A stretch of DNA of 64,000 nucleotides from a virus. The translations under genes and the position numbers were made by a program. The stretch's first letter is position 1. Each line of letters begins with the position of its first letter. The stretch is from positions 1 through 64,000 of the IMG/VR virus record IMGVR_UViG_3300025168_018236; one strand, given 5' to 3'. Shown piece by piece: positions 1-64,000 of the stretch. The notes under the pieces were generated by a model, which worked only from the letters and a program-made list of their open reading frames with translations, had not been told where the DNA came from and did no database searches.

Positions 1-3852
<3,852 letters not shown>

Positions 3853-3855
3853 TAG

Positions 3856-4998
3856 ATGGCACTGACTAATTTTTTCCTATCACCAGATGGAGCAGGATCG
3901 AAAGACGGTTCGGATATCGATAACGCATTCCAAGCGATTACCAGTGGAGATTGGACCTCTAGTCTCGATTCACAGACATTGCAAGATCGAAAGTGGATAT
4001 GGTTAGGGGGAACGTACAACTGTACGACTCAACTTGTTACTTCGGCAACTGCTCCTACTGCTGCCGCACCAATGCAATGGGTTGGTGCTGATTCGTCTGG
4101 TAATATTCTTCGTCCAAAGTTTGATGAAACTGGTATGAGTCTAGATCTTACCAACTACCCAAAATTTATTTGCAGTGAAAATGTAGAAATGATTTTCACC
4201 CATGAACATACTTCGTATAAGTGTTTATCTTTTGAAAACACAAGTGCGTCTTTTAGTAAAAGTGGTATCATAGAAAATACCGCTGGTGATCTTGATGTTC
4301 AATTATGGACTGGTTGCTTTTTCAAAGTCGCAACATCAAACAGCACTGGTGTCGAGGTCTTAACAATGAGTAACTCAAATTTAAGCATGTGTGAAGTTGT
4401 GTTGGATTCCGGACCATTTTCTTCCTTGGCACGCTTACTTAGCGGTGGAATGTGTGAGAATTGTCGCTTCAGGGGACCGGGGACTTCGTCCGATAGTGGA
4501 AACGAGGGTGGTATGAGGATAAATAGTGGTAATATTAACATAACAAACACGGTAATTTATAATGTTCCGGGATCAGGTATATTCCATGAAAGCACAAACG
4601 ATAGACAGTCAATTCAAGTTCAGGGTTGCTCTATTATAAACTGTGGTGAAAATGGTATCGATACCACCAGTATAGACGGTACAAACATTGCATCAAGAGG
4701 AGCGGCGATGGAGTGTTGTATTATTTTTAACTGTGCAAATGGAATCGTTGCCGCTGCTGAAGATGGCAGGCAACCCGGCGCACAATACGCTGCGATGGGA
4801 TCTAACACTGCTAACTTTAGCAACATGGATTCATATGAAGACTTCGTTGATGTCGTTGCAATCACCACTGCTGATTTTGTTGATTATGCCAACAATGATT
4901 TCAGAATTAGAAGAGACTCTGTTTTATATAAGATTTTGGGAGGTAAGAATATGGGTGCGTTACAAAATGAAGATTACGAATTTGTGGGTGTATCATGA
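3856..4998 (+). CDS. Predicted right-handed beta-helix virion protein
   Basis: This 380-residue protein starts 3 bases after the fibre gene. Its N-terminal region resembles the opening of pectate-lyase-like phage spike proteins, with an FLSPDGAGSKDGSDIDNAFQAI stretch followed by short repeated hydrophobic/Asn/Cys segments such as NITNTVIYNV, IQVQGCSIINCGENGI and AMECCIIFNCANGIV. Those rungs are typical of parallel beta-helices. It ends with a segment like the closing part of such helices (DYANNDFRIRRDS). The location between a fibre gene and a PAAR protein fits a spike or receptor-binding part of the tail. No enzymatic residues can be assigned, so hydrolase activity is not claimed. Confidence 0.6.
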   Translation: MALTNFFLSPDGAGSKDGSDIDNAFQAITSGDWTSSLDSQTLQDRKWIWLGGTYNCTTQLVTSATAPTAAAPMQWVGADSSGNILRPKFDETGMSLDLTNYPKFICSENVEMIFTHEHTSYKCLSFENTSASFSKSGIIENTAGDLDVQLWTGCFFKVATSNSTGVEVLTMSNSNLSMCEVVLDSGPFSSLARLLSGGMCENCRFRGPGTSSDSGNEGGMRINSGNINITNTVIYNVPGSGIFHESTNDRQSIQVQGCSIINCGENGIDTTSIDGTNIASRGAAMECCIIFNCANGIVAAAEDGRQPGAQYAAMGSNTANFSNMDSYEDFVDVVAITTADFVDYANNDFRIRRDSVLYKILGGKNMGALQNEDYEFVGVS

Positions 4999-5261
4999 AA
5001 CCAGCAGCAAGAGTAGGTGATCAGTGTGCTGGTCAGATAGTCACAGGAGCAAATTCTGTTTTTATAGAAGGGATGCCTGCCGCACACCTTGGTAGCATGG
5101 TTTCACCTCATCCATATAAAGATCACATTCACACCGTGAGTATTGTCACAGGTTCAAACAGTGTTTTTGTGGAAGGAAAACCACTCGCCCGACTAGGAGA
5201 CCAAGCGGGATGTGGAGTACATAAAATAACATCAGCAGCAAGTTCTGTTACAGGAGATTAA
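4995..5261 (+). CDS. PAAR-domain spike tip protein
   Basis: This 88-residue protein overlaps the preceding gene by 4 bases (ATGA). It begins MKPAARVGD, containing the literal PAAR motif at residues 3-6. It has two internally similar halves (VTGANSVFIEGMPAAHLG and VTGSNSVFVEGKPLARLGD), plus His and Cys residues (HPYKDHIH, GCGVHK) that could hold the metal at the tip. PAAR proteins form the sharp conical tip of contractile tail spikes (T4 gp5.4 in T4) and pierce the outer membrane. The size matches the family. Confidence 0.92.
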   Translation: MKPAARVGDQCAGQIVTGANSVFIEGMPAAHLGSMVSPHPYKDHIHTVSIVTGSNSVFVEGKPLARLGDQAGCGVHKITSAASSVTGD

Positions 5262-5263
5262 AT

Positions 5264-6103
5264 ATGCCAGTTTTTACAAGACCACTATTAGACGTTACAG
5301 GATGCGACATTCCGTCGCTCGATTTATCGACCGCCGAGAAATCAATCATGGAATTGGTTGGTTCTGAAGATGGTGCATTTCAAAATCCAATCGAAGACGC
5401 GATGAGTAGCGTTCAAGGTTCTATTGGGAATGCTCTCGCAGGAATCAATACCGGTCTGGGTGTTACCTTCACTGATGGTAGCGGTAGTCCAGTAACCGAC
5501 GCGAACGGGAACCCACTGACCACTTTTGGATTTTTATCACAGGAACTAGGAACACTCAACGGACAAGTTGATTCCTTCAGGATTCATAGCGACCGACTCA
5601 GTGGGGTGAGTATCGCAGATGCCTTTGGTTCTGACACATATGGACCCGGTGGTATCCAAGGCGAGTATCCCGGTCTAGGTGGTCTTCACTCCGTTGCATC
5701 ACAATTCAATACACTAAAAGAAACATTAAGGGATCCTGCTCAGGCGGCAGAGGATCACTACTCCCCCATCTTCAACAGTTTGTTTGGACCGGGAGATGAC
5801 ATGATGAGATCCATACAATCTCTGGTAGACGGAGACGTTGCAAACTTTATGACAAATTTCCCAACCGGAGGAAATGATTCCCTCGCAGAACTTTCATCAC
5901 TCGGAGCAAACATTGCAGATCTCCAAGCAAGTATTCCAGCGTTAATCAACGACGATAATCTACAATTTGAGTTCGCATTGGACTTTATTGCAAAACAAAC
6001 AACCGGACTTAGCGTTCTATCCATGTTGGATGAACCATGTTTCGGAACTCGCCTGTTAGGAAAAATAGGTAGTCCAGATTTTAAAGGTATTGCTGGTTTA
6101 TAA
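5264..6103 (+). CDS. Unknown virion-associated protein
   Basis: This 279-residue protein starts 2 bases after the PAAR gene and lies just ahead of gp25. I do not recognise a family. It is soluble, with no signal peptide or membrane segment. Short helical, Asp/Ser/Gly-rich stretches dominate (for example NPIEDAMSSVQGSIGNALAGI). Position between the spike tip and the baseplate wedge genes suggests a baseplate or tail-hub component; this rests on context only. Confidence 0.6.
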   Translation: MPVFTRPLLDVTGCDIPSLDLSTAEKSIMELVGSEDGAFQNPIEDAMSSVQGSIGNALAGINTGLGVTFTDGSGSPVTDANGNPLTTFGFLSQELGTLNGQVDSFRIHSDRLSGVSIADAFGSDTYGPGGIQGEYPGLGGLHSVASQFNTLKETLRDPAQAAEDHYSPIFNSLFGPGDDMMRSIQSLVDGDVANFMTNFPTGGNDSLAELSSLGANIADLQASIPALINDDNLQFEFALDFIAKQTTGLSVLSMLDEPCFGTRLLGKIGSPDFKGIAGL

Positions 6104-6120
6104 AGCATAGATACTAAGAC

Positions 6121-6501
6121 ATGGCAAAATATAGCGACATAGATTTAAACTTTTTGAGGAACCCCGTCACGAACGATGTGTCTATCCTTCAGGATGCTGC
6201 GTCTATTAAGGCGGCGGTGAAAAATTTAATTCTGACAGATGCAGGTGAAAGACCATTCAATCCGACACTGGGTTCTTCTATCCGAGGACTTTTATTTGAA
6301 CCAGCATCGCCAATTATTGCGAGTGAAATTGAAGCAAGAATTAGAACTGTTCTAAGAAACTTTGAACCTAGAGTTAAGATACTTCAAGTTAATGTCGTAG
6401 CAATATTTGATAGAAATGAATTTGAAGTAACTATTGGATTTAGAATGACTGGCGATACGAGAACTACGGTAGTTCCAATAACACTTAAGAGGTTAAGGTA
6501 A
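6121..6501 (+). CDS. gp25: Baseplate wedge subunit gp25
   Basis: At 126 residues it is close to T4 gp25 (132). It has the family pattern: an N-terminal DIDLNFLRNPVTNDVS segment, a central LILTDAGERPFNPTLGSSIRGLLFE segment and the NFEPRVKI motif containing the conserved EPR. It belongs to the lysozyme-like GPW/gp25 family and forms the core wedge bundle with gp6 and gp7 that nucleates sheath polymerisation. The stop codon shares bases with the start of the gp6 gene, as expected for a wedge operon. Confidence 0.93.
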   Translation: MAKYSDIDLNFLRNPVTNDVSILQDAASIKAAVKNLILTDAGERPFNPTLGSSIRGLLFEPASPIIASEIEARIRTVLRNFEPRVKILQVNVVAIFDRNEFEVTIGFRMTGDTRTTVVPITLKRLR

Positions 6502-8420
6502 TGGCGACAAACAGAAAAAACTTATCAGTTAACTCTATAGAATTTGAAGATATTAAAACGAACCTAAAGAATTTTCTCAAAGGTCAAACCGAGTTTAAAG
6601 ACTACGACTTTGAGGGATCTGGTATGGCAGTCCTCATTGATCTTCTTGCATATAACACATACTACCAAGGTTTTTACAACAATGTCGTCGCTAACGAAAT
6701 GTTCTTGGACAGTGCTGTCAAAAGAGCATCAGTGGTATCACTTGCAAAGAGTCTTGGTTACACACCAAACTCAAAAACCGCACCAACAGCAATTGTAGAT
6801 GTGACTCTCGCAGAAGATCCAGTATCCAATATTCTCCTTCCGGGCGCACAATTCATTACAACCGTGAACGGCAAATCTTTTACTTTTGTAAACACAAAAT
6901 CAGCAGAAATTAACTGGACAAGTGCAACCACTCCGGCGATCACAAATCTAAACATCAAAGAGGGATCTCTGTCTAGTGCAACTTATGTTGTTCCTGACAC
7001 CGATAACAATAGAAAGTATAAAATCAATGATATCGACGCTGACATATCCACAGTAAGTGTAAGAGTCCAAAACTCCCAGACAGATACCACTGGTCTCACA
7101 GACACATGGTCGAGGGCAGGTGATCTCACTGAAATAACCAGTTCATCAAAAACATACTGGATAGAGGAAAACACATCCGGAGAGTTTGAGATTTATTTTG
7201 GCGATAATGTTATTGGAGAAAAACTAGAAACGGGCAACCTAATAACAATCACATATTTAATTACAAATTCCACTGCTGCTAATGGGGCGGGAAATGGAGA
7301 TAGTGCAACTAGTAGAGCGTTTAGTTACCTTAATGCGGCAAACACCGTAGAAGTTAAATCAATTGCCTCTGGAGGAACTGATTTAGAAACAGTTGATGCT
7401 ATCAGATTTAAAGCACCCAGAGCATTTACCTCACAGAATAGAGCAGTGACAAAAAATGACTACTCATCTCTTGTAGAATCGAACTTTACTGGTTTTGATT
7501 CTGTCTTCGTGTATGGAGGAGAAGAAGCAGATCCGCCAACATTTGGAAGTGTGTTTATAGCACTCAAACCCAGTATTGGTACAATTGTCAGTGACGCTGT
7601 TAAAAATGAAGTAAAAAATTTCTTAAAGACAAAAGCAGTTTTATCAATCACTCCTACTATTGTTGATCCAGATTACACTTATCTTAGATTAACAGCGGAT
7701 GTTCTTTATGATAGCACAAAAACAACATTATCGGTAGATTCGATCAGTGCTGCCGTTCGTAGTAATATAATCACTAATCTACAAAACAACTTAGGAAAAT
7801 TTGATCAATCCTTCGCAATATCAAAACTTCTAACAGATATTGATTCTGCATCATCCGCGATTGATTCGTCCGCAATTGAAGTGTTGATGGAAAAAAGAAT
7901 TCTTCCAACATCAATCAAAAATGTATCATATATTCTGTCTTTCGGAAATTCGATAGATCACCCACACGATGGGCATAAAAATGTTGTTACCTCTAACACG
8001 TTTAGATACTTAGATCCAACGGACAGCGTAACCAAGGACGTTTTTGTAGGAGATGATGGATTTGGAAATATATCTTTCTTTACCAAAGACGGTGTTACTA
8101 ATGTATTAGTTTTACAGAATGCTGGAACAGTTGATTATGGAAATGGGATTGTTAGGATAGATCAAGTTCAAATATCCTCTCCTGTAGATTCCCCAGAAAT
8201 CAAAATATTTGCAGTAGCAAAAAATCAAAGATATGTTTCTGTCCGCGACAAAATTATTTTTAATGATTACGCCATTGACACCTCTGCCATAACAATCAGA
8301 ACAAACGGTATTGTTCAAACCACATCAACCAGAAGTTCAACTTCAAGCACTCTCGGATCCTCACAGACGAATTCGTCTAGCACCTCAACGTCTAGCAGTT
8401 CAAGTGGTTCTGGGTATTAA
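6501..8420 (+). CDS. gp6: Baseplate wedge protein gp6
   Basis: At 639 residues it is near T4 gp6 (660). The N-terminus has the typical baseplate-J-like segments FKDYDFEGSGMAVLIDLLAYNTYY and NEMFLDSAVKRASVVSLAKSLGY, which form the helical wedge-core domain. A central region (APRAFTSQNRAVTKNDY) matches the family's assembly segment. Gp6 dimerises to form the inner ring that joins wedges. The last 31 residues (about 609-639) are almost entirely Ser/Thr (SSTSTSSSSSGSGY at the end), an unusual low-complexity tail. The start overlaps the gp25 stop by one base. Confidence 0.93.
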   Translation: MATNRKNLSVNSIEFEDIKTNLKNFLKGQTEFKDYDFEGSGMAVLIDLLAYNTYYQGFYNNVVANEMFLDSAVKRASVVSLAKSLGYTPNSKTAPTAIVDVTLAEDPVSNILLPGAQFITTVNGKSFTFVNTKSAEINWTSATTPAITNLNIKEGSLSSATYVVPDTDNNRKYKINDIDADISTVSVRVQNSQTDTTGLTDTWSRAGDLTEITSSSKTYWIEENTSGEFEIYFGDNVIGEKLETGNLITITYLITNSTAANGAGNGDSATSRAFSYLNAANTVEVKSIASGGTDLETVDAIRFKAPRAFTSQNRAVTKNDYSSLVESNFTGFDSVFVYGGEEADPPTFGSVFIALKPSIGTIVSDAVKNEVKNFLKTKAVLSITPTIVDPDYTYLRLTADVLYDSTKTTLSVDSISAAVRSNIITNLQNNLGKFDQSFAISKLLTDIDSASSAIDSSAIEVLMEKRILPTSIKNVSYILSFGNSIDHPHDGHKNVVTSNTFRYLDPTDSVTKDVFVGDDGFGNISFFTKDGVTNVLVLQNAGTVDYGNGIVRIDQVQISSPVDSPEIKIFAVAKNQRYVSVRDKIIFNDYAIDTSAITIRTNGIVQTTSTRSSTSSTLGSSQTNSSSTSTSSSSSGSGY

Positions 8421-8433
8421 TAGGAGATAACCC

Positions 8434-10923
8434 GTGCCTTTAAACATTTTTGGTGGGTCACTTCTCCTACCGTTAAGAATTGATGGATACACTTTTGATA
8501 AACTTCCGTATGATCCGGCAGTTGATGAACGCTTTTCTACACAACTAAAAGACCAACTTCCAGATTTCGTTCTAGAAAACTACGAGACATTTGTTCAATT
8601 TGTAGAAGCGTATTATGAGTGGTCTGAGCAACATGGAAACCCAAGAGCAGAGGGTGTAAGATTAGGAACATACAGCGATATTGATGAAACACTTGATAGT
8701 TTCTTAGAATATTTCCGAAACACATATATCAAAGATTTCCCTTATCAGTTGGCAGACGGCACCAACGAAAAAACTCTAATCAAAAATGTTGGACACATGT
8801 ATAAAGCAAAGGGTTCCAAAGCATCCTTTGACTTATTATTTCGTGTTCTGTTTAACACAACAATTGAAGTTGACTACCCCAAAGATAGAATTTTAAAATT
8901 ATCTGCAAGCACTTTTGATGACAGACAGTTCATAAGAATTGCTCCTATGTTTTCTGTAGAAGAAGCACTAACAATAAAAAATAGTTTACTTGTTCAGAAA
9001 AGTCCAATAAATAAAGAAATCTATGCGACTGCTTTAATTGATAATGTCAATTATGTACATGAGGGATCGGTTGATTTCTTCTCTCTTGCTGTACAAGACA
9101 TATCAGGAACTTTTACAACAGAAAACCCAGTAGAAGTTACCACATCAGGGTCAACCTCTGCGGCATATACCATTCCAGTTTTACCAACTCTCGATTCTTT
9201 AAGAATTAATACAGGCGGAACGGGGTATGAACTTGGTGATGATGTTACAGTCAGCGACCAATACGGAAACGCACTACTGAGAGCAAGTATCAATAACGTC
9301 GGACCACGCGGAGATATTCGTGGGTTCGAGTACAAAGAAAACTTTGGAGTATATCGATCAAACGAAAGTCTTGCATTTTCCTTTGAAACTTTCAGCGGAA
9401 CAGGTGCAAGTTTATCTGGTCTAGGTGAAGTTGTTCTTACTGATGGACCTGACACATACAAAGATGATACCGGAAAACTTAGTGGTCGTTCCTTCATACA
9501 GGATAGTTTCTTCTATCAAAACTATTCTTATATTATCAGAGTCAATAAGAGTTTACAACAATTTGCCGACGCAGTTCGTCGCTTAGTTCACCCATCAGGA
9601 ACTTTGATGTTTGCGGAATACATCAACGAGGTTTCTATGTCTGGTGATGCGGGAGTGACTTCAGATTCGTTCACAAGACACACTCCGATAATTGGTCACT
9701 ACTTACCACACACATTCGGGACCACCATTGACCCAAGAGGATTTACATTCACAACCGGTGCAGGTTCAACTTTCTTTGATTTTTATCCCCTTGGATATAA
9801 TGGACAAGATGGAAGCACGACAGAAGACTTTTTCCAACTCGCACTTTCAAGTGGAACATATGGAACTCCTCACCTTTTTCCTGAAAATGAAATCATACAC
9901 GCTCCAGACACAATTCGTGTTAGAAATCATAACGCATCGTTCGTTTCCCAAAGTGCCGAATGGGATAAGGCAGAAATCAATAGAATTCAGGCGGGCGGAG
10001 CATTTGGATGTACAGGATACATCGGAGCAACATCAGATTCAAACGGAGAACATGTCGGTTTGTTTGGATTTTTCCCCGTAGGAAGTTCAAGAACAAACAC
10101 CATAAACACCAACAGCACCAGATTCGGAACATATGTCAAACACTATGGAGGTTATACTTCCCCAAGTGAGACCAGTTTGTCTGGTGGATTCTCTGGTGGA
10201 CAAGTTACTATGGTTGGTGGGACCGACTCCGCAACTGCTGATTACTGGATTGTACACAGACACCCTGCTCACCTTGAGTTACCGACTTTGGGTCCGACCG
10301 GCGAAAGAAATATTGTTAGTATTCCAATGAAACCAGTGCTAGTTGGGAATGAAACCATATCCACAATCACACCAACGACTGATGGATATTATTATAATAT
10401 AGGAAGAGGACTTACTCTAAACGGAACACCATATCAAATTGGAGAAGTTGTAACACAAACTAGAAACAATGAACCAATCGCAATAGGTAGAGTAATTAAT
10501 TACACTGCATCAGCATCCCACCAAGGGAACGGCGAACAATATTTCAATATAGGAATTGACACATTAAACATTGAAGTATTGAATGGTCGGTTTACAAAGG
10601 GTCTGTTAGCGGCAGACTTCAACCAAGATGGCAAAGTAGATGGAGCAGACCTTGTAGGTGTTCTCTCTGCATACGGAGATACTGGTGGAACCGCCGATCT
10701 TAACAAAGATGGATTGGTGGATGGTGGAGATCTCGCTCTTCAATTATCGGCATGGTATCAGACACCAACACCAATAATTGGTGAGACTTCAGGTGGAGCA
10801 AGACTCGTCGATCCCTCATTCGATGGCACACTATATACTAGTATAACGCATGATACAAGTTGGATGGATGTTCCTATCAGCATAATGGTAAACGATATCG
10901 AATACAGTAATACAACAAACTGA
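8434..10923 (+). CDS. Baseplate wedge protein in the gp7 position, with dockerin-like domain
   Basis: The protein has 829 residues, starts at GTG (AGGAGATAACCC just upstream) and lies between gp6 and gp8, the T4 gene 7 position. The N-terminal 150 residues contain FVQFVEAYYEWSEQHGNP and the GHMYKAKGSKASFDLLFRVLF segment, known from large T4-like marine phage baseplate proteins. Near the C-terminus are two complete calcium-loop repeats: D728-F-N-Q-D-G-K-V-D-G-A-D739 and D755-L-N-K-D-G-L-V-D-G-G-D766. Their 27-residue spacing and flanking helices (LVGVLSAYG, LALQLSAWY) are those of a type I dockerin. Baseplate assignment rests on N-terminal features and synteny. The dockerin assignment rests on the motif and is strong, but its partner is unknown. 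Confidence 0.78.
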   Translation: MPLNIFGGSLLLPLRIDGYTFDKLPYDPAVDERFSTQLKDQLPDFVLENYETFVQFVEAYYEWSEQHGNPRAEGVRLGTYSDIDETLDSFLEYFRNTYIKDFPYQLADGTNEKTLIKNVGHMYKAKGSKASFDLLFRVLFNTTIEVDYPKDRILKLSASTFDDRQFIRIAPMFSVEEALTIKNSLLVQKSPINKEIYATALIDNVNYVHEGSVDFFSLAVQDISGTFTTENPVEVTTSGSTSAAYTIPVLPTLDSLRINTGGTGYELGDDVTVSDQYGNALLRASINNVGPRGDIRGFEYKENFGVYRSNESLAFSFETFSGTGASLSGLGEVVLTDGPDTYKDDTGKLSGRSFIQDSFFYQNYSYIIRVNKSLQQFADAVRRLVHPSGTLMFAEYINEVSMSGDAGVTSDSFTRHTPIIGHYLPHTFGTTIDPRGFTFTTGAGSTFFDFYPLGYNGQDGSTTEDFFQLALSSGTYGTPHLFPENEIIHAPDTIRVRNHNASFVSQSAEWDKAEINRIQAGGAFGCTGYIGATSDSNGEHVGLFGFFPVGSSRTNTINTNSTRFGTYVKHYGGYTSPSETSLSGGFSGGQVTMVGGTDSATADYWIVHRHPAHLELPTLGPTGERNIVSIPMKPVLVGNETISTITPTTDGYYYNIGRGLTLNGTPYQIGEVVTQTRNNEPIAIGRVINYTASASHQGNGEQYFNIGIDTLNIEVLNGRFTKGLLAADFNQDGKVDGADLVGVLSAYGDTGGTADLNKDGLVDGGDLALQLSAWYQTPTPIIGETSGGARLVDPSFDGTLYTSITHDTSWMDVPISIMVNDIEYSNTTN
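10609..10761 (+). other. Dockerin type I-like module inside the gp7-position protein
   Basis: Two F-hand style repeats DxNxDGxVDGxD (residues 728-739 and 755-766), each followed by a helix LxxxLSAxx. All calcium-ligand positions are filled in both copies. Dockerins bind cohesin modules on scaffold or surface proteins. Single Ca-loops in phage proteins are common; a complete duplicated pair is not. Confidence 0.8.
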
Positions 10924-10930
10924 AAGTAAT

Positions 10931-12877
10931 ATGGCAGATCTATCAAGTAATCTTAAAGTTTTTCTCGCACGCGAACTCCAGAGACAATTTTCGTCTTTAG
11001 ATAATAGCGTTGCTTTATTCATTTCTGGTGCCAGTAGCACTACCACTAAGGGTTCTCTTGCTAGTGGACTAGTGGATAATAGTATTGAAAAAGAACTAGA
11101 CACCCGAAGACAACTACAAACTGCCAAAATATTAACCGACTCCTCAATCGCATTGATGATCCCACGGGTCAATTGGACATCAGGCATAATCTATCAAACC
11201 TATTCACTTAGTGCGGATAATTCAACTAGAAACTTTTACGTTTATACAACAGATGGAAATATCTACGTTTGCATCTCCAATGGTGGAGGAAAACAATCAT
11301 TAGAGGAACCAACCAGTACAGGAACTAGTTTAGAATATCTCGGAAACGGATATGTTTGGAAGTTTATGTGTAAGGTTCCATCTGATCTTATTGATTTTAT
11401 AGACTCCGAATATATTCCAATTAAAGAATTACCCATATACGACAATAAACCGTTTGCATATGGTTCCGAAGACAAACAATTACAATATGCGGTACAGTAC
11501 ACTTCTAGTGGGAGTGTTGTTGACTCTATAGATGTATCTACACAAGGAAGTGAATATGCCCAAACGATAAAATCATCGAATGGTCATATAGCAGTCCGCT
11601 CCGACATAAACACTGTTACCCTTGATAACCGAGCAAGCGGAAGCAACGACATATACAATGAATACACGATTAGAATAGTAAATGGAACTGGTGTTGGTCA
11701 GTTTAGAAAAATTACAGCATATGATGGTTCACTGAAAATAGCAACCGTAGAATCAAACTGGAGTGTTCTCCCAGATTCTACTAGTTTATATGAAATAATT
11801 CCCACAATCAATATAACAGGTGACGGCACCAATGCAACTGCCTTTGCAAAAATGCATTCATACGCAGCAAACACAATAGACGCAGTAGTCGTTGCAAATG
11901 GAGGTTCTAATTATAGCACTGCCTCCGCCACGGTTTCTCCAACAGCAAGTCCTACTGCAACTGTTCTTTCTGTTTACGTCAATCCCATTGGGGGTGTTGG
12001 TCGTGATACTGTTTTTGATCTTCTGGCAAAAAGAATTTCTATTCTTATAAAAATCGATGGAAGAGAAAATTTTCGTGCCGTTCTTGGAAATGACTATAGA
12101 GAGTATGGACTTTGGTTGTCTCCCAAAATTGGAGCGGGTTACACAAAAGCAGGAAAAATTGCTGGAACTGATGCATATATCAGAACCACTGTAGATCTAG
12201 AGTCAAGCACCGGACAAACATTTGATGATATATTCACATCGGGTGGAGAATTTTTATTCGGAACCGAATCTTACAATACCGGCAAAGTTGCAAACGTAAC
12301 GAATGCATTTACAAAATTTAGTCCCACTCTTGGAAAAGTTATACTAGATGGATTAAATTCTAGACTAAAAAACGGAGAAACCATTCACACGTTTACAACA
12401 GACTCCTCTTCGGGTGGGTATACCTTTACTGGAAAAACGGCAAAAGTTAAGAACACTTTATTAGAGGACTCTATTAGATCTTCCTTCACTGAAGTATACA
12501 GGTGTTCACATAAACTAGGAGTTAGTAGAACAGATGGATTCTCATTCGATCCCGGAACACCCTACACATCCATACCTTTCGATGCAGCAGCAACTGGGGG
12601 TAGTGGTGGGAGAGGAATCGTCCTTGATTTCACCAACATAAATGGTGGCAGTGGGGATGTTTTCTTAAGTAATGTTGTTTCCGGATCTTCATCTAATACA
12701 ACCGGTTTTATTGCTGGAGAAACTTTAGCAGTAAATAATTTAGAACTAGATATTACTAGTGTTTCTCCCCCAGAATTGAATTTGTTTTCTGGGAAAATGT
12801 TATACATAAATGATATAGAACAAGTAACAAGGAACGCAGAGCAACTTGATTTGTTTAAAATTAATTTTGACTTCTAA
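10931..12877 (+). CDS. gp8: Baseplate wedge protein gp8
   Basis: This 648-residue protein starts 7 bases after the preceding gene. The N-terminal domain carries gp8-family patterns: a QTAKILTDSSIALMIPRVNW segment, FYVYTTDGNIYVCISNGGG, and GNGYVWKFMCKVPSDLIDF, which match the conserved 'YTxDGNVYKCL ... GYxWKYLY' stretches. It is longer than T4 gp8 (334), with added beta-rich segments in the middle (about 180-330) and C-terminal part, as in many marine relatives. Gp8 bridges the inner wedge ring to peripheral parts. The order gp25-gp6-gp7-position-gp8 supports the call. Confidence 0.85.
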   Translation: MADLSSNLKVFLARELQRQFSSLDNSVALFISGASSTTTKGSLASGLVDNSIEKELDTRRQLQTAKILTDSSIALMIPRVNWTSGIIYQTYSLSADNSTRNFYVYTTDGNIYVCISNGGGKQSLEEPTSTGTSLEYLGNGYVWKFMCKVPSDLIDFIDSEYIPIKELPIYDNKPFAYGSEDKQLQYAVQYTSSGSVVDSIDVSTQGSEYAQTIKSSNGHIAVRSDINTVTLDNRASGSNDIYNEYTIRIVNGTGVGQFRKITAYDGSLKIATVESNWSVLPDSTSLYEIIPTINITGDGTNATAFAKMHSYAANTIDAVVVANGGSNYSTASATVSPTASPTATVLSVYVNPIGGVGRDTVFDLLAKRISILIKIDGRENFRAVLGNDYREYGLWLSPKIGAGYTKAGKIAGTDAYIRTTVDLESSTGQTFDDIFTSGGEFLFGTESYNTGKVANVTNAFTKFSPTLGKVILDGLNSRLKNGETIHTFTTDSSSGGYTFTGKTAKVKNTLLEDSIRSSFTEVYRCSHKLGVSRTDGFSFDPGTPYTSIPFDAAATGGSGGRGIVLDFTNINGGSGDVFLSNVVSGSSSNTTGFIAGETLAVNNLELDITSVSPPELNLFSGKMLYINDIEQVTRNAEQLDLFKINFDF

Positions 12878-12885
12878 GGAATAAA

Positions 12886-15800
12886 ATGGCAAAATCATAT
12901 AGAAAAGACTTCCACGGCAAAAATCCATATTACGATGATTTTGATCCAAACAAAAAGTTTGTACGAATCATGTCTCGTCCCGGTTATCCTCTTCAAGCGA
13001 GAGAGGTTACTCAATTACAGACTATTCTCCAAAATCAAATTGAAAGAATCGGTGATCACTTCTTTGAAGAAGGAGCGTCAGTTCGCGGTGGAGAAATCAC
13101 AGAGTCGAGTGGTATTGCTCTACGACTAAACAGTACCTCTTTTGATACAGAAACACTAAAAACTTTCCGTAACAAAACAATCAAAAACGTAACAACTGGT
13201 GTTGAGGCAAGAGTTATTTCTTACTCTGATGTAAGTCCTGACCTGACAGACGACAATAGTCAAATTCTTTTTGTTAATATGTCAACATCTGGTTCATTTT
13301 CTGCTGGAGACAAGTTGGTGATTTTAGGGACTCTCCCTGAAGTTTCGGTTGAACTTGTCCCCTCAACGAACACCGCCCCGGCGGTCAGTGTTGCTACCAA
13401 TATTATCGGCATCGGATCTGGTATATACTATGCTGATGGTTTCTTCATAGAAACAAACAGCGAGACAATTGGTATCGCTGGTGTCACCGCGACATATAGA
13501 ACTTTTGAAAACCCCTCAGCATCTGTTGGTTTTCAAATTAAAAGAGATCTTATCAGTTCTGAGGAAGATGATAGTCTCAAAGACCCCTCCTTTGGTTTTT
13601 ATAACTTCAACTCACCGGGAGCAGATCGATATAAAGTAAGTCTTGAACTAAGCACGAAAGAAATCTCAGGTGAAGGTTCTACTTTTGAAAGTGAAGATTA
13701 TTTTGAAATCATGCGAGTTATCAATGGCGAAACAACAAAACAAATTCGCTATACCGACTATGCAGTATTTGAAGATACTCTTGCAAGAAGAACATTCGAC
13801 GAGTCAGGAAACTATACGGTAAGACCTTTCCAACTTACCACAGCAACACACATAGAAGCATTTGGTGTGTCCAGTAACGGAACCAAGCACGCAATTAAAC
13901 TTGGAGCAGGCAAAGCATATGTTGGTGGATATGAATTTGAAACGATTGCACCAAGATATATCGCAGTTGATCGAGGACTTGATAAAAACATTGTCACTCA
14001 ACAAATCCTCTCAACTCCACTGACCAATTATGTAAATGTTCTCAGAGACTCATCTTTTGATTGTCTTGTTTCTGGTGATAACCAAACAAGAGAAACATTC
14101 ACAAAGAACAAAAAAGGTATCGTTCAAAAAGTCAATGATCTTGGTGGGTTACAAATTACAACCAATATCGGAACCTGTAATATCAGGACAATTGAAGAGG
14201 ACACGGCAGGAAACATAAAACTCTATCTCTTCAATATTAACATGACTGATGGGAAGTTTTCAGACTCAACACACATCGCCATAGATGATGGTAGCACAGA
14301 TGATAACACACAGAGATATAGAATTGGCATTGAAGATACTGAAACTGCATTAGAAGATATTGGTTCTTCGAGACAAATATTCAAAGCACCAATTGGTTCT
14401 GGTTTAATCAGAGCATCGGGTTCTGGTGGGTTAAACTCCTCGTTCCTAGTCAAGAAGGCATACCCCTTTGATATGAGTTCTGGTAGTGTAACGATTACCT
14501 CAACCAAACCATTCCTCCCACCAACAAGATCATCATATTCAATTTTCTATAGTACAAACTCATCCGGTGACGGTGCAACTCTAATGAACATCGGTACTGA
14601 TATGGAATTATCAGTTTCAAACAACCAAGCAAACCCAGTTCTTACCATAACAAAGGGTTCAAATATTCCCGATAGCGGTAAAGGAACAGTTATTGCTTCA
14701 CAACAATGGCAGTCCGATGCAAGTTCTGACGTAGAAAATAATATCAGAACAAAAACACTGGCGGATGGGGCGAGAAGTGGTGTTACCGGCGATCCCAAAA
14801 CTGGAATTGTAAAACTCGCACACGCAGATGTTTACTCCATGACCACGATCAACGATGGTCAACGTGATGTTACTAATAGTTTTGATCTAGAAGTAAACTC
14901 CGGAATTGATGCATACCGAAGAAGTAGAATTGTACTTAAAGCAGGTGCAACTTGTGCGGTGGATGCCGATGGTAATCTAAATATTAACTCCGCCACATAT
15001 AGATATTTTTCACACTCTGGAGACGGACCATTTACGGTGGACTCTTATCCACTAGAGCAAATAAAATATGATGATATTCCAACATTCACCGATACTGAAA
15101 CAGGAGAAACCTATAGTCTAGCAGATGCCTTTGACTTTAGACCTGTTACAACAGATGAAGAAGATACGTCGTTTGATAACGGATCTGGTGGTTCACAGGT
15201 AGTTGCTTTCAATAACGGAATTATTCTTTCTACCGTCTCATATGAACATTATCTTAGTAGAGTGGACAGCGTTGTTCTAGATAGACAAACTAGAGAATTT
15301 AAAATTATACAGGGTGTGTCTGCTGTTTCACCCAAAGCACCTGAAGTAGATCCCCTCAATATGAACATTGGTGATCTCAATGTTCCACCATATACTAGGT
15401 TCTCATCGGACATAAAATATCGATATATTGATAATCAAAGAACAACAATGAGTGAAATTAATGAGTTAGAATCCACCACACAATTCGACTCATATTTCAC
15501 CTTCAAAAACGATCTAGAACAAGAAGCACTAAACCGTGCCCAAAACTTCCGATCATCAAGAACAGCATTTTCAGATGGTATCTTTGTTGACACGTTCCTT
15601 GGACACAATAATTCTATAACGTCAAAAAGAGATCACAACTGTTCAATAGACACAGAACAGGGAGAACTTCGCCCAGCATTTGAATCAACATTTATCCGAA
15701 TGGGAATTACTGGTGCTAGTCTCGGTGCCAATGTAGAACGAACCAGTGATAATATTTACCTCCCCATCAGTTCACAGGTGCGATATACATCCAACCCATT

Positions 15801-18546
15801 AGCAAACGATGTGATTAGTGCAAACCAATTCTCTGTCGCAGACTATCTTGGAACAGTGACATTATCACCAAGTAGTGATAACTTTTTTGCTCAATCACTC
15901 AAACCAACAGTAATTGTAAATACTGTTGGTGAGGCGGATAACTGGGAGACATTTATCAATGCGTACCAGAGAGGTAGATCAAGTGGTTTTGGTTCTCAAT
16001 GGAAAGATTGGGAAAGTCTTTGGTTCGGTTCTCGTAAAAGAAACGATATTAATATCGAACACGAATCATCCGGGAACGAATACACAAATCCCAGAAGATC
16101 ATCATATGTCTCTAGAGTTCTTTCTGATAAACTGATTAAAAAGATCGGTAATAAAATTGTAGATTTAAGTGTCGTTCCATTCGCAAACAATAGAACTGTT
16201 GAATGTTTTATCGACAACCTGAAACCTTTAGCAACCCACTATGTCTACTTCGATGGTCAATTTAAAAGAACTCTTGTAACAGACGTAGCAGGATCTGCTA
16301 CTGGTATAACCTTTAGTATTCCATCAAGAACACACCTCACTGGTAAAAAATTAGTCAGAATTAGTGATGTGAACGATGGTTCAGTTGCCCTTGCAACATC
16401 AAGTGCAGATGCAATATATTATGCTGAAGGATTATTAGAAACGAAAGAAGGAGACTCTTACTCTGTACGACCAGCGATTACTAGAAGAAAAGCAAGCAAC
16501 GTGGATGATGTCTCTAGTGATTACTATGAAGCAAACTCCGCAGACAACCTATCAAGAAGTTTCAATTCACAAACACCATTCGCACAAGAAATTTTTGTGG
16601 ATCCAACAAACTATCCAAATGGAATCACTCTAAAGGATGTTGAATTATTCTTTTCATCGCTTCCCTCTGGATCATTGGATACAAGAGATCCTGTCAAGGT
16701 TCATGTGCGACCCATGTATAATGGTTCTCCACATCCATTTAAAGTTCTTCCTTTCTCTGAGGTAACTGAAACAAATATCATCAGAAATAGAGCAGAAGAT
16801 ACACAAGGGAGCGGAACAACCTTTACCTTCTCTACTCCTGTTTATCTCAAACCAAACACAAGTTATGCGATATGCGTCAGTACAAACGCGGACTATAAAC
16901 TATGGTACGGTGAAGTAAACGAACAAGCGGTAAATGGGGAAGCAGGATTATTTAGTGCAACACCTCAAACCATTAAACGTCCACAACTCATGGGTCCGAT
17001 GCATATTCCTCTCAATAATGGTACTTCTACATCATACGATACAAGATACCTTAAAATGACTGTCAACAGGTGTGGATTTCTGGATCTTTCGACTGATGTT
17101 TCAATAAACGCATTTTCAGAATTTACTTCCAATATTCTTAATGTTATTCCCTATCATGCTGCCTTTATTCACAGCAACGAGCAAATATCTGATGAGGTAA
17201 AACCAGTATTCCAACTCGATAGTTTCAACTTCAATGGTGGAAACGAAACTAGACCTAAAGTTGACATCAACACAACCATTGATGATTTCGCAACCAAGAA
17301 AACTATTAGTTCCTCTCAACCTGTAAAAATTACAACTCGTTTCTTAACGGATGCAAAATCAGCAGTTGCTAGTATGGTTGATGGTGACAGATTAGGATTT
17401 CTTGCTGTAGAGTACATGGCAAACAATGATGATGCTGCTGCCATTACAGAAGAGTTGCAACCAACAGCAAGACTCGCAACGAACCGATCACGTTATGTTG
17501 GTAGAAAAGTAACTTTAACTAGAGCAGCAGATGATATTGTTGTGATAATCGATGGATCCTTCGTAGGTAATTCGCAAATTAAAGTTTATGTTAAACTACA
17601 AGGACCAGATCAACCAAATGGTATCTTTGATGATAATAACTATGAAGAATTATTCCCAGAGGGACAAGAGGGATCAGAGGGTGTTTCTGCCAAGTTTGCA
17701 GAATTGAAACCACAGGGAAGTGTCGGTGGTGTCATGCGATTTACCACAAACAATCTTTCTCCCGGAACCTCCACGGAATTTAATGCTTACCAAATCAAGA
17801 TCCTTCTAATGGGAGAAAATGTCAACAACGAAGGAAATGCTTCAGAGATTCCTGTGATCAATACAGTATCTGCTGTTCCCCTTCGTAGAGTTTCACAAGA
17901 TGAGATTCGTAGATACACACCACCGGGATCCGTTCTTGCTTGGTCCGGTGGAGGAGTCGCTCCATTCGGATTTGTCTACTGTAACGGAACCGCTTATAAC
18001 GCTGTGGCAAATCCAGAGTATAAAGTATTGTTTGAAGCAATCAGAACTCGATATAACCTTGCCACAGATCCTGTCAACAGTGATGGATCATTCTTCCGAG
18101 TCCCAGATCTCAGAGGCAGAACCATTATTGGTACGGGAACACCCAACCCCGCTCAGGGTTCTGATCTTCTCCGAACACTTGCAGAAAAGGGCGGCGAAGA
18201 CGAAACCAACCTAACGCGAGATCAGTTACCCCCGCACACACATAACATTGGTGCGAGAGATCTATCAGACCCGACGGTCATTAACAACAGCGGAGGATAT
18301 AATGCTATAGCACAGAATGATGTCAGCAATATTGCTGACACCATTCCAATGTGTTCGGGTGGTTCCGGACTGTTCCCAACGGATGACGATGCCCACGGTA
18401 AGGGTGGATTTGCAAGTGTCGCCTATACGCGACCACTCGCAGGTCCGGAACCAGATATCTTTGGTTTAATGTCAGATTCTATGGCAGGAAACAAGCACAA
18501 CAACATGCCACCGTTCCTCGTACTCGACTATATAATTAAGATCTAA
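12886..18546 (+). CDS. Giant DUF4815 virion protein with C-terminal tail collar domain
   Basis: At 1886 residues this is the largest gene in the window. The N-terminus (FHGKNPYYDDFDPNKKFVRI, then PGYPLQAREVTQLQTILQNQ and EEGASVRGGEI) is that of the DUF4815 family of phage tail proteins. The last ~200 residues form a phage tail-collar domain: PPGSVLAWSGGGVAPFGFVYCNGTAY, RVPDLRGRTIIG, the metal-type motif LPPHTHNIG and the terminal NNMPPFLVLDYIIKI. The collar type is also found in T4 gp12, where His residues bind zinc. It sits where T4 has genes 9-12 and probably combines baseplate attachment with a short-fibre-like tip. Confidence 0.85.
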   Translation: MAKSYRKDFHGKNPYYDDFDPNKKFVRIMSRPGYPLQAREVTQLQTILQNQIERIGDHFFEEGASVRGGEITESSGIALRLNSTSFDTETLKTFRNKTIKNVTTGVEARVISYSDVSPDLTDDNSQILFVNMSTSGSFSAGDKLVILGTLPEVSVELVPSTNTAPAVSVATNIIGIGSGIYYADGFFIETNSETIGIAGVTATYRTFENPSASVGFQIKRDLISSEEDDSLKDPSFGFYNFNSPGADRYKVSLELSTKEISGEGSTFESEDYFEIMRVINGETTKQIRYTDYAVFEDTLARRTFDESGNYTVRPFQLTTATHIEAFGVSSNGTKHAIKLGAGKAYVGGYEFETIAPRYIAVDRGLDKNIVTQQILSTPLTNYVNVLRDSSFDCLVSGDNQTRETFTKNKKGIVQKVNDLGGLQITTNIGTCNIRTIEEDTAGNIKLYLFNINMTDGKFSDSTHIAIDDGSTDDNTQRYRIGIEDTETALEDIGSSRQIFKAPIGSGLIRASGSGGLNSSFLVKKAYPFDMSSGSVTITSTKPFLPPTRSSYSIFYSTNSSGDGATLMNIGTDMELSVSNNQANPVLTITKGSNIPDSGKGTVIASQQWQSDASSDVENNIRTKTLADGARSGVTGDPKTGIVKLAHADVYSMTTINDGQRDVTNSFDLEVNSGIDAYRRSRIVLKAGATCAVDADGNLNINSATYRYFSHSGDGPFTVDSYPLEQIKYDDIPTFTDTETGETYSLADAFDFRPVTTDEEDTSFDNGSGGSQVVAFNNGIILSTVSYEHYLSRVDSVVLDRQTREFKIIQGVSAVSPKAPEVDPLNMNIGDLNVPPYTRFSSDIKYRYIDNQRTTMSEINELESTTQFDSYFTFKNDLEQEALNRAQNFRSSRTAFSDGIFVDTFLGHNNSITSKRDHNCSIDTEQGELRPAFESTFIRMGITGASLGANVERTSDNIYLPISSQVRYTSNPLANDVISANQFSVADYLGTVTLSPSSDNFFAQSLKPTVIVNTVGEADNWETFINAYQRGRSSGFGSQWKDWESLWFGSRKRNDINIEHESSGNEYTNPRRSSYVSRVLSDKLIKKIGNKIVDLSVVPFANNRTVECFIDNLKPLATHYVYFDGQFKRTLVTDVAGSATGITFSIPSRTHLTGKKLVRISDVNDGSVALATSSADAIYYAEGLLETKEGDSYSVRPAITRRKASNVDDVSSDYYEANSADNLSRSFNSQTPFAQEIFVDPTNYPNGITLKDVELFFSSLPSGSLDTRDPVKVHVRPMYNGSPHPFKVLPFSEVTETNIIRNRAEDTQGSGTTFTFSTPVYLKPNTSYAICVSTNADYKLWYGEVNEQAVNGEAGLFSATPQTIKRPQLMGPMHIPLNNGTSTSYDTRYLKMTVNRCGFLDLSTDVSINAFSEFTSNILNVIPYHAAFIHSNEQISDEVKPVFQLDSFNFNGGNETRPKVDINTTIDDFATKKTISSSQPVKITTRFLTDAKSAVASMVDGDRLGFLAVEYMANNDDAAAITEELQPTARLATNRSRYVGRKVTLTRAADDIVVIIDGSFVGNSQIKVYVKLQGPDQPNGIFDDNNYEELFPEGQEGSEGVSAKFAELKPQGSVGGVMRFTTNNLSPGTSTEFNAYQIKILLMGENVNNEGNASEIPVINTVSAVPLRRVSQDEIRRYTPPGSVLAWSGGGVAPFGFVYCNGTAYNAVANPEYKVLFEAIRTRYNLATDPVNSDGSFFRVPDLRGRTIIGTGTPNPAQGSDLLRTLAEKGGEDETNLTRDQLPPHTHNIGARDLSDPTVINNSGGYNAIAQNDVSNIADTIPMCSGGSGLFPTDDDAHGKGGFASVAYTRPLAGPEPDIFGLMSDSMAGNKHNNMPPFLVLDYIIKI

Positions 18547-18561
18547 TAAAGAAAGACACTA

Positions 18562-20367
18562 ATGGCAGGACAAGCGTTTGATAACCTGAATAAGATTTTC
18601 CTCTCGGATACCTTCCGGGCGTGGTTTGATAAAACAAACCAAATTGTCAATACCATGAATCCACTTGAGATTTACGGTGTCACTGCTGGGCGAGGTGAAG
18701 TTGCAGGGTTGACGATGGACTTTGGAGCGAATGGTATTGTTACCATTGGTCTTGAACTTCCTAATGCACTGACCGGTGATTTTTCATTCAACAGTGGTGT
18801 GACTTTTGCTAATTTTGTAAGTGTCACTGGTCTGACTGTAGACTTTTCTGCGAACGGAGGACATGGTGCGACTTTAACTGGTCGAGTTGTTCGTACCATC
18901 AATGGAGCAACGGGAGATGTTGCTCTAGATTTTGTTGCTATCCCCGGAAACTCTGCGGACGGCGACATCTTGTATTACGAAAACACACCAGTCGGCGCAA
19001 CATTCAGAACATATAATTTATTCTCTGATGGAACTGCTGATAATGGAATGTTACACATCGGTGGAAGTGGTGGCGTGTTCTTTGGTATTACCGCAGGTGG
19101 AGCATCATCCGCAAACGAATTTGTAAAACTTGGTAATATTCAACTTGTGGGTTCAACCGCCTCTGGCATCTACATGGTTGACAACTCACAGGCAGCACTA
19201 AGCACCGCAAAAATTGCTGGTGCTGACATAAGATATGGGACAGACGCTGGATCTCAACTCCTATCAATCGGTGGTAGAAACATATCCGGCGTTGGACACT
19301 CGACTAAAAATCTAATACTAGATTTTAACACACAAAGTATTGCCGTTGGTGGTGCAGCAACAGGAGATGCTTCACTAAACATCGGAGATGTCAGTAACTC
19401 AGGAAGACCGATTCTTTACACCGATGCTGGTGGGTCAACATTCGCAGTTCGTTACCTTCTTGCCAACGAAGCAGGGGGAAGAACTTCTGGTGGTTCTACT
19501 GGTATTGCCTCCTTTGGAGGAAATCCATCCACCAAAGGTCTTCAGGATGTGGATAATAGAATTAGATTAGAAAATGTGGCGGGTTCCGTTGAAATTGAAC
19601 TTGTTGGAACAGGACTAACCTCCGCGTTCGCAGTTTATGGAAAACACGCTCCATACGGAGATCTTCTTACGCCTGCTCTAGTCGCAAGACGAGATGGAAA
19701 TGTCGTAATCGGAGGAATTGCTCCCACAGACGGTGGTATCACAGGAACCACATACGGTGGACTCAATATCGCCAGTGGTAAACTATATGTCGGAGGATCT
19801 GCCGGTGCGGTTATCACATCTGGATACCAATTCCTACACTCATCAGGAACGGAAGCATCTTGGAAAAAACTAGAGCAAACATCATTTTCATTCAATGGTG
19901 ATATTGGATCGGTTGCATCTGGATCAATCTTGGAAAATACAACAACCGGCGTGTTTATATCAATGAACGCTGCTTCATCACAATCCGTTGCTATAAAATT
20001 CAGAGACAGTATTGGCACAGAAATGACAGGTCCGTTTAGTGCTACTATAAGTTTTCCCGGAATAAAACCAAACGGATCAATTGGTTCAGGTAGCAAAGGT
20101 GTATTGGGAATAAGAATGACTTTAGATGGAGTGACTGAGGATAAATTCATCACATGGGATGATCTCATGTATAATTCAGTTGGACTAGCGGGAAACAATC
20201 CTGCTCTCAACAACATATACAATCCATCCTTTACCTTTACAGGTAACGCTAAAACTGGTGTGAGTTTTACTCCATTCATGACGAAAGGTTCTGCCTTTAC
20301 AACAAACCAAACATTTACGTTCATACACAGAGGAACATACTTAGTGGAATTCCACAAGTTAGGATAA
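18562..20367 (+). CDS. Probable tail fibre or baseplate appendage protein
   Basis: This 601-residue protein follows the collar-domain gene by 15 bases. It begins AGQAFDNLNKIFLSDTFRAWFDKTNQIVNTMNP, a short helical cap also seen at the start of other phage appendage proteins. It then becomes rich in Gly, Thr and beta-strand patterns (GLTVDFSANGGHGATLTG, TINGATGDVALDF, DGNVVIGG). This composition is typical of fibre proteins. The C-terminal ~170 residues look like a compact beta domain. No specific family was recognised; the role is inferred from composition and position ahead of the neck genes. Confidence 0.6.
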   Translation: MAGQAFDNLNKIFLSDTFRAWFDKTNQIVNTMNPLEIYGVTAGRGEVAGLTMDFGANGIVTIGLELPNALTGDFSFNSGVTFANFVSVTGLTVDFSANGGHGATLTGRVVRTINGATGDVALDFVAIPGNSADGDILYYENTPVGATFRTYNLFSDGTADNGMLHIGGSGGVFFGITAGGASSANEFVKLGNIQLVGSTASGIYMVDNSQAALSTAKIAGADIRYGTDAGSQLLSIGGRNISGVGHSTKNLILDFNTQSIAVGGAATGDASLNIGDVSNSGRPILYTDAGGSTFAVRYLLANEAGGRTSGGSTGIASFGGNPSTKGLQDVDNRIRLENVAGSVEIELVGTGLTSAFAVYGKHAPYGDLLTPALVARRDGNVVIGGIAPTDGGITGTTYGGLNIASGKLYVGGSAGAVITSGYQFLHSSGTEASWKKLEQTSFSFNGDIGSVASGSILENTTTGVFISMNAASSQSVAIKFRDSIGTEMTGPFSATISFPGIKPNGSIGSGSKGVLGIRMTLDGVTEDKFITWDDLMYNSVGLAGNNPALNNIYNPSFTFTGNAKTGVSFTPFMTKGSAFTTNQTFTFIHRGTYLVEFHKLG

Positions 20368-20374
20368 TATAAAA

Positions 20375-21445
20375 ATGGCATTATACAGCGGAAACATAAA
20401 TGGAGAAAAAAGACTATATGTCTTTGATAGAACTACGGGGACTGGTGCCACGCAGGCAAATTTCCTCACCACAATACCAATTTCATATCCAAATCTTGCT
20501 GGGGCAACCACGGCATATGTGACAGCGGGTGGTAAAACACACGGAACCACAGCAGAACTATATCAATATGTGGGGAATCGTGCATATGACAACTACCGAA
20601 GAACACAAATTAAATCGTTTACTACCAATGACCCATCAGAGGGAATTACAAATACAATAATAAAGGTTACTCCTGACCCCAGAATTCAACTAGGAATCTA
20701 TGCATCCGGGGGAAGTCAAAGTGGACTTACCGGAAACCACATGGACGAAATCCATGTTACTGCTAACAGTGGAATCACCTATCAAGCATTTCTTGGAAAA
20801 ATAACATATAACGAGGACAATAGTGATATTGCCACTGATCGTGCTTTGGTTGATCTGATCGCGTATGGAGTAAGTGGTGCCGCTGATTTATCTACACTTT
20901 ATACGATGGGCGTTGGTGAAACACTAGCGAATAAAACAAACGGGGGTTCCTCCGTTATTAAAGTAGAGCAGACCAATTTATACGTTGATATTGATTCACA
21001 CAAACAAGCGATTTTAGGTCAGGTCGGTGCAAGTTTAGATAGTCCAAACACATTTGGAACCACTATTGGAGATGCTGGAGCATCACAATCTATATTTACC
21101 GATGTGAATAATAAAGAGTTAATTAATTTTTGTTCCACTCTTCTTCCTGCTTTTGCTAATGGCGGATCAGGCATGAATGACAGGACAGGAAGACAAGAGA
21201 CTGTATTTACACTACTAGCAGGAACAACTGGAAATCTTGATAATGTTGATTCTGCTCTATCTGGTGCAATATTTGGTGTAACATTTAACGCCGTTACAGG
21301 TGGCAGTGGTACTGTCTCTGCTTTTGAGGAATTTTGTCACACAGTGTTACACAAACATATGGAACTATTGAACAATAAGGGTAGTGTTAATAAACAAGTA
21401 ATTGATGCCAAATCTATCCGAGACGTTGATGACATAGCATTTTGA
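20375..21445 (+). CDS. Unknown structural protein ahead of the neck genes
   Basis: This 356-residue protein occupies the place where T4 has the fibritin/gp12 region, just before gp13. The sequence (start MALYSGNINGEKRLYVFDRT) has no recognised domain, signal peptide or membrane segment. Its composition (Gly, Thr, Asn) suggests a virion protein. The C-terminal third becomes more helical (AFEEFCHTVLHKHMELLNNKG). It could be a collar/whisker or tail accessory protein, but nothing in the sequence decides this. Confidence 0.55.
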   Translation: MALYSGNINGEKRLYVFDRTTGTGATQANFLTTIPISYPNLAGATTAYVTAGGKTHGTTAELYQYVGNRAYDNYRRTQIKSFTTNDPSEGITNTIIKVTPDPRIQLGIYASGGSQSGLTGNHMDEIHVTANSGITYQAFLGKITYNEDNSDIATDRALVDLIAYGVSGAADLSTLYTMGVGETLANKTNGGSSVIKVEQTNLYVDIDSHKQAILGQVGASLDSPNTFGTTIGDAGASQSIFTDVNNKELINFCSTLLPAFANGGSGMNDRTGRQETVFTLLAGTTGNLDNVDSALSGAIFGVTFNAVTGGSGTVSAFEEFCHTVLHKHMELLNNKGSVNKQVIDAKSIRDVDDIAF

Positions 21446-21487
21446 TTTTTGTTCCTCCATACATATATTATGGCAAGGAGCATATAA

Positions 21488-22279
21488 ATGGCAAAACCCA
21501 CATCTAGACAAGAACTCAAAGATTATGCACTCCGCAGACTTGGTTCACCTGTTGTTGAAATTAATGTAGATGACTCACAAGTAGAGGACCGTGTAGATGA
21601 TGCTCTACAGATGTTTGCTGAGTATCACTTCGATGGTGTTCAACGAGCATTTTACAAGTATCAAGTAACCACCGATGACCTAAGCAAAGGTTACATTGAC
21701 ACCGATTCCTTAGTCAAAAATGACGGAGCGATTGGTCCTGAACTCGAAGCAGGCAATCAAATTATTTCTGTTCTTCGTATTTTTGAGTTCTCGGAAGGCG
21801 GAACTAGCAATATCTTTAGTGTCCCTTATCAATTGGCACTAAATGATGTCTATGGTATTCGCAATCCCGGTTCTATTATCGACTATACCATGACACAATC
21901 ACATATTCAGATGATTCAAGATTATCTGGACCCAGAAAAAGCAATTCGGTTTAGCAGAGTAACTAATAGAATTTATGTTGATACCAAGTGGACGGAAAAC
22001 ATGACCGCAGGTAATTTCCTCACGATAGAATGCTACGTCGCACTAAGTCCAACAACCTATCCAGAAATTTTTAACGATATTCTTCTTAAAAAGTATGTCA
22101 CTGCTTCTATCAAACAGCAGTGGGGAGCAAACTTGTCAAAGTATACAAATGTTACTCTCCCCGGTGGTCTTTCATATAATGGTGCAGAAATTTATCAACA
22201 GGCAACTGACGAAATGAATCAGATCGAAGAGTCGCTTTCTGATAAGTATGAACTTCCACCAGATATGAGCGTAGGGTAA
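21488..22279 (+). CDS. gp13: Neck protein gp13
   Basis: This 263-residue protein is preceded by a good Shine-Dalgarno AAGGAG at 21475-21480. The N-terminus SRQELKDYALRRLGSPVVEI followed by DDSQVEDRVDDALQMFAEYHFDG is the hallmark of T4 gp13 homologues. Gp13 joins gp14 to close the portal after packaging and to receive the tail. The length is somewhat below T4 gp13 (309). It begins the neck-terminase block whose order matches T4. Confidence 0.92.
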   Translation: MAKPTSRQELKDYALRRLGSPVVEINVDDSQVEDRVDDALQMFAEYHFDGVQRAFYKYQVTTDDLSKGYIDTDSLVKNDGAIGPELEAGNQIISVLRIFEFSEGGTSNIFSVPYQLALNDVYGIRNPGSIIDYTMTQSHIQMIQDYLDPEKAIRFSRVTNRIYVDTKWTENMTAGNFLTIECYVALSPTTYPEIFNDILLKKYVTASIKQQWGANLSKYTNVTLPGGLSYNGAEIYQQATDEMNQIEESLSDKYELPPDMSVG

Positions 22280-22283
22280 ATCA

Positions 22284-22742
22284 ATGACATTTAATAAAGA
22301 TATAGACACATCAAGTTTTGATGATTTTGATTTTGGGTTTGAACTAGTAGACAGTCCTACTCAGACTAACACCCCACAAGAGCAACAGTCAGTTTCTGTT
22401 GACACTAGTGAGATTGATGATCGACTAGAGTCGCTTGAAGGTAAAATTAATAATGTTCTTAACATTGTATCTCTTAATGATTCTGGTGATGATATCAAAC
22501 AGGCAATCGAAGAACAAGGATCATGTATCAATAATGCACTGGACTCGATAGAAGAAGTCAAAGACAGTTTAGAAAAAGACTACGAAAAAAAACTAGAGGA
22601 AATTGAGAATCTCGTTCTCCCCCTTCTAGTAAATCTTACAAAAAATCCAGAGAGAGAATTTATAAAGTGGCCGAATCGAGCAGACTCTGTTCAAGGTCAC
22701 ATCAACAAAATCTTAGAGGTAACCAGAGGCAATGGCGACTAA
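22284..22742 (+). CDS. Small predicted coiled-coil protein between gp13 and gp14
   Basis: This 152-residue acidic protein lies 4 bases after gp13 and overlaps gp14 by 11 bases. An Asp/Phe-rich N-terminus (SSFDDFDFGFEL) precedes heptad-like segments EIDDRLESLEGKINNVLNIV and ALDSIEEVKDSLEKDYEKK, suggesting a coiled coil at about residues 50-115. T4 has no gene here. Similar short coiled-coil genes occur next to neck genes in marine relatives. Function unknown; an assembly role is only inferred. Confidence 0.7.
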   Translation: MTFNKDIDTSSFDDFDFGFELVDSPTQTNTPQEQQSVSVDTSEIDDRLESLEGKINNVLNIVSLNDSGDDIKQAIEEQGSCINNALDSIEEVKDSLEKDYEKKLEEIENLVLPLLVNLTKNPEREFIKWPNRADSVQGHINKILEVTRGNGD

Positions 22743-23592
22743 TCCATATTTCCGCAAAGCAGTTCCAGCAGAACAAGACCTAATTGATGATCTCTCCGTA
22801 GAGGTTATTAAGATAAATGGTTTTGATATGGTATACCTACCACGAACTCTTGTGCGGGAAGATGAACTTTTCGGTGAGGATCGATCTCCTTCCAGATTTA
22901 GTACAGGCAGAGAGATTGAAATGTTAGTCGAATCAGTTGATGGGTTCGAGGGCGATGGAGAAGTATTTTCTCGGTTTGGTCTTGAGATTAAAGACAATGT
23001 TTCATTATTGGTGGCAAGAAAAAGATTTGAAAAAGAGTTTGCAGATCTTGGATTCCTATCACCAAGAGAAGGTGATCTTCTATACTTCCCAATCTCGGGA
23101 GGTATATTTGAGATTGATTATGTCGAGAGAGAAAATCCATTCTATCAACTCAACAAAATCAGCACATATAAGATAACTTGCTCATTGTTCCGATTCAGTG
23201 GGGAAGATTTTCAAACTGGGTGGAATGCTATCGACGGAGTTACATCAGACCACACACAACAATACACAACTCTCGTACTTGGTGCTGGATCTGGAAATTA
23301 CAACGAAGGCGAAACAGTCATACAAGGTGCCGGATCCACCATCTCGGGTCGGGTACAAGAGTGGTTATCTGCAAGCACCACATTATATGTTACTGGCGTA
23401 ACGGGAGAATTCCAAGCAGGTATTACCGTCGAAGGACAATCTTCTGGTGTAGAATATCTCCTCGGAAGTTCTGGAGTCACCAATGAATTTGCTGTTAATG
23501 ATAATAGTGAAGATAACTTAGAATTTGAAGCAGAAACAGAGAACCTCTTTGACTTTACCGACACAGATCCGTTCTCGGAGGGTGATCTATAA
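22732..23592 (+). CDS. gp14: Neck protein gp14
   Basis: At 286 residues it is near T4 gp14 (256). The first 130 residues carry the family pattern: NPYFRKAVPAEQDLIDDLSVEVIKINGFDMVYLPRT, then EDELFGEDRSPSRF and the LLYFPISGGIFEIDYVE segment. Gp14 forms the lower neck ring with gp13. The C-terminal part is Glu/Gly-rich and more variable. Its stop shares a base with the start of gp15. Confidence 0.92.
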   Translation: MATNPYFRKAVPAEQDLIDDLSVEVIKINGFDMVYLPRTLVREDELFGEDRSPSRFSTGREIEMLVESVDGFEGDGEVFSRFGLEIKDNVSLLVARKRFEKEFADLGFLSPREGDLLYFPISGGIFEIDYVERENPFYQLNKISTYKITCSLFRFSGEDFQTGWNAIDGVTSDHTQQYTTLVLGAGSGNYNEGETVIQGAGSTISGRVQEWLSASTTLYVTGVTGEFQAGITVEGQSSGVEYLLGSSGVTNEFAVNDNSEDNLEFEAETENLFDFTDTDPFSEGDL

Positions 23593-24443
23593 TGTTTGAA
23601 ACTTTTTATAACGAAACTATAAGAAATACAGTGGTTGGGTTTGGTTCTCTTTTCAATGAGATCTATGTTGTCCGTAAAGATAACAGCGGAAACGAAACAA
23701 GTCGATTCAAAGTCCCTATCACATACGCACCAAAAGAAAAATTCATCCGAATGCTCAACGAGTATTCTGGACTAAAGGGAACATCAAACGAACGAGACAT
23801 ATCCACAATCCTTCCACGAATCGGTTTCAATATCGAGGCGATCAACTACGATGCTGAAAGAAAAAGAAACACTTTATCAAAACGGTACAGTGCTAGTTCT
23901 ACATCAAATCAAATAAAAACGGAGTATGCAGAAGTTCCATATGCGGTTGACTTCTTTCTTACCGTGGCAGCAAGGAGTATGGAAGATAGTCTTCAGATTA
24001 TCGAACAAATCCTTGCCTACTTCACACCCGAATTTACAGTCACAATGAACTTCACAAATTCTAGAAATAGAATTGATGTGCCAATTGTTCTTTCCTCTGT
24101 CGCATCAGAAATCGATTTTGAGGGTGACTCCTCAACACAACGATCTATTATTTTTAACCTTGCCTTTACTGCTCGAACATATGTGTATGGTCCTACCAAG
24201 GAAAGCAAGGTTATCACAAAAGTCGATACAACATTCTTCAATACCGACTTCGATACCCAAGGAAACCTCACAGGAGCGACTGGCGCACTTGCAAGAGTTA
24301 TTGCAGGTATCACTGGTCCCAATGGTGCAACCTCGGGTATAGATGAATATACTGGAACGAATGTGTTTGGATCTACCACTGATAGAGCAAACTCGATCTT
24401 TGAATATCCGGATACACTTGATTCGTTAGGAGCAACAATATGA
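23592..24443 (+). CDS. gp15: Tail terminator gp15
   Basis: This 283-residue protein compares with 272 in T4. Features of the gp15 family include the N-terminal GFGSLFNEIYVVRKD, the KVPITYAPKEKFIRML segment, TILPRIGFNIEAINYDAERK and a conserved beta segment (AEVPYAVDFFLTVAARSMEDSLQIIEQIL). Gp15 caps the sheath and tube and docks the tail to the neck. Position between gp14 and the small terminase is as in T4. Confidence 0.93.
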   Translation: MFETFYNETIRNTVVGFGSLFNEIYVVRKDNSGNETSRFKVPITYAPKEKFIRMLNEYSGLKGTSNERDISTILPRIGFNIEAINYDAERKRNTLSKRYSASSTSNQIKTEYAEVPYAVDFFLTVAARSMEDSLQIIEQILAYFTPEFTVTMNFTNSRNRIDVPIVLSSVASEIDFEGDSSTQRSIIFNLAFTARTYVYGPTKESKVITKVDTTFFNTDFDTQGNLTGATGALARVIAGITGPNGATSGIDEYTGTNVFGSTTDRANSIFEYPDTLDSLGATI

Positions 24444-24898
24444 GTGATAATTTAGAAAATTCTTTAAACATAGAAAAGACAGAAACAAAAAACGAAGTCG
24501 TCAGGAAAGCACCAGTCGAGATCGTAGTTTCAGATGAGTTAAGAGCGAACAAAAAACAAAACGATGCAAATAAAGACTATGCAGAAGTTCGTGATAATCT
24601 AAAGAATATAATTGGCACAGGGTTAAATGCCATCGACGGCATTCTTTCCGTTGCTAGTGAAGGAGAGTCTCCACGGGCGTATGAGGTCGTCTCACAGTTG
24701 ATTAAGAGTGTCACAGATGCCAACAAAGATCTCATCGGTCTACACGAACAGATGAAGAAACTTGATGAGGACACCGGGGGCGGATCTTCAGGTTCAGTCA
24801 CGAACAATTCGATTTTCGTGGGTTCAACTAAAGAACTACAGAAACTAGTGAAAAGTAACTTTAAACAATTGAAAGATGAATCGAATGGCGAAGAATGA
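24440..24898 (+). CDS. gp16: Small terminase subunit gp16
   Basis: At 152 residues it is close to T4 gp16 (164). Start overlaps gp15 by 4 bases and its end overlaps gp17. A charged N-terminal arm leads to a helical central domain (YAEVRDNLKNIIGTGLNAIDGILSVA and AYEVVSQLIKSVTDANKDLIGLHEQM). That helical hairpin is the oligomerisation core in T4-type small terminases. It regulates the gp17 motor and recognises concatemeric DNA. Confidence 0.9.
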   Translation: MSDNLENSLNIEKTETKNEVVRKAPVEIVVSDELRANKKQNDANKDYAEVRDNLKNIIGTGLNAIDGILSVASEGESPRAYEVVSQLIKSVTDANKDLIGLHEQMKKLDEDTGGGSSGSVTNNSIFVGSTKELQKLVKSNFKQLKDESNGEE

Positions 24899-26528
24899 AT
24901 CAACATACCTCGGTAACATAAACCTAAAACCTACTGGAGTGAACGTAGAGTTCACCAAAGAACAAGTAGAAGAATATCTAAAGTGTCAGCAAGATCCTTT
25001 ATATTTTATTAAAAATTATATCAAGATTATTTCTCTTGATCATGGTCTTGTCCCATTTGAGACTTGGGCATATCAAGACAACATGATCAACACGATCCAC
25101 CGAAATAGATTCACCATCGCTAAACTTCCTCGTCAGTCGGGGAAGTCTACTACTGTCATTGCATATCTTTTGCATTATGTTCTTTTTAACTCAGAAGTCA
25201 ACGTCGCAATCCTTGCTAACAAGCAAGCAACTGCTCGGGAACTATTATATCGTCTGAAGTTGGCATATGAAAACTTACCTAAGTGGTTGCAGCAAGGTAT
25301 CATTGAATGGAACAAAGGTAATATTTCTTTAGAAAATAACTCCAAGGTTCTTGCATCGTCTACCTCATCCAGTGCGGTTCGTGGTGGTTCTTTTAATATG
25401 ATTTTCCTAGACGAATTTGCATATGTCCCTGAAAATGTGGCAGATGAATTCTTCTCATCTGTCTATCCGACAATCTCATCCGGTAAAGAAACCAAAGTCC
25501 TAATTATTAGCACCCCCAAAGGTTTGAATATGTATTACAAACTGTGGCGGGATGCAGAGGAAGGAAATAACTCTTATGTTCCTGTTGAAGTACATTGGTC
25601 GGAAGTTCCGGGTCGTGATGAAAAATGGAAAGAAGAAACCATTGCGAACACATCGAAATCCCAATTTCGTGCTGAGTTCGAGTGCGAGTTTATTGGGTCA
25701 CAGAACACTCTGATAGATCCGTCTAAATTAAAATGTTTGGCATATCGAAAACCGTGTGCGGAACGTGATGATGGTTTCATACAATATTATCCACCAGAAC
25801 CAGATCGTTCATATTTTATGTCGGTCGATGTGTCGCGTGGACGAGAACTTGACTACCATGCTATCACGATTATTGATATTACAGAAATGCCTTACAAAAT
25901 TTGTGCGATTTATAGAAATAATGAACTTGCCCCATTGCTCCTACCCAACGTCGTAAATGCAATGGGTCACATATACAACAAAGCATGGTGTCTCGTCGAG
26001 ATTAATGATATTGGTGGTCAGGTTGCAGATATTTTATACAATGATCTAGAATATGAAAATCTCATGATTACCAGTGTTCGTGGTCGCAAAGGTCAGACAA
26101 TGGATGGTGGTTTCGGTAATTTTCAATCCCAACTTGGTGTGCGAACCAGTCCTGCGGTCAAGAAACTTGGATGTGCCTTACTTAAAGATATGATCGAAGG
26201 TGACAAAATGATCATCGAAGATTATAATATGATCCAAGAACTTACTGCTTTTGTTGCAAAAAAGAATTCTTACGAAGCAGAAACTGGTCACCACGATGAC
26301 CTAGTAATGACATTAGTTTTGTTTGCATGGACAACTTCGCAAAACTATTTCAAAGAACTAACAGACCTAGATATAAGGACGAAACTTTATCAAGATAAGA
26401 TTCGTCAAATAGAAGAAGATCTTGCTCCATTTGGTTTTATTGACGACGGGTCGTCGGACGATACTTTCGTTGACAATCAAGGAACGCGGTGGAGTGTGGA
26501 TAAAGATAATGATAATATGGATTGGTGA
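24885..26528 (+). CDS. gp17: Large terminase subunit gp17
   Basis: This 547-residue ATPase-nuclease drives headful packaging. Visible are the Walker A PRQSGKST (residues 82-89), Walker B MIFLDEF (172-178) with catalytic Glu, and coupling motif ISTPKG (208-213). The C-terminal RNase H-type nuclease shows acidic residues in SVDVSRG, EINDIG and HHDDLVM. An earlier in-frame ATG at 24876 is equally possible; neither has a strong Shine-Dalgarno. It overlaps gp16 by 14 bases, the usual arrangement for paired terminase subunits. Confidence 0.96.
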   Translation: MAKNESTYLGNINLKPTGVNVEFTKEQVEEYLKCQQDPLYFIKNYIKIISLDHGLVPFETWAYQDNMINTIHRNRFTIAKLPRQSGKSTTVIAYLLHYVLFNSEVNVAILANKQATARELLYRLKLAYENLPKWLQQGIIEWNKGNISLENNSKVLASSTSSSAVRGGSFNMIFLDEFAYVPENVADEFFSSVYPTISSGKETKVLIISTPKGLNMYYKLWRDAEEGNNSYVPVEVHWSEVPGRDEKWKEETIANTSKSQFRAEFECEFIGSQNTLIDPSKLKCLAYRKPCAERDDGFIQYYPPEPDRSYFMSVDVSRGRELDYHAITIIDITEMPYKICAIYRNNELAPLLLPNVVNAMGHIYNKAWCLVEINDIGGQVADILYNDLEYENLMITSVRGRKGQTMDGGFGNFQSQLGVRTSPAVKKLGCALLKDMIEGDKMIIEDYNMIQELTAFVAKKNSYEAETGHHDDLVMTLVLFAWTTSQNYFKELTDLDIRTKLYQDKIRQIEEDLAPFGFIDDGSSDDTFVDNQGTRWSVDKDNDNMDW

Positions 26529-26541
26529 AAATGATTAATTT

Positions 26542-26549
26542 GATAGATA
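26542..26549 (+). promoter_or_regulatory. Candidate gp55-type late promoter before the tail sheath gene
   Basis: GATAGATA, one or two bases from the T4 late -10 box TATAAATA, lies 33 bases before the gp18 start, with AAGGAG at 26563-26568. The longer context TGATAGATAATACAG closely matches that before gp22 at 32671-32685, and the distances to the start codon are nearly the same. Confidence 0.45.
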
Positions 26550-26574
26550 ATACAGCGTTGATAAGGAGATAACA

Positions 26575-28878
26575 ATGGCATTTCAACTCAGTCCCGGTGT
26601 TGATGTAAAAGAAATTGATCTGACAGCAATCATCCCTGCGGTGTCCACAACCAAAGCAGGATTTGCAGGACTTTTTAATTGGGGTCCAGTAGAACAAAGA
26701 ATTACAATCACCAGCGAACAAGATCTTGTAGAGAGATTCTCTACTCCCGATAATACAAACTACCCACACTGGTTTACCGCAGCAAACTACCTTGGTTACT
26801 CTAACAACCTTCAAGTTGTTCGTGTCATCGATGACACAGGCGGTATCGAAGGATCCGTGAATAGCACTACGAGGTCTTCTTCTGGTGTTTTAGTAAAGAA
26901 CAGTGATCACTTCGAGGAAACTGATGATACCCTTACGGCGGCAAATCATGAGTTCCTCGGAAAATATCCCGGAAAACTTGGAAACTCAATTTCAGTTTCC
27001 GTTTCAGACAACACCGAAAAGAAACTAACTCCTTTTGTCAACACAACATCAACGAGAGGAGTCTTGTCGGTATCAACAACCTCATCAGGAATTGTATTTG
27101 AACACGGAAACACAGATTCTGGCGTGTTTCTAAACAATGATCTCCTTAGACTTAAAAGGGGAGCAGCACAAACAATTACCGGTTACACTGCTGCTACGAA
27201 CTTGACGGTTGGAGCAGGTTCTAACAATCGAACTATCGCTGTAGGACAGTCTGCTGGATTTTCCTTTGATGTAAGTCCCGGTGTGACTCTTGATGGGGCA
27301 CAAAGTCGTTACGTCAGTATTGTTAAAAATGGTGTTCGTGGTTACGCTCCCGTTACAGGAATTACTAATGTTAACAACAGCACTTCTATCGTTCACATTG
27401 GTGCATCTGGGTTTGGTTTCGCGGAAAGTCACGGAACCACCACTGTATCCACTGGTGATAGTATTATTCTTCTCGGTCAAGTCACAACCGGAAATACATT
27501 TAACAGCAGTGACGTTGGTTTAACCGCTGCAAATGTTCTCTGGAAGTATCACAACGAGTTTGATACTAAACTACCTTCCACTAGTTCCTCCGTTGAAGCA
27601 CATGGTGCCTCTTTCGATCTACTCCACGCCATTGTGATCGATGAAGACGGGGATTGGTCAGGAACAAAGGGAACTGTTCTCGAACGATTTGAATCACTTT
27701 CTAAGGCAAAGAATGCCAAACGAGAAAATGGTTCTTCAATCTACTTCAAGGACTTCATTAACGCAAACTCCAAGTATGTTTGGTCTGCGGCGGACCCCGG
27801 ATACGATACTGTCGTCGCTGGGCAATTTGCATTCGGTGCCGATTCCACCTCAGATGGCGGTACATTCGATTCGCTAAATGCAAACTACTACGAATCTTTG
27901 CGTGGTGGAAGAGATGCCGCTCCTGAAGGAGACGACTACTACACCAATGGATATGAACTCTTTGCCGACAGTGAAACTGTTGATATTTCTCTTATCCTTG
28001 GTGGACCACAAGAAGGAATTCAAGCGAAGAATCTTGTTGATCTTGTTACATCAAGAAAGGATGCAGTTGCATTCCTCTCTCCTGCTAAGACTGCTGTTAT
28101 AAACTCTACTGGAAATGCTTCCAAGAGTGCGGCAATTGCCACGGCAAACGTCTCAGCATACCGTCAAGGACTCAACGGTTCGGATGCCGGTGGTGATGTA
28201 GACTTCACCAGCGATAACCTAAACGTATCTTCGTCCTATGCAGTTCTCGACAGTGGTTATAAGTACATGTATGACCGATACAACGATGTCTTCCGATTCG
28301 TTCCACTTAACGGCGACATCGCAGGTATTGCGGTAAGATCAGACAACGAGACCGAAACTTGGTTCTCGCCTGCTGGTTTCAACCGTGGTCAAGTTCGCGG
28401 AGTCGTTAAACTTGCATACAACCCACTCAAAGCACAGCGTGATGAACTTTACATTAACGGAATCAACCCCGTAGTCTCCTTCCCCGGAGAAGGTACTGTT
28501 CTCTTCGGAGACAAGACCATGCAGAGTAAACCAAGTGCATTCGACAGAATCAATGTGAGACGACTCTTCATTGTTCTTGAGAAGGCAATCGCAACTGCCG
28601 CGAAGTTTCAACTCTTTGAGCAGAACGATGCATTTACCCGTGCGTCCTTCCGACAACTTATTGAACCGTTCCTCAGAGAAGTTCAATCTCGTAGAGGTGT
28701 GATCGACTTCAAGGTTGTATGTGATGAATCAAACAACACTGGCGAGATAATTGATAGAAACGAGTTTGTTGCAGATATCTTTATCAAACCAACCCGTTCG
28801 ATTAACTTCATTACTCTTAACTTTATTGCCACAAGAACTGGCATCAACTTTGATGAAATTGGCGGGTCTTCCTCGTAA
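26575..28878 (+). CDS. gp18: Tail sheath protein gp18
   Basis: The protein has 767 residues (T4: 659). The N-terminus FQLSPGVDVKEIDLTAIIPAVSTTKAGFAGLFNWGP is diagnostic, followed by RVID-type segments. The C-terminal domain (PLKAQRDELYINGINPV, FDRINVRRLFIVLEKAIATAAKF, FLREVQSRRGVIDFKVVCDE) is the conserved contractile core shared by sheath proteins. The variable protruding insert lies at about residues 100-330. A strong Shine-Dalgarno AAGGAG is present. Product is the contractile outer tail tube. Confidence 0.96.
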   Translation: MAFQLSPGVDVKEIDLTAIIPAVSTTKAGFAGLFNWGPVEQRITITSEQDLVERFSTPDNTNYPHWFTAANYLGYSNNLQVVRVIDDTGGIEGSVNSTTRSSSGVLVKNSDHFEETDDTLTAANHEFLGKYPGKLGNSISVSVSDNTEKKLTPFVNTTSTRGVLSVSTTSSGIVFEHGNTDSGVFLNNDLLRLKRGAAQTITGYTAATNLTVGAGSNNRTIAVGQSAGFSFDVSPGVTLDGAQSRYVSIVKNGVRGYAPVTGITNVNNSTSIVHIGASGFGFAESHGTTTVSTGDSIILLGQVTTGNTFNSSDVGLTAANVLWKYHNEFDTKLPSTSSSVEAHGASFDLLHAIVIDEDGDWSGTKGTVLERFESLSKAKNAKRENGSSIYFKDFINANSKYVWSAADPGYDTVVAGQFAFGADSTSDGGTFDSLNANYYESLRGGRDAAPEGDDYYTNGYELFADSETVDISLILGGPQEGIQAKNLVDLVTSRKDAVAFLSPAKTAVINSTGNASKSAAIATANVSAYRQGLNGSDAGGDVDFTSDNLNVSSSYAVLDSGYKYMYDRYNDVFRFVPLNGDIAGIAVRSDNETETWFSPAGFNRGQVRGVVKLAYNPLKAQRDELYINGINPVVSFPGEGTVLFGDKTMQSKPSAFDRINVRRLFIVLEKAIATAAKFQLFEQNDAFTRASFRQLIEPFLREVQSRRGVIDFKVVCDESNNTGEIIDRNEFVADIFIKPTRSINFITLNFIATRTGINFDEIGGSSS

Positions 28879-28909
28879 TACGCCCTACATAGAAAAGGAG
28901 ATATAACAC

Positions 28910-29473
28910 ATGAATATCGAAAGATTTAAATCAGCACTTTCTACCGGTGGCGTTCGCCCTGCATTCTTCCGGGTGCAAGGTAACATCGGAAAGACATCGT
29001 TACCAGATAAGGTCGGGTTCCTTGTCAAAGCAGCATCTTTACCAGCATCAGAAATTGGTGAGATTCCTGTAGACTATCGTGGCAGAAATCTCAAACTGCC
29101 CGGTAAAAGAACCTACGCCGATTGGGATATCACCCTATTGGTCGATGGAGAATTCTCGACAAGAAATGCGTTTGAGCGTTGGATGAACGATCTCAATGAC
29201 GCAGTTGAGAATGTTGCGGACCAAGAGCATAACTTAAACAATGTTCTTTTCCCCAACTGGAGTATCGACCAACTCGATCGTACTGGTAAACCAGTTAAAA
29301 CTTATACAATGTTCCACTGCTGGCCCAAATCGGTTTCTGCAATTGATACCGCATATGATAATGAAGCACTAGCAGAATTTTCCGTGACGCTCGCCTATTC
29401 TTACTTCCTCACAAACGATGGAACTGGTAGTAATCGAGTCCCTCTCGGTGATGCTGCGTTCCCCGGTGAGTGA
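28910..29473 (+). CDS. gp19: Tail tube protein gp19
   Basis: This 187-residue protein (T4: 163) sits directly after the sheath gene, preceded by AAAAGGAG. Gp19 features include NIERFKSALSTGGVRPAFF, a KAASLPASEIGEIPVDYRGRNLKLPG stretch and DITLLVDGEFSTRNAFERWM. It polymerises as stacked hexamers forming the inner tube through which DNA exits. Confidence 0.95.
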   Translation: MNIERFKSALSTGGVRPAFFRVQGNIGKTSLPDKVGFLVKAASLPASEIGEIPVDYRGRNLKLPGKRTYADWDITLLVDGEFSTRNAFERWMNDLNDAVENVADQEHNLNNVLFPNWSIDQLDRTGKPVKTYTMFHCWPKSVSAIDTAYDNEALAEFSVTLAYSYFLTNDGTGSNRVPLGDAAFPGE

Positions 29474-29479
29474 TAGATA
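29472..29479 (+). promoter_or_regulatory. Possible late promoter-like box before the portal gene
   Basis: GATAGATA overlaps the stop codon of gp19 and lies 14 bases before the gp20 start. It is the same box as those before gp18 and gp22, but a transcript starting there would begin inside the ribosome binding site (AGAGGTG). It may therefore be a chance match. Confidence 0.2.
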
Positions 29480-29493
29480 ACAAGAGGTGAATT

Positions 29494-31002
29494 ATGCCAA
29501 TAGATTTCTTTGGTTTTAGTATAGGAAGAAAGCAACAAACGCCTTCGCCAAATTTAGACCCTTCTTTGGGTGTGAAAGAGGCGAAGTCGTTTGTTCCTCC
29601 CCTATTAGATGATGCAGGACTAGTCGATGCAGGTGGGTACTTCGGAGCGTACCTTGATCTTGATGGTTCTCTTAAAACAGAATCCGAATTTATTGCAAAG
29701 TATCGAGAGATGTCTCTCCACCCAGAGGTGGAAAGTGCTATCGAGGATGTATGTAACGACGCAATTGTACTTGACGACGAACGCAAACCAGTCGAGTTGA
29801 TTCTTGATCAGGTTAGTATCTCAGATCAAATTAAGAAAAAGATGTATGAAGAATACGACCAGATTCTAAGACTTCTTGATTTTAGTAATCGAGGATATGA
29901 AATTTTCCGAAGATGGTTTATTGATGGTAAGGGGTACTACCATATTATCATTGATAAAACCAATCCCAAAAAGGGAATAATTGAACTTCGACCTATTGAT
30001 GCACTTAAAATTAAGAAGATGGCAGAAGTACAAAAGGCAACAGACGAAAAAACAGGGACAAAGTATATCAAAGGTGTTAAAGAATTTTACACTTTTAGAG
30101 ACAACCCAACAGACCAAGAAGGTCTTAAACTTTCTCCTGAGTCTATTTGCTATTACCACTCAGGTCTTTTTGATCCACTCTCCAACCGTGCGATAAGTTA
30201 TCTCCATAAAGCAATTAAACCACTCAACCAACTTCGTATGATCGAAGATGCCGTGGTGATCTACAGAATCTCGCGTGCGCCAGAACGAAGAATCTTTTAT
30301 ATTGACGTTGGTTCTCTTCCAAAGAACAAGGCAGAGGCATACGTTCGTGATCTTATGAACAGATACCGAACAAAACTAACATACGATGCATCCACTGGTG
30401 AAGTTCGTGATGATAAAAAACACATGTCCATGCTCGAAGATTATTGGTTACCTCGTCGTGAAGGCGGTAAGGGAACCCAGATTGAAACTCTCGATGGTGG
30501 ACAGAACCTCGGTGAAATGGAAGATGTTGAATACTTCTTAAAGAAACTATATAAAGCACTCAGTATTCCATCATCCCGAATGGAAGCAGAAAACGGTTTC
30601 AATATGGGTAGATCTTCTGAGATCACCCGAGATGAATTGAAATTCCACAAATATGTCGAACGACTTCGTACCAAATTCAATGGTGTCTTTACTCAACTAC
30701 TAAGAACACAATGTATTCTTAAGGGGTTGATGAAAGAAGAAGATTGGTGGAAGGTCGAACAAGATCTTAAGTTTGAATATGTTACTGATTCATACTTTAC
30801 CGAACTTAAAGACTACGAGATACTTTCAGAAAGACTAGATATATTACAGAGTGTTGGTGAACACATTGGTGATTACTATTCTAGAGAATGGGTCAGGCGA
30901 AATATCCTTCAACAGACCGAAAAGGATATGAAGCGAATGGATAAACAAATTCAGAAAGAGCGAGAACTTGGACTGATTAAGGATGACTCCGGAGGATTCT
31001 AA
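29494..31002 (+). CDS. gp20: Portal protein gp20
   Basis: At 502 residues it compares with 524 in T4. Family hallmarks are SALSIP-like SIPSSRMEAENGFNMGRSSEI, the stem/wing segments (LHPEVESAIEDVCNDAIV, FRRWFIDGKGYYHIIID, IELRPIDALKIKKM) and EDAVVIYRISRAPERRIFYIDVG with the Asp/Gly turn followed by NKAEAYVRDLMNRY. The portal is a dodecameric ring that initiates head assembly and holds the terminase. Its stop shares a base with the next gene. Confidence 0.97.
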   Translation: MPIDFFGFSIGRKQQTPSPNLDPSLGVKEAKSFVPPLLDDAGLVDAGGYFGAYLDLDGSLKTESEFIAKYREMSLHPEVESAIEDVCNDAIVLDDERKPVELILDQVSISDQIKKKMYEEYDQILRLLDFSNRGYEIFRRWFIDGKGYYHIIIDKTNPKKGIIELRPIDALKIKKMAEVQKATDEKTGTKYIKGVKEFYTFRDNPTDQEGLKLSPESICYYHSGLFDPLSNRAISYLHKAIKPLNQLRMIEDAVVIYRISRAPERRIFYIDVGSLPKNKAEAYVRDLMNRYRTKLTYDASTGEVRDDKKHMSMLEDYWLPRREGGKGTQIETLDGGQNLGEMEDVEYFLKKLYKALSIPSSRMEAENGFNMGRSSEITRDELKFHKYVERLRTKFNGVFTQLLRTQCILKGLMKEEDWWKVEQDLKFEYVTDSYFTELKDYEILSERLDILQSVGEHIGDYYSREWVRRNILQQTEKDMKRMDKQIQKERELGLIKDDSGGF

Positions 31003-31718
31003 TGCGATTTCTTATAGATCTAATCGAAAATAACGACAAGAAAGAGAGCAAGGTTCTAATCGAATCAATGATCTCTGATGTTGTTAATTCCAAATTTGCA
31101 AAACGCAGTTCTTCTATCGTAAACATTTTTGAAGAAGAGGGCGAAGCGACCCCTGAAGACATCGAAGGAACTCTCGATGACCCCATGTTGGACCCTAATT
31201 TCTCAAGAGAGTATTTCTTCAAGAGATTTAAGTATGAAGGCAAGGAGATTGTCCTCAAAAGATTAGGTCTTGGGCAAAACGCACCAACAATCACATACAT
31301 CGACAAAGAGCGTTACGAGATTTTTTCTACACCCAAGCAAGCAGAAAAAGAAACAATTCGATACATCAAAGATGGTTCATTCGACGAAGCGATGAAAGAA
31401 AAAGAAGATAAAATCGCTGCTGTTGATGCCGATAAAAAAGAAGAAGAAGACAAAAAGAAAAAAGAAGAAGAGAATCAAGAGAAAATCACAGATTCATTCG
31501 AGTATGTGGTTTCCTCTGAACGCCCCAGTATACTAACCTTCAATAGTGGAGAAGAGAAAGTTATCACAGTTTCCGAGGCGACAGACGCATTGGAAATATT
31601 AAAACTACTAAATAATGAGAACGGAATAGAATTTTTAAATCGTCTGTCTCATAGCAAAACATCTTATCTAGAAACATTAGACTTCTTTCTTGATAAGGTC
31701 CGAAAAGGAGTAATCTAA
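31002..31718 (+). CDS. Unknown charged head-cluster protein after portal
   Basis: This 238-residue protein lies between the portal and prohead-core genes. A folded-looking N-terminal half (residues 1-130, with DDPMLDPNFSREYFFKRFKYEG and GLGQNAPTITYID) is followed by a highly charged Lys/Glu run at about residues 140-165. A helical C-terminus follows. Marine T4-like phages often carry a gene of this size here. The charged segment resembles scaffold/core proteins, so a prohead role is plausible but unproven. Confidence 0.65.
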   Translation: MRFLIDLIENNDKKESKVLIESMISDVVNSKFAKRSSSIVNIFEEEGEATPEDIEGTLDDPMLDPNFSREYFFKRFKYEGKEIVLKRLGLGQNAPTITYIDKERYEIFSTPKQAEKETIRYIKDGSFDEAMKEKEDKIAAVDADKKEEEDKKKKEEENQEKITDSFEYVVSSERPSILTFNSGEEKVITVSEATDALEILKLLNNENGIEFLNRLSHSKTSYLETLDFFLDKVRKGVI

Positions 31719-32023
31719 TGGAAGTTGAAAATATTGTAAGAGCATTGGAACAAGGAAAACTCAATGATGCCAAAGACGGCATTGGTGAAGTTCTTCTTGG
31801 TAAAATTGCCAATTCACTAGAAGAAAAAAGAGAAACCCTCGGTGATACTTTAGTTACCCCAACAGATGTTCAAGAAGGTGACAAGGCAGAGTATGAGGCA
31901 TTCTTTAAGAAAGCAATGAAGAAGTTTGGTATCTCGTCTCCTGCTGATCTTAAATCAGAGGAAGAGAAGAAGAAGTTCTTCGATTACATTGACAAGAATT
32001 ATAAAGGCGAAAAGGAAAACTGA
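31718..32023 (+). CDS. Prohead core protein, gp67-like
   Basis: This 101-residue acidic protein overlaps its neighbours by one base on each side. The N-terminus VENIVRALEQGKLNDAKDGIGEVLLGKIANSLEEKRE resembles T4 gp67 (a short helix followed by 'A..F.EAM...I...'). The C-terminus has FFKKAMKKFGISSPADLKSEE and FFDYIDKNYK, a small helical motif seen at the end of several phage core proteins. It lies in the T4 gene 67/68 position. It is probably an internal prohead component processed by gp21. Confidence 0.65.
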   Translation: MEVENIVRALEQGKLNDAKDGIGEVLLGKIANSLEEKRETLGDTLVTPTDVQEGDKAEYEAFFKKAMKKFGISSPADLKSEEEKKKFFDYIDKNYKGEKEN

Positions 32024-32670
32024 TGCTACTTATTACCGAAGTAAATGATAACGTCAACTTGATCACAGAAGGAACCGATGGTTCCAAGCAATATCATATT
32101 GAAGGTATCTTTATGGAGGCAGGTAAGAAAAACCGCAACGGTCGTGTCTACCCCCAAAAAGTTCTTTTCAAGGAAGTCAAACGATACAACGAAGACTTTG
32201 TTTCAAAGAACCGAGGCATGGGTGAACTAGGTCATCCAGATGGTCCTACCGTTAATCTAGAAAGAGTTTCCCACATCATTAAGGAACTCAAGACTGACGG
32301 TGACAATATTATGGGCAAGGCAAAGATCCTTGATACTCCATATGGTAAAATTGTAAAGAACCTGATCGACGAGGGCGTTAAAATTGGCGTTTCCTCCCGT
32401 GGAATGGGTTCTCTTAAAAACGTAGAAGGCGTAAACGAAGTCCAAGATGACTTCATGCTCGCCGCAGTAGATATTGTTGCTGATCCATCTGCTCCCAACG
32501 CATTTGTTCAAGGAGTCATGGAAGGCAAGGAATGGGTTTGGAACAACGGAGTTCTCAAACCTAGACATATTGAATCGTATCGTGACAGGATTCAAAAAGC
32601 ATCGACTCGAAGTGAGATTCAAGAAGCGAAGTTGTATGCCTTCGCTGATTTCCTGTCAAAGTTAATTTAA
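32023..32670 (+). CDS. gp21: Prohead core protease gp21
   Basis: At 215 residues it matches T4 gp21 (212). It is a herpesvirus-protease-fold serine peptidase that cleaves scaffold and capsid proteins during maturation. Visible are HIEGIFMEAGKKNRNGRVYP, the catalytic His region GELGHPDGPTV (His71), and GVSSRGMGS with the candidate nucleophile at Ser124 or Ser125. Order portal - core - protease - scaffold - capsid is that of T4. Confidence 0.95.
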   Translation: MLLITEVNDNVNLITEGTDGSKQYHIEGIFMEAGKKNRNGRVYPQKVLFKEVKRYNEDFVSKNRGMGELGHPDGPTVNLERVSHIIKELKTDGDNIMGKAKILDTPYGKIVKNLIDEGVKIGVSSRGMGSLKNVEGVNEVQDDFMLAAVDIVADPSAPNAFVQGVMEGKEWVWNNGVLKPRHIESYRDRIQKASTRSEIQEAKLYAFADFLSKLI

Positions 32671-32671
32671 T

Positions 32672-32679
32672 TATAGATA
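32672..32679 (+). promoter_or_regulatory. Candidate gp55-type late promoter before the scaffold gene
   Basis: TATAGATA differs from the T4 late -10 box TATAAATA at one base. It lies 34 bases before the gp22 start, in the short gap after gp21, with AAGGAG at 32694-32699. The surrounding bases repeat those before gp18 (see 26542). Confidence 0.5.
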
Positions 32680-32705
32680 ACACAGAGTTAAACAAGGAGC
32701 AGACC

Positions 32706-33869
32706 ATGACTCGTAAAGACCCACTTGAAACAGCGAAGGCAATCTTAGAAGGTAAAACTTCGCTTATAGAAATGGACGATAAAGAAATGAAGAATGAAAT
32801 GGCAGCAATGAAGGAAGCAATGATGAAGGATTTATCCGACAAAGATGCTTCTGAAGAAGAAGTTGCTGAAATGCATGATAAGATGGAAGCAATGTCCTAC
32901 AAGGAGATGAAGGAAATGATGGCAAAAGAAGGCATCAAGTATGAAACCTACGTCTCTGAAGATGACGAAGATTCTGTCGAGGAAGAAGTTTCCGATAAAG
33001 AAACCGAGAAGAAAGCAAAGAAAGCATCAGTCATCTTGGACGTTGACGACAACCAAGATGCCGAAGGCAAAAAGGCAACTGATGCCGTAAACGGCAAGAA
33101 GGTTAAGAAGGTCAAAGAAGACCTTGACGCTCTCTTCTCTGGTGAGAAACTCACCGAAGATTTCAAGGAAAAAGCAGAAATCATTTTCGAGTCTGCTATT
33201 ACCCTTCGAGTCGAAATGCTCCGAGAAGAAGTCGAAGCAGAAACTGCTGCTCAACTAGAAGAAGATAAAGAAGAGTTCCGCGAAGAACTATCCGCTAAAA
33301 TGGATGATTATCTTTCCTACGTTGTCGAAGAGTGGATGAAGGATAACGAACTCGCTATTGAGCGTGGTCTTCGTAGCGACATCGCCGAGTCCTTCATGAC
33401 TGGTCTCAAGGGTCTTTTCGATGATCACTATATTACTGTTCCTGATGACAAGTATGATATCCTTGAAGGTCTTTATACTAAGGTCAGTGGTCTTGAAACC
33501 AAACTCGACGAACAGATTCAAAAGAACACAGAACTCAACAAGGATGCTATGGTTTCTCGCTGCATCAACGTCTTCTCTGAAGTCGCTGAAGGTCTTACCG
33601 ACGCAGAAAACGAAAAACTACAGTCCCTTGCTGAAGGACTAGAATACGATTCGGAAGATCAGTTTAGAGATAAACTAACTGTCCTCCGCGAAAACTACTT
33701 TAATGATGTTTCAGAAACAAACGAACTCGCTAATGAAATTGTGGGTGACACAATCAATGAGTCGGCAGAAGAGGTACACGCCCCCTCCCTCGACGGTTCT
33801 ATGAAGTTCTACTCTGATATGTTAACACGGTCTGCCAACGTAGAAAAGCAGACGAACTTTAAGGGTTGA
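32706..33869 (+). CDS. gp22: Prohead scaffold protein gp22
   Basis: This 387-residue, highly charged, alpha-helical protein lies between protease and capsid. Its composition (Lys/Glu-rich, Met-rich first 100 residues, no Cys clusters except one) fits a scaffolding protein. The middle and end (FKEKAEIIFESAITLRVEML, MDDYLSYVVEEWMKDN and the closing DMLTRSANVEKQTNFKG) match T4-like gp22. It is longer than T4 gp22 (269), with an extra Met/Lys/Glu-rich N-terminal stretch. It is expected to be degraded by gp21 during head maturation. Confidence 0.9.
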   Translation: MTRKDPLETAKAILEGKTSLIEMDDKEMKNEMAAMKEAMMKDLSDKDASEEEVAEMHDKMEAMSYKEMKEMMAKEGIKYETYVSEDDEDSVEEEVSDKETEKKAKKASVILDVDDNQDAEGKKATDAVNGKKVKKVKEDLDALFSGEKLTEDFKEKAEIIFESAITLRVEMLREEVEAETAAQLEEDKEEFREELSAKMDDYLSYVVEEWMKDNELAIERGLRSDIAESFMTGLKGLFDDHYITVPDDKYDILEGLYTKVSGLETKLDEQIQKNTELNKDAMVSRCINVFSEVAEGLTDAENEKLQSLAEGLEYDSEDQFRDKLTVLRENYFNDVSETNELANEIVGDTINESAEEVHAPSLDGSMKFYSDMLTRSANVEKQTNFKG

Positions 33870-33925
33870 TACCCGGTAAATTATCTAATAAAGTATTCCA
33901 AAATAATTCAAAGGAGAATTCAAAA

Positions 33926-35389
33926 ATGGAAAAGCAATTTGTTACCGAACAACTCAGAACTAAGTGGGCACCTGTCCTCGAACATGCCGACATGCCCGCA
34001 ATTTCTGATGATTATAGAAAAAACGTCACTGCCATTCTCTTAGAGAACCAAGAGCAGTATCTCAGGGAAGCAGCACCCACCAACTCGGGTCTTGCAACCG
34101 GAACTGAGAACACCTTCAACACTGTTAACGCATTTGATCCCGTTCTCATCTCGCTCGTTCGTCGTGCGATGCCAAACCTAATGGCATATGATGTCTGTGG
34201 TGTTCAACCAATGAACGCTCCCACTGGACTCATCTTTGCTATGAAGGCGAAGTACAAGACACAGGATGGCGTTGAAGCACTATTCAACGAAGCAAACACC
34301 TCTTTTGGTGCTACTGCTTACGGTCCCGGAAACACTCCAGTAAACCCAACTACCTCGGACCCACTACTTATCGTTGACAGCACCAACTTTGCTGGCAACT
34401 ACGGTGCTTCTGCTGGTATGTCTACCGCACTAGGTGAAGCACTTGGTGATGATGCCACCAACCCATTCAGTGAAATGGCATTCGTAATCGACCGTCAGTC
34501 GGTTACTGCCAAGACTCGCGCCCTCAAGGCAGAGTACACCACTGAACTCGCTCAGGATCTCAAGGCAGTTCACGGTCTTGATGCTGAAACTGAACTCGCT
34601 AACATTCTCTCCACCGAGATTCTTGCCGAGATCAACCGCGAAGTTATCCGCACCATCTATAAGGGTGCTAAACTCGGCGCACAGCAACCCGACCTTGCAC
34701 ACAAGGGTGCTGGTTCAACAACTGAAATGCTGGCAGCAATCGGTTCTGATGCTATGTCCGCTGGTCTTTCGGGTGCTTCTTACCTAACTGACGGTCTTGG
34801 TGATAACGGTGGTGCTGGTCTTGGTGTCGGTGGTGTCTACGACCTAGAGGCAGACTCTGATGGTCGTTGGTCCGCAGAACGCTTCCGTGGTCTGGTCTAC
34901 CAGATCGAACGTGAAGCAAACACCATTGCTAAGGAAACTCGTCGCGGTAAGGGTAACATTCTTATCACTACTTCCGACGTTGCTTCTGCTCTCGCAATGA
35001 GTGGTTTCCTCAACCTAACCCCAACCCCACAGGTTCCCGGTTTCGCTGATGATACTGCAAACACCTTCGTTGGTACTCTTAATGGCAACATTAAGGTCTT
35101 CGTTGATCCCTACTCACAGGTCGGTAAAGACTACTGCTGCATAGGTTACCGTGGATCTTCGCCATATGATGCTGGTATGTTCTACTGCCCATACGTCCCA
35201 CTCCAGATGGTTCGTGCGGTTGGTGAGAATTCATTCCAACCCAAGATTGGATTTAAGACTCGATATGGATTGGTCAACAACCCATTCGTTTCGCAACCTG
35301 ATCCTTCGCTTAACGGTGCTATTCGTGAGAACCAATACTACAGAATCTTCCGTGTAGATAAACTCCACGGTGCGGTCGGCGCATATTGA
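33926..35389 (+). CDS. gp23: Major capsid protein gp23
   Basis: The protein has 487 residues (T4: 521). The ATG at 33926 was chosen because AAGGAG lies at 33911-33916; the open frame extends upstream without a ribosome site. Typical gp23 segments include EKQFVTEQLRTKWAPVLEH, FDPVLISLVRRAMPNLMAYDVCGVQPM and GTLNGNIKVFVDPY. A gp21 cleavage site of the L-x-E type is visible at L46-R47-E48/A49 (QYLREAAPTN). A weak sigma70-like pair, TTGATA at 33866 and TAAAGT at 33889 (17-base gap), may help drive it. A strong terminator follows. Confidence 0.97.
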   Translation: MEKQFVTEQLRTKWAPVLEHADMPAISDDYRKNVTAILLENQEQYLREAAPTNSGLATGTENTFNTVNAFDPVLISLVRRAMPNLMAYDVCGVQPMNAPTGLIFAMKAKYKTQDGVEALFNEANTSFGATAYGPGNTPVNPTTSDPLLIVDSTNFAGNYGASAGMSTALGEALGDDATNPFSEMAFVIDRQSVTAKTRALKAEYTTELAQDLKAVHGLDAETELANILSTEILAEINREVIRTIYKGAKLGAQQPDLAHKGAGSTTEMLAAIGSDAMSAGLSGASYLTDGLGDNGGAGLGVGGVYDLEADSDGRWSAERFRGLVYQIEREANTIAKETRRGKGNILITTSDVASALAMSGFLNLTPTPQVPGFADDTANTFVGTLNGNIKVFVDPYSQVGKDYCCIGYRGSSPYDAGMFYCPYVPLQMVRAVGENSFQPKIGFKTRYGLVNNPFVSQPDPSLNGAIRENQYYRIFRVDKLHGAVGAY

Positions 35390-35413
35390 TTCTGACTAAC
35401 AAGTCATGAAGAT

Positions 35414-35447
35414 CAGGGGGTTCCTTCGGGAACCCCCTGTTTCTTTT
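35414..35447 (+). terminator. Rho-independent terminator after the capsid gene
   Basis: An 11-base-pair perfect stem (35414-35424 pairs with 35429-35439) has a UUCG tetraloop closed by C-G, followed by TTTCTTTT. This is the clearest terminator in the window. It separates the late head genes from the downstream recombination region. Confidence 0.96.
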
Positions 35448-35459
35448 ATACATACTTGT

Positions 35460-36050
35460 ATGGCAACACCTCCAAAAAGACAAAATCCATTTGAAGGCAG
35501 TAACTTTGTCGCTGGGATGACATCTGGTAGAGAAAGTGCAGCGAAAGAGTCTGTGCTTGATCGTCAACCATCATCGCAGAACTATATCTACCCACCTTAC
35601 TTTCAGTTTATTGTTGCTGCTCTACCTCAGATGACATACTTCACAACTAAAGCAGCACTTCCTGATTTTGGATATGATTCCGCTCTAATTCAAGATAACC
35701 GATTTGCTCAGATTAAACACCCTGCCAGTAAAGTGGGATTTGCTAATCTTGATATATCTTTCTTGGTAGATGAGGATATGGGTAACTGGAGAGAGATTTC
35801 CGATTGGATCAAGAGAACTACTGTAGTTAATGATCACTTTGATATTGATCCAAACGATAAAGATCATTTCTGTGATGGTACTCTTATAATCACAAATAGT
35901 GCAATGCAACCAAATGTTGAAGTTACCTTTAGAAATATGTTCCCCATCTCGATCACAGGTTTTCAATTCGATAGTAGTGTCACCGAACTGACTCCTTTTG
36001 AATCTACAGCGACTTTCGCCTACGACTACTACGAAGTTAGAAAGATCTGA
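35460..36050 (+). CDS. Tail tube-fold protein, probably gp3 tail completion protein
   Basis: This 196-residue protein starts just after the capsid terminator; an alternative start at 35406 would lie inside the terminator hairpin. Its core (KAALPDFGYDSALIQDNRFAQIKHP, LDISFLVDEDMGNWREISDWI, LIITNSAMQPNVEVTFRNMFP) has the pattern of a tail-tube-fold protein related to gp19. In cyanophage-type genomes the tail completion/sheath stabiliser gp3 lies between gp23 and uvsY, and the T4 protein is of similar size (176). The gp3 identity is from synteny and fold pattern. Confidence 0.65.
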   Translation: MATPPKRQNPFEGSNFVAGMTSGRESAAKESVLDRQPSSQNYIYPPYFQFIVAALPQMTYFTTKAALPDFGYDSALIQDNRFAQIKHPASKVGFANLDISFLVDEDMGNWREISDWIKRTTVVNDHFDIDPNDKDHFCDGTLIITNSAMQPNVEVTFRNMFPISITGFQFDSSVTELTPFESTATFAYDYYEVRKI

Positions 36051-36060
36051 TCTTTTCTCC

Positions 36061-36088
36061 TTGACTTGACTCAAATCCAGTGTACACT
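36061..36088 (+). promoter_or_regulatory. Sigma70-type promoter
   Basis: TTGACT (36061-36066), 16-base spacer, TACACT (36083-36088), in an 82-base gap before the 2OG oxygenase gene. This is a good host-type promoter and fits early or middle expression of the downstream oxygenase-uvsY genes. Confidence 0.6.
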
Positions 36089-36132
36089 CTGAGTGTCAAC
36101 GAAGGAAAGGGAAGAAGTATTAAGACTTTATT

Positions 36133-37044
36133 ATGATAAACTTTAGAGATTTAGACAATCTGCTTAGTAGAACAACAGCAACCGTTAAAAATAAAAAGTA
36201 CACGGTGGTTCTTCGTGATTTGATACCAACAATATTGAACAAAAATATCGAAGTCCTCCCCACATCATTTGATGAGTTCTTTGATTTGTTTGATGATGAT
36301 GAACTACTACTACATTGTAGAGATCCCGAAACCGGTTTCATACACAACGATGATTCAATCACCGTTAAATCAGTTGAGGACGTTTTTGGTTTCGATTGCT
36401 ATGTGTATCACTACAATAACCATAAAAGAAATAAACAAGATCTCATAGAAGAGACACAAAAAGAAGTTCTTACTGATCCAAAGGACATGGAGCAGTTTGA
36501 GCAAACGAATAAAAGACAATCCTTTCTGAAACGAGACATTTCATGTGTTAATGATTTACGCTCTGCTTTTATGTCTTGTTACGATCATTTCTACAAAATT
36601 GTTCTCTCTGGTAGATACATTGACAACTTAGACATAACCCAATCATGGGCAGTCCACACAAAACCGAATGATATCAATAAAGAACAACACCCCATGAAGT
36701 ATCATACTCACTACATGTCTCCCGTGTGTTCCGTTTACTATCTTCAATACGAAAAAGGGACAGGAGGACTTTTCTCTCTTGAAAATCCTATCCATAAACG
36801 CTATAATGACATCATGCAGTTTGAGATGTTGAGTCATATAGGAATCGATTCTGGGTGCAGGATGTCGAAAGAAATTGAAATAGAGGAGGGAGACATTGTT
36901 GTCTTCCCCGGCGGTATCCGACATGCTATCACACCATACACGGGAAATCAGACTAGGATATCCATCGCCTCAAACTCAATCGTTTCTCCCATACGGAGTG
37001 GTGAAAATAAATATCTCTTTAATGTGAGTGGTTATGAACTTTGA
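36133..37044 (+). CDS. 2OG-Fe(II) oxygenase-like protein inserted before uvsY
   Basis: This 303-residue protein has a C-terminal double-stranded beta-helix pattern: MKYHTHYMSPVCSVYYL (His191, His193), GGLFSLENP, IEEGDIVVFPGGIRHAI (His264) and QTRISIAS (Arg275, 11 residues after His264). This is the 2OG-FeII_Oxy_5-like layout common in marine T4-like phages. The second metal ligand would be His193 rather than the usual Asp, or a nearby residue, so activity is uncertain. The N-terminal ~170 residues are unassigned. Substrate unknown: amino acid, protein, glycan and nucleic acid targets are all possible. It has its own candidate promoter. Confidence 0.7.
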   Translation: MINFRDLDNLLSRTTATVKNKKYTVVLRDLIPTILNKNIEVLPTSFDEFFDLFDDDELLLHCRDPETGFIHNDDSITVKSVEDVFGFDCYVYHYNNHKRNKQDLIEETQKEVLTDPKDMEQFEQTNKRQSFLKRDISCVNDLRSAFMSCYDHFYKIVLSGRYIDNLDITQSWAVHTKPNDINKEQHPMKYHTHYMSPVCSVYYLQYEKGTGGLFSLENPIHKRYNDIMQFEMLSHIGIDSGCRMSKEIEIEEGDIVVFPGGIRHAITPYTGNQTRISIASNSIVSPIRSGENKYLFNVSGYEL

Positions 37045-37468
37045 TAAAATAAAGCAAATGGTTTTGCAAGATTGTGAAATCGACGAGACTCAACTGGACG
37101 CAGAATCGCTGCGACTTCCCCAGTTACACAACAAATATCTGAATATCTACTTGGACATGAAACTCATTCTAGAGAGAAAACAGAATGAATTCAATAAGTT
37201 ACGTCGTCTCAAGTGGGAATATTATACAGGAAAAATGGATGCGGAGGTTCTCGAACATATGGGATGGGAACCATTTGATCTAAAAATCCTCAAACAAGAT
37301 ATTGCAATTTATATGGATAGTGACGATGATCTGATTACCCTACAGGAACAGGTTCGTTATTATAAAGAAATATGTGCGTACCTAGATGCTACCGTCAAGG
37401 AAGTCACATACAGACACAATAAGATCCGCAATGCCATTGATTGGAAAAAGTTCTTAGGCGGACAATAA
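37034..37468 (+). CDS. uvsY: Recombination mediator UvsY
   Basis: The protein has 144 residues from the ATG at 37034; T4 UvsY has 137. An upstream GTG at 37028 is possible. Helical segments LPQLHNKYLNIYLDMKLILERKQNEFNKLRRLKWEYY and the C-terminal VTYRHNKIRNAIDWKKFLGG match the family. UvsY loads the recombinase UvsX onto gp32-coated DNA. It overlaps the oxygenase gene by 11 bases and precedes uvsW, the order seen in cyanophage-type genomes. Confidence 0.92.
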   Translation: MNFDKIKQMVLQDCEIDETQLDAESLRLPQLHNKYLNIYLDMKLILERKQNEFNKLRRLKWEYYTGKMDAEVLEHMGWEPFDLKILKQDIAIYMDSDDDLITLQEQVRYYKEICAYLDATVKEVTYRHNKIRNAIDWKKFLGGQ

Positions 37469-37484
37469 TCCCTAAATAAAGGGA
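37469..37484 (+). promoter_or_regulatory. Small hairpin spanning the uvsW ribosome site
   Basis: TCCCT (37469-37473) can pair with AGGGA (37480-37484), with loop AAATAA. The right arm holds the purine-rich AGGG and the A of the ATG, so it could lower translation of uvsW. Only five base pairs; it may be coincidence. Confidence 0.3.
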
Positions 37485-38992
37485 TGAGTGACCTTTTAAT
37501 AGAGAATGTTGATACGGTAAATGTTAGGGTTCGCTGCGAACGTAGTATCGCAAAAGAACTCTCTGATTACTTTACATTCAAAGTCCCCGGTCACGCCTAT
37601 ATGCCTGCGTACAGAAAACGCATATGGGATGGACAAATCAAACTTTATAACATGTTCTCGCAGCAGATTTATGCTGGTCTTGAGAAGTATGTCCATCGCT
37701 TTGCAACTGAGCGTGGATATAAGGTAGAGGCAGAACCAAGAAAACCGCATTCATTCACCACAGACAGTGTTCGATCCTATATGGAAGATCATTTAACACT
37801 CTCTATTGGTGACAAACCTATCCAACCCCATGAACATCAGGTGAACGCCGTCACGCACGCTCTCAGGGACGACAGAGCGTTGCTAGTGTCTCCCACGGGT
37901 TCGGGTAAGAGTCTAATCATTTACGCTCTTATGCGTTACCATTTGGATAAAATAGAAAATAACAGAAAGATCTTGATTATCGTTCCGACTACTAGTCTGG
38001 TTTCGCAGTTATACTCAGACTTCTCGGACTATTCTAAAATCTCGGGATGGCATGTGGATAAAAATTGTCACAAAGTCATGGCGGGTGTTCCAAAAGATGA
38101 TATCAAACGTAGGGTGATTATCTCTACATGGCAGAGTATCCATAAACAACCGAAGGAATACTTCGATAAGTTTGCAGCAGTATTTGGTGATGAGTGTCAC
38201 CTCTTCAAAGCAAAGTCTTTGACTGGTATAATGACTAAACTAGAGGACTGTCCAGTCCGTATAGGAACTACTGGTACGTTGGATGGTTCTCTCACACATA
38301 AACTGGTAATTGAAGGGTTATTTGGTCCTGTACATCAGGTCACAAAAACAAAAACGCTGATGGAAAGAAAACTCTTGTCAGAGTTGAAGATAGATGGTAT
38401 ACTGTTAAGACATAGCGAAAGAGTTCGTAATGAGATGAAGCGAAGCACATATCAAGATGAAATTGACTTCATCGTGCGAAATCAAGAACGGAACAAGTTT
38501 ATCTGTGATCTTTCCTCGAACCTGAAGGGTAATACTCTCGTATTATTTCAGTTCGTAGAGAAGCACGGTAAACAACTGTATGAAATGATGGAAGCAAAGA
38601 ATCCAGATAAAAGAGTCTTCTTTATACACGGCAAAGTCGAAGCAGATCTACGAGAAGAAGTCAGACGCATCGCTGAAAAAATAGAGGATGCAATCATTAT
38701 AGCGTCATATGGTACATTTAGTACAGGTGTGTCCATCAAAAGACTACATAATATTGTGTTCGCTTCACCATCGAAGAGTAGAATTCGTGTGTTGCAGAGC
38801 ATCGGTCGTCAATTAAGAAAGTCGGAGCATAAAGATGTCGCAAAACTCTATGACCTTGCAGATGACCTATCTTGGAAAAAACACAAGAATCACACCCTTC
38901 GCCACTTTGAAGATCGACTCAAGATCTACGAAGGCGAGGGTTTTGAACACAAAATAATCAGAATCAATCTGAAGGAGGATTCACATGTCTAA
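37484..38992 (+). CDS. uvsW: UvsW DNA/RNA helicase
   Basis: The 502-residue length equals T4 UvsW (about 503). Motif I PTGSGKS (137-143), motif II DECH (236-239), motif III-like GTTGTLDG, and motif VI IGRQLRKS are visible; the N-terminal domain resembles the UvsW DNA-binding domain. UvsW unwinds R-loops and branched DNA and switches replication from origin to recombination mode. It overlaps the next gene by 8 bases. Confidence 0.95.
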   Translation: MSDLLIENVDTVNVRVRCERSIAKELSDYFTFKVPGHAYMPAYRKRIWDGQIKLYNMFSQQIYAGLEKYVHRFATERGYKVEAEPRKPHSFTTDSVRSYMEDHLTLSIGDKPIQPHEHQVNAVTHALRDDRALLVSPTGSGKSLIIYALMRYHLDKIENNRKILIIVPTTSLVSQLYSDFSDYSKISGWHVDKNCHKVMAGVPKDDIKRRVIISTWQSIHKQPKEYFDKFAAVFGDECHLFKAKSLTGIMTKLEDCPVRIGTTGTLDGSLTHKLVIEGLFGPVHQVTKTKTLMERKLLSELKIDGILLRHSERVRNEMKRSTYQDEIDFIVRNQERNKFICDLSSNLKGNTLVLFQFVEKHGKQLYEMMEAKNPDKRVFFIHGKVEADLREEVRRIAEKIEDAIIIASYGTFSTGVSIKRLHNIVFASPSKSRIRVLQSIGRQLRKSEHKDVAKLYDLADDLSWKKHKNHTLRHFEDRLKIYEGEGFEHKIIRINLKEDSHV

Positions 38993-39554
38993 TAATTACA
39001 AAGTCCTTAAGTTACGAAGTGGCGATAGTATTGTCGCAGAAATCATTGAAAACTCAAAGTCTCATATTCGTGTCAATAGACCAATGGAAATTAAGTATAT
39101 GCATTTCATTGATGCAATGGGTCGCAAGCACGAAACTATGATCCTTGTAGATTGGTTAAAATCAACAACATTGAACACAGTTAAATTAGAAAAAAACTTC
39201 ACTCTCGGAATATTTACACCAAGTCCTGATGTTATTGAATCATATAATCAACAAAAAGAATTAGAAGATCATGGCGGGAAGATCCCATCAAGAAAAACAT
39301 TTGGTTTGTTTAATAAACAAAACCAAGAAGGATTAGAAAGTCTAATAAACAAAATGGAAGAAGAGTTTAAAAACATAGACATGGATCGATTAGAAGAATT
39401 GATTCAAGATCAAGTTGATGAGGGTGCAGAGGAGTTAATAGAGGAGATTATGAATAATAATCAACAAGAAAGAATGATTGACGAGACCTCAGATCCTAAC
39501 TTTGGAACCAGTTATTGTGACTGGTCACCAAACATAGAAGATTATCTTTCTTAA
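38985..39554 (+). CDS. Conserved acidic protein between uvsW and gp55, Sm-like N-terminus
   Basis: This 189-residue protein starts within the end of uvsW. The first ~80 residues (YKVLKLRSGDSIVAEIIENSKS and beta-strand alternation through MILVDWLKST) look like an LSm-type small beta-barrel. The C-terminal half is acidic and helical (MEEEFKNIDMDRLEELIQDQVDEGAEELIEEIM). A gene of this kind commonly lies in this place in marine T4-like phages. The function is not known; the LSm suggestion rests on pattern only. Confidence 0.65.
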   Translation: MSNNYKVLKLRSGDSIVAEIIENSKSHIRVNRPMEIKYMHFIDAMGRKHETMILVDWLKSTTLNTVKLEKNFTLGIFTPSPDVIESYNQQKELEDHGGKIPSRKTFGLFNKQNQEGLESLINKMEEEFKNIDMDRLEELIQDQVDEGAEELIEEIMNNNQQERMIDETSDPNFGTSYCDWSPNIEDYLS

Positions 39555-39558
39555 TTAC

Positions 39559-39587
39559 TTTACAAACACTAATGTGTATGGTATACT
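39559..39587 (+). promoter_or_regulatory. Sigma70 promoter with extended -10 before gp55
   Basis: TTTACA (39559-39564), 17-base spacer, TATACT (39582-39587), with TG one base upstream of the -10 (39579-39580). The predicted start is about 39594, leaving a short leader before the gp55 ATG at 39611. Confidence 0.75.
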
Positions 39588-39610
39588 TACAGTAAATAAG
39601 GTGTAACCCG

Positions 39611-40165
39611 ATGAGCGATAAAGATAGTCACTACGTTGACAACCAAAAATTCCTAGAAGCAATGTCCGAGTGGAAAGATCAGATTAAAGTTGCTGAAGAA
39701 ATCGGCGAGGGTAAACCACCCGTGTCCGAATACATTGGTGAATGTTTTCTTTTGATTGCTGAGAGGTTATCAATGCGAGCAAACTTCATTAACTATCATT
39801 TCCGTGAGGAGATGGTAGGCGATGCCATTGAAAACTGTCTCATGTACGCAAGCAATTTTGATCCTGCAAAATCAAAGAATCCGTTTTCATATTTTACTCA
39901 AATCATCTATTATGCCTTTCTTCGACGGATCCAAAAAGAGAAAAAGCAAAGTTATATAAAGTACAGAATTATTGAGTCTGCCGATCATATGGGAGACATT
40001 GCTAGAATTCTCGATCCAGAAAAAACTACAGGTAATCCATACGCAGAATTTTTCAAACTGTCAACAAAGGACATAGACAACTTTACTCCTAAAAAGAAAA
40101 AGAAGAAGTCCTCTACCAAAAAGAAAAAAACTGATGGAGATGATAAATGCGATTCGCTATTCTGA
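39611..40165 (+). CDS. gp55: Late transcription sigma factor gp55
   Basis: The 184-residue length matches T4 gp55 (185). The core MVGDAIENCLMYASNFDPAKSKNPFSYFTQIIYYAFLRRIQKEKK is the minimal sigma region 2 used to recognise TATAAATA-type late promoters. The C-terminus is a Lys-rich run followed by KCDSLF; the terminal SLF resembles short clamp-binding peptides, fitting gp45-activated late transcription. It has its own sigma70 promoter and overlaps gp47 by 19 bases. Confidence 0.95.
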   Translation: MSDKDSHYVDNQKFLEAMSEWKDQIKVAEEIGEGKPPVSEYIGECFLLIAERLSMRANFINYHFREEMVGDAIENCLMYASNFDPAKSKNPFSYFTQIIYYAFLRRIQKEKKQSYIKYRIIESADHMGDIARILDPEKTTGNPYAEFFKLSTKDIDNFTPKKKKKKSSTKKKKTDGDDKCDSLF

Positions 40166-41196
40166 CTGATACTCACTTTGGTGCGAGAAATGACTCGCAA
40201 CAATTCTTAGATTATTTTCTTGGTTTCATTGAAAACCAATTCCTGCCAGAGTGTGAAAAACAAAACATAGACACTGTGTTACACTTGGGTGATCTTATGG
40301 ATCGTCGCAAGTTTGTCAATTTCAATACACTTAATCAAGTCCGTGAAAGGTTCATTGAGAAACTTGAAGAACGAAATATTAAGATGTATTGTCTTATCGG
40401 TAACCACGACACTTACTATAAAAATACAAACGAGGTTAACTCTTTAACAGAATTGTTTGGTAAGAGATATGAATGCTTTATCCCAATAGACAGTCCTACG
40501 GATATCACTCTTGGTGGTAAAGTCTTTGGAATGGTCCCGTGGATCAATAAAGAAAATAAAAAAGAGTGTGATGAATTCCTAAAGAATAGTAATGCGGACA
40601 TTATGTGTGGTCACTTTGAACTCTCAGGATATGAGGTTCTTCGAGGTGTTAAATTTGATGGTGGTATGAGTGATAACCTTCTTCGCCGATTCAGTGAAGT
40701 GTGGTCTGGTCACTTCCACATGAGACATAGTAAAAATAATGTTCGATATCTAGGAACACCCTATCAGATTACATTCTCTGATCTCCACGAACAAAAAGGA
40801 TTTTATGTCTATGACACAGAGTCTGGAGACTTAGACCACATTGAGAACGATGAGAGAATGTTCCTACATATTGATTACACAGATGAAACTAATATTGATG
40901 ACTTGTCTGAATACGAAAACAAGTATTTGAAATTGTTTGTGCGTGAAAGAAAAAGTCAAAGTAAATTTGATACCTTTGTCGATAATCTTTATGACGCAAA
41001 AGTAGGCAGTCTGACTATCATCGAAAATGATGATTCCTCTGTTATAGAAGACACAGAAGTAGCAGACATGTCACTGGACACGTTGTCCTTGATTTATAAA
41101 GAAGCAGAAGATTTCTATGAAACCATAGAAGGAATTAATGTTTCTAGATTAAAGAGACTAATAGAAGAAATTTACATGGAGGCATTATCACAATGA
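40147..41196 (+). CDS. gp47: Recombination endonuclease subunit gp47 (Mre11-like)
   Basis: At 349 residues it is close to T4 gp47 (339). Calcineurin-type phosphoesterase motifs are clear: DTHFG (Asp8, His10), GDLMDRR (48-54), GNHDT (85-89), and later GHFE and SGHFHMR. With gp46 it forms the SbcCD/Mre11-Rad50-like complex needed for DNA end resection and host DNA breakdown. It lies between gp55 and a small Cys-rich gene. Confidence 0.96.
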   Translation: MRFAILTDTHFGARNDSQQFLDYFLGFIENQFLPECEKQNIDTVLHLGDLMDRRKFVNFNTLNQVRERFIEKLEERNIKMYCLIGNHDTYYKNTNEVNSLTELFGKRYECFIPIDSPTDITLGGKVFGMVPWINKENKKECDEFLKNSNADIMCGHFELSGYEVLRGVKFDGGMSDNLLRRFSEVWSGHFHMRHSKNNVRYLGTPYQITFSDLHEQKGFYVYDTESGDLDHIENDERMFLHIDYTDETNIDDLSEYENKYLKLFVRERKSQSKFDTFVDNLYDAKVGSLTIIENDDSSVIEDTEVADMSLDTLSLIYKEAEDFYETIEGINVSRLKRLIEEIYMEALSQ

Positions 41197-41453
41197 GCGA
41201 AGAATCAGAAGGTGTAGGAGACACAGTAGAAAAAATTATCACCAAGATTGGTGATGTTACCAAGATAGAATGGATCAGGAAAAAGAAGGGATGTGATGGT
41301 TGCCGTAAACGAAAAGAGGCACTCAATAATGCATTCCCATATAAGAAATCAGAGACCACTCCAGTAGAAGCACAAGAGGAAGCACCTTGCACAGACTGTG
41401 AAGAAAAGAAAAAGAAAAAGGGTGGGTGTAGTTCCTGTGGAAAGAATAAATGA
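41193..41453 (+). CDS. Small Cys-rich protein with three CxxC pairs
   Basis: This 86-residue protein is wedged between gp47 and gp46 and overlaps both by 4 bases. It has CDGC, CTDC and CSSC pairs among Lys/Glu-rich linkers. The first segment, KKKGCDGCRKRKEALNNAFPY, is one seen repeatedly in small phage proteins. Four or more Cys suggest zinc binding. The placement, translationally coupled to the Mre11/Rad50-like pair, suggests a link to recombination, but no function is known. Confidence 0.7.
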   Translation: MSEESEGVGDTVEKIITKIGDVTKIEWIRKKKGCDGCRKRKEALNNAFPYKKSETTPVEAQEEAPCTDCEEKKKKKGGCSSCGKNK

Positions 41454-43174
41454 TTAGATTCCATACAGTGAAATTTAAGAATTTTGGTTCGTTTGGAAAT
41501 AACAGAACTGAAATTAATTTGGACAGACATAGGTCAACTCTAGTGTCTGGAATGAATGGTCATGGGAAGTCTTTTGCTCTCCTTGACTCTATTACGTTTG
41601 CTTTGTTCGGTAAACCATTTCGTAAGATCAACATTCCACAACTCGTAAATTCAATTAACGAAAAAGATTGTTGTGTCGAAGTTACCTTTTCCGTTGGGGA
41701 AGATGAATATCAAGTTATCCGACAACTCAAACCAAAGAAGTTTGAGATTATCAAGAACGGAAACTTGATTGATCAAAACGCAAAGGCAAAAGATTATCAA
41801 CGAATGCTTGAAGAGAATATTCTCAAGATGAATTACAAGTCTTTTACTCAAGTGGTTATTCTCGGCAGTTCCTCGTTCGTTCCGTTCATGCAACTGACTG
41901 CTGCTGACCGGCGAGAAGTTATCGAGGATGTTCTAGACATTCAGGTTTTCTCTGATATGAATACTGTATTAAAGACTAGAGTCTCTCTTAAGAAAGAAGA
42001 GATCAAGGATTTAGATAATAAAGCAGAACTTCTAAAGTCCAAGATCGAGATCGTTGAAAATCATATTGCTTCTGTTAAAGAAGCAGATGACTCTAAGATT
42101 TCTCTTCTACAAGAAGAACTAGAAGTAACCGATGCACTGGTAGAATCAAATGAATCATTGGTCAGTGGTCTTCTGGATGAACAAAAAGAATTGATTGACA
42201 AGACAGGTGATATTGATTCTGTTAAGTCGTCGTTGTCTAAGTTTGAGAATATGAAAACTATTATCAAGAAGACACATGACAATAACGTCAAGAAGATAAC
42301 TGATATGCAAGACATGGAACAGTGTCCGACCTGTACACAGGGTGTTCCTGATTCTGTTAAATCTGAACTCATTGGAAAGTTTGAGGCAAAGCGTGATGAA
42401 TTTGTTGCTGGTCTCGAAGATATTGCTAAACAAATTCAAGAGAAAAATGAATCTCTAGATGACTTAAAAAATCTTTCGACTAGAGCGAAGGAGGTACATG
42501 AGCAAATTGTTCAACGAAGAAGCGACATCGACTCAAGTAAAAAGTATTCAAGAAAACTAACAAAAGAAATACAAGATATCCAAAGTAAGTCTGCTCGAAC
42601 GGACAACACTGAAAATGCCACGGTATTGAAGAAGTATAAAAAGGATATGGACAGCGTTGGTGAGGAAAAGAACAAATTCAAAGAGGATGCTTTACTCCTT
42701 GGTTGTCTTGGAAATCTACTGAAGGATACAGGAATTAAGTCTAAGATCATTCGTCACTATCTCCCAATCATGAACAAACTTATTAATAAGTTTCTAACTG
42801 ACATGGGATTCTTCGCCCAGTTCTCCCTAGATGAAAACTTCAATGAAACAATCAAGAGTAGACACCGAGATCAATTTAGTTACATGTCTTTCTCTGAAGG
42901 AGAAAAGATGAGAATCGATCTTGCTCTGCTCCTAGCATGGAGAGAGATCGCTCGACTTAAGAATAGTGCAAATACTAATCTATTAATTCTGGACGAAGTG
43001 TTTGATTCTTCCTTGGACTCAGTGGGGACAGAGGAGTTCATGAAGTTGATGAGCGTCCTCAGTGCGAATACGCATGTGTTTGTGATCAGTCATAAGTCTG
43101 ATCAACTCGTAGATAAGTTCGATAATCAAATTACCTTTGTGAAGACGGGTAACTTTAGTAAACTAACTGGATAA
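41450..43174 (+). CDS. gp46: Recombination endonuclease subunit gp46 (Rad50/SbcC-like)
   Basis: At 574 residues it compares with 560 in T4. Walker A GMNGHGKS (34-41), long coiled coil broken by a zinc hook CPTC (Cys292, Cys295), and C-terminal ABC ATPase signature FSEGEKMR and Walker B LLILDEVFDSSLD are visible. It is the ATPase partner of gp47 in DNA end processing. The stop shares a base with the methylase start. Confidence 0.96.
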   Translation: MIRFHTVKFKNFGSFGNNRTEINLDRHRSTLVSGMNGHGKSFALLDSITFALFGKPFRKINIPQLVNSINEKDCCVEVTFSVGEDEYQVIRQLKPKKFEIIKNGNLIDQNAKAKDYQRMLEENILKMNYKSFTQVVILGSSSFVPFMQLTAADRREVIEDVLDIQVFSDMNTVLKTRVSLKKEEIKDLDNKAELLKSKIEIVENHIASVKEADDSKISLLQEELEVTDALVESNESLVSGLLDEQKELIDKTGDIDSVKSSLSKFENMKTIIKKTHDNNVKKITDMQDMEQCPTCTQGVPDSVKSELIGKFEAKRDEFVAGLEDIAKQIQEKNESLDDLKNLSTRAKEVHEQIVQRRSDIDSSKKYSRKLTKEIQDIQSKSARTDNTENATVLKKYKKDMDSVGEEKNKFKEDALLLGCLGNLLKDTGIKSKIIRHYLPIMNKLINKFLTDMGFFAQFSLDENFNETIKSRHRDQFSYMSFSEGEKMRIDLALLLAWREIARLKNSANTNLLILDEVFDSSLDSVGTEEFMKLMSVLSANTHVFVISHKSDQLVDKFDNQITFVKTGNFSKLTG

Positions 43175-43974
43175 TGCAAGAAGGTCAAAGATCAAAATCG
43201 TTGCTCCGCTATCCCGGCGGAAAGTCATACGCAATCAGTGCGTTGATGCCCTACTTCCCCGCAGATATCACTGAGATGGTTTCTCCGTTCTTCGGAGGAG
43301 GTTCCCTTGAATGGGAGTGTGCATCTAGAGGTATCACCGTTCATGGTTATGATATCTTTGAACCGTTGGTTAACTTTTGGCAGCACGTTCTTAATCACAA
43401 AGAAAAACTACATGCTCGTATCTTAGAGTTTCCTATTCCTCTCCCCAAGGAAGAATTTTATCGTATCCAAAAAGAATATGATAACTTAGAGAACCGATTA
43501 GAGAAGGCAGCACATTTTTATCTTTTAAATCGAACTAGTTTTTCTGGGACAACTTTCTCTGGAGGAATGTCTCCTTCACAGAAGAACTGGAATCCTAGAT
43601 GTATAGAAAAGTTAAAGAAATTTTCACTCGGTGGACTTTTTGGATCATCTGGTGAGGTGACAGTTGGTTGCGAAGACTTTAGTGTTTCTCTAGAAAAGCA
43701 TAAAGATATCTTTGCCTACATGGATCCTCCGTATCTTTTAGATAATTCTACTTTATATGGTGACCGAGGAAGCACTCATAAAGATTTTAATCATATGCAA
43801 TTTTATAATAGTGTAAAAGGTATGAATGGGAAGTGGGCAGTATCATACAACGACCACCCAGAACTACTGGAACTCTATAAGGACTACAATATACACACCC
43901 CGACATGGAGATATTCTATGAAATCAAAAGGCGGGTGTAAGGAATCATATGAAATATTGATTACCAATTACTGA
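43174..43974 (+). CDS. D12-class N6-adenine DNA methyltransferase
   Basis: This 266-residue protein has the alpha-group order: N-terminal RYPGGKS (12-18), SAM motif I SPFFGGGSLE (37-46), and catalytic DPPY (184-187). T4 Dam (259 residues) is of the same class and methylates GATC. Specificity here is not provable from sequence. It could protect phage DNA from host restriction or mark DNA for packaging or replication control. It follows gp46 directly and is followed by a sigma70 promoter. Confidence 0.92.
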   Translation: MQEGQRSKSLLRYPGGKSYAISALMPYFPADITEMVSPFFGGGSLEWECASRGITVHGYDIFEPLVNFWQHVLNHKEKLHARILEFPIPLPKEEFYRIQKEYDNLENRLEKAAHFYLLNRTSFSGTTFSGGMSPSQKNWNPRCIEKLKKFSLGGLFGSSGEVTVGCEDFSVSLEKHKDIFAYMDPPYLLDNSTLYGDRGSTHKDFNHMQFYNSVKGMNGKWAVSYNDHPELLELYKDYNIHTPTWRYSMKSKGGCKESYEILITNY

Positions 43975-43987
43975 TTGAATTAAGGAC

Positions 43988-44016
43988 TTGACACGAGTCT
44001 TCCTTTGAGGTATAAT
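43988..44016 (+). promoter_or_regulatory. Perfect-consensus sigma70 promoter
   Basis: TTGACA (43988-43993), exactly 17 bases, TATAAT (44011-44016): consensus at all twelve positions. Transcription should begin near 44023, which is the A of the ATG of the next gene, so the message may be leaderless. Confidence 0.9.
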
Positions 44017-44022
44017 AGACCT

Positions 44023-44490
44023 ATGAACATCTTCGTACTTGATAAAAATCCAATTAGAGCAGCAAAGATGGCGTGTGATAAACATGTCGTAAAAATGATT
44101 TTAGAGTCAGCACAGATGCTATGTTCGGTTCAACCAGAAGGAACCGCCCCATACAAAAGATCTTTTTATAACCACCCATGTACAAAGTGGGTGCGTGCTT
44201 CTGATGCAAATTATGATTGGTTGATCGAACACGGACTTGCTTTGTGTCGAGAATATACTTGTCGATACCTCAAGCACCATAAAAGCGAAAAGGTAATTAA
44301 ATGGTGTGACGAAAACAGACCACAACTTCCTTATATTGGACTCACACCACATCCAACGTGTATGCCCGATAGGTATAAGGTAGAGTGTGCGATTGAATCG
44401 TACAGAAATTATTACAATGGCGAGAAAGCATATTTTGCTAAGTGGAAGAATGTTGATACACCCACTTGGTTTACAGGAGTATTTCAATGA
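44023..44490 (+). CDS. Conserved phage protein of unknown function
   Basis: The ATG at 44023 gives 155 residues, beginning MNIFVLDKNPIRAAKMACDKHVVKMILESAQML. Proteins with this opening are widespread in T4-like and other large phages. The end (YRNYYNGEKAYFAKWK then TPTWF) recalls the closing segment of pyrimidine-dimer glycosylases such as T4 DenV, but the similarity is too weak to name. The His/Lys-rich motif CDKHVVKM may hold an active site. A TTG further upstream lies inside the promoter and was rejected. Confidence 0.75.
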   Translation: MNIFVLDKNPIRAAKMACDKHVVKMILESAQMLCSVQPEGTAPYKRSFYNHPCTKWVRASDANYDWLIEHGLALCREYTCRYLKHHKSEKVIKWCDENRPQLPYIGLTPHPTCMPDRYKVECAIESYRNYYNGEKAYFAKWKNVDTPTWFTGVFQ

Positions 44491-45473
44491 AACATGAAAC
44501 AGTGTTAGTCACAGGTGGTGCAGGGTATATCGGATCACATGCAGTCCATGCCCTACTGGCATCGGGAAGAAAAGTTGTTGTTATTGATAAAGATACTAAG
44601 GCATGTGAGAATCTAAGAAAAACATTCTCTAGACGAAAGAACAAACCACAGATACACAACTGTGACATTGATAACGATGTATGGGTCAATGGTATTCTTG
44701 AAAATGAAAAACCATCGGCAGTGATGCACTTCGCCGCAGATATATGTGTTCCTGAATCTGTTCAGAATCCTTTGAGGTATTATAATAACAATACTGCTAA
44801 GACTATTAGTTTTGTAGAAAAACTTATTAGAAATGGCGTTCATCGATTTATTTTCTCTAGCACCGCAGCAGTATATGGGATGCCGCAGAACGCAGACAAC
44901 ATTGTAGAAAAAACAGTGTGTCAACCAATTAATCCATATGGACAATCTAAACTAATGGTTGAGCATGTTCTAAAGAAAGTTTCAGATTCAATTCCTGCAT
45001 TTGAATACACTTCTTTTAGGTACTTCAATGTTGCAGGATCTCATATTGATGGAAAAGTTACTGATGTTCGGTGGACAGAAAAACTCAACGTAGTTCCTAC
45101 CTTCATCTCACGGATTCTCAGTGGGAGTCAAATTTATGTTTACGGTACAGATTATAACACTCCAGATGGAACTGCTATTCGAGATTATATTCATCCAGAA
45201 GATATTATTTCTGCACACATGATCGCACTTGACGCGGAAGTTACCGGTGTGTATAATCTCGGATCTGGTCAGGGATTTTCTGTGTGGAATATGATTGAAA
45301 ATTTTGTTTCCGTTACAGGAGAAGAGTTAGATGTAATACATAAACCACGGAGAACAGGAGACCCTGAAGTCCTAATTGCAAACTCTGACAAGTTTAGAAA
45401 TATTACAGGTTGGGAACCAAAATACACATTGAAAGAAATGGTTGCTACAGCATGGAAGGTGTATGGTAGATGA
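44487..45473 (+). CDS. galE: NAD-dependent sugar epimerase, GalE-like
   Basis: At 328 residues, with ATGA overlap to the preceding gene. Extended SDR features: GGAGYIGS (10-17), catalytic SST at about 124-126, Tyr151 and Lys155 (NPYGQSKLMVEH), and substrate loop FNVAG. UDP-glucose/galactose 4-epimerases (about 338 residues) have this layout. Interconversion of UDP-Glc/Gal or the GlcNAc/GalNAc pair would feed the transferases at 51281-60041. Substrate preference cannot be read from sequence. Confidence 0.88.
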   Translation: MKHETVLVTGGAGYIGSHAVHALLASGRKVVVIDKDTKACENLRKTFSRRKNKPQIHNCDIDNDVWVNGILENEKPSAVMHFAADICVPESVQNPLRYYNNNTAKTISFVEKLIRNGVHRFIFSSTAAVYGMPQNADNIVEKTVCQPINPYGQSKLMVEHVLKKVSDSIPAFEYTSFRYFNVAGSHIDGKVTDVRWTEKLNVVPTFISRILSGSQIYVYGTDYNTPDGTAIRDYIHPEDIISAHMIALDAEVTGVYNLGSGQGFSVWNMIENFVSVTGEELDVIHKPRRTGDPEVLIANSDKFRNITGWEPKYTLKEMVATAWKVYGR

Positions 45474-46573
45474 AAATGAAACGTGATTATATTAAAAAGG
45501 CGTATGGTTCAGAACCAACTTGGGACAATGATATTCCATTGGAAGATGTTGATGCAGGAGATGTTCTTATAAGTATCAATTGGTATGTCACTACTTCAGA
45601 TAAGAGAAACTACAAGAAGTGGACTCTTGATTGGATGAAGGATAAGAGTAGTTCTTGGACGGATGAAGATATTAATCTTGCAAAAAGATCTCCTCTGAAA
45701 GAATTTAGAACATACGGTCATTATTGTAGAATGCTTTCCCGTGGGTTTCCGCATATCAACCAACTCACGGATGTGGTTGAAACTTATATTACTAAACTGA
45801 TTGGTCTTGGTAAGTCTAAGAAGGCATCTCGTTCTGAGAAGGTTGTAATCTCTCCACAAGAGAGAATGAAAAATCAAGTCACTGAACTTGCAGGAGAGAT
45901 GATGGGTCTATGTGATTCGGTCAATGAATCTCTAATGAACAAGACGGATGACCACAAGCAGATTAACATCTACAAGTGGTTGAATCAAAATAATGTTGGT
46001 TATCGCCAAGCAGAAATGCTTTCTTTGGTGTTCGCTCCTGCACTAGCAGAACTGGATGAACTTCTGAAAGGCAAAGACGAGCAACTGATGGAGGGTTATT
46101 CTTATCTTGGTAAAAGACAACAGAAGCAACTTCATAAGTTTATGACAGGTCTTGTTTCTGATTGTATGAGATATCATGCGAACAATAAAACATCACGAAA
46201 GAAGAGAAAGACTGATCCAGCGAAGGTTGTGTCTAAAGTACAATACGAAAAGTCCTCAAAGGAGTTTGGAATCAAAAGTATTGATCCAGTCAATATATTA
46301 GATTCTTCAAAAGTCGTAGTTTATAGTACCAAGTACAACACTTTGAGTGTATACTATGCATGTGTAGGACAGACTCTATCGATCAAGGGAACTACCATTC
46401 AGAACTTTGACGAGGATAAGTCTGAGTCTCGAACAATCAAGAAACCAAAGGACATTATTAAAACAATTAAGAACCAGAGTACACTTGATAAGGTTTGGAA
46501 CTCTCAACACAGTATGGTTAAGAGTCCAAACGGAAGACTAAACGCAAACACAGTAATTTTGAAAGTTTTTTAA
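45470..46573 (+). CDS. Unknown conserved protein in the replication cluster
   Basis: This 367-residue, Lys-rich protein overlaps galE by 4 bases and ends one base before rnh. The first 120 residues are tryptophan-rich and helical (NYKKWTLDWMKDKSSSWTDEDINLAKRSPLKEFRT). The middle holds another helical stretch and a basic linker (KTSRKKRKTDP). I do not recognise a family. Proteins of similar size lie near rnh in marine T4-like phages. The basic patches would allow nucleic-acid binding. Confidence 0.6.
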   Translation: MKMKRDYIKKAYGSEPTWDNDIPLEDVDAGDVLISINWYVTTSDKRNYKKWTLDWMKDKSSSWTDEDINLAKRSPLKEFRTYGHYCRMLSRGFPHINQLTDVVETYITKLIGLGKSKKASRSEKVVISPQERMKNQVTELAGEMMGLCDSVNESLMNKTDDHKQINIYKWLNQNNVGYRQAEMLSLVFAPALAELDELLKGKDEQLMEGYSYLGKRQQKQLHKFMTGLVSDCMRYHANNKTSRKKRKTDPAKVVSKVQYEKSSKEFGIKSIDPVNILDSSKVVVYSTKYNTLSVYYACVGQTLSIKGTTIQNFDEDKSESRTIKKPKDIIKTIKNQSTLDKVWNSQHSMVKSPNGRLNANTVILKVF

Positions 46574-47452
46574 ATGATTCTCCTCGATACGAACCAGTTG
46601 TTTCTCGCCTCTTATTTTGTACACCGAAAACTCCACGAAGAACTAGATGAATATATGCTCAGGCATTTGTTTATGAATACTATTCGTATGTACCGAAAAC
46701 AATTTAAGGATGAGTACGGAGAAGTAATTCTATGTCTTGAGTCTTCTGATTGTTGGAGGAAAGAAGTTTTTCCAAACTACAAGGCAAATAGAAAGAAGAA
46801 AAAGAAGGATGATTCTCATGATTGGAATCAGGTCTTTGGATTGTTTGAACAATATCTTTCTGAGATCAGTGAAGTGTTTCCTTACATGCAACTTCGCGTA
46901 CCACACACAGAAGCAGATGATATCATTGCCGTAGTGTGTCAGCAGTTTCATTGTGATGAAAAGATTATGATTCTGTCTAATGATAAGGACTTTATGCAAC
47001 TTCAAAGGTATCCTTCAATTAAACAGTATAGTCCGATTAAGAAGGAATTGCTTGAGTGTAGGAATCCTAAAGATTTTCTACTAGAACATATTCTAAAGGG
47101 AGATACCTCTGATGGTATTCCTAATATTCTATCTGACGGGGATACGTTTATTGTCGATGGCAAGAGACAAAAACCAGTTGGAAAAAAGCGAATGATGCAA
47201 TTGATTTCTGAGGGCAAACTCTCGAAAATGGAAAATTGGAAACGTAACCAAACACTGGTTGACTTTACCTGTATTCCTGATACAATACGAGATGAAATCG
47301 TTAGGACATATAAGAATGAAAAAAGTATTCGAGAAAATCAACGACAAGAAATTAAGATCCGTCCGGGGCAGGGATTGTTTAGTAATGCATCAAATTTCCT
47401 CTTGGAGAAGAAGTTGAATAATCTACTAGATCTGGCAGGCGATTTTGTATGA
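46574..47452 (+). CDS. rnh: T4-type RNase H (5'-3' exonuclease/FEN)
   Basis: At 292 residues it is close to T4 RNase H (305). Acidic active-site segments are MILLDTNQLF, VILCLESSDCWRKEVFPNYKANRK and HTEADDIIAVV with ILSNDKDFMQL, the H3TH-like region following near GDTSDGIPN. This is the FEN-1-type nuclease that removes lagging-strand primers. It is followed by a small basic gene and the sliding clamp, with which it works. Confidence 0.93.
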   Translation: MILLDTNQLFLASYFVHRKLHEELDEYMLRHLFMNTIRMYRKQFKDEYGEVILCLESSDCWRKEVFPNYKANRKKKKKDDSHDWNQVFGLFEQYLSEISEVFPYMQLRVPHTEADDIIAVVCQQFHCDEKIMILSNDKDFMQLQRYPSIKQYSPIKKELLECRNPKDFLLEHILKGDTSDGIPNILSDGDTFIVDGKRQKPVGKKRMMQLISEGKLSKMENWKRNQTLVDFTCIPDTIRDEIVRTYKNEKSIRENQRQEIKIRPGQGLFSNASNFLLEKKLNNLLDLAGDFV

Positions 47453-47649
47453 AAAAGAAGAAGAAAGATCGTCCCCCTGTAGGAGAAGGTCGTTTCGATG
47501 ACCATGACTATCATGGGTATTACAAGTCGGCAAGAAAGAGTGAAAAGCGAAATCGCAGACACAATGCAAAGAACAATGTTCGAGACATTGCCAAGGGGGG
47601 ATTAACCCCAGAAGATTATGAGGACTACTACAATAATGACAACAACTGA
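47449..47649 (+). CDS. Small basic protein between rnh and gp45
   Basis: This 66-residue protein overlaps rnh by ATGA and gp45 by 14 bases. It is very basic at the start (KKKKKDRPP) and rich in Tyr, Asp and His later. It has no recognised domain. Translational coupling with both neighbours supports it as real. It might be a clamp- or nucleic-acid-interacting accessory, which is only inference. Confidence 0.7.
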   Translation: MKKKKKDRPPVGEGRFDDHDYHGYYKSARKSEKRNRRHNAKNNVRDIAKGGLTPEDYEDYYNNDNN

Positions 47650-48337
47650 AATGACAACTAAAATGAAACTATCAAAGCAATCAATCGACATTCTAAAAAA
47701 CTTCAATGGAGTAAATGCAAATCTCCATATCGTTCCCGGTAGGGAACAAGTTACTGTTTCTCCCATGAAGAACATCATGGTCGAAGCAACATTCGAGGAG
47801 GATTTTCCCTCTGAGTTTGCCATCTGGGATCTTAGTAAGTTCCTCGGAACAATTTCTTTGTTCGATGATCCTGAACTAGAATTCCATGACAAACATGTAA
47901 CCATCTCTAGTGGTTCTACTGACGTTGTGTATCATTATGCAGAACCGAAACTCGTTAAGGGTTGTAGACCCGACCGAGAATTTAATATGCCAGAGACCGT
48001 TGTTCACTTCGATCTTTCAAACAGAGAATTTATTGAACTTCAACGTGCGTCTGCTGTTCTTCGTCTTCCTGATCTTTGTATTACGGACAATAATGGATCT
48101 ATTGATCTCATCTCGATGGACAAGAATGATGTAACCAGTAATCGTTACTCTATCACCGTTTCGGAAGAAGCACCTGATGCTTCTTTTAAGATGTATCTTA
48201 AGAGTGAATATCTTAAGTTGCTCCCCGGTGATTACTCGGTCGCTATCTCAGACAAGGTTGTGAGTCGTTTCACAAATAACGATATTAATCTTACTTATTA
48301 CATTGCTCTTGACTCGGACTCCGTATACAATGGTTGA
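47636..48337 (+). CDS. gp45: Sliding clamp gp45
   Basis: The protein has 233 residues from 47636, or 224 from 47663 (MKLSKQSIDIL), the latter matching the T4 start. The choice of 47636 rests on GAGGA 11 bases upstream. Features: LKNFNGVNANLHIVPG, FEEDFPSEFAIWDLSKFLG, FDLSNREFIELQRASAVLRLP. Trimeric T4-type clamp, needed both for polymerase processivity and to activate gp55-dependent late transcription. Confidence 0.93.
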   Translation: MTTTEMTTKMKLSKQSIDILKNFNGVNANLHIVPGREQVTVSPMKNIMVEATFEEDFPSEFAIWDLSKFLGTISLFDDPELEFHDKHVTISSGSTDVVYHYAEPKLVKGCRPDREFNMPETVVHFDLSNREFIELQRASAVLRLPDLCITDNNGSIDLISMDKNDVTSNRYSITVSEEAPDASFKMYLKSEYLKLLPGDYSVAISDKVVSRFTNNDINLTYYIALDSDSVYNG

Positions 48338-48341
48338 AACT

Positions 48342-49280
48342 ATGACAGAAGAATTCTTGTGGGTTGAAAAGTATCGCCCCCAGACAATTGAAGATTGCGT
48401 TCTACCTGAAGAACTAAAAAAGTCCTTTATGGAAATCGTCGAGAGTGGGGAGATGCAGAATCTCCTCCTCTCTGGCGGTCCCGGTTGTGGTAAGACTACC
48501 GTTGCACGGGCATTGTGTGATGAACTAGATTGTGATCATATTGTAATCAACTGCTCAGAAGATGGAAACATTGATACACTTCGTACAAAGATCCGAAACT
48601 TTGCTAGTACGATTTCTCTATCTGAACGGAAGAAGGTTGTGATCCTAGATGAGTTCGATTATTCAAATGCTCAGTCTACACAACCAGCACTTCGTGGTTT
48701 TATCGAAGAGTTCTCAAAGAACTGTCGGTTTGTTCTGACTTGTAATTACAAGAACAGGATTATTGAACCGCTTCATTCACGATGCACATGTATCGACTTC
48801 CGTTTTGGTGCGAATGAGAAGAAGCAATTGATGCCTTCATTCCTAAACCGTATTGAGTTTATTCTGAATGCCGAGGGTGTTGGTTACGACCAGCGAGTTA
48901 TTGCCAAGTTGATCACTCGCTATGCTCCAGACTGGAGACGTATTATCAATGAATGTCAACGCTATGCAGTTGGTGGGGATATTGATGTGGGTGTTCTCTC
49001 TGATTCGGGCGATGTAAAGGTCGTAGAATTGATGAAGTATCTTAAAGAGAAAGACTTCACCAGTGTCCGTAAATGGGTGTCTACTAATATCCATAATGAT
49101 CAGAGTCTGATCTTCCGGAAGATCTATGACTGTCTTTATGAAAAGATGCAACCGCAATCTATTCCGAGTGCAGTTTTGATTCTTGCAGATTACCAATACA
49201 AGGCAGCGTTTGTTGCTGACGCGGAAATTAATCTAACCGCATGTCTTACAAATATTATGATGGAGTGTGATTTTAAATGA
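48342..49280 (+). CDS. gp44: Clamp loader large subunit gp44
   Basis: The protein has 312 residues from 48342 (48330 is an alternative). AAA+ motifs: FLWVEKYRP, Walker A GGPGCGKT (45-52), Walker B VVILDEFD (about 99-106), and the HSRC arginine-finger region. T4 gp44 is 319 residues. It loads gp45 with gp62. It is followed not by gp62 but by two methyltransferase-like genes. Confidence 0.95.
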   Translation: MTEEFLWVEKYRPQTIEDCVLPEELKKSFMEIVESGEMQNLLLSGGPGCGKTTVARALCDELDCDHIVINCSEDGNIDTLRTKIRNFASTISLSERKKVVILDEFDYSNAQSTQPALRGFIEEFSKNCRFVLTCNYKNRIIEPLHSRCTCIDFRFGANEKKQLMPSFLNRIEFILNAEGVGYDQRVIAKLITRYAPDWRRIINECQRYAVGGDIDVGVLSDSGDVKVVELMKYLKEKDFTSVRKWVSTNIHNDQSLIFRKIYDCLYEKMQPQSIPSAVLILADYQYKAAFVADAEINLTACLTNIMMECDFK

Positions 49281-49870
49281 AAAAATTAAATGGCGAGTGG
49301 GGTATTGAAACACAATACCCAGATATTAAAGGTGTTTTCTCTGAGTGTGATCAAGATGTTTGGGTGGTGGAAACTCTCGATGAAAAAGAAAATGGATACT
49401 TTCTTGACATTGGATGTTCTGTCCCTTGGATGTGGAACAACACTGCACTACTTGAGGCAAATTATGGTTGGAGAGGGATAGCGATTGATCAGAGTTTTGA
49501 AAATAATGTTTATGTTCCTCTTTCAAAAGAACGTGGAATTGAACATGACTGGAAGAGCAGACCAAACACAATTTGTGTTGAAAAATCTGCCCTTGAAATT
49601 GATTACGAAAAGTTGCTGGATGAGCATAATGCCCCTGCGGTAATTGATTTTTTGTCCGTTGACATCGAACCCTCGGAAAAAATACTAGAGGTATTTGAAA
49701 TGTTACCACATGACAAATATAAATTTAGAACAGTTGCCTTCGAGCATAATGATTGGTTAGAAGGATCAGAGTGGGTAGAACACACACGAAAGGTAATTGC
49801 TTCGTATGGATACACCTATGTTAAAACAAGTATGCAAGATGATTATTATATCATGGAAGGAATAGACTGA
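49277..49870 (+). CDS. FkbM-like SAM methyltransferase inserted in clamp-loader operon
   Basis: This 197-residue protein overlaps gp44 by 4 bases. Motif I-like GYFLDIGCS (about 40-48), Asp of IAIDQS and VIDFLSVDIEPSEKILEVF fit the FkbM O-methyltransferase family, which is common in glycan clusters. The catalytic residues of individual members differ, so the target cannot be named. It is inserted between the two subunits of the clamp loader and may act with the glycan genes downstream. Confidence 0.75.
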   Translation: MKKLNGEWGIETQYPDIKGVFSECDQDVWVVETLDEKENGYFLDIGCSVPWMWNNTALLEANYGWRGIAIDQSFENNVYVPLSKERGIEHDWKSRPNTICVEKSALEIDYEKLLDEHNAPAVIDFLSVDIEPSEKILEVFEMLPHDKYKFRTVAFEHNDWLEGSEWVEHTRKVIASYGYTYVKTSMQDDYYIMEGID

Positions 49871-50466
49871 TGGCACTTCGTCGTGAAACATTAAACGAAA
49901 TGTACGCAATGGAAAGTCCAGAATGTTGTTTCGTGGAGACTGGGACTGGACCAACAGCGTCCGCCACACTAATGGCAATCGATGTTGGATTTAAAAAAAT
50001 TAGGACCATAGAGTTTCAACCAACTCTATACTCCGAAAATGTTACCCGATTCAAAGACATGCCTCATGTTACTGTATATTCTGGAAGTAGTGCGAAGGAA
50101 CTCTATAACATGTGTCATGATATAAAAACAGACATATTCTTTTGGTTAGACGCACATTATTCGGGAGGGATAACTGGTCGGGCAGAAAAAATATGTCCTC
50201 TCATCGAGGAACTGGAACATATCAAAAATCTCTCTTCAAATACCCACACCATTTGTATTGATGACGTTAGAGACATGTACAATGGGTACATGCAAGTTAG
50301 TGTTGAAGAAGTTAAAGCAAAACTATTGGAAATAAATCCTGACTATGATATACGGTTTGTTCGGGGGACTGAAGATGAACCAGAGTGGGCATTCAGAGGA
50401 AATGAGGTAATGGTTGCCACCATTAGAGACTACTCTTCTGTTGGAGATTGTGTAAAATCAACATGA
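49870..50466 (+). CDS. SAM methyltransferase-like protein
   Basis: This 198-residue Rossmann-like protein starts at the stop of the preceding gene. It has FVETGTGPTASATLMAI as motif I, an acidic end of strand 2 (TIEFQP), and FFWLDAHYSGGITG with Asp-His, typical of small class-I methyltransferases found near phage sugar genes. CIDDVRDM is another strand. Reaction and substrate unknown. It overlaps gp62 by 4 bases. Confidence 0.65.
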   Translation: MALRRETLNEMYAMESPECCFVETGTGPTASATLMAIDVGFKKIRTIEFQPTLYSENVTRFKDMPHVTVYSGSSAKELYNMCHDIKTDIFFWLDAHYSGGITGRAEKICPLIEELEHIKNLSSNTHTICIDDVRDMYNGYMQVSVEEVKAKLLEINPDYDIRFVRGTEDEPEWAFRGNEVMVATIRDYSSVGDCVKST

Positions 50467-50840
50467 ATCTAAGTGAAGTTCTAAATTCAGTCAATTACAA
50501 CAAAGAGGATATATTTCAAGATCTGCCCGATGTGACAGAAAAAGAATATGTTCCCTTCGTTGTCAACAAGTGTTTGTCATATTTTCCTGACACAATCATA
50601 CAGGCAAACAATATGAATATGCATCATGGAATTGATCCCAAGATGCAGTACCACTATTTGAAGAATTCTATCAGGAAGAGGAAGAGATTTTCCAAGTGGA
50701 ACAAGGCGACAACTCCGGAGAGTCTGGAACTTGTCAAGAAACACTATGGATATTCTAACCAGAAAGCAGAGGAGGCACTTAGAATCCTCACTCACAAGCA
50801 ATTAGAACACCTCGAAAACCTACATAAAGGAGAATCATAG
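50463..50840 (+). CDS. gp62: Clamp loader small subunit gp62
   Basis: This 125-residue protein starts at the ATGA overlap (50463); T4 gp62 has 187, and short forms are usual in marine relatives. Conserved pattern: VPFVVNKCLSYFPDTIIQANNMN, then LKNSIRKRKRFSKWNK and LELVKKHYGYSNQKAEEALRIL. It pairs with gp44 as the clamp loader. Its separation from gp44 by two methyltransferase-like genes is unusual. Confidence 0.88.
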   Translation: MNLSEVLNSVNYNKEDIFQDLPDVTEKEYVPFVVNKCLSYFPDTIIQANNMNMHHGIDPKMQYHYLKNSIRKRKRFSKWNKATTPESLELVKKHYGYSNQKAEEALRILTHKQLEHLENLHKGES

Positions 50841-50868
50841 TATGATTTAATTTAAAAAGGTGAAAAAT

Positions 50869-51273
50869 ATGGGTGAGAAAATAGAAGTTGAAGATCTCAT
50901 CGAGGTGACTTTAAACTCAGATGAAGACTTCTTAAAGGTAAAAGAAACATTAACACGGATTGGTGTTTCTTCTCGAAAAGACAAAAAGTTGTACCAGTCC
51001 TGTCACATTCTCCACAAACGGGGAAAGTATTATATTGTACACTTCAAAGAATTGTTTTCTCTTGATGGTCTTAAATCAGATTTTTCTGAAGAAGACGAGG
51101 GAAGAAGAAATGCAATTGCTGGGTTGCTTGGTCAGTGGGGACTAGTTAATATAGTCGATGTGGATAAAAGTTCCGATCCAATTACCCCTATAAGTAAAAT
51201 TAAGATTATTAAATACTCCGAAAGGGATGATTGGGAATTGTGTCCTAAATATCATATAGGAAAGTCGAGATAA
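50869..51273 (+). CDS. regA: Translational repressor RegA
   Basis: The protein has 134 residues from ATG 50869, which has AAGG 9 bases upstream; T4 RegA has 122. The core EDFLKVKETLTRIGVSSRKDKKLYQSCHILHKRGKYYIVHFKEL is nearly diagnostic. RegA binds near start codons of early mRNAs (including 44, 45 and 62 in T4) and represses translation. In this genome it is followed by glycosyltransferases rather than the DNA polymerase gene. Confidence 0.95.
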   Translation: MGEKIEVEDLIEVTLNSDEDFLKVKETLTRIGVSSRKDKKLYQSCHILHKRGKYYIVHFKELFSLDGLKSDFSEEDEGRRNAIAGLLGQWGLVNIVDVDKSSDPITPISKIKIIKYSERDDWELCPKYHIGKSR

Positions 51274-51280
51274 GTTCGCT

Positions 51281-51943
51281 ATGAAAATTGATCTTTGTAA
51301 TGTTCCAGTGAGGTGGATTAATGTTGATACCGCCACGGAAAACGATAAACTAATGGAAGAATTGTGTGAGCGATTATGCATGGATAATGCTAGTCGCTTT
51401 TCTGCCGTTACCGATATCCCTCCACATGAGGGAGTCCGAGAAGGTGAAGAACACTATAGAAATTGTGCGGAGTCTCATTTTCGAGTTCTCCAAGAAGCAA
51501 TCGATAATAAATCTTTTCCTCTTTTAATTCTTGAAGATGACGTAGATATTGAAGAGTCGGTATTTACTACAACCCTACAAAATATTCCAGACGATGCTGA
51601 TGCCATATACATGGGGACTTCTCATGGAGATGGTAATTATTCTGCTATTGATGTTGGCAATGGATGGATGAAAATTGAAAGAGTATTTGCCACTCATTCG
51701 ATTATGTGGTTAAATGAAAAGATGGCAAAAGAAGTAATTGAAACAGGGAAGCGATGGATCTATGGAAAGAATCATCCCTTTGATGTTGGTATTGCATATG
51801 AACTACAACCAAGGTTCAATGTATACGCACCACATGTTCCTTTCTTCTTCCAAGCAGATGCAAAGAATAATAAAAATAAATGGGAGTCAATGACAAGAAC
51901 TCCTCTAAAACAGTCAAAGAAATTTTCGGTATTCACACTATGA
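51281..51943 (+). CDS. GT25-like glycosyltransferase
   Basis: This 220-residue protein begins the glycan cassette, 7 bases after regA. It has NCAESHFRVL (Cys62, His66), a pattern like GCxxSHxxLW in GT25, and LILEDDV (82-88), the metal-binding EDD. CAZy family GT25 includes LPS galactosyltransferases and the collagen galactosyltransferases of animals. The sugar is not predictable. End overlaps the next gene by 4 bases (ATGA). Confidence 0.8.
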   Translation: MKIDLCNVPVRWINVDTATENDKLMEELCERLCMDNASRFSAVTDIPPHEGVREGEEHYRNCAESHFRVLQEAIDNKSFPLLILEDDVDIEESVFTTTLQNIPDDADAIYMGTSHGDGNYSAIDVGNGWMKIERVFATHSIMWLNEKMAKEVIETGKRWIYGKNHPFDVGIAYELQPRFNVYAPHVPFFFQADAKNNKNKWESMTRTPLKQSKKFSVFTL

Positions 51944-52746
51944 TAACTTTCAGTAAACTTGGAAACTGGGGACGACTAGGTAACCAGATGTTCCAGTACG
52001 CAATGCTCTATAGCGTTGCAAAAACTAACAATTTTAATTTCTGGTATCCTCATGATTTTTATCCAAATGGTATTATGTTACATGAGTGTTTCTCTGGTGT
52101 AGGTAAGGACATTTCTGATAGACCAAATACTTTGGGTGATGTTTACGTTGAACCCGAGGGACACGTTCATTTTGATCCATTAGTTTTTGAACAACCAGAC
52201 AACACAGAATACTTTGGATATTTTCAAAACTCAAAATATTTTTCTGGTTATGAAAATGAAATTAAAAAACAGTTCGTGTTTAAGGACGAGTTTATACAAG
52301 CAGGTAATGCTATTCTTGATAGAGTCCCGAGTGGAAAGAAAAAAATCTCATTACATGTGAGAAGAACAGATTATCTAGTATTGGATAAAATTTATACCAC
52401 GCTAGGCATAGATTATTATAACTCTTGCTTAGAAAATCATGATAAATCAGATTCTTTTGTTTTAGTTTTTAGTGACGATATTGAATGGTGTGTTAAGAAT
52501 TTCAAATTGGATCGACCATACGCTATCGTTGATACAAGCGAACACGGACAATGTGGAGCATATATCGACATGTACATGATGACACAGTGTGACGTTAATA
52601 TTATTGCAAATAGTTCTTTCAGTTGGTGGGCAGCATGGTTGGGTAAAAATGAAAAGGTGTACGCACCCAAAGACTGGTTTAATCCAGAAAATAAATCGGA
52701 CGTAAATTATGATGGATTTTTTCAAAAGTCATGGGAGTTGGTATGA
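51940..52746 (+). CDS. GT11-like glycosyltransferase (fucosyltransferase family)
   Basis: This 268-residue protein uses the ATGA overlap start (MITFSKLGNWGRLGNQMFQYA). LHVRRTDYL (138-146) and NSSFSWWAAWLG (224-235) are the GT11 motifs, shared with the second GT11 at 57810. GT11 enzymes transfer fucose from GDP-fucose in alpha-1,2 linkage. No GDP-fucose synthesis genes are seen here, so the donor would come from the host or from outside the window. Confidence 0.86.
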   Translation: MITFSKLGNWGRLGNQMFQYAMLYSVAKTNNFNFWYPHDFYPNGIMLHECFSGVGKDISDRPNTLGDVYVEPEGHVHFDPLVFEQPDNTEYFGYFQNSKYFSGYENEIKKQFVFKDEFIQAGNAILDRVPSGKKKISLHVRRTDYLVLDKIYTTLGIDYYNSCLENHDKSDSFVLVFSDDIEWCVKNFKLDRPYAIVDTSEHGQCGAYIDMYMMTQCDVNIIANSSFSWWAAWLGKNEKVYAPKDWFNPENKSDVNYDGFFQKSWELV

Positions 52747-53678
52747 GACAGATTAATACTTTCGACATTGAAAATTCACATGCACCAACATGGAAAGATG
52801 CTGGTCTTTACTCCGGCATACGCGGAGAAGAAAACAGAGCAAAGTTTATAAAACCAAATACTAATCTTGAGTATGTACGAAACCAACCTGAGTGGGATGG
52901 TATAACTATATTCACAGACAGAATGTTGCCAATGGTCAAAGAAGTTGATTCTAAAATTAAAGTTGGTTTACTCATGGAATCTCCTATCGTCTGGGGTCAC
53001 ATATATGATGATATAAAAAAATTAGAGGACTCCTTTGATTTAATATTCACCCACGATAAAAACCTCTTGAGTAGAGATCCACTTAAGTATAAATTTATAC
53101 CGGCAGACTGGGTTTCTGTAGAAGAGGAATCTCATGGTTTGCATGAAAAGACTAGATTAGTATCTAAGATATATTCTTTAAAGGGAAAAACAGAATACGG
53201 TGGAATTGGTGATAGACCACTTCGTCACACTGTAGCAGAGAGATTTGCAGATAGATTGGACTTGTTTGGTGAGGGATCACCAAAAGGCACTCTAGATTTA
53301 AAATCAGATTCCCTTGTTGATTACATGTTTTCTATCCCTATGGAAAATGCGATAAAAGATTACTACTACACGGAAAAGATACTGGATTGTTTTATAACGG
53401 GAAACGTGCCAATCTTTTTTGGTGCAAGAAGTGTTTCAACTTTTTTTGATGAACGTGGTATATTATTCTGGAATTCGCTGGACGAACTTGGTACAATATT
53501 GAAGAGAATTGGACCAGAATTATATAAAGAAATGGAACCCTACGTCAAAATTAATTATGAACTAGCAACTAAATATATTGACGCAGACGACACGCTTTGT
53601 GGTTTTATTGACAAGTGTTTAGAGAACCCGAAGTATGATACTATGGAGAACTACAAATATGAGAATAGTAAAATATGA
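52743..53678 (+). CDS. GT10-like glycosyltransferase
   Basis: This 311-residue protein starts at the ATGA overlap. C-terminal motif YYYTEKILDCFITGNVPIFFGA (about 207-228) with the acidic/Lys residues preceding it (MENAIKD) matches the GT10 donor site (usual form 'EN....Y.TEK...af..G.vPvy.G'). GT10 contains alpha-1,3/4-fucosyltransferases. The N-terminal half is less conserved and longer than in bacterial FucT. A second GT10-type gene follows at 55013. Confidence 0.78.
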   Translation: MRQINTFDIENSHAPTWKDAGLYSGIRGEENRAKFIKPNTNLEYVRNQPEWDGITIFTDRMLPMVKEVDSKIKVGLLMESPIVWGHIYDDIKKLEDSFDLIFTHDKNLLSRDPLKYKFIPADWVSVEEESHGLHEKTRLVSKIYSLKGKTEYGGIGDRPLRHTVAERFADRLDLFGEGSPKGTLDLKSDSLVDYMFSIPMENAIKDYYYTEKILDCFITGNVPIFFGARSVSTFFDERGILFWNSLDELGTILKRIGPELYKEMEPYVKINYELATKYIDADDTLCGFIDKCLENPKYDTMENYKYENSKI

Positions 53679-54363
53679 CACTAACAAATATGACTTTAAG
53701 GGTTTAGTTCAGAGCGTCTATGACTGTGAACTAGATGCTCTTGATAACGAGGAAGAAAAAACTAATCTTACGTTAGGAACAGACACTAAGACTTCTTTTC
53801 ATAAGTTGTTTTATGAAAAAATTGATTCTGGGTGGACTGATTTCGTTGATCTGTACAGAGCATTTATCCGAGAGGTTATCCATCCGATGTTTGAAGATGA
53901 CGAAATGATTTTTCAAACACTACCGGGAATTAGATTTTGTCGTCCCGGAGCGAAGGCGGTATATAAATGGCACTCCGATGGTGATCCAGATCACAAACAC
54001 CCTCTAGGTGAAGTTAATGTTATTCTTCCTCTAACAAAGTGTTTTGATACCAATAGTATCTGGATGGAGTCTATTCCGGGTATGGGTGATTTTAAACCAG
54101 TGACTATGGATTATGGTGAGTTCTTTATTGGTTATCTTAATCAATGTAGGCATGGTAATCTTGATAACGAGACGGGAAAGACTAGAGTTAGTTTTGATTT
54201 CAGAGTTGTTCCCGGTTTTGCATATGATCCAGAATGTACCCTTGAAACATGCACAACCAAGTCAAGATTTGTCGTTGGTGGGTACTATGATAAAATTACT
54301 AGAGAAGAAACTCCCTCAATGTATGATGCAGAGGAAAACGCAAAGCGTGGAGCAGCATGTTAG
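53659..54363 (+). CDS. 2OG-Fe(II) oxygenase (StrG/prolyl-hydroxylase-like fold)
   Basis: The protein has 234 residues from the ATG at 53659 (GGAGAA 8 bases upstream). The complete active-site set is visible: His105-Ser-Asp107, His165 (CRHGN) and Arg176 (GKTRVSF) 11 residues later, i.e. the HxD...H facial triad with the 2-oxoglutarate anchor. It lies inside the glycan cassette, where such enzymes could hydroxylate a sugar, lipid or protein. StrG-type and protein-hydroxylase targets are both possible. It overlaps the GT10 gene by 20 bases and the next by 7. Confidence 0.8.
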   Translation: MRIVKYDTNKYDFKGLVQSVYDCELDALDNEEEKTNLTLGTDTKTSFHKLFYEKIDSGWTDFVDLYRAFIREVIHPMFEDDEMIFQTLPGIRFCRPGAKAVYKWHSDGDPDHKHPLGEVNVILPLTKCFDTNSIWMESIPGMGDFKPVTMDYGEFFIGYLNQCRHGNLDNETGKTRVSFDFRVVPGFAYDPECTLETCTTKSRFVVGGYYDKITREETPSMYDAEENAKRGAAC

Positions 54364-55016
54364 ATCCACTTGAATATGATGAACAACTTTTATCCTACAC
54401 GATGGAAAAATATAATTGTTCTGATCCATGGGATGTTGTTGATGTCTTTGAGAAAAAACTAGCAGAATACGGTGGAAGTAAGTTTGCTGTTGCAGTTGAT
54501 AACTGCACTGATGCTATGTTTTTGTGTTTGAAGTATCTGAATGCATCTGGGACTGTAGAAGTTCCGCGAAGAACCTATGTGTCTGTTCCGTGTACAATAA
54601 AGCACGCGGGGTGTAGTGTTAAATTTGTTGATGAAGAATGGTCAGGTGCGTATCCACTCAACCCACACCCAGTTTATGATTCCGCGACTAGAATGAAACG
54701 TGGAATGTATGTTCCCGGTTCGTATTATTGTCTTTCGTTTCACAGAAGGAAACACATCCCTATAGGGAAAGGTGGAATGATTCTTACTGATGATGAGGAC
54801 GCTTATAACTGGTTTAAGGTTTCTCGTTACGAGGGTAGACATATGGATCGACTGTACAAAGATGACTCGTTTGATACTGTTGGATGGAACATGTATCTTC
54901 CCCCTGAACAGGCAGCAAGAGGACTTTACTTGTTTGAAAATATCAAAGATGATAATCCTGACTTAGAGTCATCTGGAATACATAAAGATCTATCAGAGTT
55001 TAGGATTTACGAGTGA
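54357..55016 (+). CDS. Very short DegT/DnrJ/EryC1-like PLP aminotransferase
   Basis: This 219-residue protein is much shorter than the usual ~370. It keeps the cofactor region: VAVDNCTDAMFLCLKYL, Asp108 (PVYDSATRM), and SFHRRKHIPIGKGGMILTDD with Lys132 as the Schiff-base lysine. The family transfers amino groups to keto sugars (4- or 3-amino sugars). The C-terminal small domain is largely missing; the frame runs to a natural stop overlapping the next start, so this is not an obvious frameshift. Activity is uncertain; it could be a reduced enzyme or a remnant. Confidence 0.72.
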   Translation: MLDPLEYDEQLLSYTMEKYNCSDPWDVVDVFEKKLAEYGGSKFAVAVDNCTDAMFLCLKYLNASGTVEVPRRTYVSVPCTIKHAGCSVKFVDEEWSGAYPLNPHPVYDSATRMKRGMYVPGSYYCLSFHRRKHIPIGKGGMILTDDEDAYNWFKVSRYEGRHMDRLYKDDSFDTVGWNMYLPPEQAARGLYLFENIKDDNPDLESSGIHKDLSEFRIYE

Positions 55017-55852
55017 ATAAATTAAAAGTTTGTATTCGTGATGATTATGATCCAGAGTCATTTGAAACCACTCGTCCCAACCCAAATGATCTGTGGGTTT
55101 ACGACAGAGATAACCCTGATTTAATTATTTACATGAATGCAACCATGCCCACTAAAGACAATTCATGTGTCCTGATGACAGAATCTTATGAGGTGCAACG
55201 ATACTATAATGGAATAGATAAAAATCGATCTAGGTTAGAGGAGATTTCAAAAAGTATTCCGGTCTACTCATTTGATAAGTCACTGGGGGTAAACACCATT
55301 TGTCCCGCCACACCCTCTTGGGTATCTGAACCACGGATGTATGAAAAAAGTAAAAAGATTAGTATGATAACCAGTCTCAAAAATATGTGCAGTGGTCATA
55401 GTCTTCGCTTATCAATTTTAACTAAACTGCAAGGAGAGGGGTGGGATGTTGAATTGTTTGGTAGAGAAATTAATCCAATAAACACCAAAGAGGATGGTCT
55501 TGCTCCTTATATGTTTTCTATTGTGGTGGAAAATGAAAAAGTCCCCGGTTGGCACACAGAAAAAATATTAGATTGCTTCTCCACAGGGACCATTCCTCTT
55601 TATTGGGGAGATCCGTGTATTGGAGATAACTACGATACAAATGGAATCATAGATCTGGTTGAGTTTTTTGGTGATGTGAATCCAGCACATTGGGACAAAA
55701 CTCGATTATCAAATTTGACCGAAGATCTTTATAACTCCATGCTTCCGTCTACACAGAGAAATCTAGAAATAGCAAAAGATAAAAGATTAGATTACCACCT
55801 CGGCAAAATTATTAACAAGATATGTCAGGATTATATCAATGGAAAACATTAA
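55013..55852 (+). CDS. GT10-like glycosyltransferase (second copy)
   Basis: This 279-residue protein starts at GTG in a GTGA overlap. It has YMFSIVVENEKVPGWHTEKILDCFSTGTIPLYWGDP (166-201), the classic GT10 nucleotide-sugar region (EN...TEKI.D.f..G.iP.Y.G). It shares this motif with the gene at 52743 but is otherwise different, so the pair are paralogues or separate acquisitions. Its N-terminus is a short Rossmann-like domain. Donor and acceptor are not predictable; fucose or a related deoxy sugar is possible. Confidence 0.85.
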   Translation: MNKLKVCIRDDYDPESFETTRPNPNDLWVYDRDNPDLIIYMNATMPTKDNSCVLMTESYEVQRYYNGIDKNRSRLEEISKSIPVYSFDKSLGVNTICPATPSWVSEPRMYEKSKKISMITSLKNMCSGHSLRLSILTKLQGEGWDVELFGREINPINTKEDGLAPYMFSIVVENEKVPGWHTEKILDCFSTGTIPLYWGDPCIGDNYDTNGIIDLVEFFGDVNPAHWDKTRLSNLTEDLYNSMLPSTQRNLEIAKDKRLDYHLGKIINKICQDYINGKH

Positions 55853-57041
55853 AATACTTTGTAATCAGTTGTACCCAGATCCGCATCTTTCGAGGGTAAT
55901 ACGGGAAAACGGAGGACGAGGAGAACTTTACCATAGCAGCAATGGGAACTCAGTCATGTTGTTTCAAACAGAAAGCACTGGTGATCCTTTATTGGATAGT
56001 GAACAAGATGTTTGTGGACTAAATTCTAGACCATATTTAATCACGGATCATAAGTACATACCATCCAATATAATTGAACAATTAATTTTGTGTAAGAGTG
56101 ATTTCATAGAAAAGAAAAATGTCTCTTATCATATTGAGGAAGGATTTGTCGATAAAGAAATCATAATCATCATACCCCTCAAGGGACGGACTGATAACAT
56201 TAGAACAGTGTTACAGTCTTTTACTAAGGACAGTTCTATTGGAGTTATTGTTGTCGAGGGGGATACAAGTAGCACTAGTATTAAAGATATCTCTATTGAA
56301 GAGGGATGCTCTTACATACACATTGAGGTGGATGAGTTTAATAAATCACAGTGTATGAATGTCGCATATTCTTTGATCTATTCAAAGACAAAGGCAGATT
56401 GGTTTGTTTTTCATGATGCTGATGTTGTTCTTTGTTCTGAATTTAAAGATCAAATAAAGGATAGAATCAAGCGAGATGATTTACCGAAGTTTTTTCAGTG
56501 TTTTGCTAATAAATGTGTTCGATATTTCGAGAAAAATCAAAGCAAACCTCTTAGAGAACTTATATCAAAAGAGGGACCAATCTCAGGGAAAAACTATAAT
56601 TCTTTTGTTGAAAGTGTCCGAGAAATTGGACGTATTAACTCTAAACCATCGCCGGGCGCACCGGGTGGATCGATTTGTATTCACCGAGATATATTTGAAT
56701 CTATCGGTGGGTATGATCCCGAGTGGTGTTTGCGATATGGTCCAGAAGATTCCATGTTCTTGATTAAAGCAAATTATTTTTATGATAAAGTTTGTTATGA
56801 TAAAAAGCATGGAACCTGTGGTGTGCATCGAATTGAAACAGAAAATCTAGATTGCTTAGGTTGCCATCTATGGCACCCGACCGCAACATTCGGTGATGTT
56901 TCTCTTTTTGCAACATCAAACTTGATTCAAGATGTATTGATAAACTTAGATGAACGAGCAATTAGTCTTGTGTTAAAATCTGCAAGTTTACAACTTGATA
57001 GAATGAAGAACATCTACAAAGAGACAGTGGAGGCGACATGA
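55839..57041 (+). CDS. GT2/GT7-like glycosyltransferase with galactosyltransferase-type motifs
   Basis: This 400-residue protein has a GT-A fold pattern after residue 105: IIIIIPLKGRTDN, DFD-equivalent HDADV (192-196), and GGSICIHRDIFESIGGYDPEW followed by RYGPEDSMF, as in the bacterial GT7/chondroitin-synthase type of acceptor-binding region. The N-terminal 100 residues are extra and unassigned. It overlaps neighbours by 14 and 4 bases. Probably transfers a hexose or HexNAc; not more can be said. Confidence 0.75.
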   Translation: MENIKILCNQLYPDPHLSRVIRENGGRGELYHSSNGNSVMLFQTESTGDPLLDSEQDVCGLNSRPYLITDHKYIPSNIIEQLILCKSDFIEKKNVSYHIEEGFVDKEIIIIIPLKGRTDNIRTVLQSFTKDSSIGVIVVEGDTSSTSIKDISIEEGCSYIHIEVDEFNKSQCMNVAYSLIYSKTKADWFVFHDADVVLCSEFKDQIKDRIKRDDLPKFFQCFANKCVRYFEKNQSKPLRELISKEGPISGKNYNSFVESVREIGRINSKPSPGAPGGSICIHRDIFESIGGYDPEWCLRYGPEDSMFLIKANYFYDKVCYDKKHGTCGVHRIETENLDCLGCHLWHPTATFGDVSLFATSNLIQDVLINLDERAISLVLKSASLQLDRMKNIYKETVEAT

Positions 57042-57817
57042 AAAATCATTTTACTATTGTCGGTGTTGGGTATAATTCCGCACCGTGGATTCGCATGTGT
57101 CTTGATAGTGTAGTAAATCAGGAGTACGATAACTATGATATTATTATGGTTGATGCATTTACTAACGATGGGACATATGATGTATTGAAAGAGTATGAAA
57201 GTAATCACGAAAACTTTACTTGTGTAAGAAAAACTGATCGGTGTTTTCAAACTGAAAATGTGAAGGACGGTGTTCATCTGTCAAAACCCGGAAGTATTAT
57301 TGTCACAGTTGACTTTGATGATTGGTTGCCGGACTCTGGTGTTTTGTCTAGACTAAACGAAGTCTACTCTGATGATGTTTGGATGACGTATGGAACCTAT
57401 GCCGAGTATGTTGGTGGTGATAACTATCAAGTCTTCCCTGATGGTTTTTTTCACGAACATACAGAGGAAACCATTGCTACAAATAATTACCGTTCTGCAA
57501 GGTGGTTGACCTCACATCTTAGAACTTTTAGAAAAGAACTCTTTATGCGGATCAAAGAGGAAGATTTCATAGACCCTGTAACAAATTCTTACTATGACAC
57601 CGCAGGTGATTTTACATTCATGATGCCAATGTTGGAAATGGCAGCAGAAAGACAACGGTACATTCCTGATGTAATGTATGTTTATAATAAAACAAATCCA
57701 ATTAGTGATGATAAAAAAGATGTCAATGGATCAGTTGGAAGTATTCACCAAGAAAGAATCGCTGATAGTATTAGAGAAAAAACAAAGTATATTAGATTGG
57801 AATCTTTAAATGGATAG
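57038..57817 (+). CDS. GT2 family glycosyltransferase
   Basis: This 259-residue protein has the GT-A opening FTIVGVGYNSAPWIRMCLDSV, IMVDAFTNDGTYDVL, and DFDDW (92-96) as the metal-binding DxD. The rest has an acceptor-side Trp-rich patch (YRSARWLTSHL). It overlaps the upstream gene by 4 bases and the downstream by 8. Length is typical for a single-domain transferase. Confidence 0.85.
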   Translation: MKNHFTIVGVGYNSAPWIRMCLDSVVNQEYDNYDIIMVDAFTNDGTYDVLKEYESNHENFTCVRKTDRCFQTENVKDGVHLSKPGSIIVTVDFDDWLPDSGVLSRLNEVYSDDVWMTYGTYAEYVGGDNYQVFPDGFFHEHTEETIATNNYRSARWLTSHLRTFRKELFMRIKEEDFIDPVTNSYYDTAGDFTFMMPMLEMAAERQRYIPDVMYVYNKTNPISDDKKDVNGSVGSIHQERIADSIREKTKYIRLESLNG

Positions 57818-58637
57818 TCATGTTATCAGCAGAGTTAAGAAAGGAATTTATCCTGATCATTTTGGTCTTGCTAATCAGTTGTTCCAAATAGCAGCGGTAT
57901 ACGCTTATGCAAAAAGAAATGGAATAACTGCCACTTTCCCAGATCTCACAAATACAGAAAGAAACGGACCATATCTAGACACCATTTTTAGGAATATAGA
58001 AACTGGACACTCTGATATGGTTTCTCAATGTTTGGGTGAGGGGAGAGTTTATTATGAACCTACATTCGTTTATACAGAAATCCCCGAGGGAATGCGTGAC
58101 TTTTTAGTTGACGGATATTTTCAAAGTGAAAAGTATTTTTCTGATTGTTCAGATGATATTCAGAAACTTTTTTCAATAGATGAGCAATCAAAAAATACCA
58201 TCAACGAACTCACAAAGGATATCGAAGACGGATGGGCGACTCTACACATAAGACGAGGTGATTACTTAGATTTCCCTGATGTTTTTGTTGACCTGTGTTC
58301 CACCAACTACTATCGACGAGCGGTGGATATGTTGGAAAGTGATATCGTGTATATCGCTACGAACAAAAAAGACTGGTCTGAAGAATGGGTTGATAAAAAC
58401 TTACCAAAAGACAAAGAGTATCGATGGTCAAATTCTTCGGATATTATTGATTTGTACTTGATGTCTATGGCAAAAGAGTGTATAATTGCCAACAGTTCTT
58501 TCAGTTGGTGGGGATCTTGGTTAGGTGAAAATAAGAAAACCATAGCACCTCGGAATTGGTTTTGTGAAGGACATGATGTGACGGCAGAAGGCATTTATCA
58601 CTCTAACTGCACCATCATAGATACAGATATAAGATAA
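57810..58637 (+). CDS. GT11-like glycosyltransferase (second copy)
   Basis: This 275-residue protein has LHIRRGDYL (145-153) and NSSFSWWGSWLGENKKTIAP (228-247), like the gene at 51940. The N-terminal GLANQLFQIAAVYAYAKRN is the GT11 nucleotide-binding start. Alpha-1,2-fucosyltransferase family. The pair 51940/57810 diverges outside the motifs, so different acceptors are likely. It sits just before the GT2-TPR gene that leads into the fibre genes. Confidence 0.87.
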   Translation: MDSHVISRVKKGIYPDHFGLANQLFQIAAVYAYAKRNGITATFPDLTNTERNGPYLDTIFRNIETGHSDMVSQCLGEGRVYYEPTFVYTEIPEGMRDFLVDGYFQSEKYFSDCSDDIQKLFSIDEQSKNTINELTKDIEDGWATLHIRRGDYLDFPDVFVDLCSTNYYRRAVDMLESDIVYIATNKKDWSEEWVDKNLPKDKEYRWSNSSDIIDLYLMSMAKECIIANSSFSWWGSWLGENKKTIAPRNWFCEGHDVTAEGIYHSNCTIIDTDIR

Positions 58638-58646
58638 GGATTTATT

Positions 58647-60041
58647 ATGAGCAAAAGACCAAATGACATTACCGTTACACTTTGTATGATCGTAAAGGAT
58701 GAAGAACATATCATCCATGAGTGCTTAAATTCCATGGCACCATACATCGACCGATATGATATCACCGATACAGGTTCAACAGATAGAACCAAAGAAATTA
58801 TTAAAGAGTGGGGTGAAAAGAACAACATCCCCGGAACTGTGTATGATGCTCCTTGGCGTGGATTTGGTAAGTCTCGTACAGAATCCTTGAGAAACGCGGA
58901 CAAGGGTGGTGCAGACTACTCTTGGGTCATTGATGCTGATGATATGATCGTAGGTACTTTTCAATATCCACCACAGTTTGGTGAACATTGTGGTTATACT
59001 CTGAAGATCAATAGGGGTGACTTTGAGTGGTGGAGAAATCAAATCTTCAAGAACAACATGGGTTGGGAGTATGTTGGTGTTATTCATGAATACGCTAATT
59101 GTCCTAAACTAGAAGAAGAAGCGGCAGCAGGTCGTGGTAGTGCTAGACTTGCCGGTGACTACTGTATTGATGCCCGAACAATGGGCAACAGAACTAAAGA
59201 GTTTGATGTTGAACTAGGAGAAGGGGAAACAGAAGAACCCGGAAAAGAATCATGGAGAAAGAAGTATCTCGCGGATGCAGAAACTCTTCTTGATTGTATA
59301 ACCAATCCAGAAAACGAAAACTACGAACCAGAAAATTACCGTTATTATTTCTACCTTGCTCAGTCGTACTTCGACGGCGGCGACTTTAATAAGGCAAAGG
59401 AGTGGTACGAGAAGAGAGCAGAAAAAGGTGGATGGGAAGAAGAACAGTGGTATTCTGTTATGCGTGTCGCCATGTGTATGACTAATCTTGGTGAAAAGTG
59501 GCAAGACTCACAAGATGTTTTCTTGCAGGCATACAACTTAAGACACACTCGCGTTGAACCGCTATTCAATCTTGCCAGAATCCATAGACTAAATGGAAAT
59601 CCTAAACTGGGATACCTGTTTGCTAAGATGGGATGCCAGATAGCATTCCCTCCCAATGACGTTCTTTTTGTTGCAAAAGACATCTATGCATGGCAAATTT
59701 ACGATGAACTCGCATCTACTGCTTGGTACACTGGAGATATGCAGGCAGGTCTCATGGCATCTAATAAACTTCTCAGTGAAAAGTTGTATCCACAAGACCA
59801 ACATGAACGAATCCTAAACAACTGGAAGCAATATGTTGCATGGCATGAAGAGCAAGAAAAGCAACAAAAATCAGCAGAGGCAGAGCAAACCAAGCAAAGA
59901 ATCTTACACGAAGAAGCACAGCGAAAAGAATCAGACCAAAGAAAAATCGAAACTAAAAATCGGGAACAACAAAAGAAGATAAATAAGAGGAGACAGAAGC
60001 AAAAAAATGCGAGCAAGTCTCGTAAAGCATCGAGGAGATGA
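58647..60041 (+). CDS. GT2 glycosyltransferase fused to TPR-like helices and a charged tail
   Basis: This 464-residue protein has a GT2 domain at residues 1-200 (TLCMIVKDEEHIIHECLNSM, DTGSTDRTKEI, SRTESLRNA, IDADD 95-99). It has helical TPR-like repeats at about 245-390 (YFYLAQSYFDGGDFNKAKEWYEKRAEKGG, EPLFNLARIHRLNGN). The Lys/Gln/Glu-rich C-terminal 70 residues look like a coiled coil. TPR domains in glycosyltransferases often hold protein acceptors. The next gene starts 3 bases later and is a virion fibre-type gene, making a protein-glycosylation role attractive but unproven. Confidence 0.82.
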   Translation: MSKRPNDITVTLCMIVKDEEHIIHECLNSMAPYIDRYDITDTGSTDRTKEIIKEWGEKNNIPGTVYDAPWRGFGKSRTESLRNADKGGADYSWVIDADDMIVGTFQYPPQFGEHCGYTLKINRGDFEWWRNQIFKNNMGWEYVGVIHEYANCPKLEEEAAAGRGSARLAGDYCIDARTMGNRTKEFDVELGEGETEEPGKESWRKKYLADAETLLDCITNPENENYEPENYRYYFYLAQSYFDGGDFNKAKEWYEKRAEKGGWEEEQWYSVMRVAMCMTNLGEKWQDSQDVFLQAYNLRHTRVEPLFNLARIHRLNGNPKLGYLFAKMGCQIAFPPNDVLFVAKDIYAWQIYDELASTAWYTGDMQAGLMASNKLLSEKLYPQDQHERILNNWKQYVAWHEEQEKQQKSAEAEQTKQRILHEEAQRKESDQRKIETKNREQQKKINKRRQKQKNASKSRKASRR

Positions 60042-60044
60042 TAC

Positions 60045-60497
60045 ATGGCATCCGGAAGGTACGATATTTCTGCTGAACAAGGTGTTACTTTTAAGTTACA
60101 TCTAAGATATAGTGACTCAAATTCAGAAAATATAAATTTGGATAATTATGTTGGCAGAATGCAGGTCAGAAGATCTCCGCAAGATTCTGACATGGTTTTG
60201 TTTGTTACCACTGGTGGTACAGGAGATGTACCAGTAGGAGGAGGAGTAACCGGCGGAGGGATCACTGGTGAATTTACATCAGGAGCAGGGATTTCTGGTT
60301 CTGGCGGAATCACATTAAACGCATCCGCTACTGGTGGTCTTGGACATACTGGAGGCATTTTAATTGGAGTTGACGCTTCTTCTATGTCGAATGTTCCATC
60401 TGGAAATCATTTCTACGACGTAGAATTGGTCACAGGTGATACTGTAGTTCGTGTGATAGAAGGACGATTCAGCGTCGATAGAGAAATTACCAGATGA
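60045..60497 (+). CDS. Small Gly-rich fibre-cluster structural protein
   Basis: This 150-residue protein begins ASGRYDISAEQGVTFKLHLRY, a pattern of small virion proteins at the head of fibre operons in marine T4-like phages. The middle is a Gly-rich stretch (GGTGDVPVGGGVTGGGITG). The rest alternates as beta strands (YDVELVTGDTVVRVIEG). Probably an adaptor or fibre-base protein; the call is from context and composition. It overlaps the next gene by 4 bases. Confidence 0.65.
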   Translation: MASGRYDISAEQGVTFKLHLRYSDSNSENINLDNYVGRMQVRRSPQDSDMVLFVTTGGTGDVPVGGGVTGGGITGEFTSGAGISGSGGITLNASATGGLGHTGGILIGVDASSMSNVPSGNHFYDVELVTGDTVVRVIEGRFSVDREITR

Positions 60498-63217
60498 GTA
60501 ATAAAATTAGTATCAATTCTGATTCCCCTAAAAGGGTGGAGGTTACTGCCACGCCGGGGAATATCAATGTAACTGATGCTTCTGCAAAAATTCAAACTAT
60601 CCAAGTAGCACAAGGTGTCATTGCTGATGGTAAAGCGGGTGCTGACGGAGCAACTGGTACATTCCAGTTTAGTTATGGATCGTCTCCGCCCGCATCCCCT
60701 GATGTCGGTGATATTTGGTTTAATTCTGGTGATGGTGTATTTGTAATTTATCTACAAGATAATGATAGTAACCAATGGGTTGAGTGGTCTGGTAAACAAG
60801 GAGTTACTGGTCCTGCTGGTGGTATTGATGGGACTAGTTTGATTCATGCTCTAGGTATTTCTACCGATAAGGGAATTACTTTCCCTGATGGAACTCATCA
60901 AACAACCGCTGGTGGTGGGGGTGGTGCTGGTACAACAGGAACCACTGGTACAACAGGAACAACAGGAACCACAGGAAACACCGGAGAAACTGGTGCTACT
61001 GGTTCAACAGGAAACACCGGAGAAACTGGTGCTACTGGTTCTGCTGGCGGAAATACATTTGGTATTCCGGGTGGTTTCGGTTTCTTTACACGATTTGATG
61101 GAACAACTGGATCAACCATACCGGTTCCAACGGGCGGTCTCTCACAACCGGGAGGATTTAAGTTTGCGTTTGATCATGGAACAGGAACAGCAGGAACAGG
61201 AGATAGACCTAATTGGCCAAGTTCGTCCGGACTGAATTCCGAATCGTTTCCAGAAGGAACATACCCCACAGAAATCTACATAAATGAATTTGCCTATGGT
61301 GGTGTGAAGGGTACACATATTCCCAACCTCATTACACTCTTGATGGGTGCATCCGGTGGAACGATCCAGATTGGTGAGGACGGCGAGCAAGCAACTGCTG
61401 TTGCAATTTGCAAATTGACACAAATGCTGCCACATGTTCGCGGAGATGATTCCTCTAACGTAGGTCGAACTCCTAGTGAAGTATGGTTCTATGTGAAACC
61501 CGGATTGGATCATGCCAACTCTTCGGGATCTGCGAATCACACAATTCCTATTGGTAGAATTGATGAAGGTGGTATTAGACCAGTATTCCCATCTAATGAA
61601 TCTGCTGCATCCGGTGGAACAGGAGCGGTCCAAGACGGAGATGTATTCTATCTTAGTTTCCAACCAGTCTTCGGTGTAGGGGACGGCAGCAACAGTTCGG
61701 GTGGAGGTACTGCATATCAAGCAGGAGACGGACTCACGCTAGATGTTGCTGGTGGAACTTTTGGTATTGATCCAACTGCAAACATTCAGGTCAATGGTAT
61801 CACTAATAATGGTTCTTTCATTGAATTCAGAACCCTATCGTTCGGTGCTGGTCCCGAGATTGCGTTCCAAGTCAGTGGTACGGACAAGTTGAAAATCCGA
61901 AACAACAAGTTCCAACTAACTCAAGCAGTCGTCGTCGATGGCGGACTTTTTACTGCCAAATCAGGAGCGAGTATAACCGGTGGATTACTTGTCACGGGAA
62001 GCGGCGGATTAACTGTAGAAAATTCTAACATCTTTGAAACAGTTCTTCATGCCAACGCAGGAATTTCTGCTGATAAGGGAATTACTTTCCCTGATGGTAC
62101 TCATCAGACGACTGCTCCCGCTTCAGCATTCCTTTCTGGCGGCGAAGGTGTAACTGGTATAACTCAGTATAGAGCAACCGATGGTATTCTTTTAGACCCT
62201 GCTGGTCAAACATTCACACTTAATAGTGAGTACAGTGCTGAGTTTACATCATTAACAACTTCTGGAACAGTGAAATCTAATTTAGTCCTTGCTGCTGTCG
62301 GTGGTATCTCTGCGGACAAGGGAATTACTTTCCCCGATGGAACTCACCAAACTACTGCTGGTGGAGGCGGTACGCTGGCGTTCCAAGATGGTGGTGCAAC
62401 TTTTGCAGGAACGGTTCATGGTGAAAAATTCCTTGATTTCGATCACGGAAACGACTCAGGAATGGCACTCGATGTCAATCATGTAGTGTCACTTGTTGCC
62501 GCTGGGACGATTGGATTGAGGACACTTAGTTCAGGAACCGAAATTAAAGGACAACTTCAACCCGAGGCAGGTATATCTGCCGATGATGGAATGACTCTGG
62601 ACGGTGTTCTTAATCTGCCTGTTGGAGATGGTAGCAATCCAGCGACCGCCATCAAGATTCCCACTGGAAAAAAAATTGTTAACCAACAAACCTCTGCTGT
62701 TCCGTCTCTTCGACTTTCAACTAGCACGGTTGAACTCAGTTCATCTAGTTCAGGAACGCCGGGTAAAGTATTAGTAGAGACAGGTAAAGTAAAGATAGAC
62801 AATGTTGTTCTGAATACAGAAGCGGGTATCTCAATGGATACTGTTGGCATCACCTTCCCTGATGGAACCTACCAAGATAGTGCGGCATCTGGATCTGGGA
62901 CATCAACAATCACTGACTCATATGTCGGTAATATTGAAAGTGTTTCAAATAAAGTATTTAAGATAGACCCAAGAACCGTTGCAGCAAGAACTATCACAGA
63001 GTTCTTCGCCATCGCGGTGACGGGTGGATGTACTGCCGAACTTCATGGCAACGGAAACGCCATTGGAACTATTCTCTTGCGTGATGGTGTGACTGGTGCT
63101 ACCTCATTATCTGCACTAGCGAATCAAACTCTGCCTGCTGGTTCTACATTGCAATTTACATTATCAGGAAATAGTGGTTGTAGAGACTTCCAGTTTGCGA
63201 TTGGGTATACACAATGA
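60494..63217 (+). CDS. Collagen-like tail fibre with repeated GISADKGITFPDGTH modules
   Basis: This 907-residue protein starts at the ATGA overlap. A short N-terminal domain (60494-60650) and a second globular part (FQFSYGSSPPASPDVGDIWF) come before collagen-like GTTGTTG... (about 60925-61050). The repeated module GISxDKGITFPDGTHQTTA is seen at about 60854, 62060 and 62302, with weaker versions near 62566 and 62824. C-terminal region is non-repetitive and ends with GNSGCRDFQFAIGYTQ. The modules also occur in the fibre gene at window position 1. Probably a receptor-binding or decorating fibre. Confidence 0.88.
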   Translation: MSNKISINSDSPKRVEVTATPGNINVTDASAKIQTIQVAQGVIADGKAGADGATGTFQFSYGSSPPASPDVGDIWFNSGDGVFVIYLQDNDSNQWVEWSGKQGVTGPAGGIDGTSLIHALGISTDKGITFPDGTHQTTAGGGGGAGTTGTTGTTGTTGTTGNTGETGATGSTGNTGETGATGSAGGNTFGIPGGFGFFTRFDGTTGSTIPVPTGGLSQPGGFKFAFDHGTGTAGTGDRPNWPSSSGLNSESFPEGTYPTEIYINEFAYGGVKGTHIPNLITLLMGASGGTIQIGEDGEQATAVAICKLTQMLPHVRGDDSSNVGRTPSEVWFYVKPGLDHANSSGSANHTIPIGRIDEGGIRPVFPSNESAASGGTGAVQDGDVFYLSFQPVFGVGDGSNSSGGGTAYQAGDGLTLDVAGGTFGIDPTANIQVNGITNNGSFIEFRTLSFGAGPEIAFQVSGTDKLKIRNNKFQLTQAVVVDGGLFTAKSGASITGGLLVTGSGGLTVENSNIFETVLHANAGISADKGITFPDGTHQTTAPASAFLSGGEGVTGITQYRATDGILLDPAGQTFTLNSEYSAEFTSLTTSGTVKSNLVLAAVGGISADKGITFPDGTHQTTAGGGGTLAFQDGGATFAGTVHGEKFLDFDHGNDSGMALDVNHVVSLVAAGTIGLRTLSSGTEIKGQLQPEAGISADDGMTLDGVLNLPVGDGSNPATAIKIPTGKKIVNQQTSAVPSLRLSTSTVELSSSSSGTPGKVLVETGKVKIDNVVLNTEAGISMDTVGITFPDGTYQDSAASGSGTSTITDSYVGNIESVSNKVFKIDPRTVAARTITEFFAIAVTGGCTAELHGNGNAIGTILLRDGVTGATSLSALANQTLPAGSTLQFTLSGNSGCRDFQFAIGYTQ
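60854..62358 (+). repeat. Dispersed ~57-base fibre module (three strong copies)
   Basis: About 57 bases encoding GIS(T/A)DKGITFPDGTHQTTA appear at 60854-60910, 62060-62116 and 62302-62358, differing at scattered, mostly synonymous third positions. A related copy lies at about 2710-2765 ([12 protein letters not shown]). Such identical stretches inside and between fibre genes can act as recombination points. Confidence 0.85.
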
Positions 63218-63702
63218 GTCCTTTATGTCGCATGGGTGAATATAATTCTAGTCTTTTGACCTATGTTGAAACAACTCTTGGGTCATGGAATACCGGTAAT
63301 GCTTGGTGGATTGTTACCAATAAAGACTGGAGTGATGGTAACGTAATATTTTCAGGGACAGGGCAACTGTTGGTGAATGATGGTGGATCAAACGGAGAAA
63401 ATGGAAGTATTCGTATTGATCCCGGATCTGGTTATCCTGCCGGAAGTCCCGCAGGCGGTGCTAACGATTTTTATCTAGAATATCCAAACGCCATACTAAT
63501 TGCCACCATAGGAGGTCGCCCATATGGGTTTGGAGTGCAAGACCCCACGGGTAACGATGACTTTCGTTTTGAGGAAGTTCAACCTCCCGAATTTACTCTT
63601 GCTGGTATCACGGCAGGTGGAACTGAGGGATGGGACGGAGACACAACTATAGTAATGGAATTATACTCAAGCGGTGATATTGATACAGAATTGAATCTAT
63701 AA
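63214..63702 (+). CDS. Unknown small fibre-cluster protein
   Basis: This 162-residue protein overlaps the preceding fibre gene by ATGA. It is rich in Gly, Asn, Thr and Trp (LGSWNTGNAWWIVTNKDWSDGN), consistent with a small beta-sandwich, as in carbohydrate-binding or tail accessory domains, but no family is recognised. No signal peptide. Position suggests a fibre tip or fibre chaperone. Confidence 0.6.
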   Translation: MSPLCRMGEYNSSLLTYVETTLGSWNTGNAWWIVTNKDWSDGNVIFSGTGQLLVNDGGSNGENGSIRIDPGSGYPAGSPAGGANDFYLEYPNAILIATIGGRPYGFGVQDPTGNDDFRFEEVQPPEFTLAGITAGGTEGWDGDTTIVMELYSSGDIDTELNL

Positions 63703-63705
63703 ATA
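63698..63705 (+). promoter_or_regulatory. TATAAATA late promoter candidate
   Basis: An exact match to the T4 late -10 box TATAAATA overlaps the stop codon of the gene ending at 63702 and lies 9 bases before the next ATG. The start would be close to the ATG, so the leader is very short; a purine-rich GGA (63706-63708 region) is the only ribosome-site candidate. Confidence 0.4.
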
Positions 63706-63714
63706 GGAATAGAT

Positions 63715-64000
63715 ATGTCAGATTTCCCATCAACAAGTTTATCAATCGGTCAACAAGTAACCTTTAACAACTCTGTCTTTGAGTGGACAGGTGTTTATTG
63801 GAAGGCACTTGGAACTGTTGCTGCATCAATTGTTGGTGCTACTGGTAATAGTGGTGCAACTGGTGCTGTTGGTGCTACTGGTAATAGTGGTGCTACAGGT
63901 GCAGGGGGAACCGCAGGCACGACAGGAAACACTGGAGAAACTGGTGCTACTGGGTTTGTTGGTTTAAGAAATGGGTTGACAATTGATGTACTTGGTAGTA
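63715..64000 (+). CDS. Collagen-like fibre protein, 3' end outside window
   Basis: About 95 residues are visible from ATG 63715. The opening MSDFPSTSLSIGQQVTFNNSVFEWTGVYWKAL looks like a small N-terminal attachment domain. Then Gly-X-Y repeats follow from about residue 41 (GATGNSGATGAVGATGNSGATGAGGTAGTTGNTGETGATG). Reading continues past base 64000. Another fibre of the same collagen-like class as the genes at 1 and 60494. Confidence 0.85.
   Translation, partial: MSDFPSTSLSIGQQVTFNNSVFEWTGVYWKALGTVAASIVGATGNSGATGAVGATGNSGATGAGGTAGTTGNTGETGATGFVGLRNGLTIDVLGS

Follow-up and report, generated by a model that had tools for sequence, protein, structure and literature searches.

The question raised by this locus is what its many glycosyltransferases modify. 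The window, as we call the whole 64,000-nucleotide stretch analysed here (positions 1 to 64,000 of the IMG/VR virus record IMGVR_UViG_3300025168_018236), holds a cassette of sugar-modifying genes (51281-60041) that leads into tail fibre genes. Marine phages carry glycosyltransferases in abundance, and the role commonly given to these enzymes is a change of host LPS or the protection of DNA. The initial annotation of the window had suggested that the phage decorates its own fibres. All genes named there were found again at their positions. The cassette is an uninterrupted run of genes, with a largest intergenic gap of 9 nt, and is preceded by the replication genes gp45, gp44, gp62 and regA. As had been reported, only three bases (60042-60044) separate its end from the tail fibre genes, of which the second fibre gene (fibre2, 60494) overlaps the small tail gene p60045 by 4 nt. 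The cassette and two nearby genes are composed as follows.

44484..45473, + strand: nucleotide-sugar epimerase (GalE-like), possible donor supply (PF01370, 1e-52; phrog_540, 3e-66)
49277..49870, + strand: FkbM-type methyltransferase (PF05050, 3.9e-5); a role in glycan methylation would be a guess
51281..51943, + strand: GT25-like glycosyltransferase, first cassette gene, 7 nt past regA (PF01755, E 8.7e-5, just under the cut-off; phrog_24091, 7e-21; profile match to mimivirus R655)
51940..52746, + strand: GT11 (fucosyltransferase-family) enzyme, likely start 51940, ORF from 51880 (PF01531, 3e-23; phrog_2644, 7e-65; HVRRTDY motif)
52743..53678, + strand: GT10-like glycosyltransferase, ORF from 52731 (PF00852, 1.4e-4, under the cut-off; TEKILDCF motif)
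53659..54363, + strand: 2OG-Fe(II) oxygenase, likely sugar-tailoring, longest ORF from 53635 (TIGR04324, E 3.7e-6, far below the cut-off)
54357..55016, + strand: short DegT/aminotransferase-like protein of 219 aa, partner of the 2OG oxygenase (PF01041, 1.4e-20; 7-base overlap with the 2OG gene)
55013..55852, + strand: second GT10-like glycosyltransferase (PF00852, 8.3e-6, above the cut-off)
55839..57041, + strand: GT2/GT7N-like glycosyltransferase (PF13733, 1.9e-4, and TIGR04283, 2.5e-6, both below the cut-off)
57038..57817, + strand: GT2 glycosyltransferase (PF00535, 8.5e-15)
57810..58637, + strand: second GT11 enzyme (PF01531, 4.5e-18; phrog_2644, 1e-44)
58647..60041, + strand: GT2-TPR protein, last cassette gene, proposed initiating fibre glycosyltransferase (PF00535, 4e-9, plus TPR; GmaR/SunS profile matches; AlphaFold model)

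Pfam matches and motifs thus bear out the described set of GT25-, GT11-, GT10- and GT2-like enzymes with a 2OG oxygenase and a short DegT enzyme, the GT25-like gene and one GT10-like gene lying just under or below cut-off. The GalE gene near the cassette was likewise recovered. For the two methyltransferase-like genes that had been noted, the gene at 49277 is of the FkbM type, with homologues in 13 other viral loci, and the gene at 49870 is without a family match. The first GT10-like gene has 36 related ORFs across 33 viral loci, and a GDP-fucose synthase gene lies beyond the window end, at record position 65701-66609.

Thr-rich Gly-X-Thr repeats had been pointed out in fibre genes at both ends of the window, and this description holds. 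The fibre genes and the small tail gene p60045 are as follows.

1..3852, + strand: collagen-like tail fibre (fibre1), truncated at its 5' end where the record begins, perhaps a second acceptor (PF01391, 2.8e-35; 99 GXY triplets, 66% Thr at Y)
60045..60497, + strand: small tail protein of the conserved p60045 family, probably a fibre adaptor (phrog_1084, 2.7e-16; phrog_3304, fibre assembly, 1.2e-6)
60494..63217, + strand: tail fibre with a collagen-like GXT run (fibre2), proposed acceptor (phrog_366, tail fibre, 1.8e-5; 16 GXY triplets, 75% Thr at Y)
63715..64000, + strand: fibre-like protein with GXT repeats, running past the window end (15 GXY triplets, 53% Thr at Y)

The triplets of fibre1 lie in five runs, the longest of 33, and GXY runs in shuffled sequences never exceeded 7 in a row. 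At the Y position no Lys and three Pro were found among the 99 triplets of fibre1, and neither residue occurs there in fibre2. A profile search of the PDB with p60045 returned a weak match to 'Structural protein' as its only hit. The T4 late-promoter motif matched once, at 63698, which is not above chance.

The gene at 58647-60041 is the key gene of the locus, as it is the constant member of a hypervariable cassette. It encodes an N-terminal GT-A/GT2 domain with a DxD motif followed by TPR, and its AlphaFold model (pLDDT 85.6) shows helical repeats from residue 203. The initial annotation had listed this gene as 'GT2-like', without mention of its TPR repeats. When its sequence profile was compared with PDB chains, GmaR (4e-15) came out on top, followed by SunS (1.6e-5), ThuS (4e-4) and TarS (9e-4), and a fold search of the PDB placed SunS and ThuS first (about 1e-12), at TM-scores of only about 0.45-0.6 between the model and SunS. 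Giant-virus fold relatives were found as well. SunS and ThuS are glycocin peptide glycosyltransferases with small bacteriocins as substrates, and GmaR is a glycosyltransferase acting on flagellin. In GmaR, too, the glycosyltransferase domain precedes the TPR (PMC3150276). The motifs DADD and DTGS are invariant across 17 members of the GT2-TPR family, and 16 of the 17 match the NCBIfam SunS family. The window protein lies far under the cut-off (TIGR04195, 18.3 bits vs 350), and was therefore rejected as a true SunS and regarded as a relative.

The GT2-TPR family was found in at least 321 IMG/VR stretches, the best 80 of which made up the set of loci and are fragments. Across 76 non-redundant groups, the window included, the GT2-TPR gene is the last of the cassette. 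It is followed, at gaps of -4 to 62 nt, by a tail or fibre gene in 71 of the 74 informative non-redundant viral loci from these best 80 of 321, namely a p60045-like gene in 49, a collagen-like fibre in 17, a fibre not of the collagen type in 4 and a tail-like protein in 1; the next gene in the other three is a dUTPase. The reciprocal scan located a GT2-TPR gene within 4 kb upstream in 43 of the 57 p60045-like loci having enough upstream sequence. GXY runs were present downstream of GT2-TPR in 28 of 38 viral loci and upstream in none of the 38. Labelling of 65 GT2-TPR-linked rows by their fibre gave 47 with collagen (24 Thr-rich and 23 Thr-poor at Y) and 18 without a collagen run. The linkage between GT2-TPR and the fibre does not depend on Thr-rich repeats and persists along the GT2-TPR tree while the Thr-rich label changes at least seven times. 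Thr at Y as a universal acceptor was rejected after this tree, given the 23 loci with Thr-poor collagen. The earlier suggestion that Thr serves in place of Lys or Pro is thus plausible in this phage (66-75% Thr and no Lys at Y) and does not extend to those loci. As the downstream fibre may be Thr-poor or collagen-free, the sugar may be attached away from the repeats or to a different tail protein.

The genes upstream of GT2-TPR are hypervariable between loci (757 ORFs fall into 239 clusters, with a mean Jaccard of 0.10). On a counter that scored 3-9 for flippase and polymerase genes in E. coli surface-glycan clusters (positive control), not one of these 757 cassette ORFs reached two membrane segments, and no membrane protein resembling the flippases, polymerases or lipid-carrier transferases of O-antigen/capsule or serotype-conversion clusters was found among them. 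The psbA gene was absent from 30 records, which gives no sign of a cyanophage origin. Bacterial relatives of GT2-TPR (30-36% identity) occur in many phyla, and 19 of 23 such loci have a GXY gene rich in Thr no more than about 6 kb away; with search spans matched for size, such a gene was found at 15 of the 23 loci vs 0 of 30 other GT2 loci in the same genomes.

Collagen-type roles had been suggested for the 2OG oxygenase and the GT25-like enzyme. The complete HxD...H...R site described for the oxygenase is indeed invariant in the window protein and four relatives, which came from the GT2-TPR loci, as a single-sequence viral scan with the protein found no relative. The protein has no Pfam match and a weak NCBIfam match to a carbohydrate-cluster 2OG oxygenase, and its structure model was unusable (pLDDT 49.6). 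The oxygenase gene is present in 6 of 86 viral loci, in five of which the short DegT gene comes next with a 7-base overlap; it also stands beside Thr-poor collagen, and in one locus beside a fibre without a collagen run within 6 kb. This rarity, pairing and neighbourhood speak against a collagen hydroxylase, and the protein looks like a sugar-tailoring enzyme. The Pfam family Asp_Arg_Hydrox (PF05118) had no match in the record and likewise none in any control genome, and is therefore uninformative. For the GT25-like protein the sole solved relative is mimivirus R655 (PDB profile search, E 6e-4), but the absence of Lys at Y makes canonical hydroxylysine chemistry impossible in these repeats, which counts against a collagen-type galactosyltransferase.

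We estimate at roughly 0.75 the probability that the cassette encodes a pathway with which the phage glycosylates its own tail fibres, GT2-TPR starting the glycan and the variable enzymes extending it. Self-decoration of the fibres now has the best support of the readings considered, by way of the gene at 58647, while the collagen-type analogies first invoked for it fail or weaken. We infer the reaction, its timing, the acceptor residue and the sugars as follows. The pathway would work in the host cytoplasm, where GT2-TPR would bind the newly made fibre via its TPR domain and add the first sugar. The likeliest acceptor in this phage would be a Thr (or Ser) of the collagen-like Gly-X-Thr region. 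The remaining glycosyltransferases would extend this sugar into a phage-specific glycan, fed by sugar nucleotides from phage and host (GalE, GDP-fucose synthase), and the 2OG/DegT pair and the methyltransferases may tailor it. With initiator and fibre kept in one operon and the extending genes swapped between phages, each lineage would get its own fibre coat. We lean towards the view that, in a widespread uncultured group of T4-like phages, a fixed, fibre-linked GT2-TPR initiator with an interchangeable glycan cassette diversifies in a serotype-like manner, so that cassette swaps vary the sugar coat of the receptor-binding fibres.

Remodelling of host surface sugars (LPS or capsule), blocking superinfection or releasing progeny, would place the cassette beside the fibres because receptor and fibre specificity change together. 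Such genes in T4-like pelagiphages are read as host O-chain modification (PMC7029224), and hypervariable glycosyltransferase content beside fibres fits receptor co-variation; linkage to the fibre gene could be favoured by receptor change and by fibre glycosylation alike. We nevertheless regard it as unlikely, since the nearest solved relatives of the constant gene are protein or peptide glycosyltransferases and the bacterial relatives lie close to collagen-like genes, a linkage for which no phage receptor can account. The lack of flippase-, polymerase- and carrier transferase-like ORFs points the same way but is not decisive, because some surface-glycan steps, such as those on the LPS core, also need soluble enzymes alone. 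Thus this uncultured, mostly marine group of T4-like phages probably sugar-coats its own fibres rather than altering host sugars.

The pathway might also have a target in the virion other than the fibre (p60045 family, baseplate or capsid). The p60045-like gene is the commonest direct neighbour and is retained beside non-collagen fibres, the linkage survives the label changes on the tree, and mycobacteriophage capsid and tail-tube proteins are known to be glycosylated (Freeman et al. 2023, cited in PMC12619734). This appears improbable, as a collagen-like fibre is the direct neighbour in 17 loci, with the p60045-like gene farther off or not seen, and an unsystematic look at the bacterial relatives, which have GXT proteins beside them, showed no adjacent p60045-like gene. 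T4-style glycosylation of hydroxymethylated phage DNA would suit a cassette that comes after replication genes. Phage DNA glycosylation is well known, but we hold it to be very improbable here: a gene of the thymidylate-synthase/dCMP-hydroxymethylase family was found in 0 of 29 related records (up to 157 kb, many of them fragments), and GT2-TPR resembles protein glycosyltransferases and is linked to tail genes.

One of the known systems closest to the proposed glycosylation of fibres by the phage itself is C. difficile SgtA, a GT-A plus TPR protein encoded directly upstream of bclA3, which starts an O-glycan by attaching GlcNAc to Thr in peptides of the collagen region (PMC7157674). SgtA and GT2-TPR are both soluble GT-A proteins with a C-terminal TPR encoded next to a collagen-like gene, in the window with one small gene of the operon in between; this likeness concerns domains and layout, the sequences having been compared by eye over the first nine residues of SgtA (MITISLCMI, published primer). 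Y positions rich in Thr or Ser, as expected of the target of an SgtA-type enzyme, are seen in the window and in 24 of the 47 labelled collagen rows, but not in the 23 Thr-poor rows. The bacterial target is a spore protein, and the extending enzymes were not identified by its authors (PMC7157674), whereas the phage operon holds up to eight other glycosyltransferases. GmaR and SunS/ThuS resemble the constant gene in domain order and fold, but GmaR has an extra anti-repressor domain and SunS links its sugar to Cys. In mycobacteriophage virion glycosylation we know of no collagen-like target or large variable cassette. The virion proteins glycosylated there are modified at capsid and tail-tube C-termini (Freeman et al. 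2023, cited in PMC12619734). Mimivirus L230, R699 and R655 are collagen-modifying enzymes (PMC9546862) and giant viruses carry fibril glycan clusters (PMC9614988), so that virus-encoded glycosylation of collagen-like or fibril proteins would be shared, but the characterised mimivirus enzymes act on hydroxylysine. The host-recognition cluster of pelagimyophages, marine T4-like phages too, has hypervariable glycosyltransferase genes beside fibres and differs in that the available part of its description (PMC7029224) reports no GT2-TPR anchor. Our literature search found no report of a fibre self-glycosylation system in T4-like phages.

If correct, self-glycosylation of the receptor-binding apparatus would be a third role for phage glycosyltransferases, testable at scale in the IMG/VR stretches, and it would suggest what the GT2-TPR family, which has received little study, does next to collagen-like genes across many bacterial phyla. 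As for a benefit, a sugar coat could bear on how stable the fibres are without hydroxyproline, on host range, on grazing or on phage recognition. In tblastn searches of isolated phages nothing was found for the 2OG oxygenase, p60045 and fibre1 (the latter under a low-complexity filter). The sole isolated phage with an annotated full-length GT2-TPR relative is Tunturi_5, a phage of the soil bacterium Tunturiibacter, whose GT2-TPR (gp35) is encoded six genes away from gp29, a fibre of 1,470 aa that contains several GXT runs.

We identified a densely packed array of genes (no intergenic gap over 12 nt across 51281-65249) comprising the following features, listed together with a second fibre gene at the left end of the window.

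1-3852, collagen-like fibre (fibre1)
51281-60041, cassette of sugar-enzyme genes
58647-60041, GT2-TPR, last gene of the cassette (GT2 domain and TPR repeats)
60045-60497, small tail protein (p60045)
60494-63217, tail fibre (fibre2)

After regA, the cassette encodes GT25-like, GT11, GT10-like, 2OG oxygenase and short DegT proteins, followed by GT10-like, GT2/GT7N-like, GT2, GT11 and GT2-TPR proteins. Located 3' of GT2-TPR are p60045, fibre2, more tail genes, dut and then a GDP-fucose synthase gene.

Scanning with the last cassette gene gave 22 viral loci; with a profile for GT2-TPR, 321 stretches were obtained, the best 80 of 321 being retained. A GT2-TPR ORF is present in 86 loci (76 non-redundant groups, window included), and across loci it is the 3'-most cassette gene. 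The next gene, at a spacing of -4 to 62 nt, is p60045-like in 49 non-redundant loci, a collagen-like fibre in 17 and a non-collagen fibre in four; in the remaining ones it is a tail-like protein (one) or a dUTPase (three), and one contig stops there. Among 38 loci, collagen-like runs occur downstream of GT2-TPR in 28 and upstream of it in none. A reverse scan starting at p60045 placed GT2-TPR upstream for 43 of 57 loci. Upstream gene content is hypervariable, the 757 ORFs forming 239 clusters, including 138 singletons (mean Jaccard 0.10), with representatives matching many GT and methyltransferase families and formyl-, cytidylyl- and aminotransferases. Exceptions to the linkage are L051, L053, L061, L062 and L079, in which a dUTPase gene, not a fibre gene, follows GT2-TPR.

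Fibre1 and p3856 (1-4998) form the same type of pair as that following GT2-TPR in many relatives (cf. L008-L016). In L023 such a pair lies beside baseplate genes and is preceded by GT2-TPR. Beyond the left end of the record there may be another GT2-TPR.

The AlphaFold model of GT2-TPR (pLDDT 85.6, pTM 0.66) best matches the solved folds of the peptide glycosyltransferases SunS and ThuS (~1e-12); TarS and the O-GlcNAc transferase TPR domain rank next. The fold TM-scores are only near 0.45-0.6. A profile search ranked GmaR first (4e-15) and SunS second. Within its last 80 residues the protein ends in a long helix whose tail, KINKRRQKQKNASKSRKASRR, is strongly basic; relatives also have a basic C-terminus.

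Bacterial relatives (30-36% identity) occur in Proteobacteria, Actinomycetota, Bacteroidota, Armatimonadetes, Hydrogenedentota, Chlamydiota, Holophagaceae and others. Of 23 bacterial loci (L173-L195), 19 have a Thr-rich collagen-like gene no more than about 6 kb away, mostly adjacent or nearly so; in size-matched windows this was 15 of 23, versus 0 of 30 other GT2 loci from the same genomes. SgtA of C. difficile, a GT-A plus TPR protein encoded directly upstream of bclA3, transfers O-GlcNAc onto Thr in collagen-region peptides (PMC7157674). Besides SgtA-BclA3, no published description of this bacterial pairing was found in a search that most subscription journals lay outside. The isolated jumbo phage Tunturi_5 encodes a nearly full-length relative (gp35, 31.5% identity) near gp29, a 1,470-residue fibre with GXT runs.

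Glycosylation by the phage of its own fibres, as proposed in the initial annotation, is the best reading of these sequences (probability roughly 0.75), based on the kinship of GT2-TPR with SunS, ThuS and GmaR, the fibre linkage and the bacterial collagen pairing. The main rival, that the enzymes change the host surface, appears unlikely. No cassette ORF is predicted to cross the membrane twice or more, by a count that does pick up wbbH, rfbX, wzxC, wcaJ and wcaD from clusters of E. coli; this result argues against O-antigen or capsule assembly, not against an LPS-core change. The parts of the system are of known kinds; what is new is their combination in phages, a proposed initiating enzyme linked to the fibre and an exchangeable cassette.

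For fibre glycosylation, Thr rather than Lys or Pro had been suggested as acceptor. The GXT repeats are real, well above shuffled sequences, and Thr occupies 66-75% of Y positions and Lys none in this phage's two fibres, so that Thr of GXT is the likely acceptor here. As a general rule the idea was dropped, because the Thr-rich label changes at least seven times on the GT2-TPR tree, whose labelled rows include 23 Thr-poor and 18 non-collagen ones. Other parts of the fibre, or p60045, may hold the acceptors.

Fucose is a plausible glycan sugar, given two GT11, two GT10-like proteins and the GDP-fucose synthase. The 2OG oxygenase gene is rare (6 of 86 loci), retains its HxD...H...R site and is followed by a short DegT gene in five of six loci, pointing to a role in sugar tailoring. 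Mimivirus R655 is a weak match of the GT25-like protein.

The virus is a T4-like myovirus, its record spanning 66,609 bases (IMG/VR), of which the window covers 64,000. Its gp23 is about equally close (52%) to cyanophages, one pelagiphage and methylophage Melnitz. Related records are fragmentary; gp23 is present in 18 of 30, this one counted, and psbA in none of the 30, which gives no indication of a cyanobacterial host. The C-terminal part of a baseplate wedge protein (8434-10923) carries two dockerin-like calcium-loop repeats, DFNQDGKVDGADL and DLNKDGLVDGGDL, seen by eye and not reported by Pfam. A separate 2OG-Fe(II) oxygenase (36133-37044; PF13759, E 7e-12; TIGR02466 weak) lies outside the cassette, soon after the head genes. 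Genes for a pyrimidine-dimer DNA glycosylase (44020-44490) and a Dam-type DNA methylase (43174-43974) adjoin GalE.
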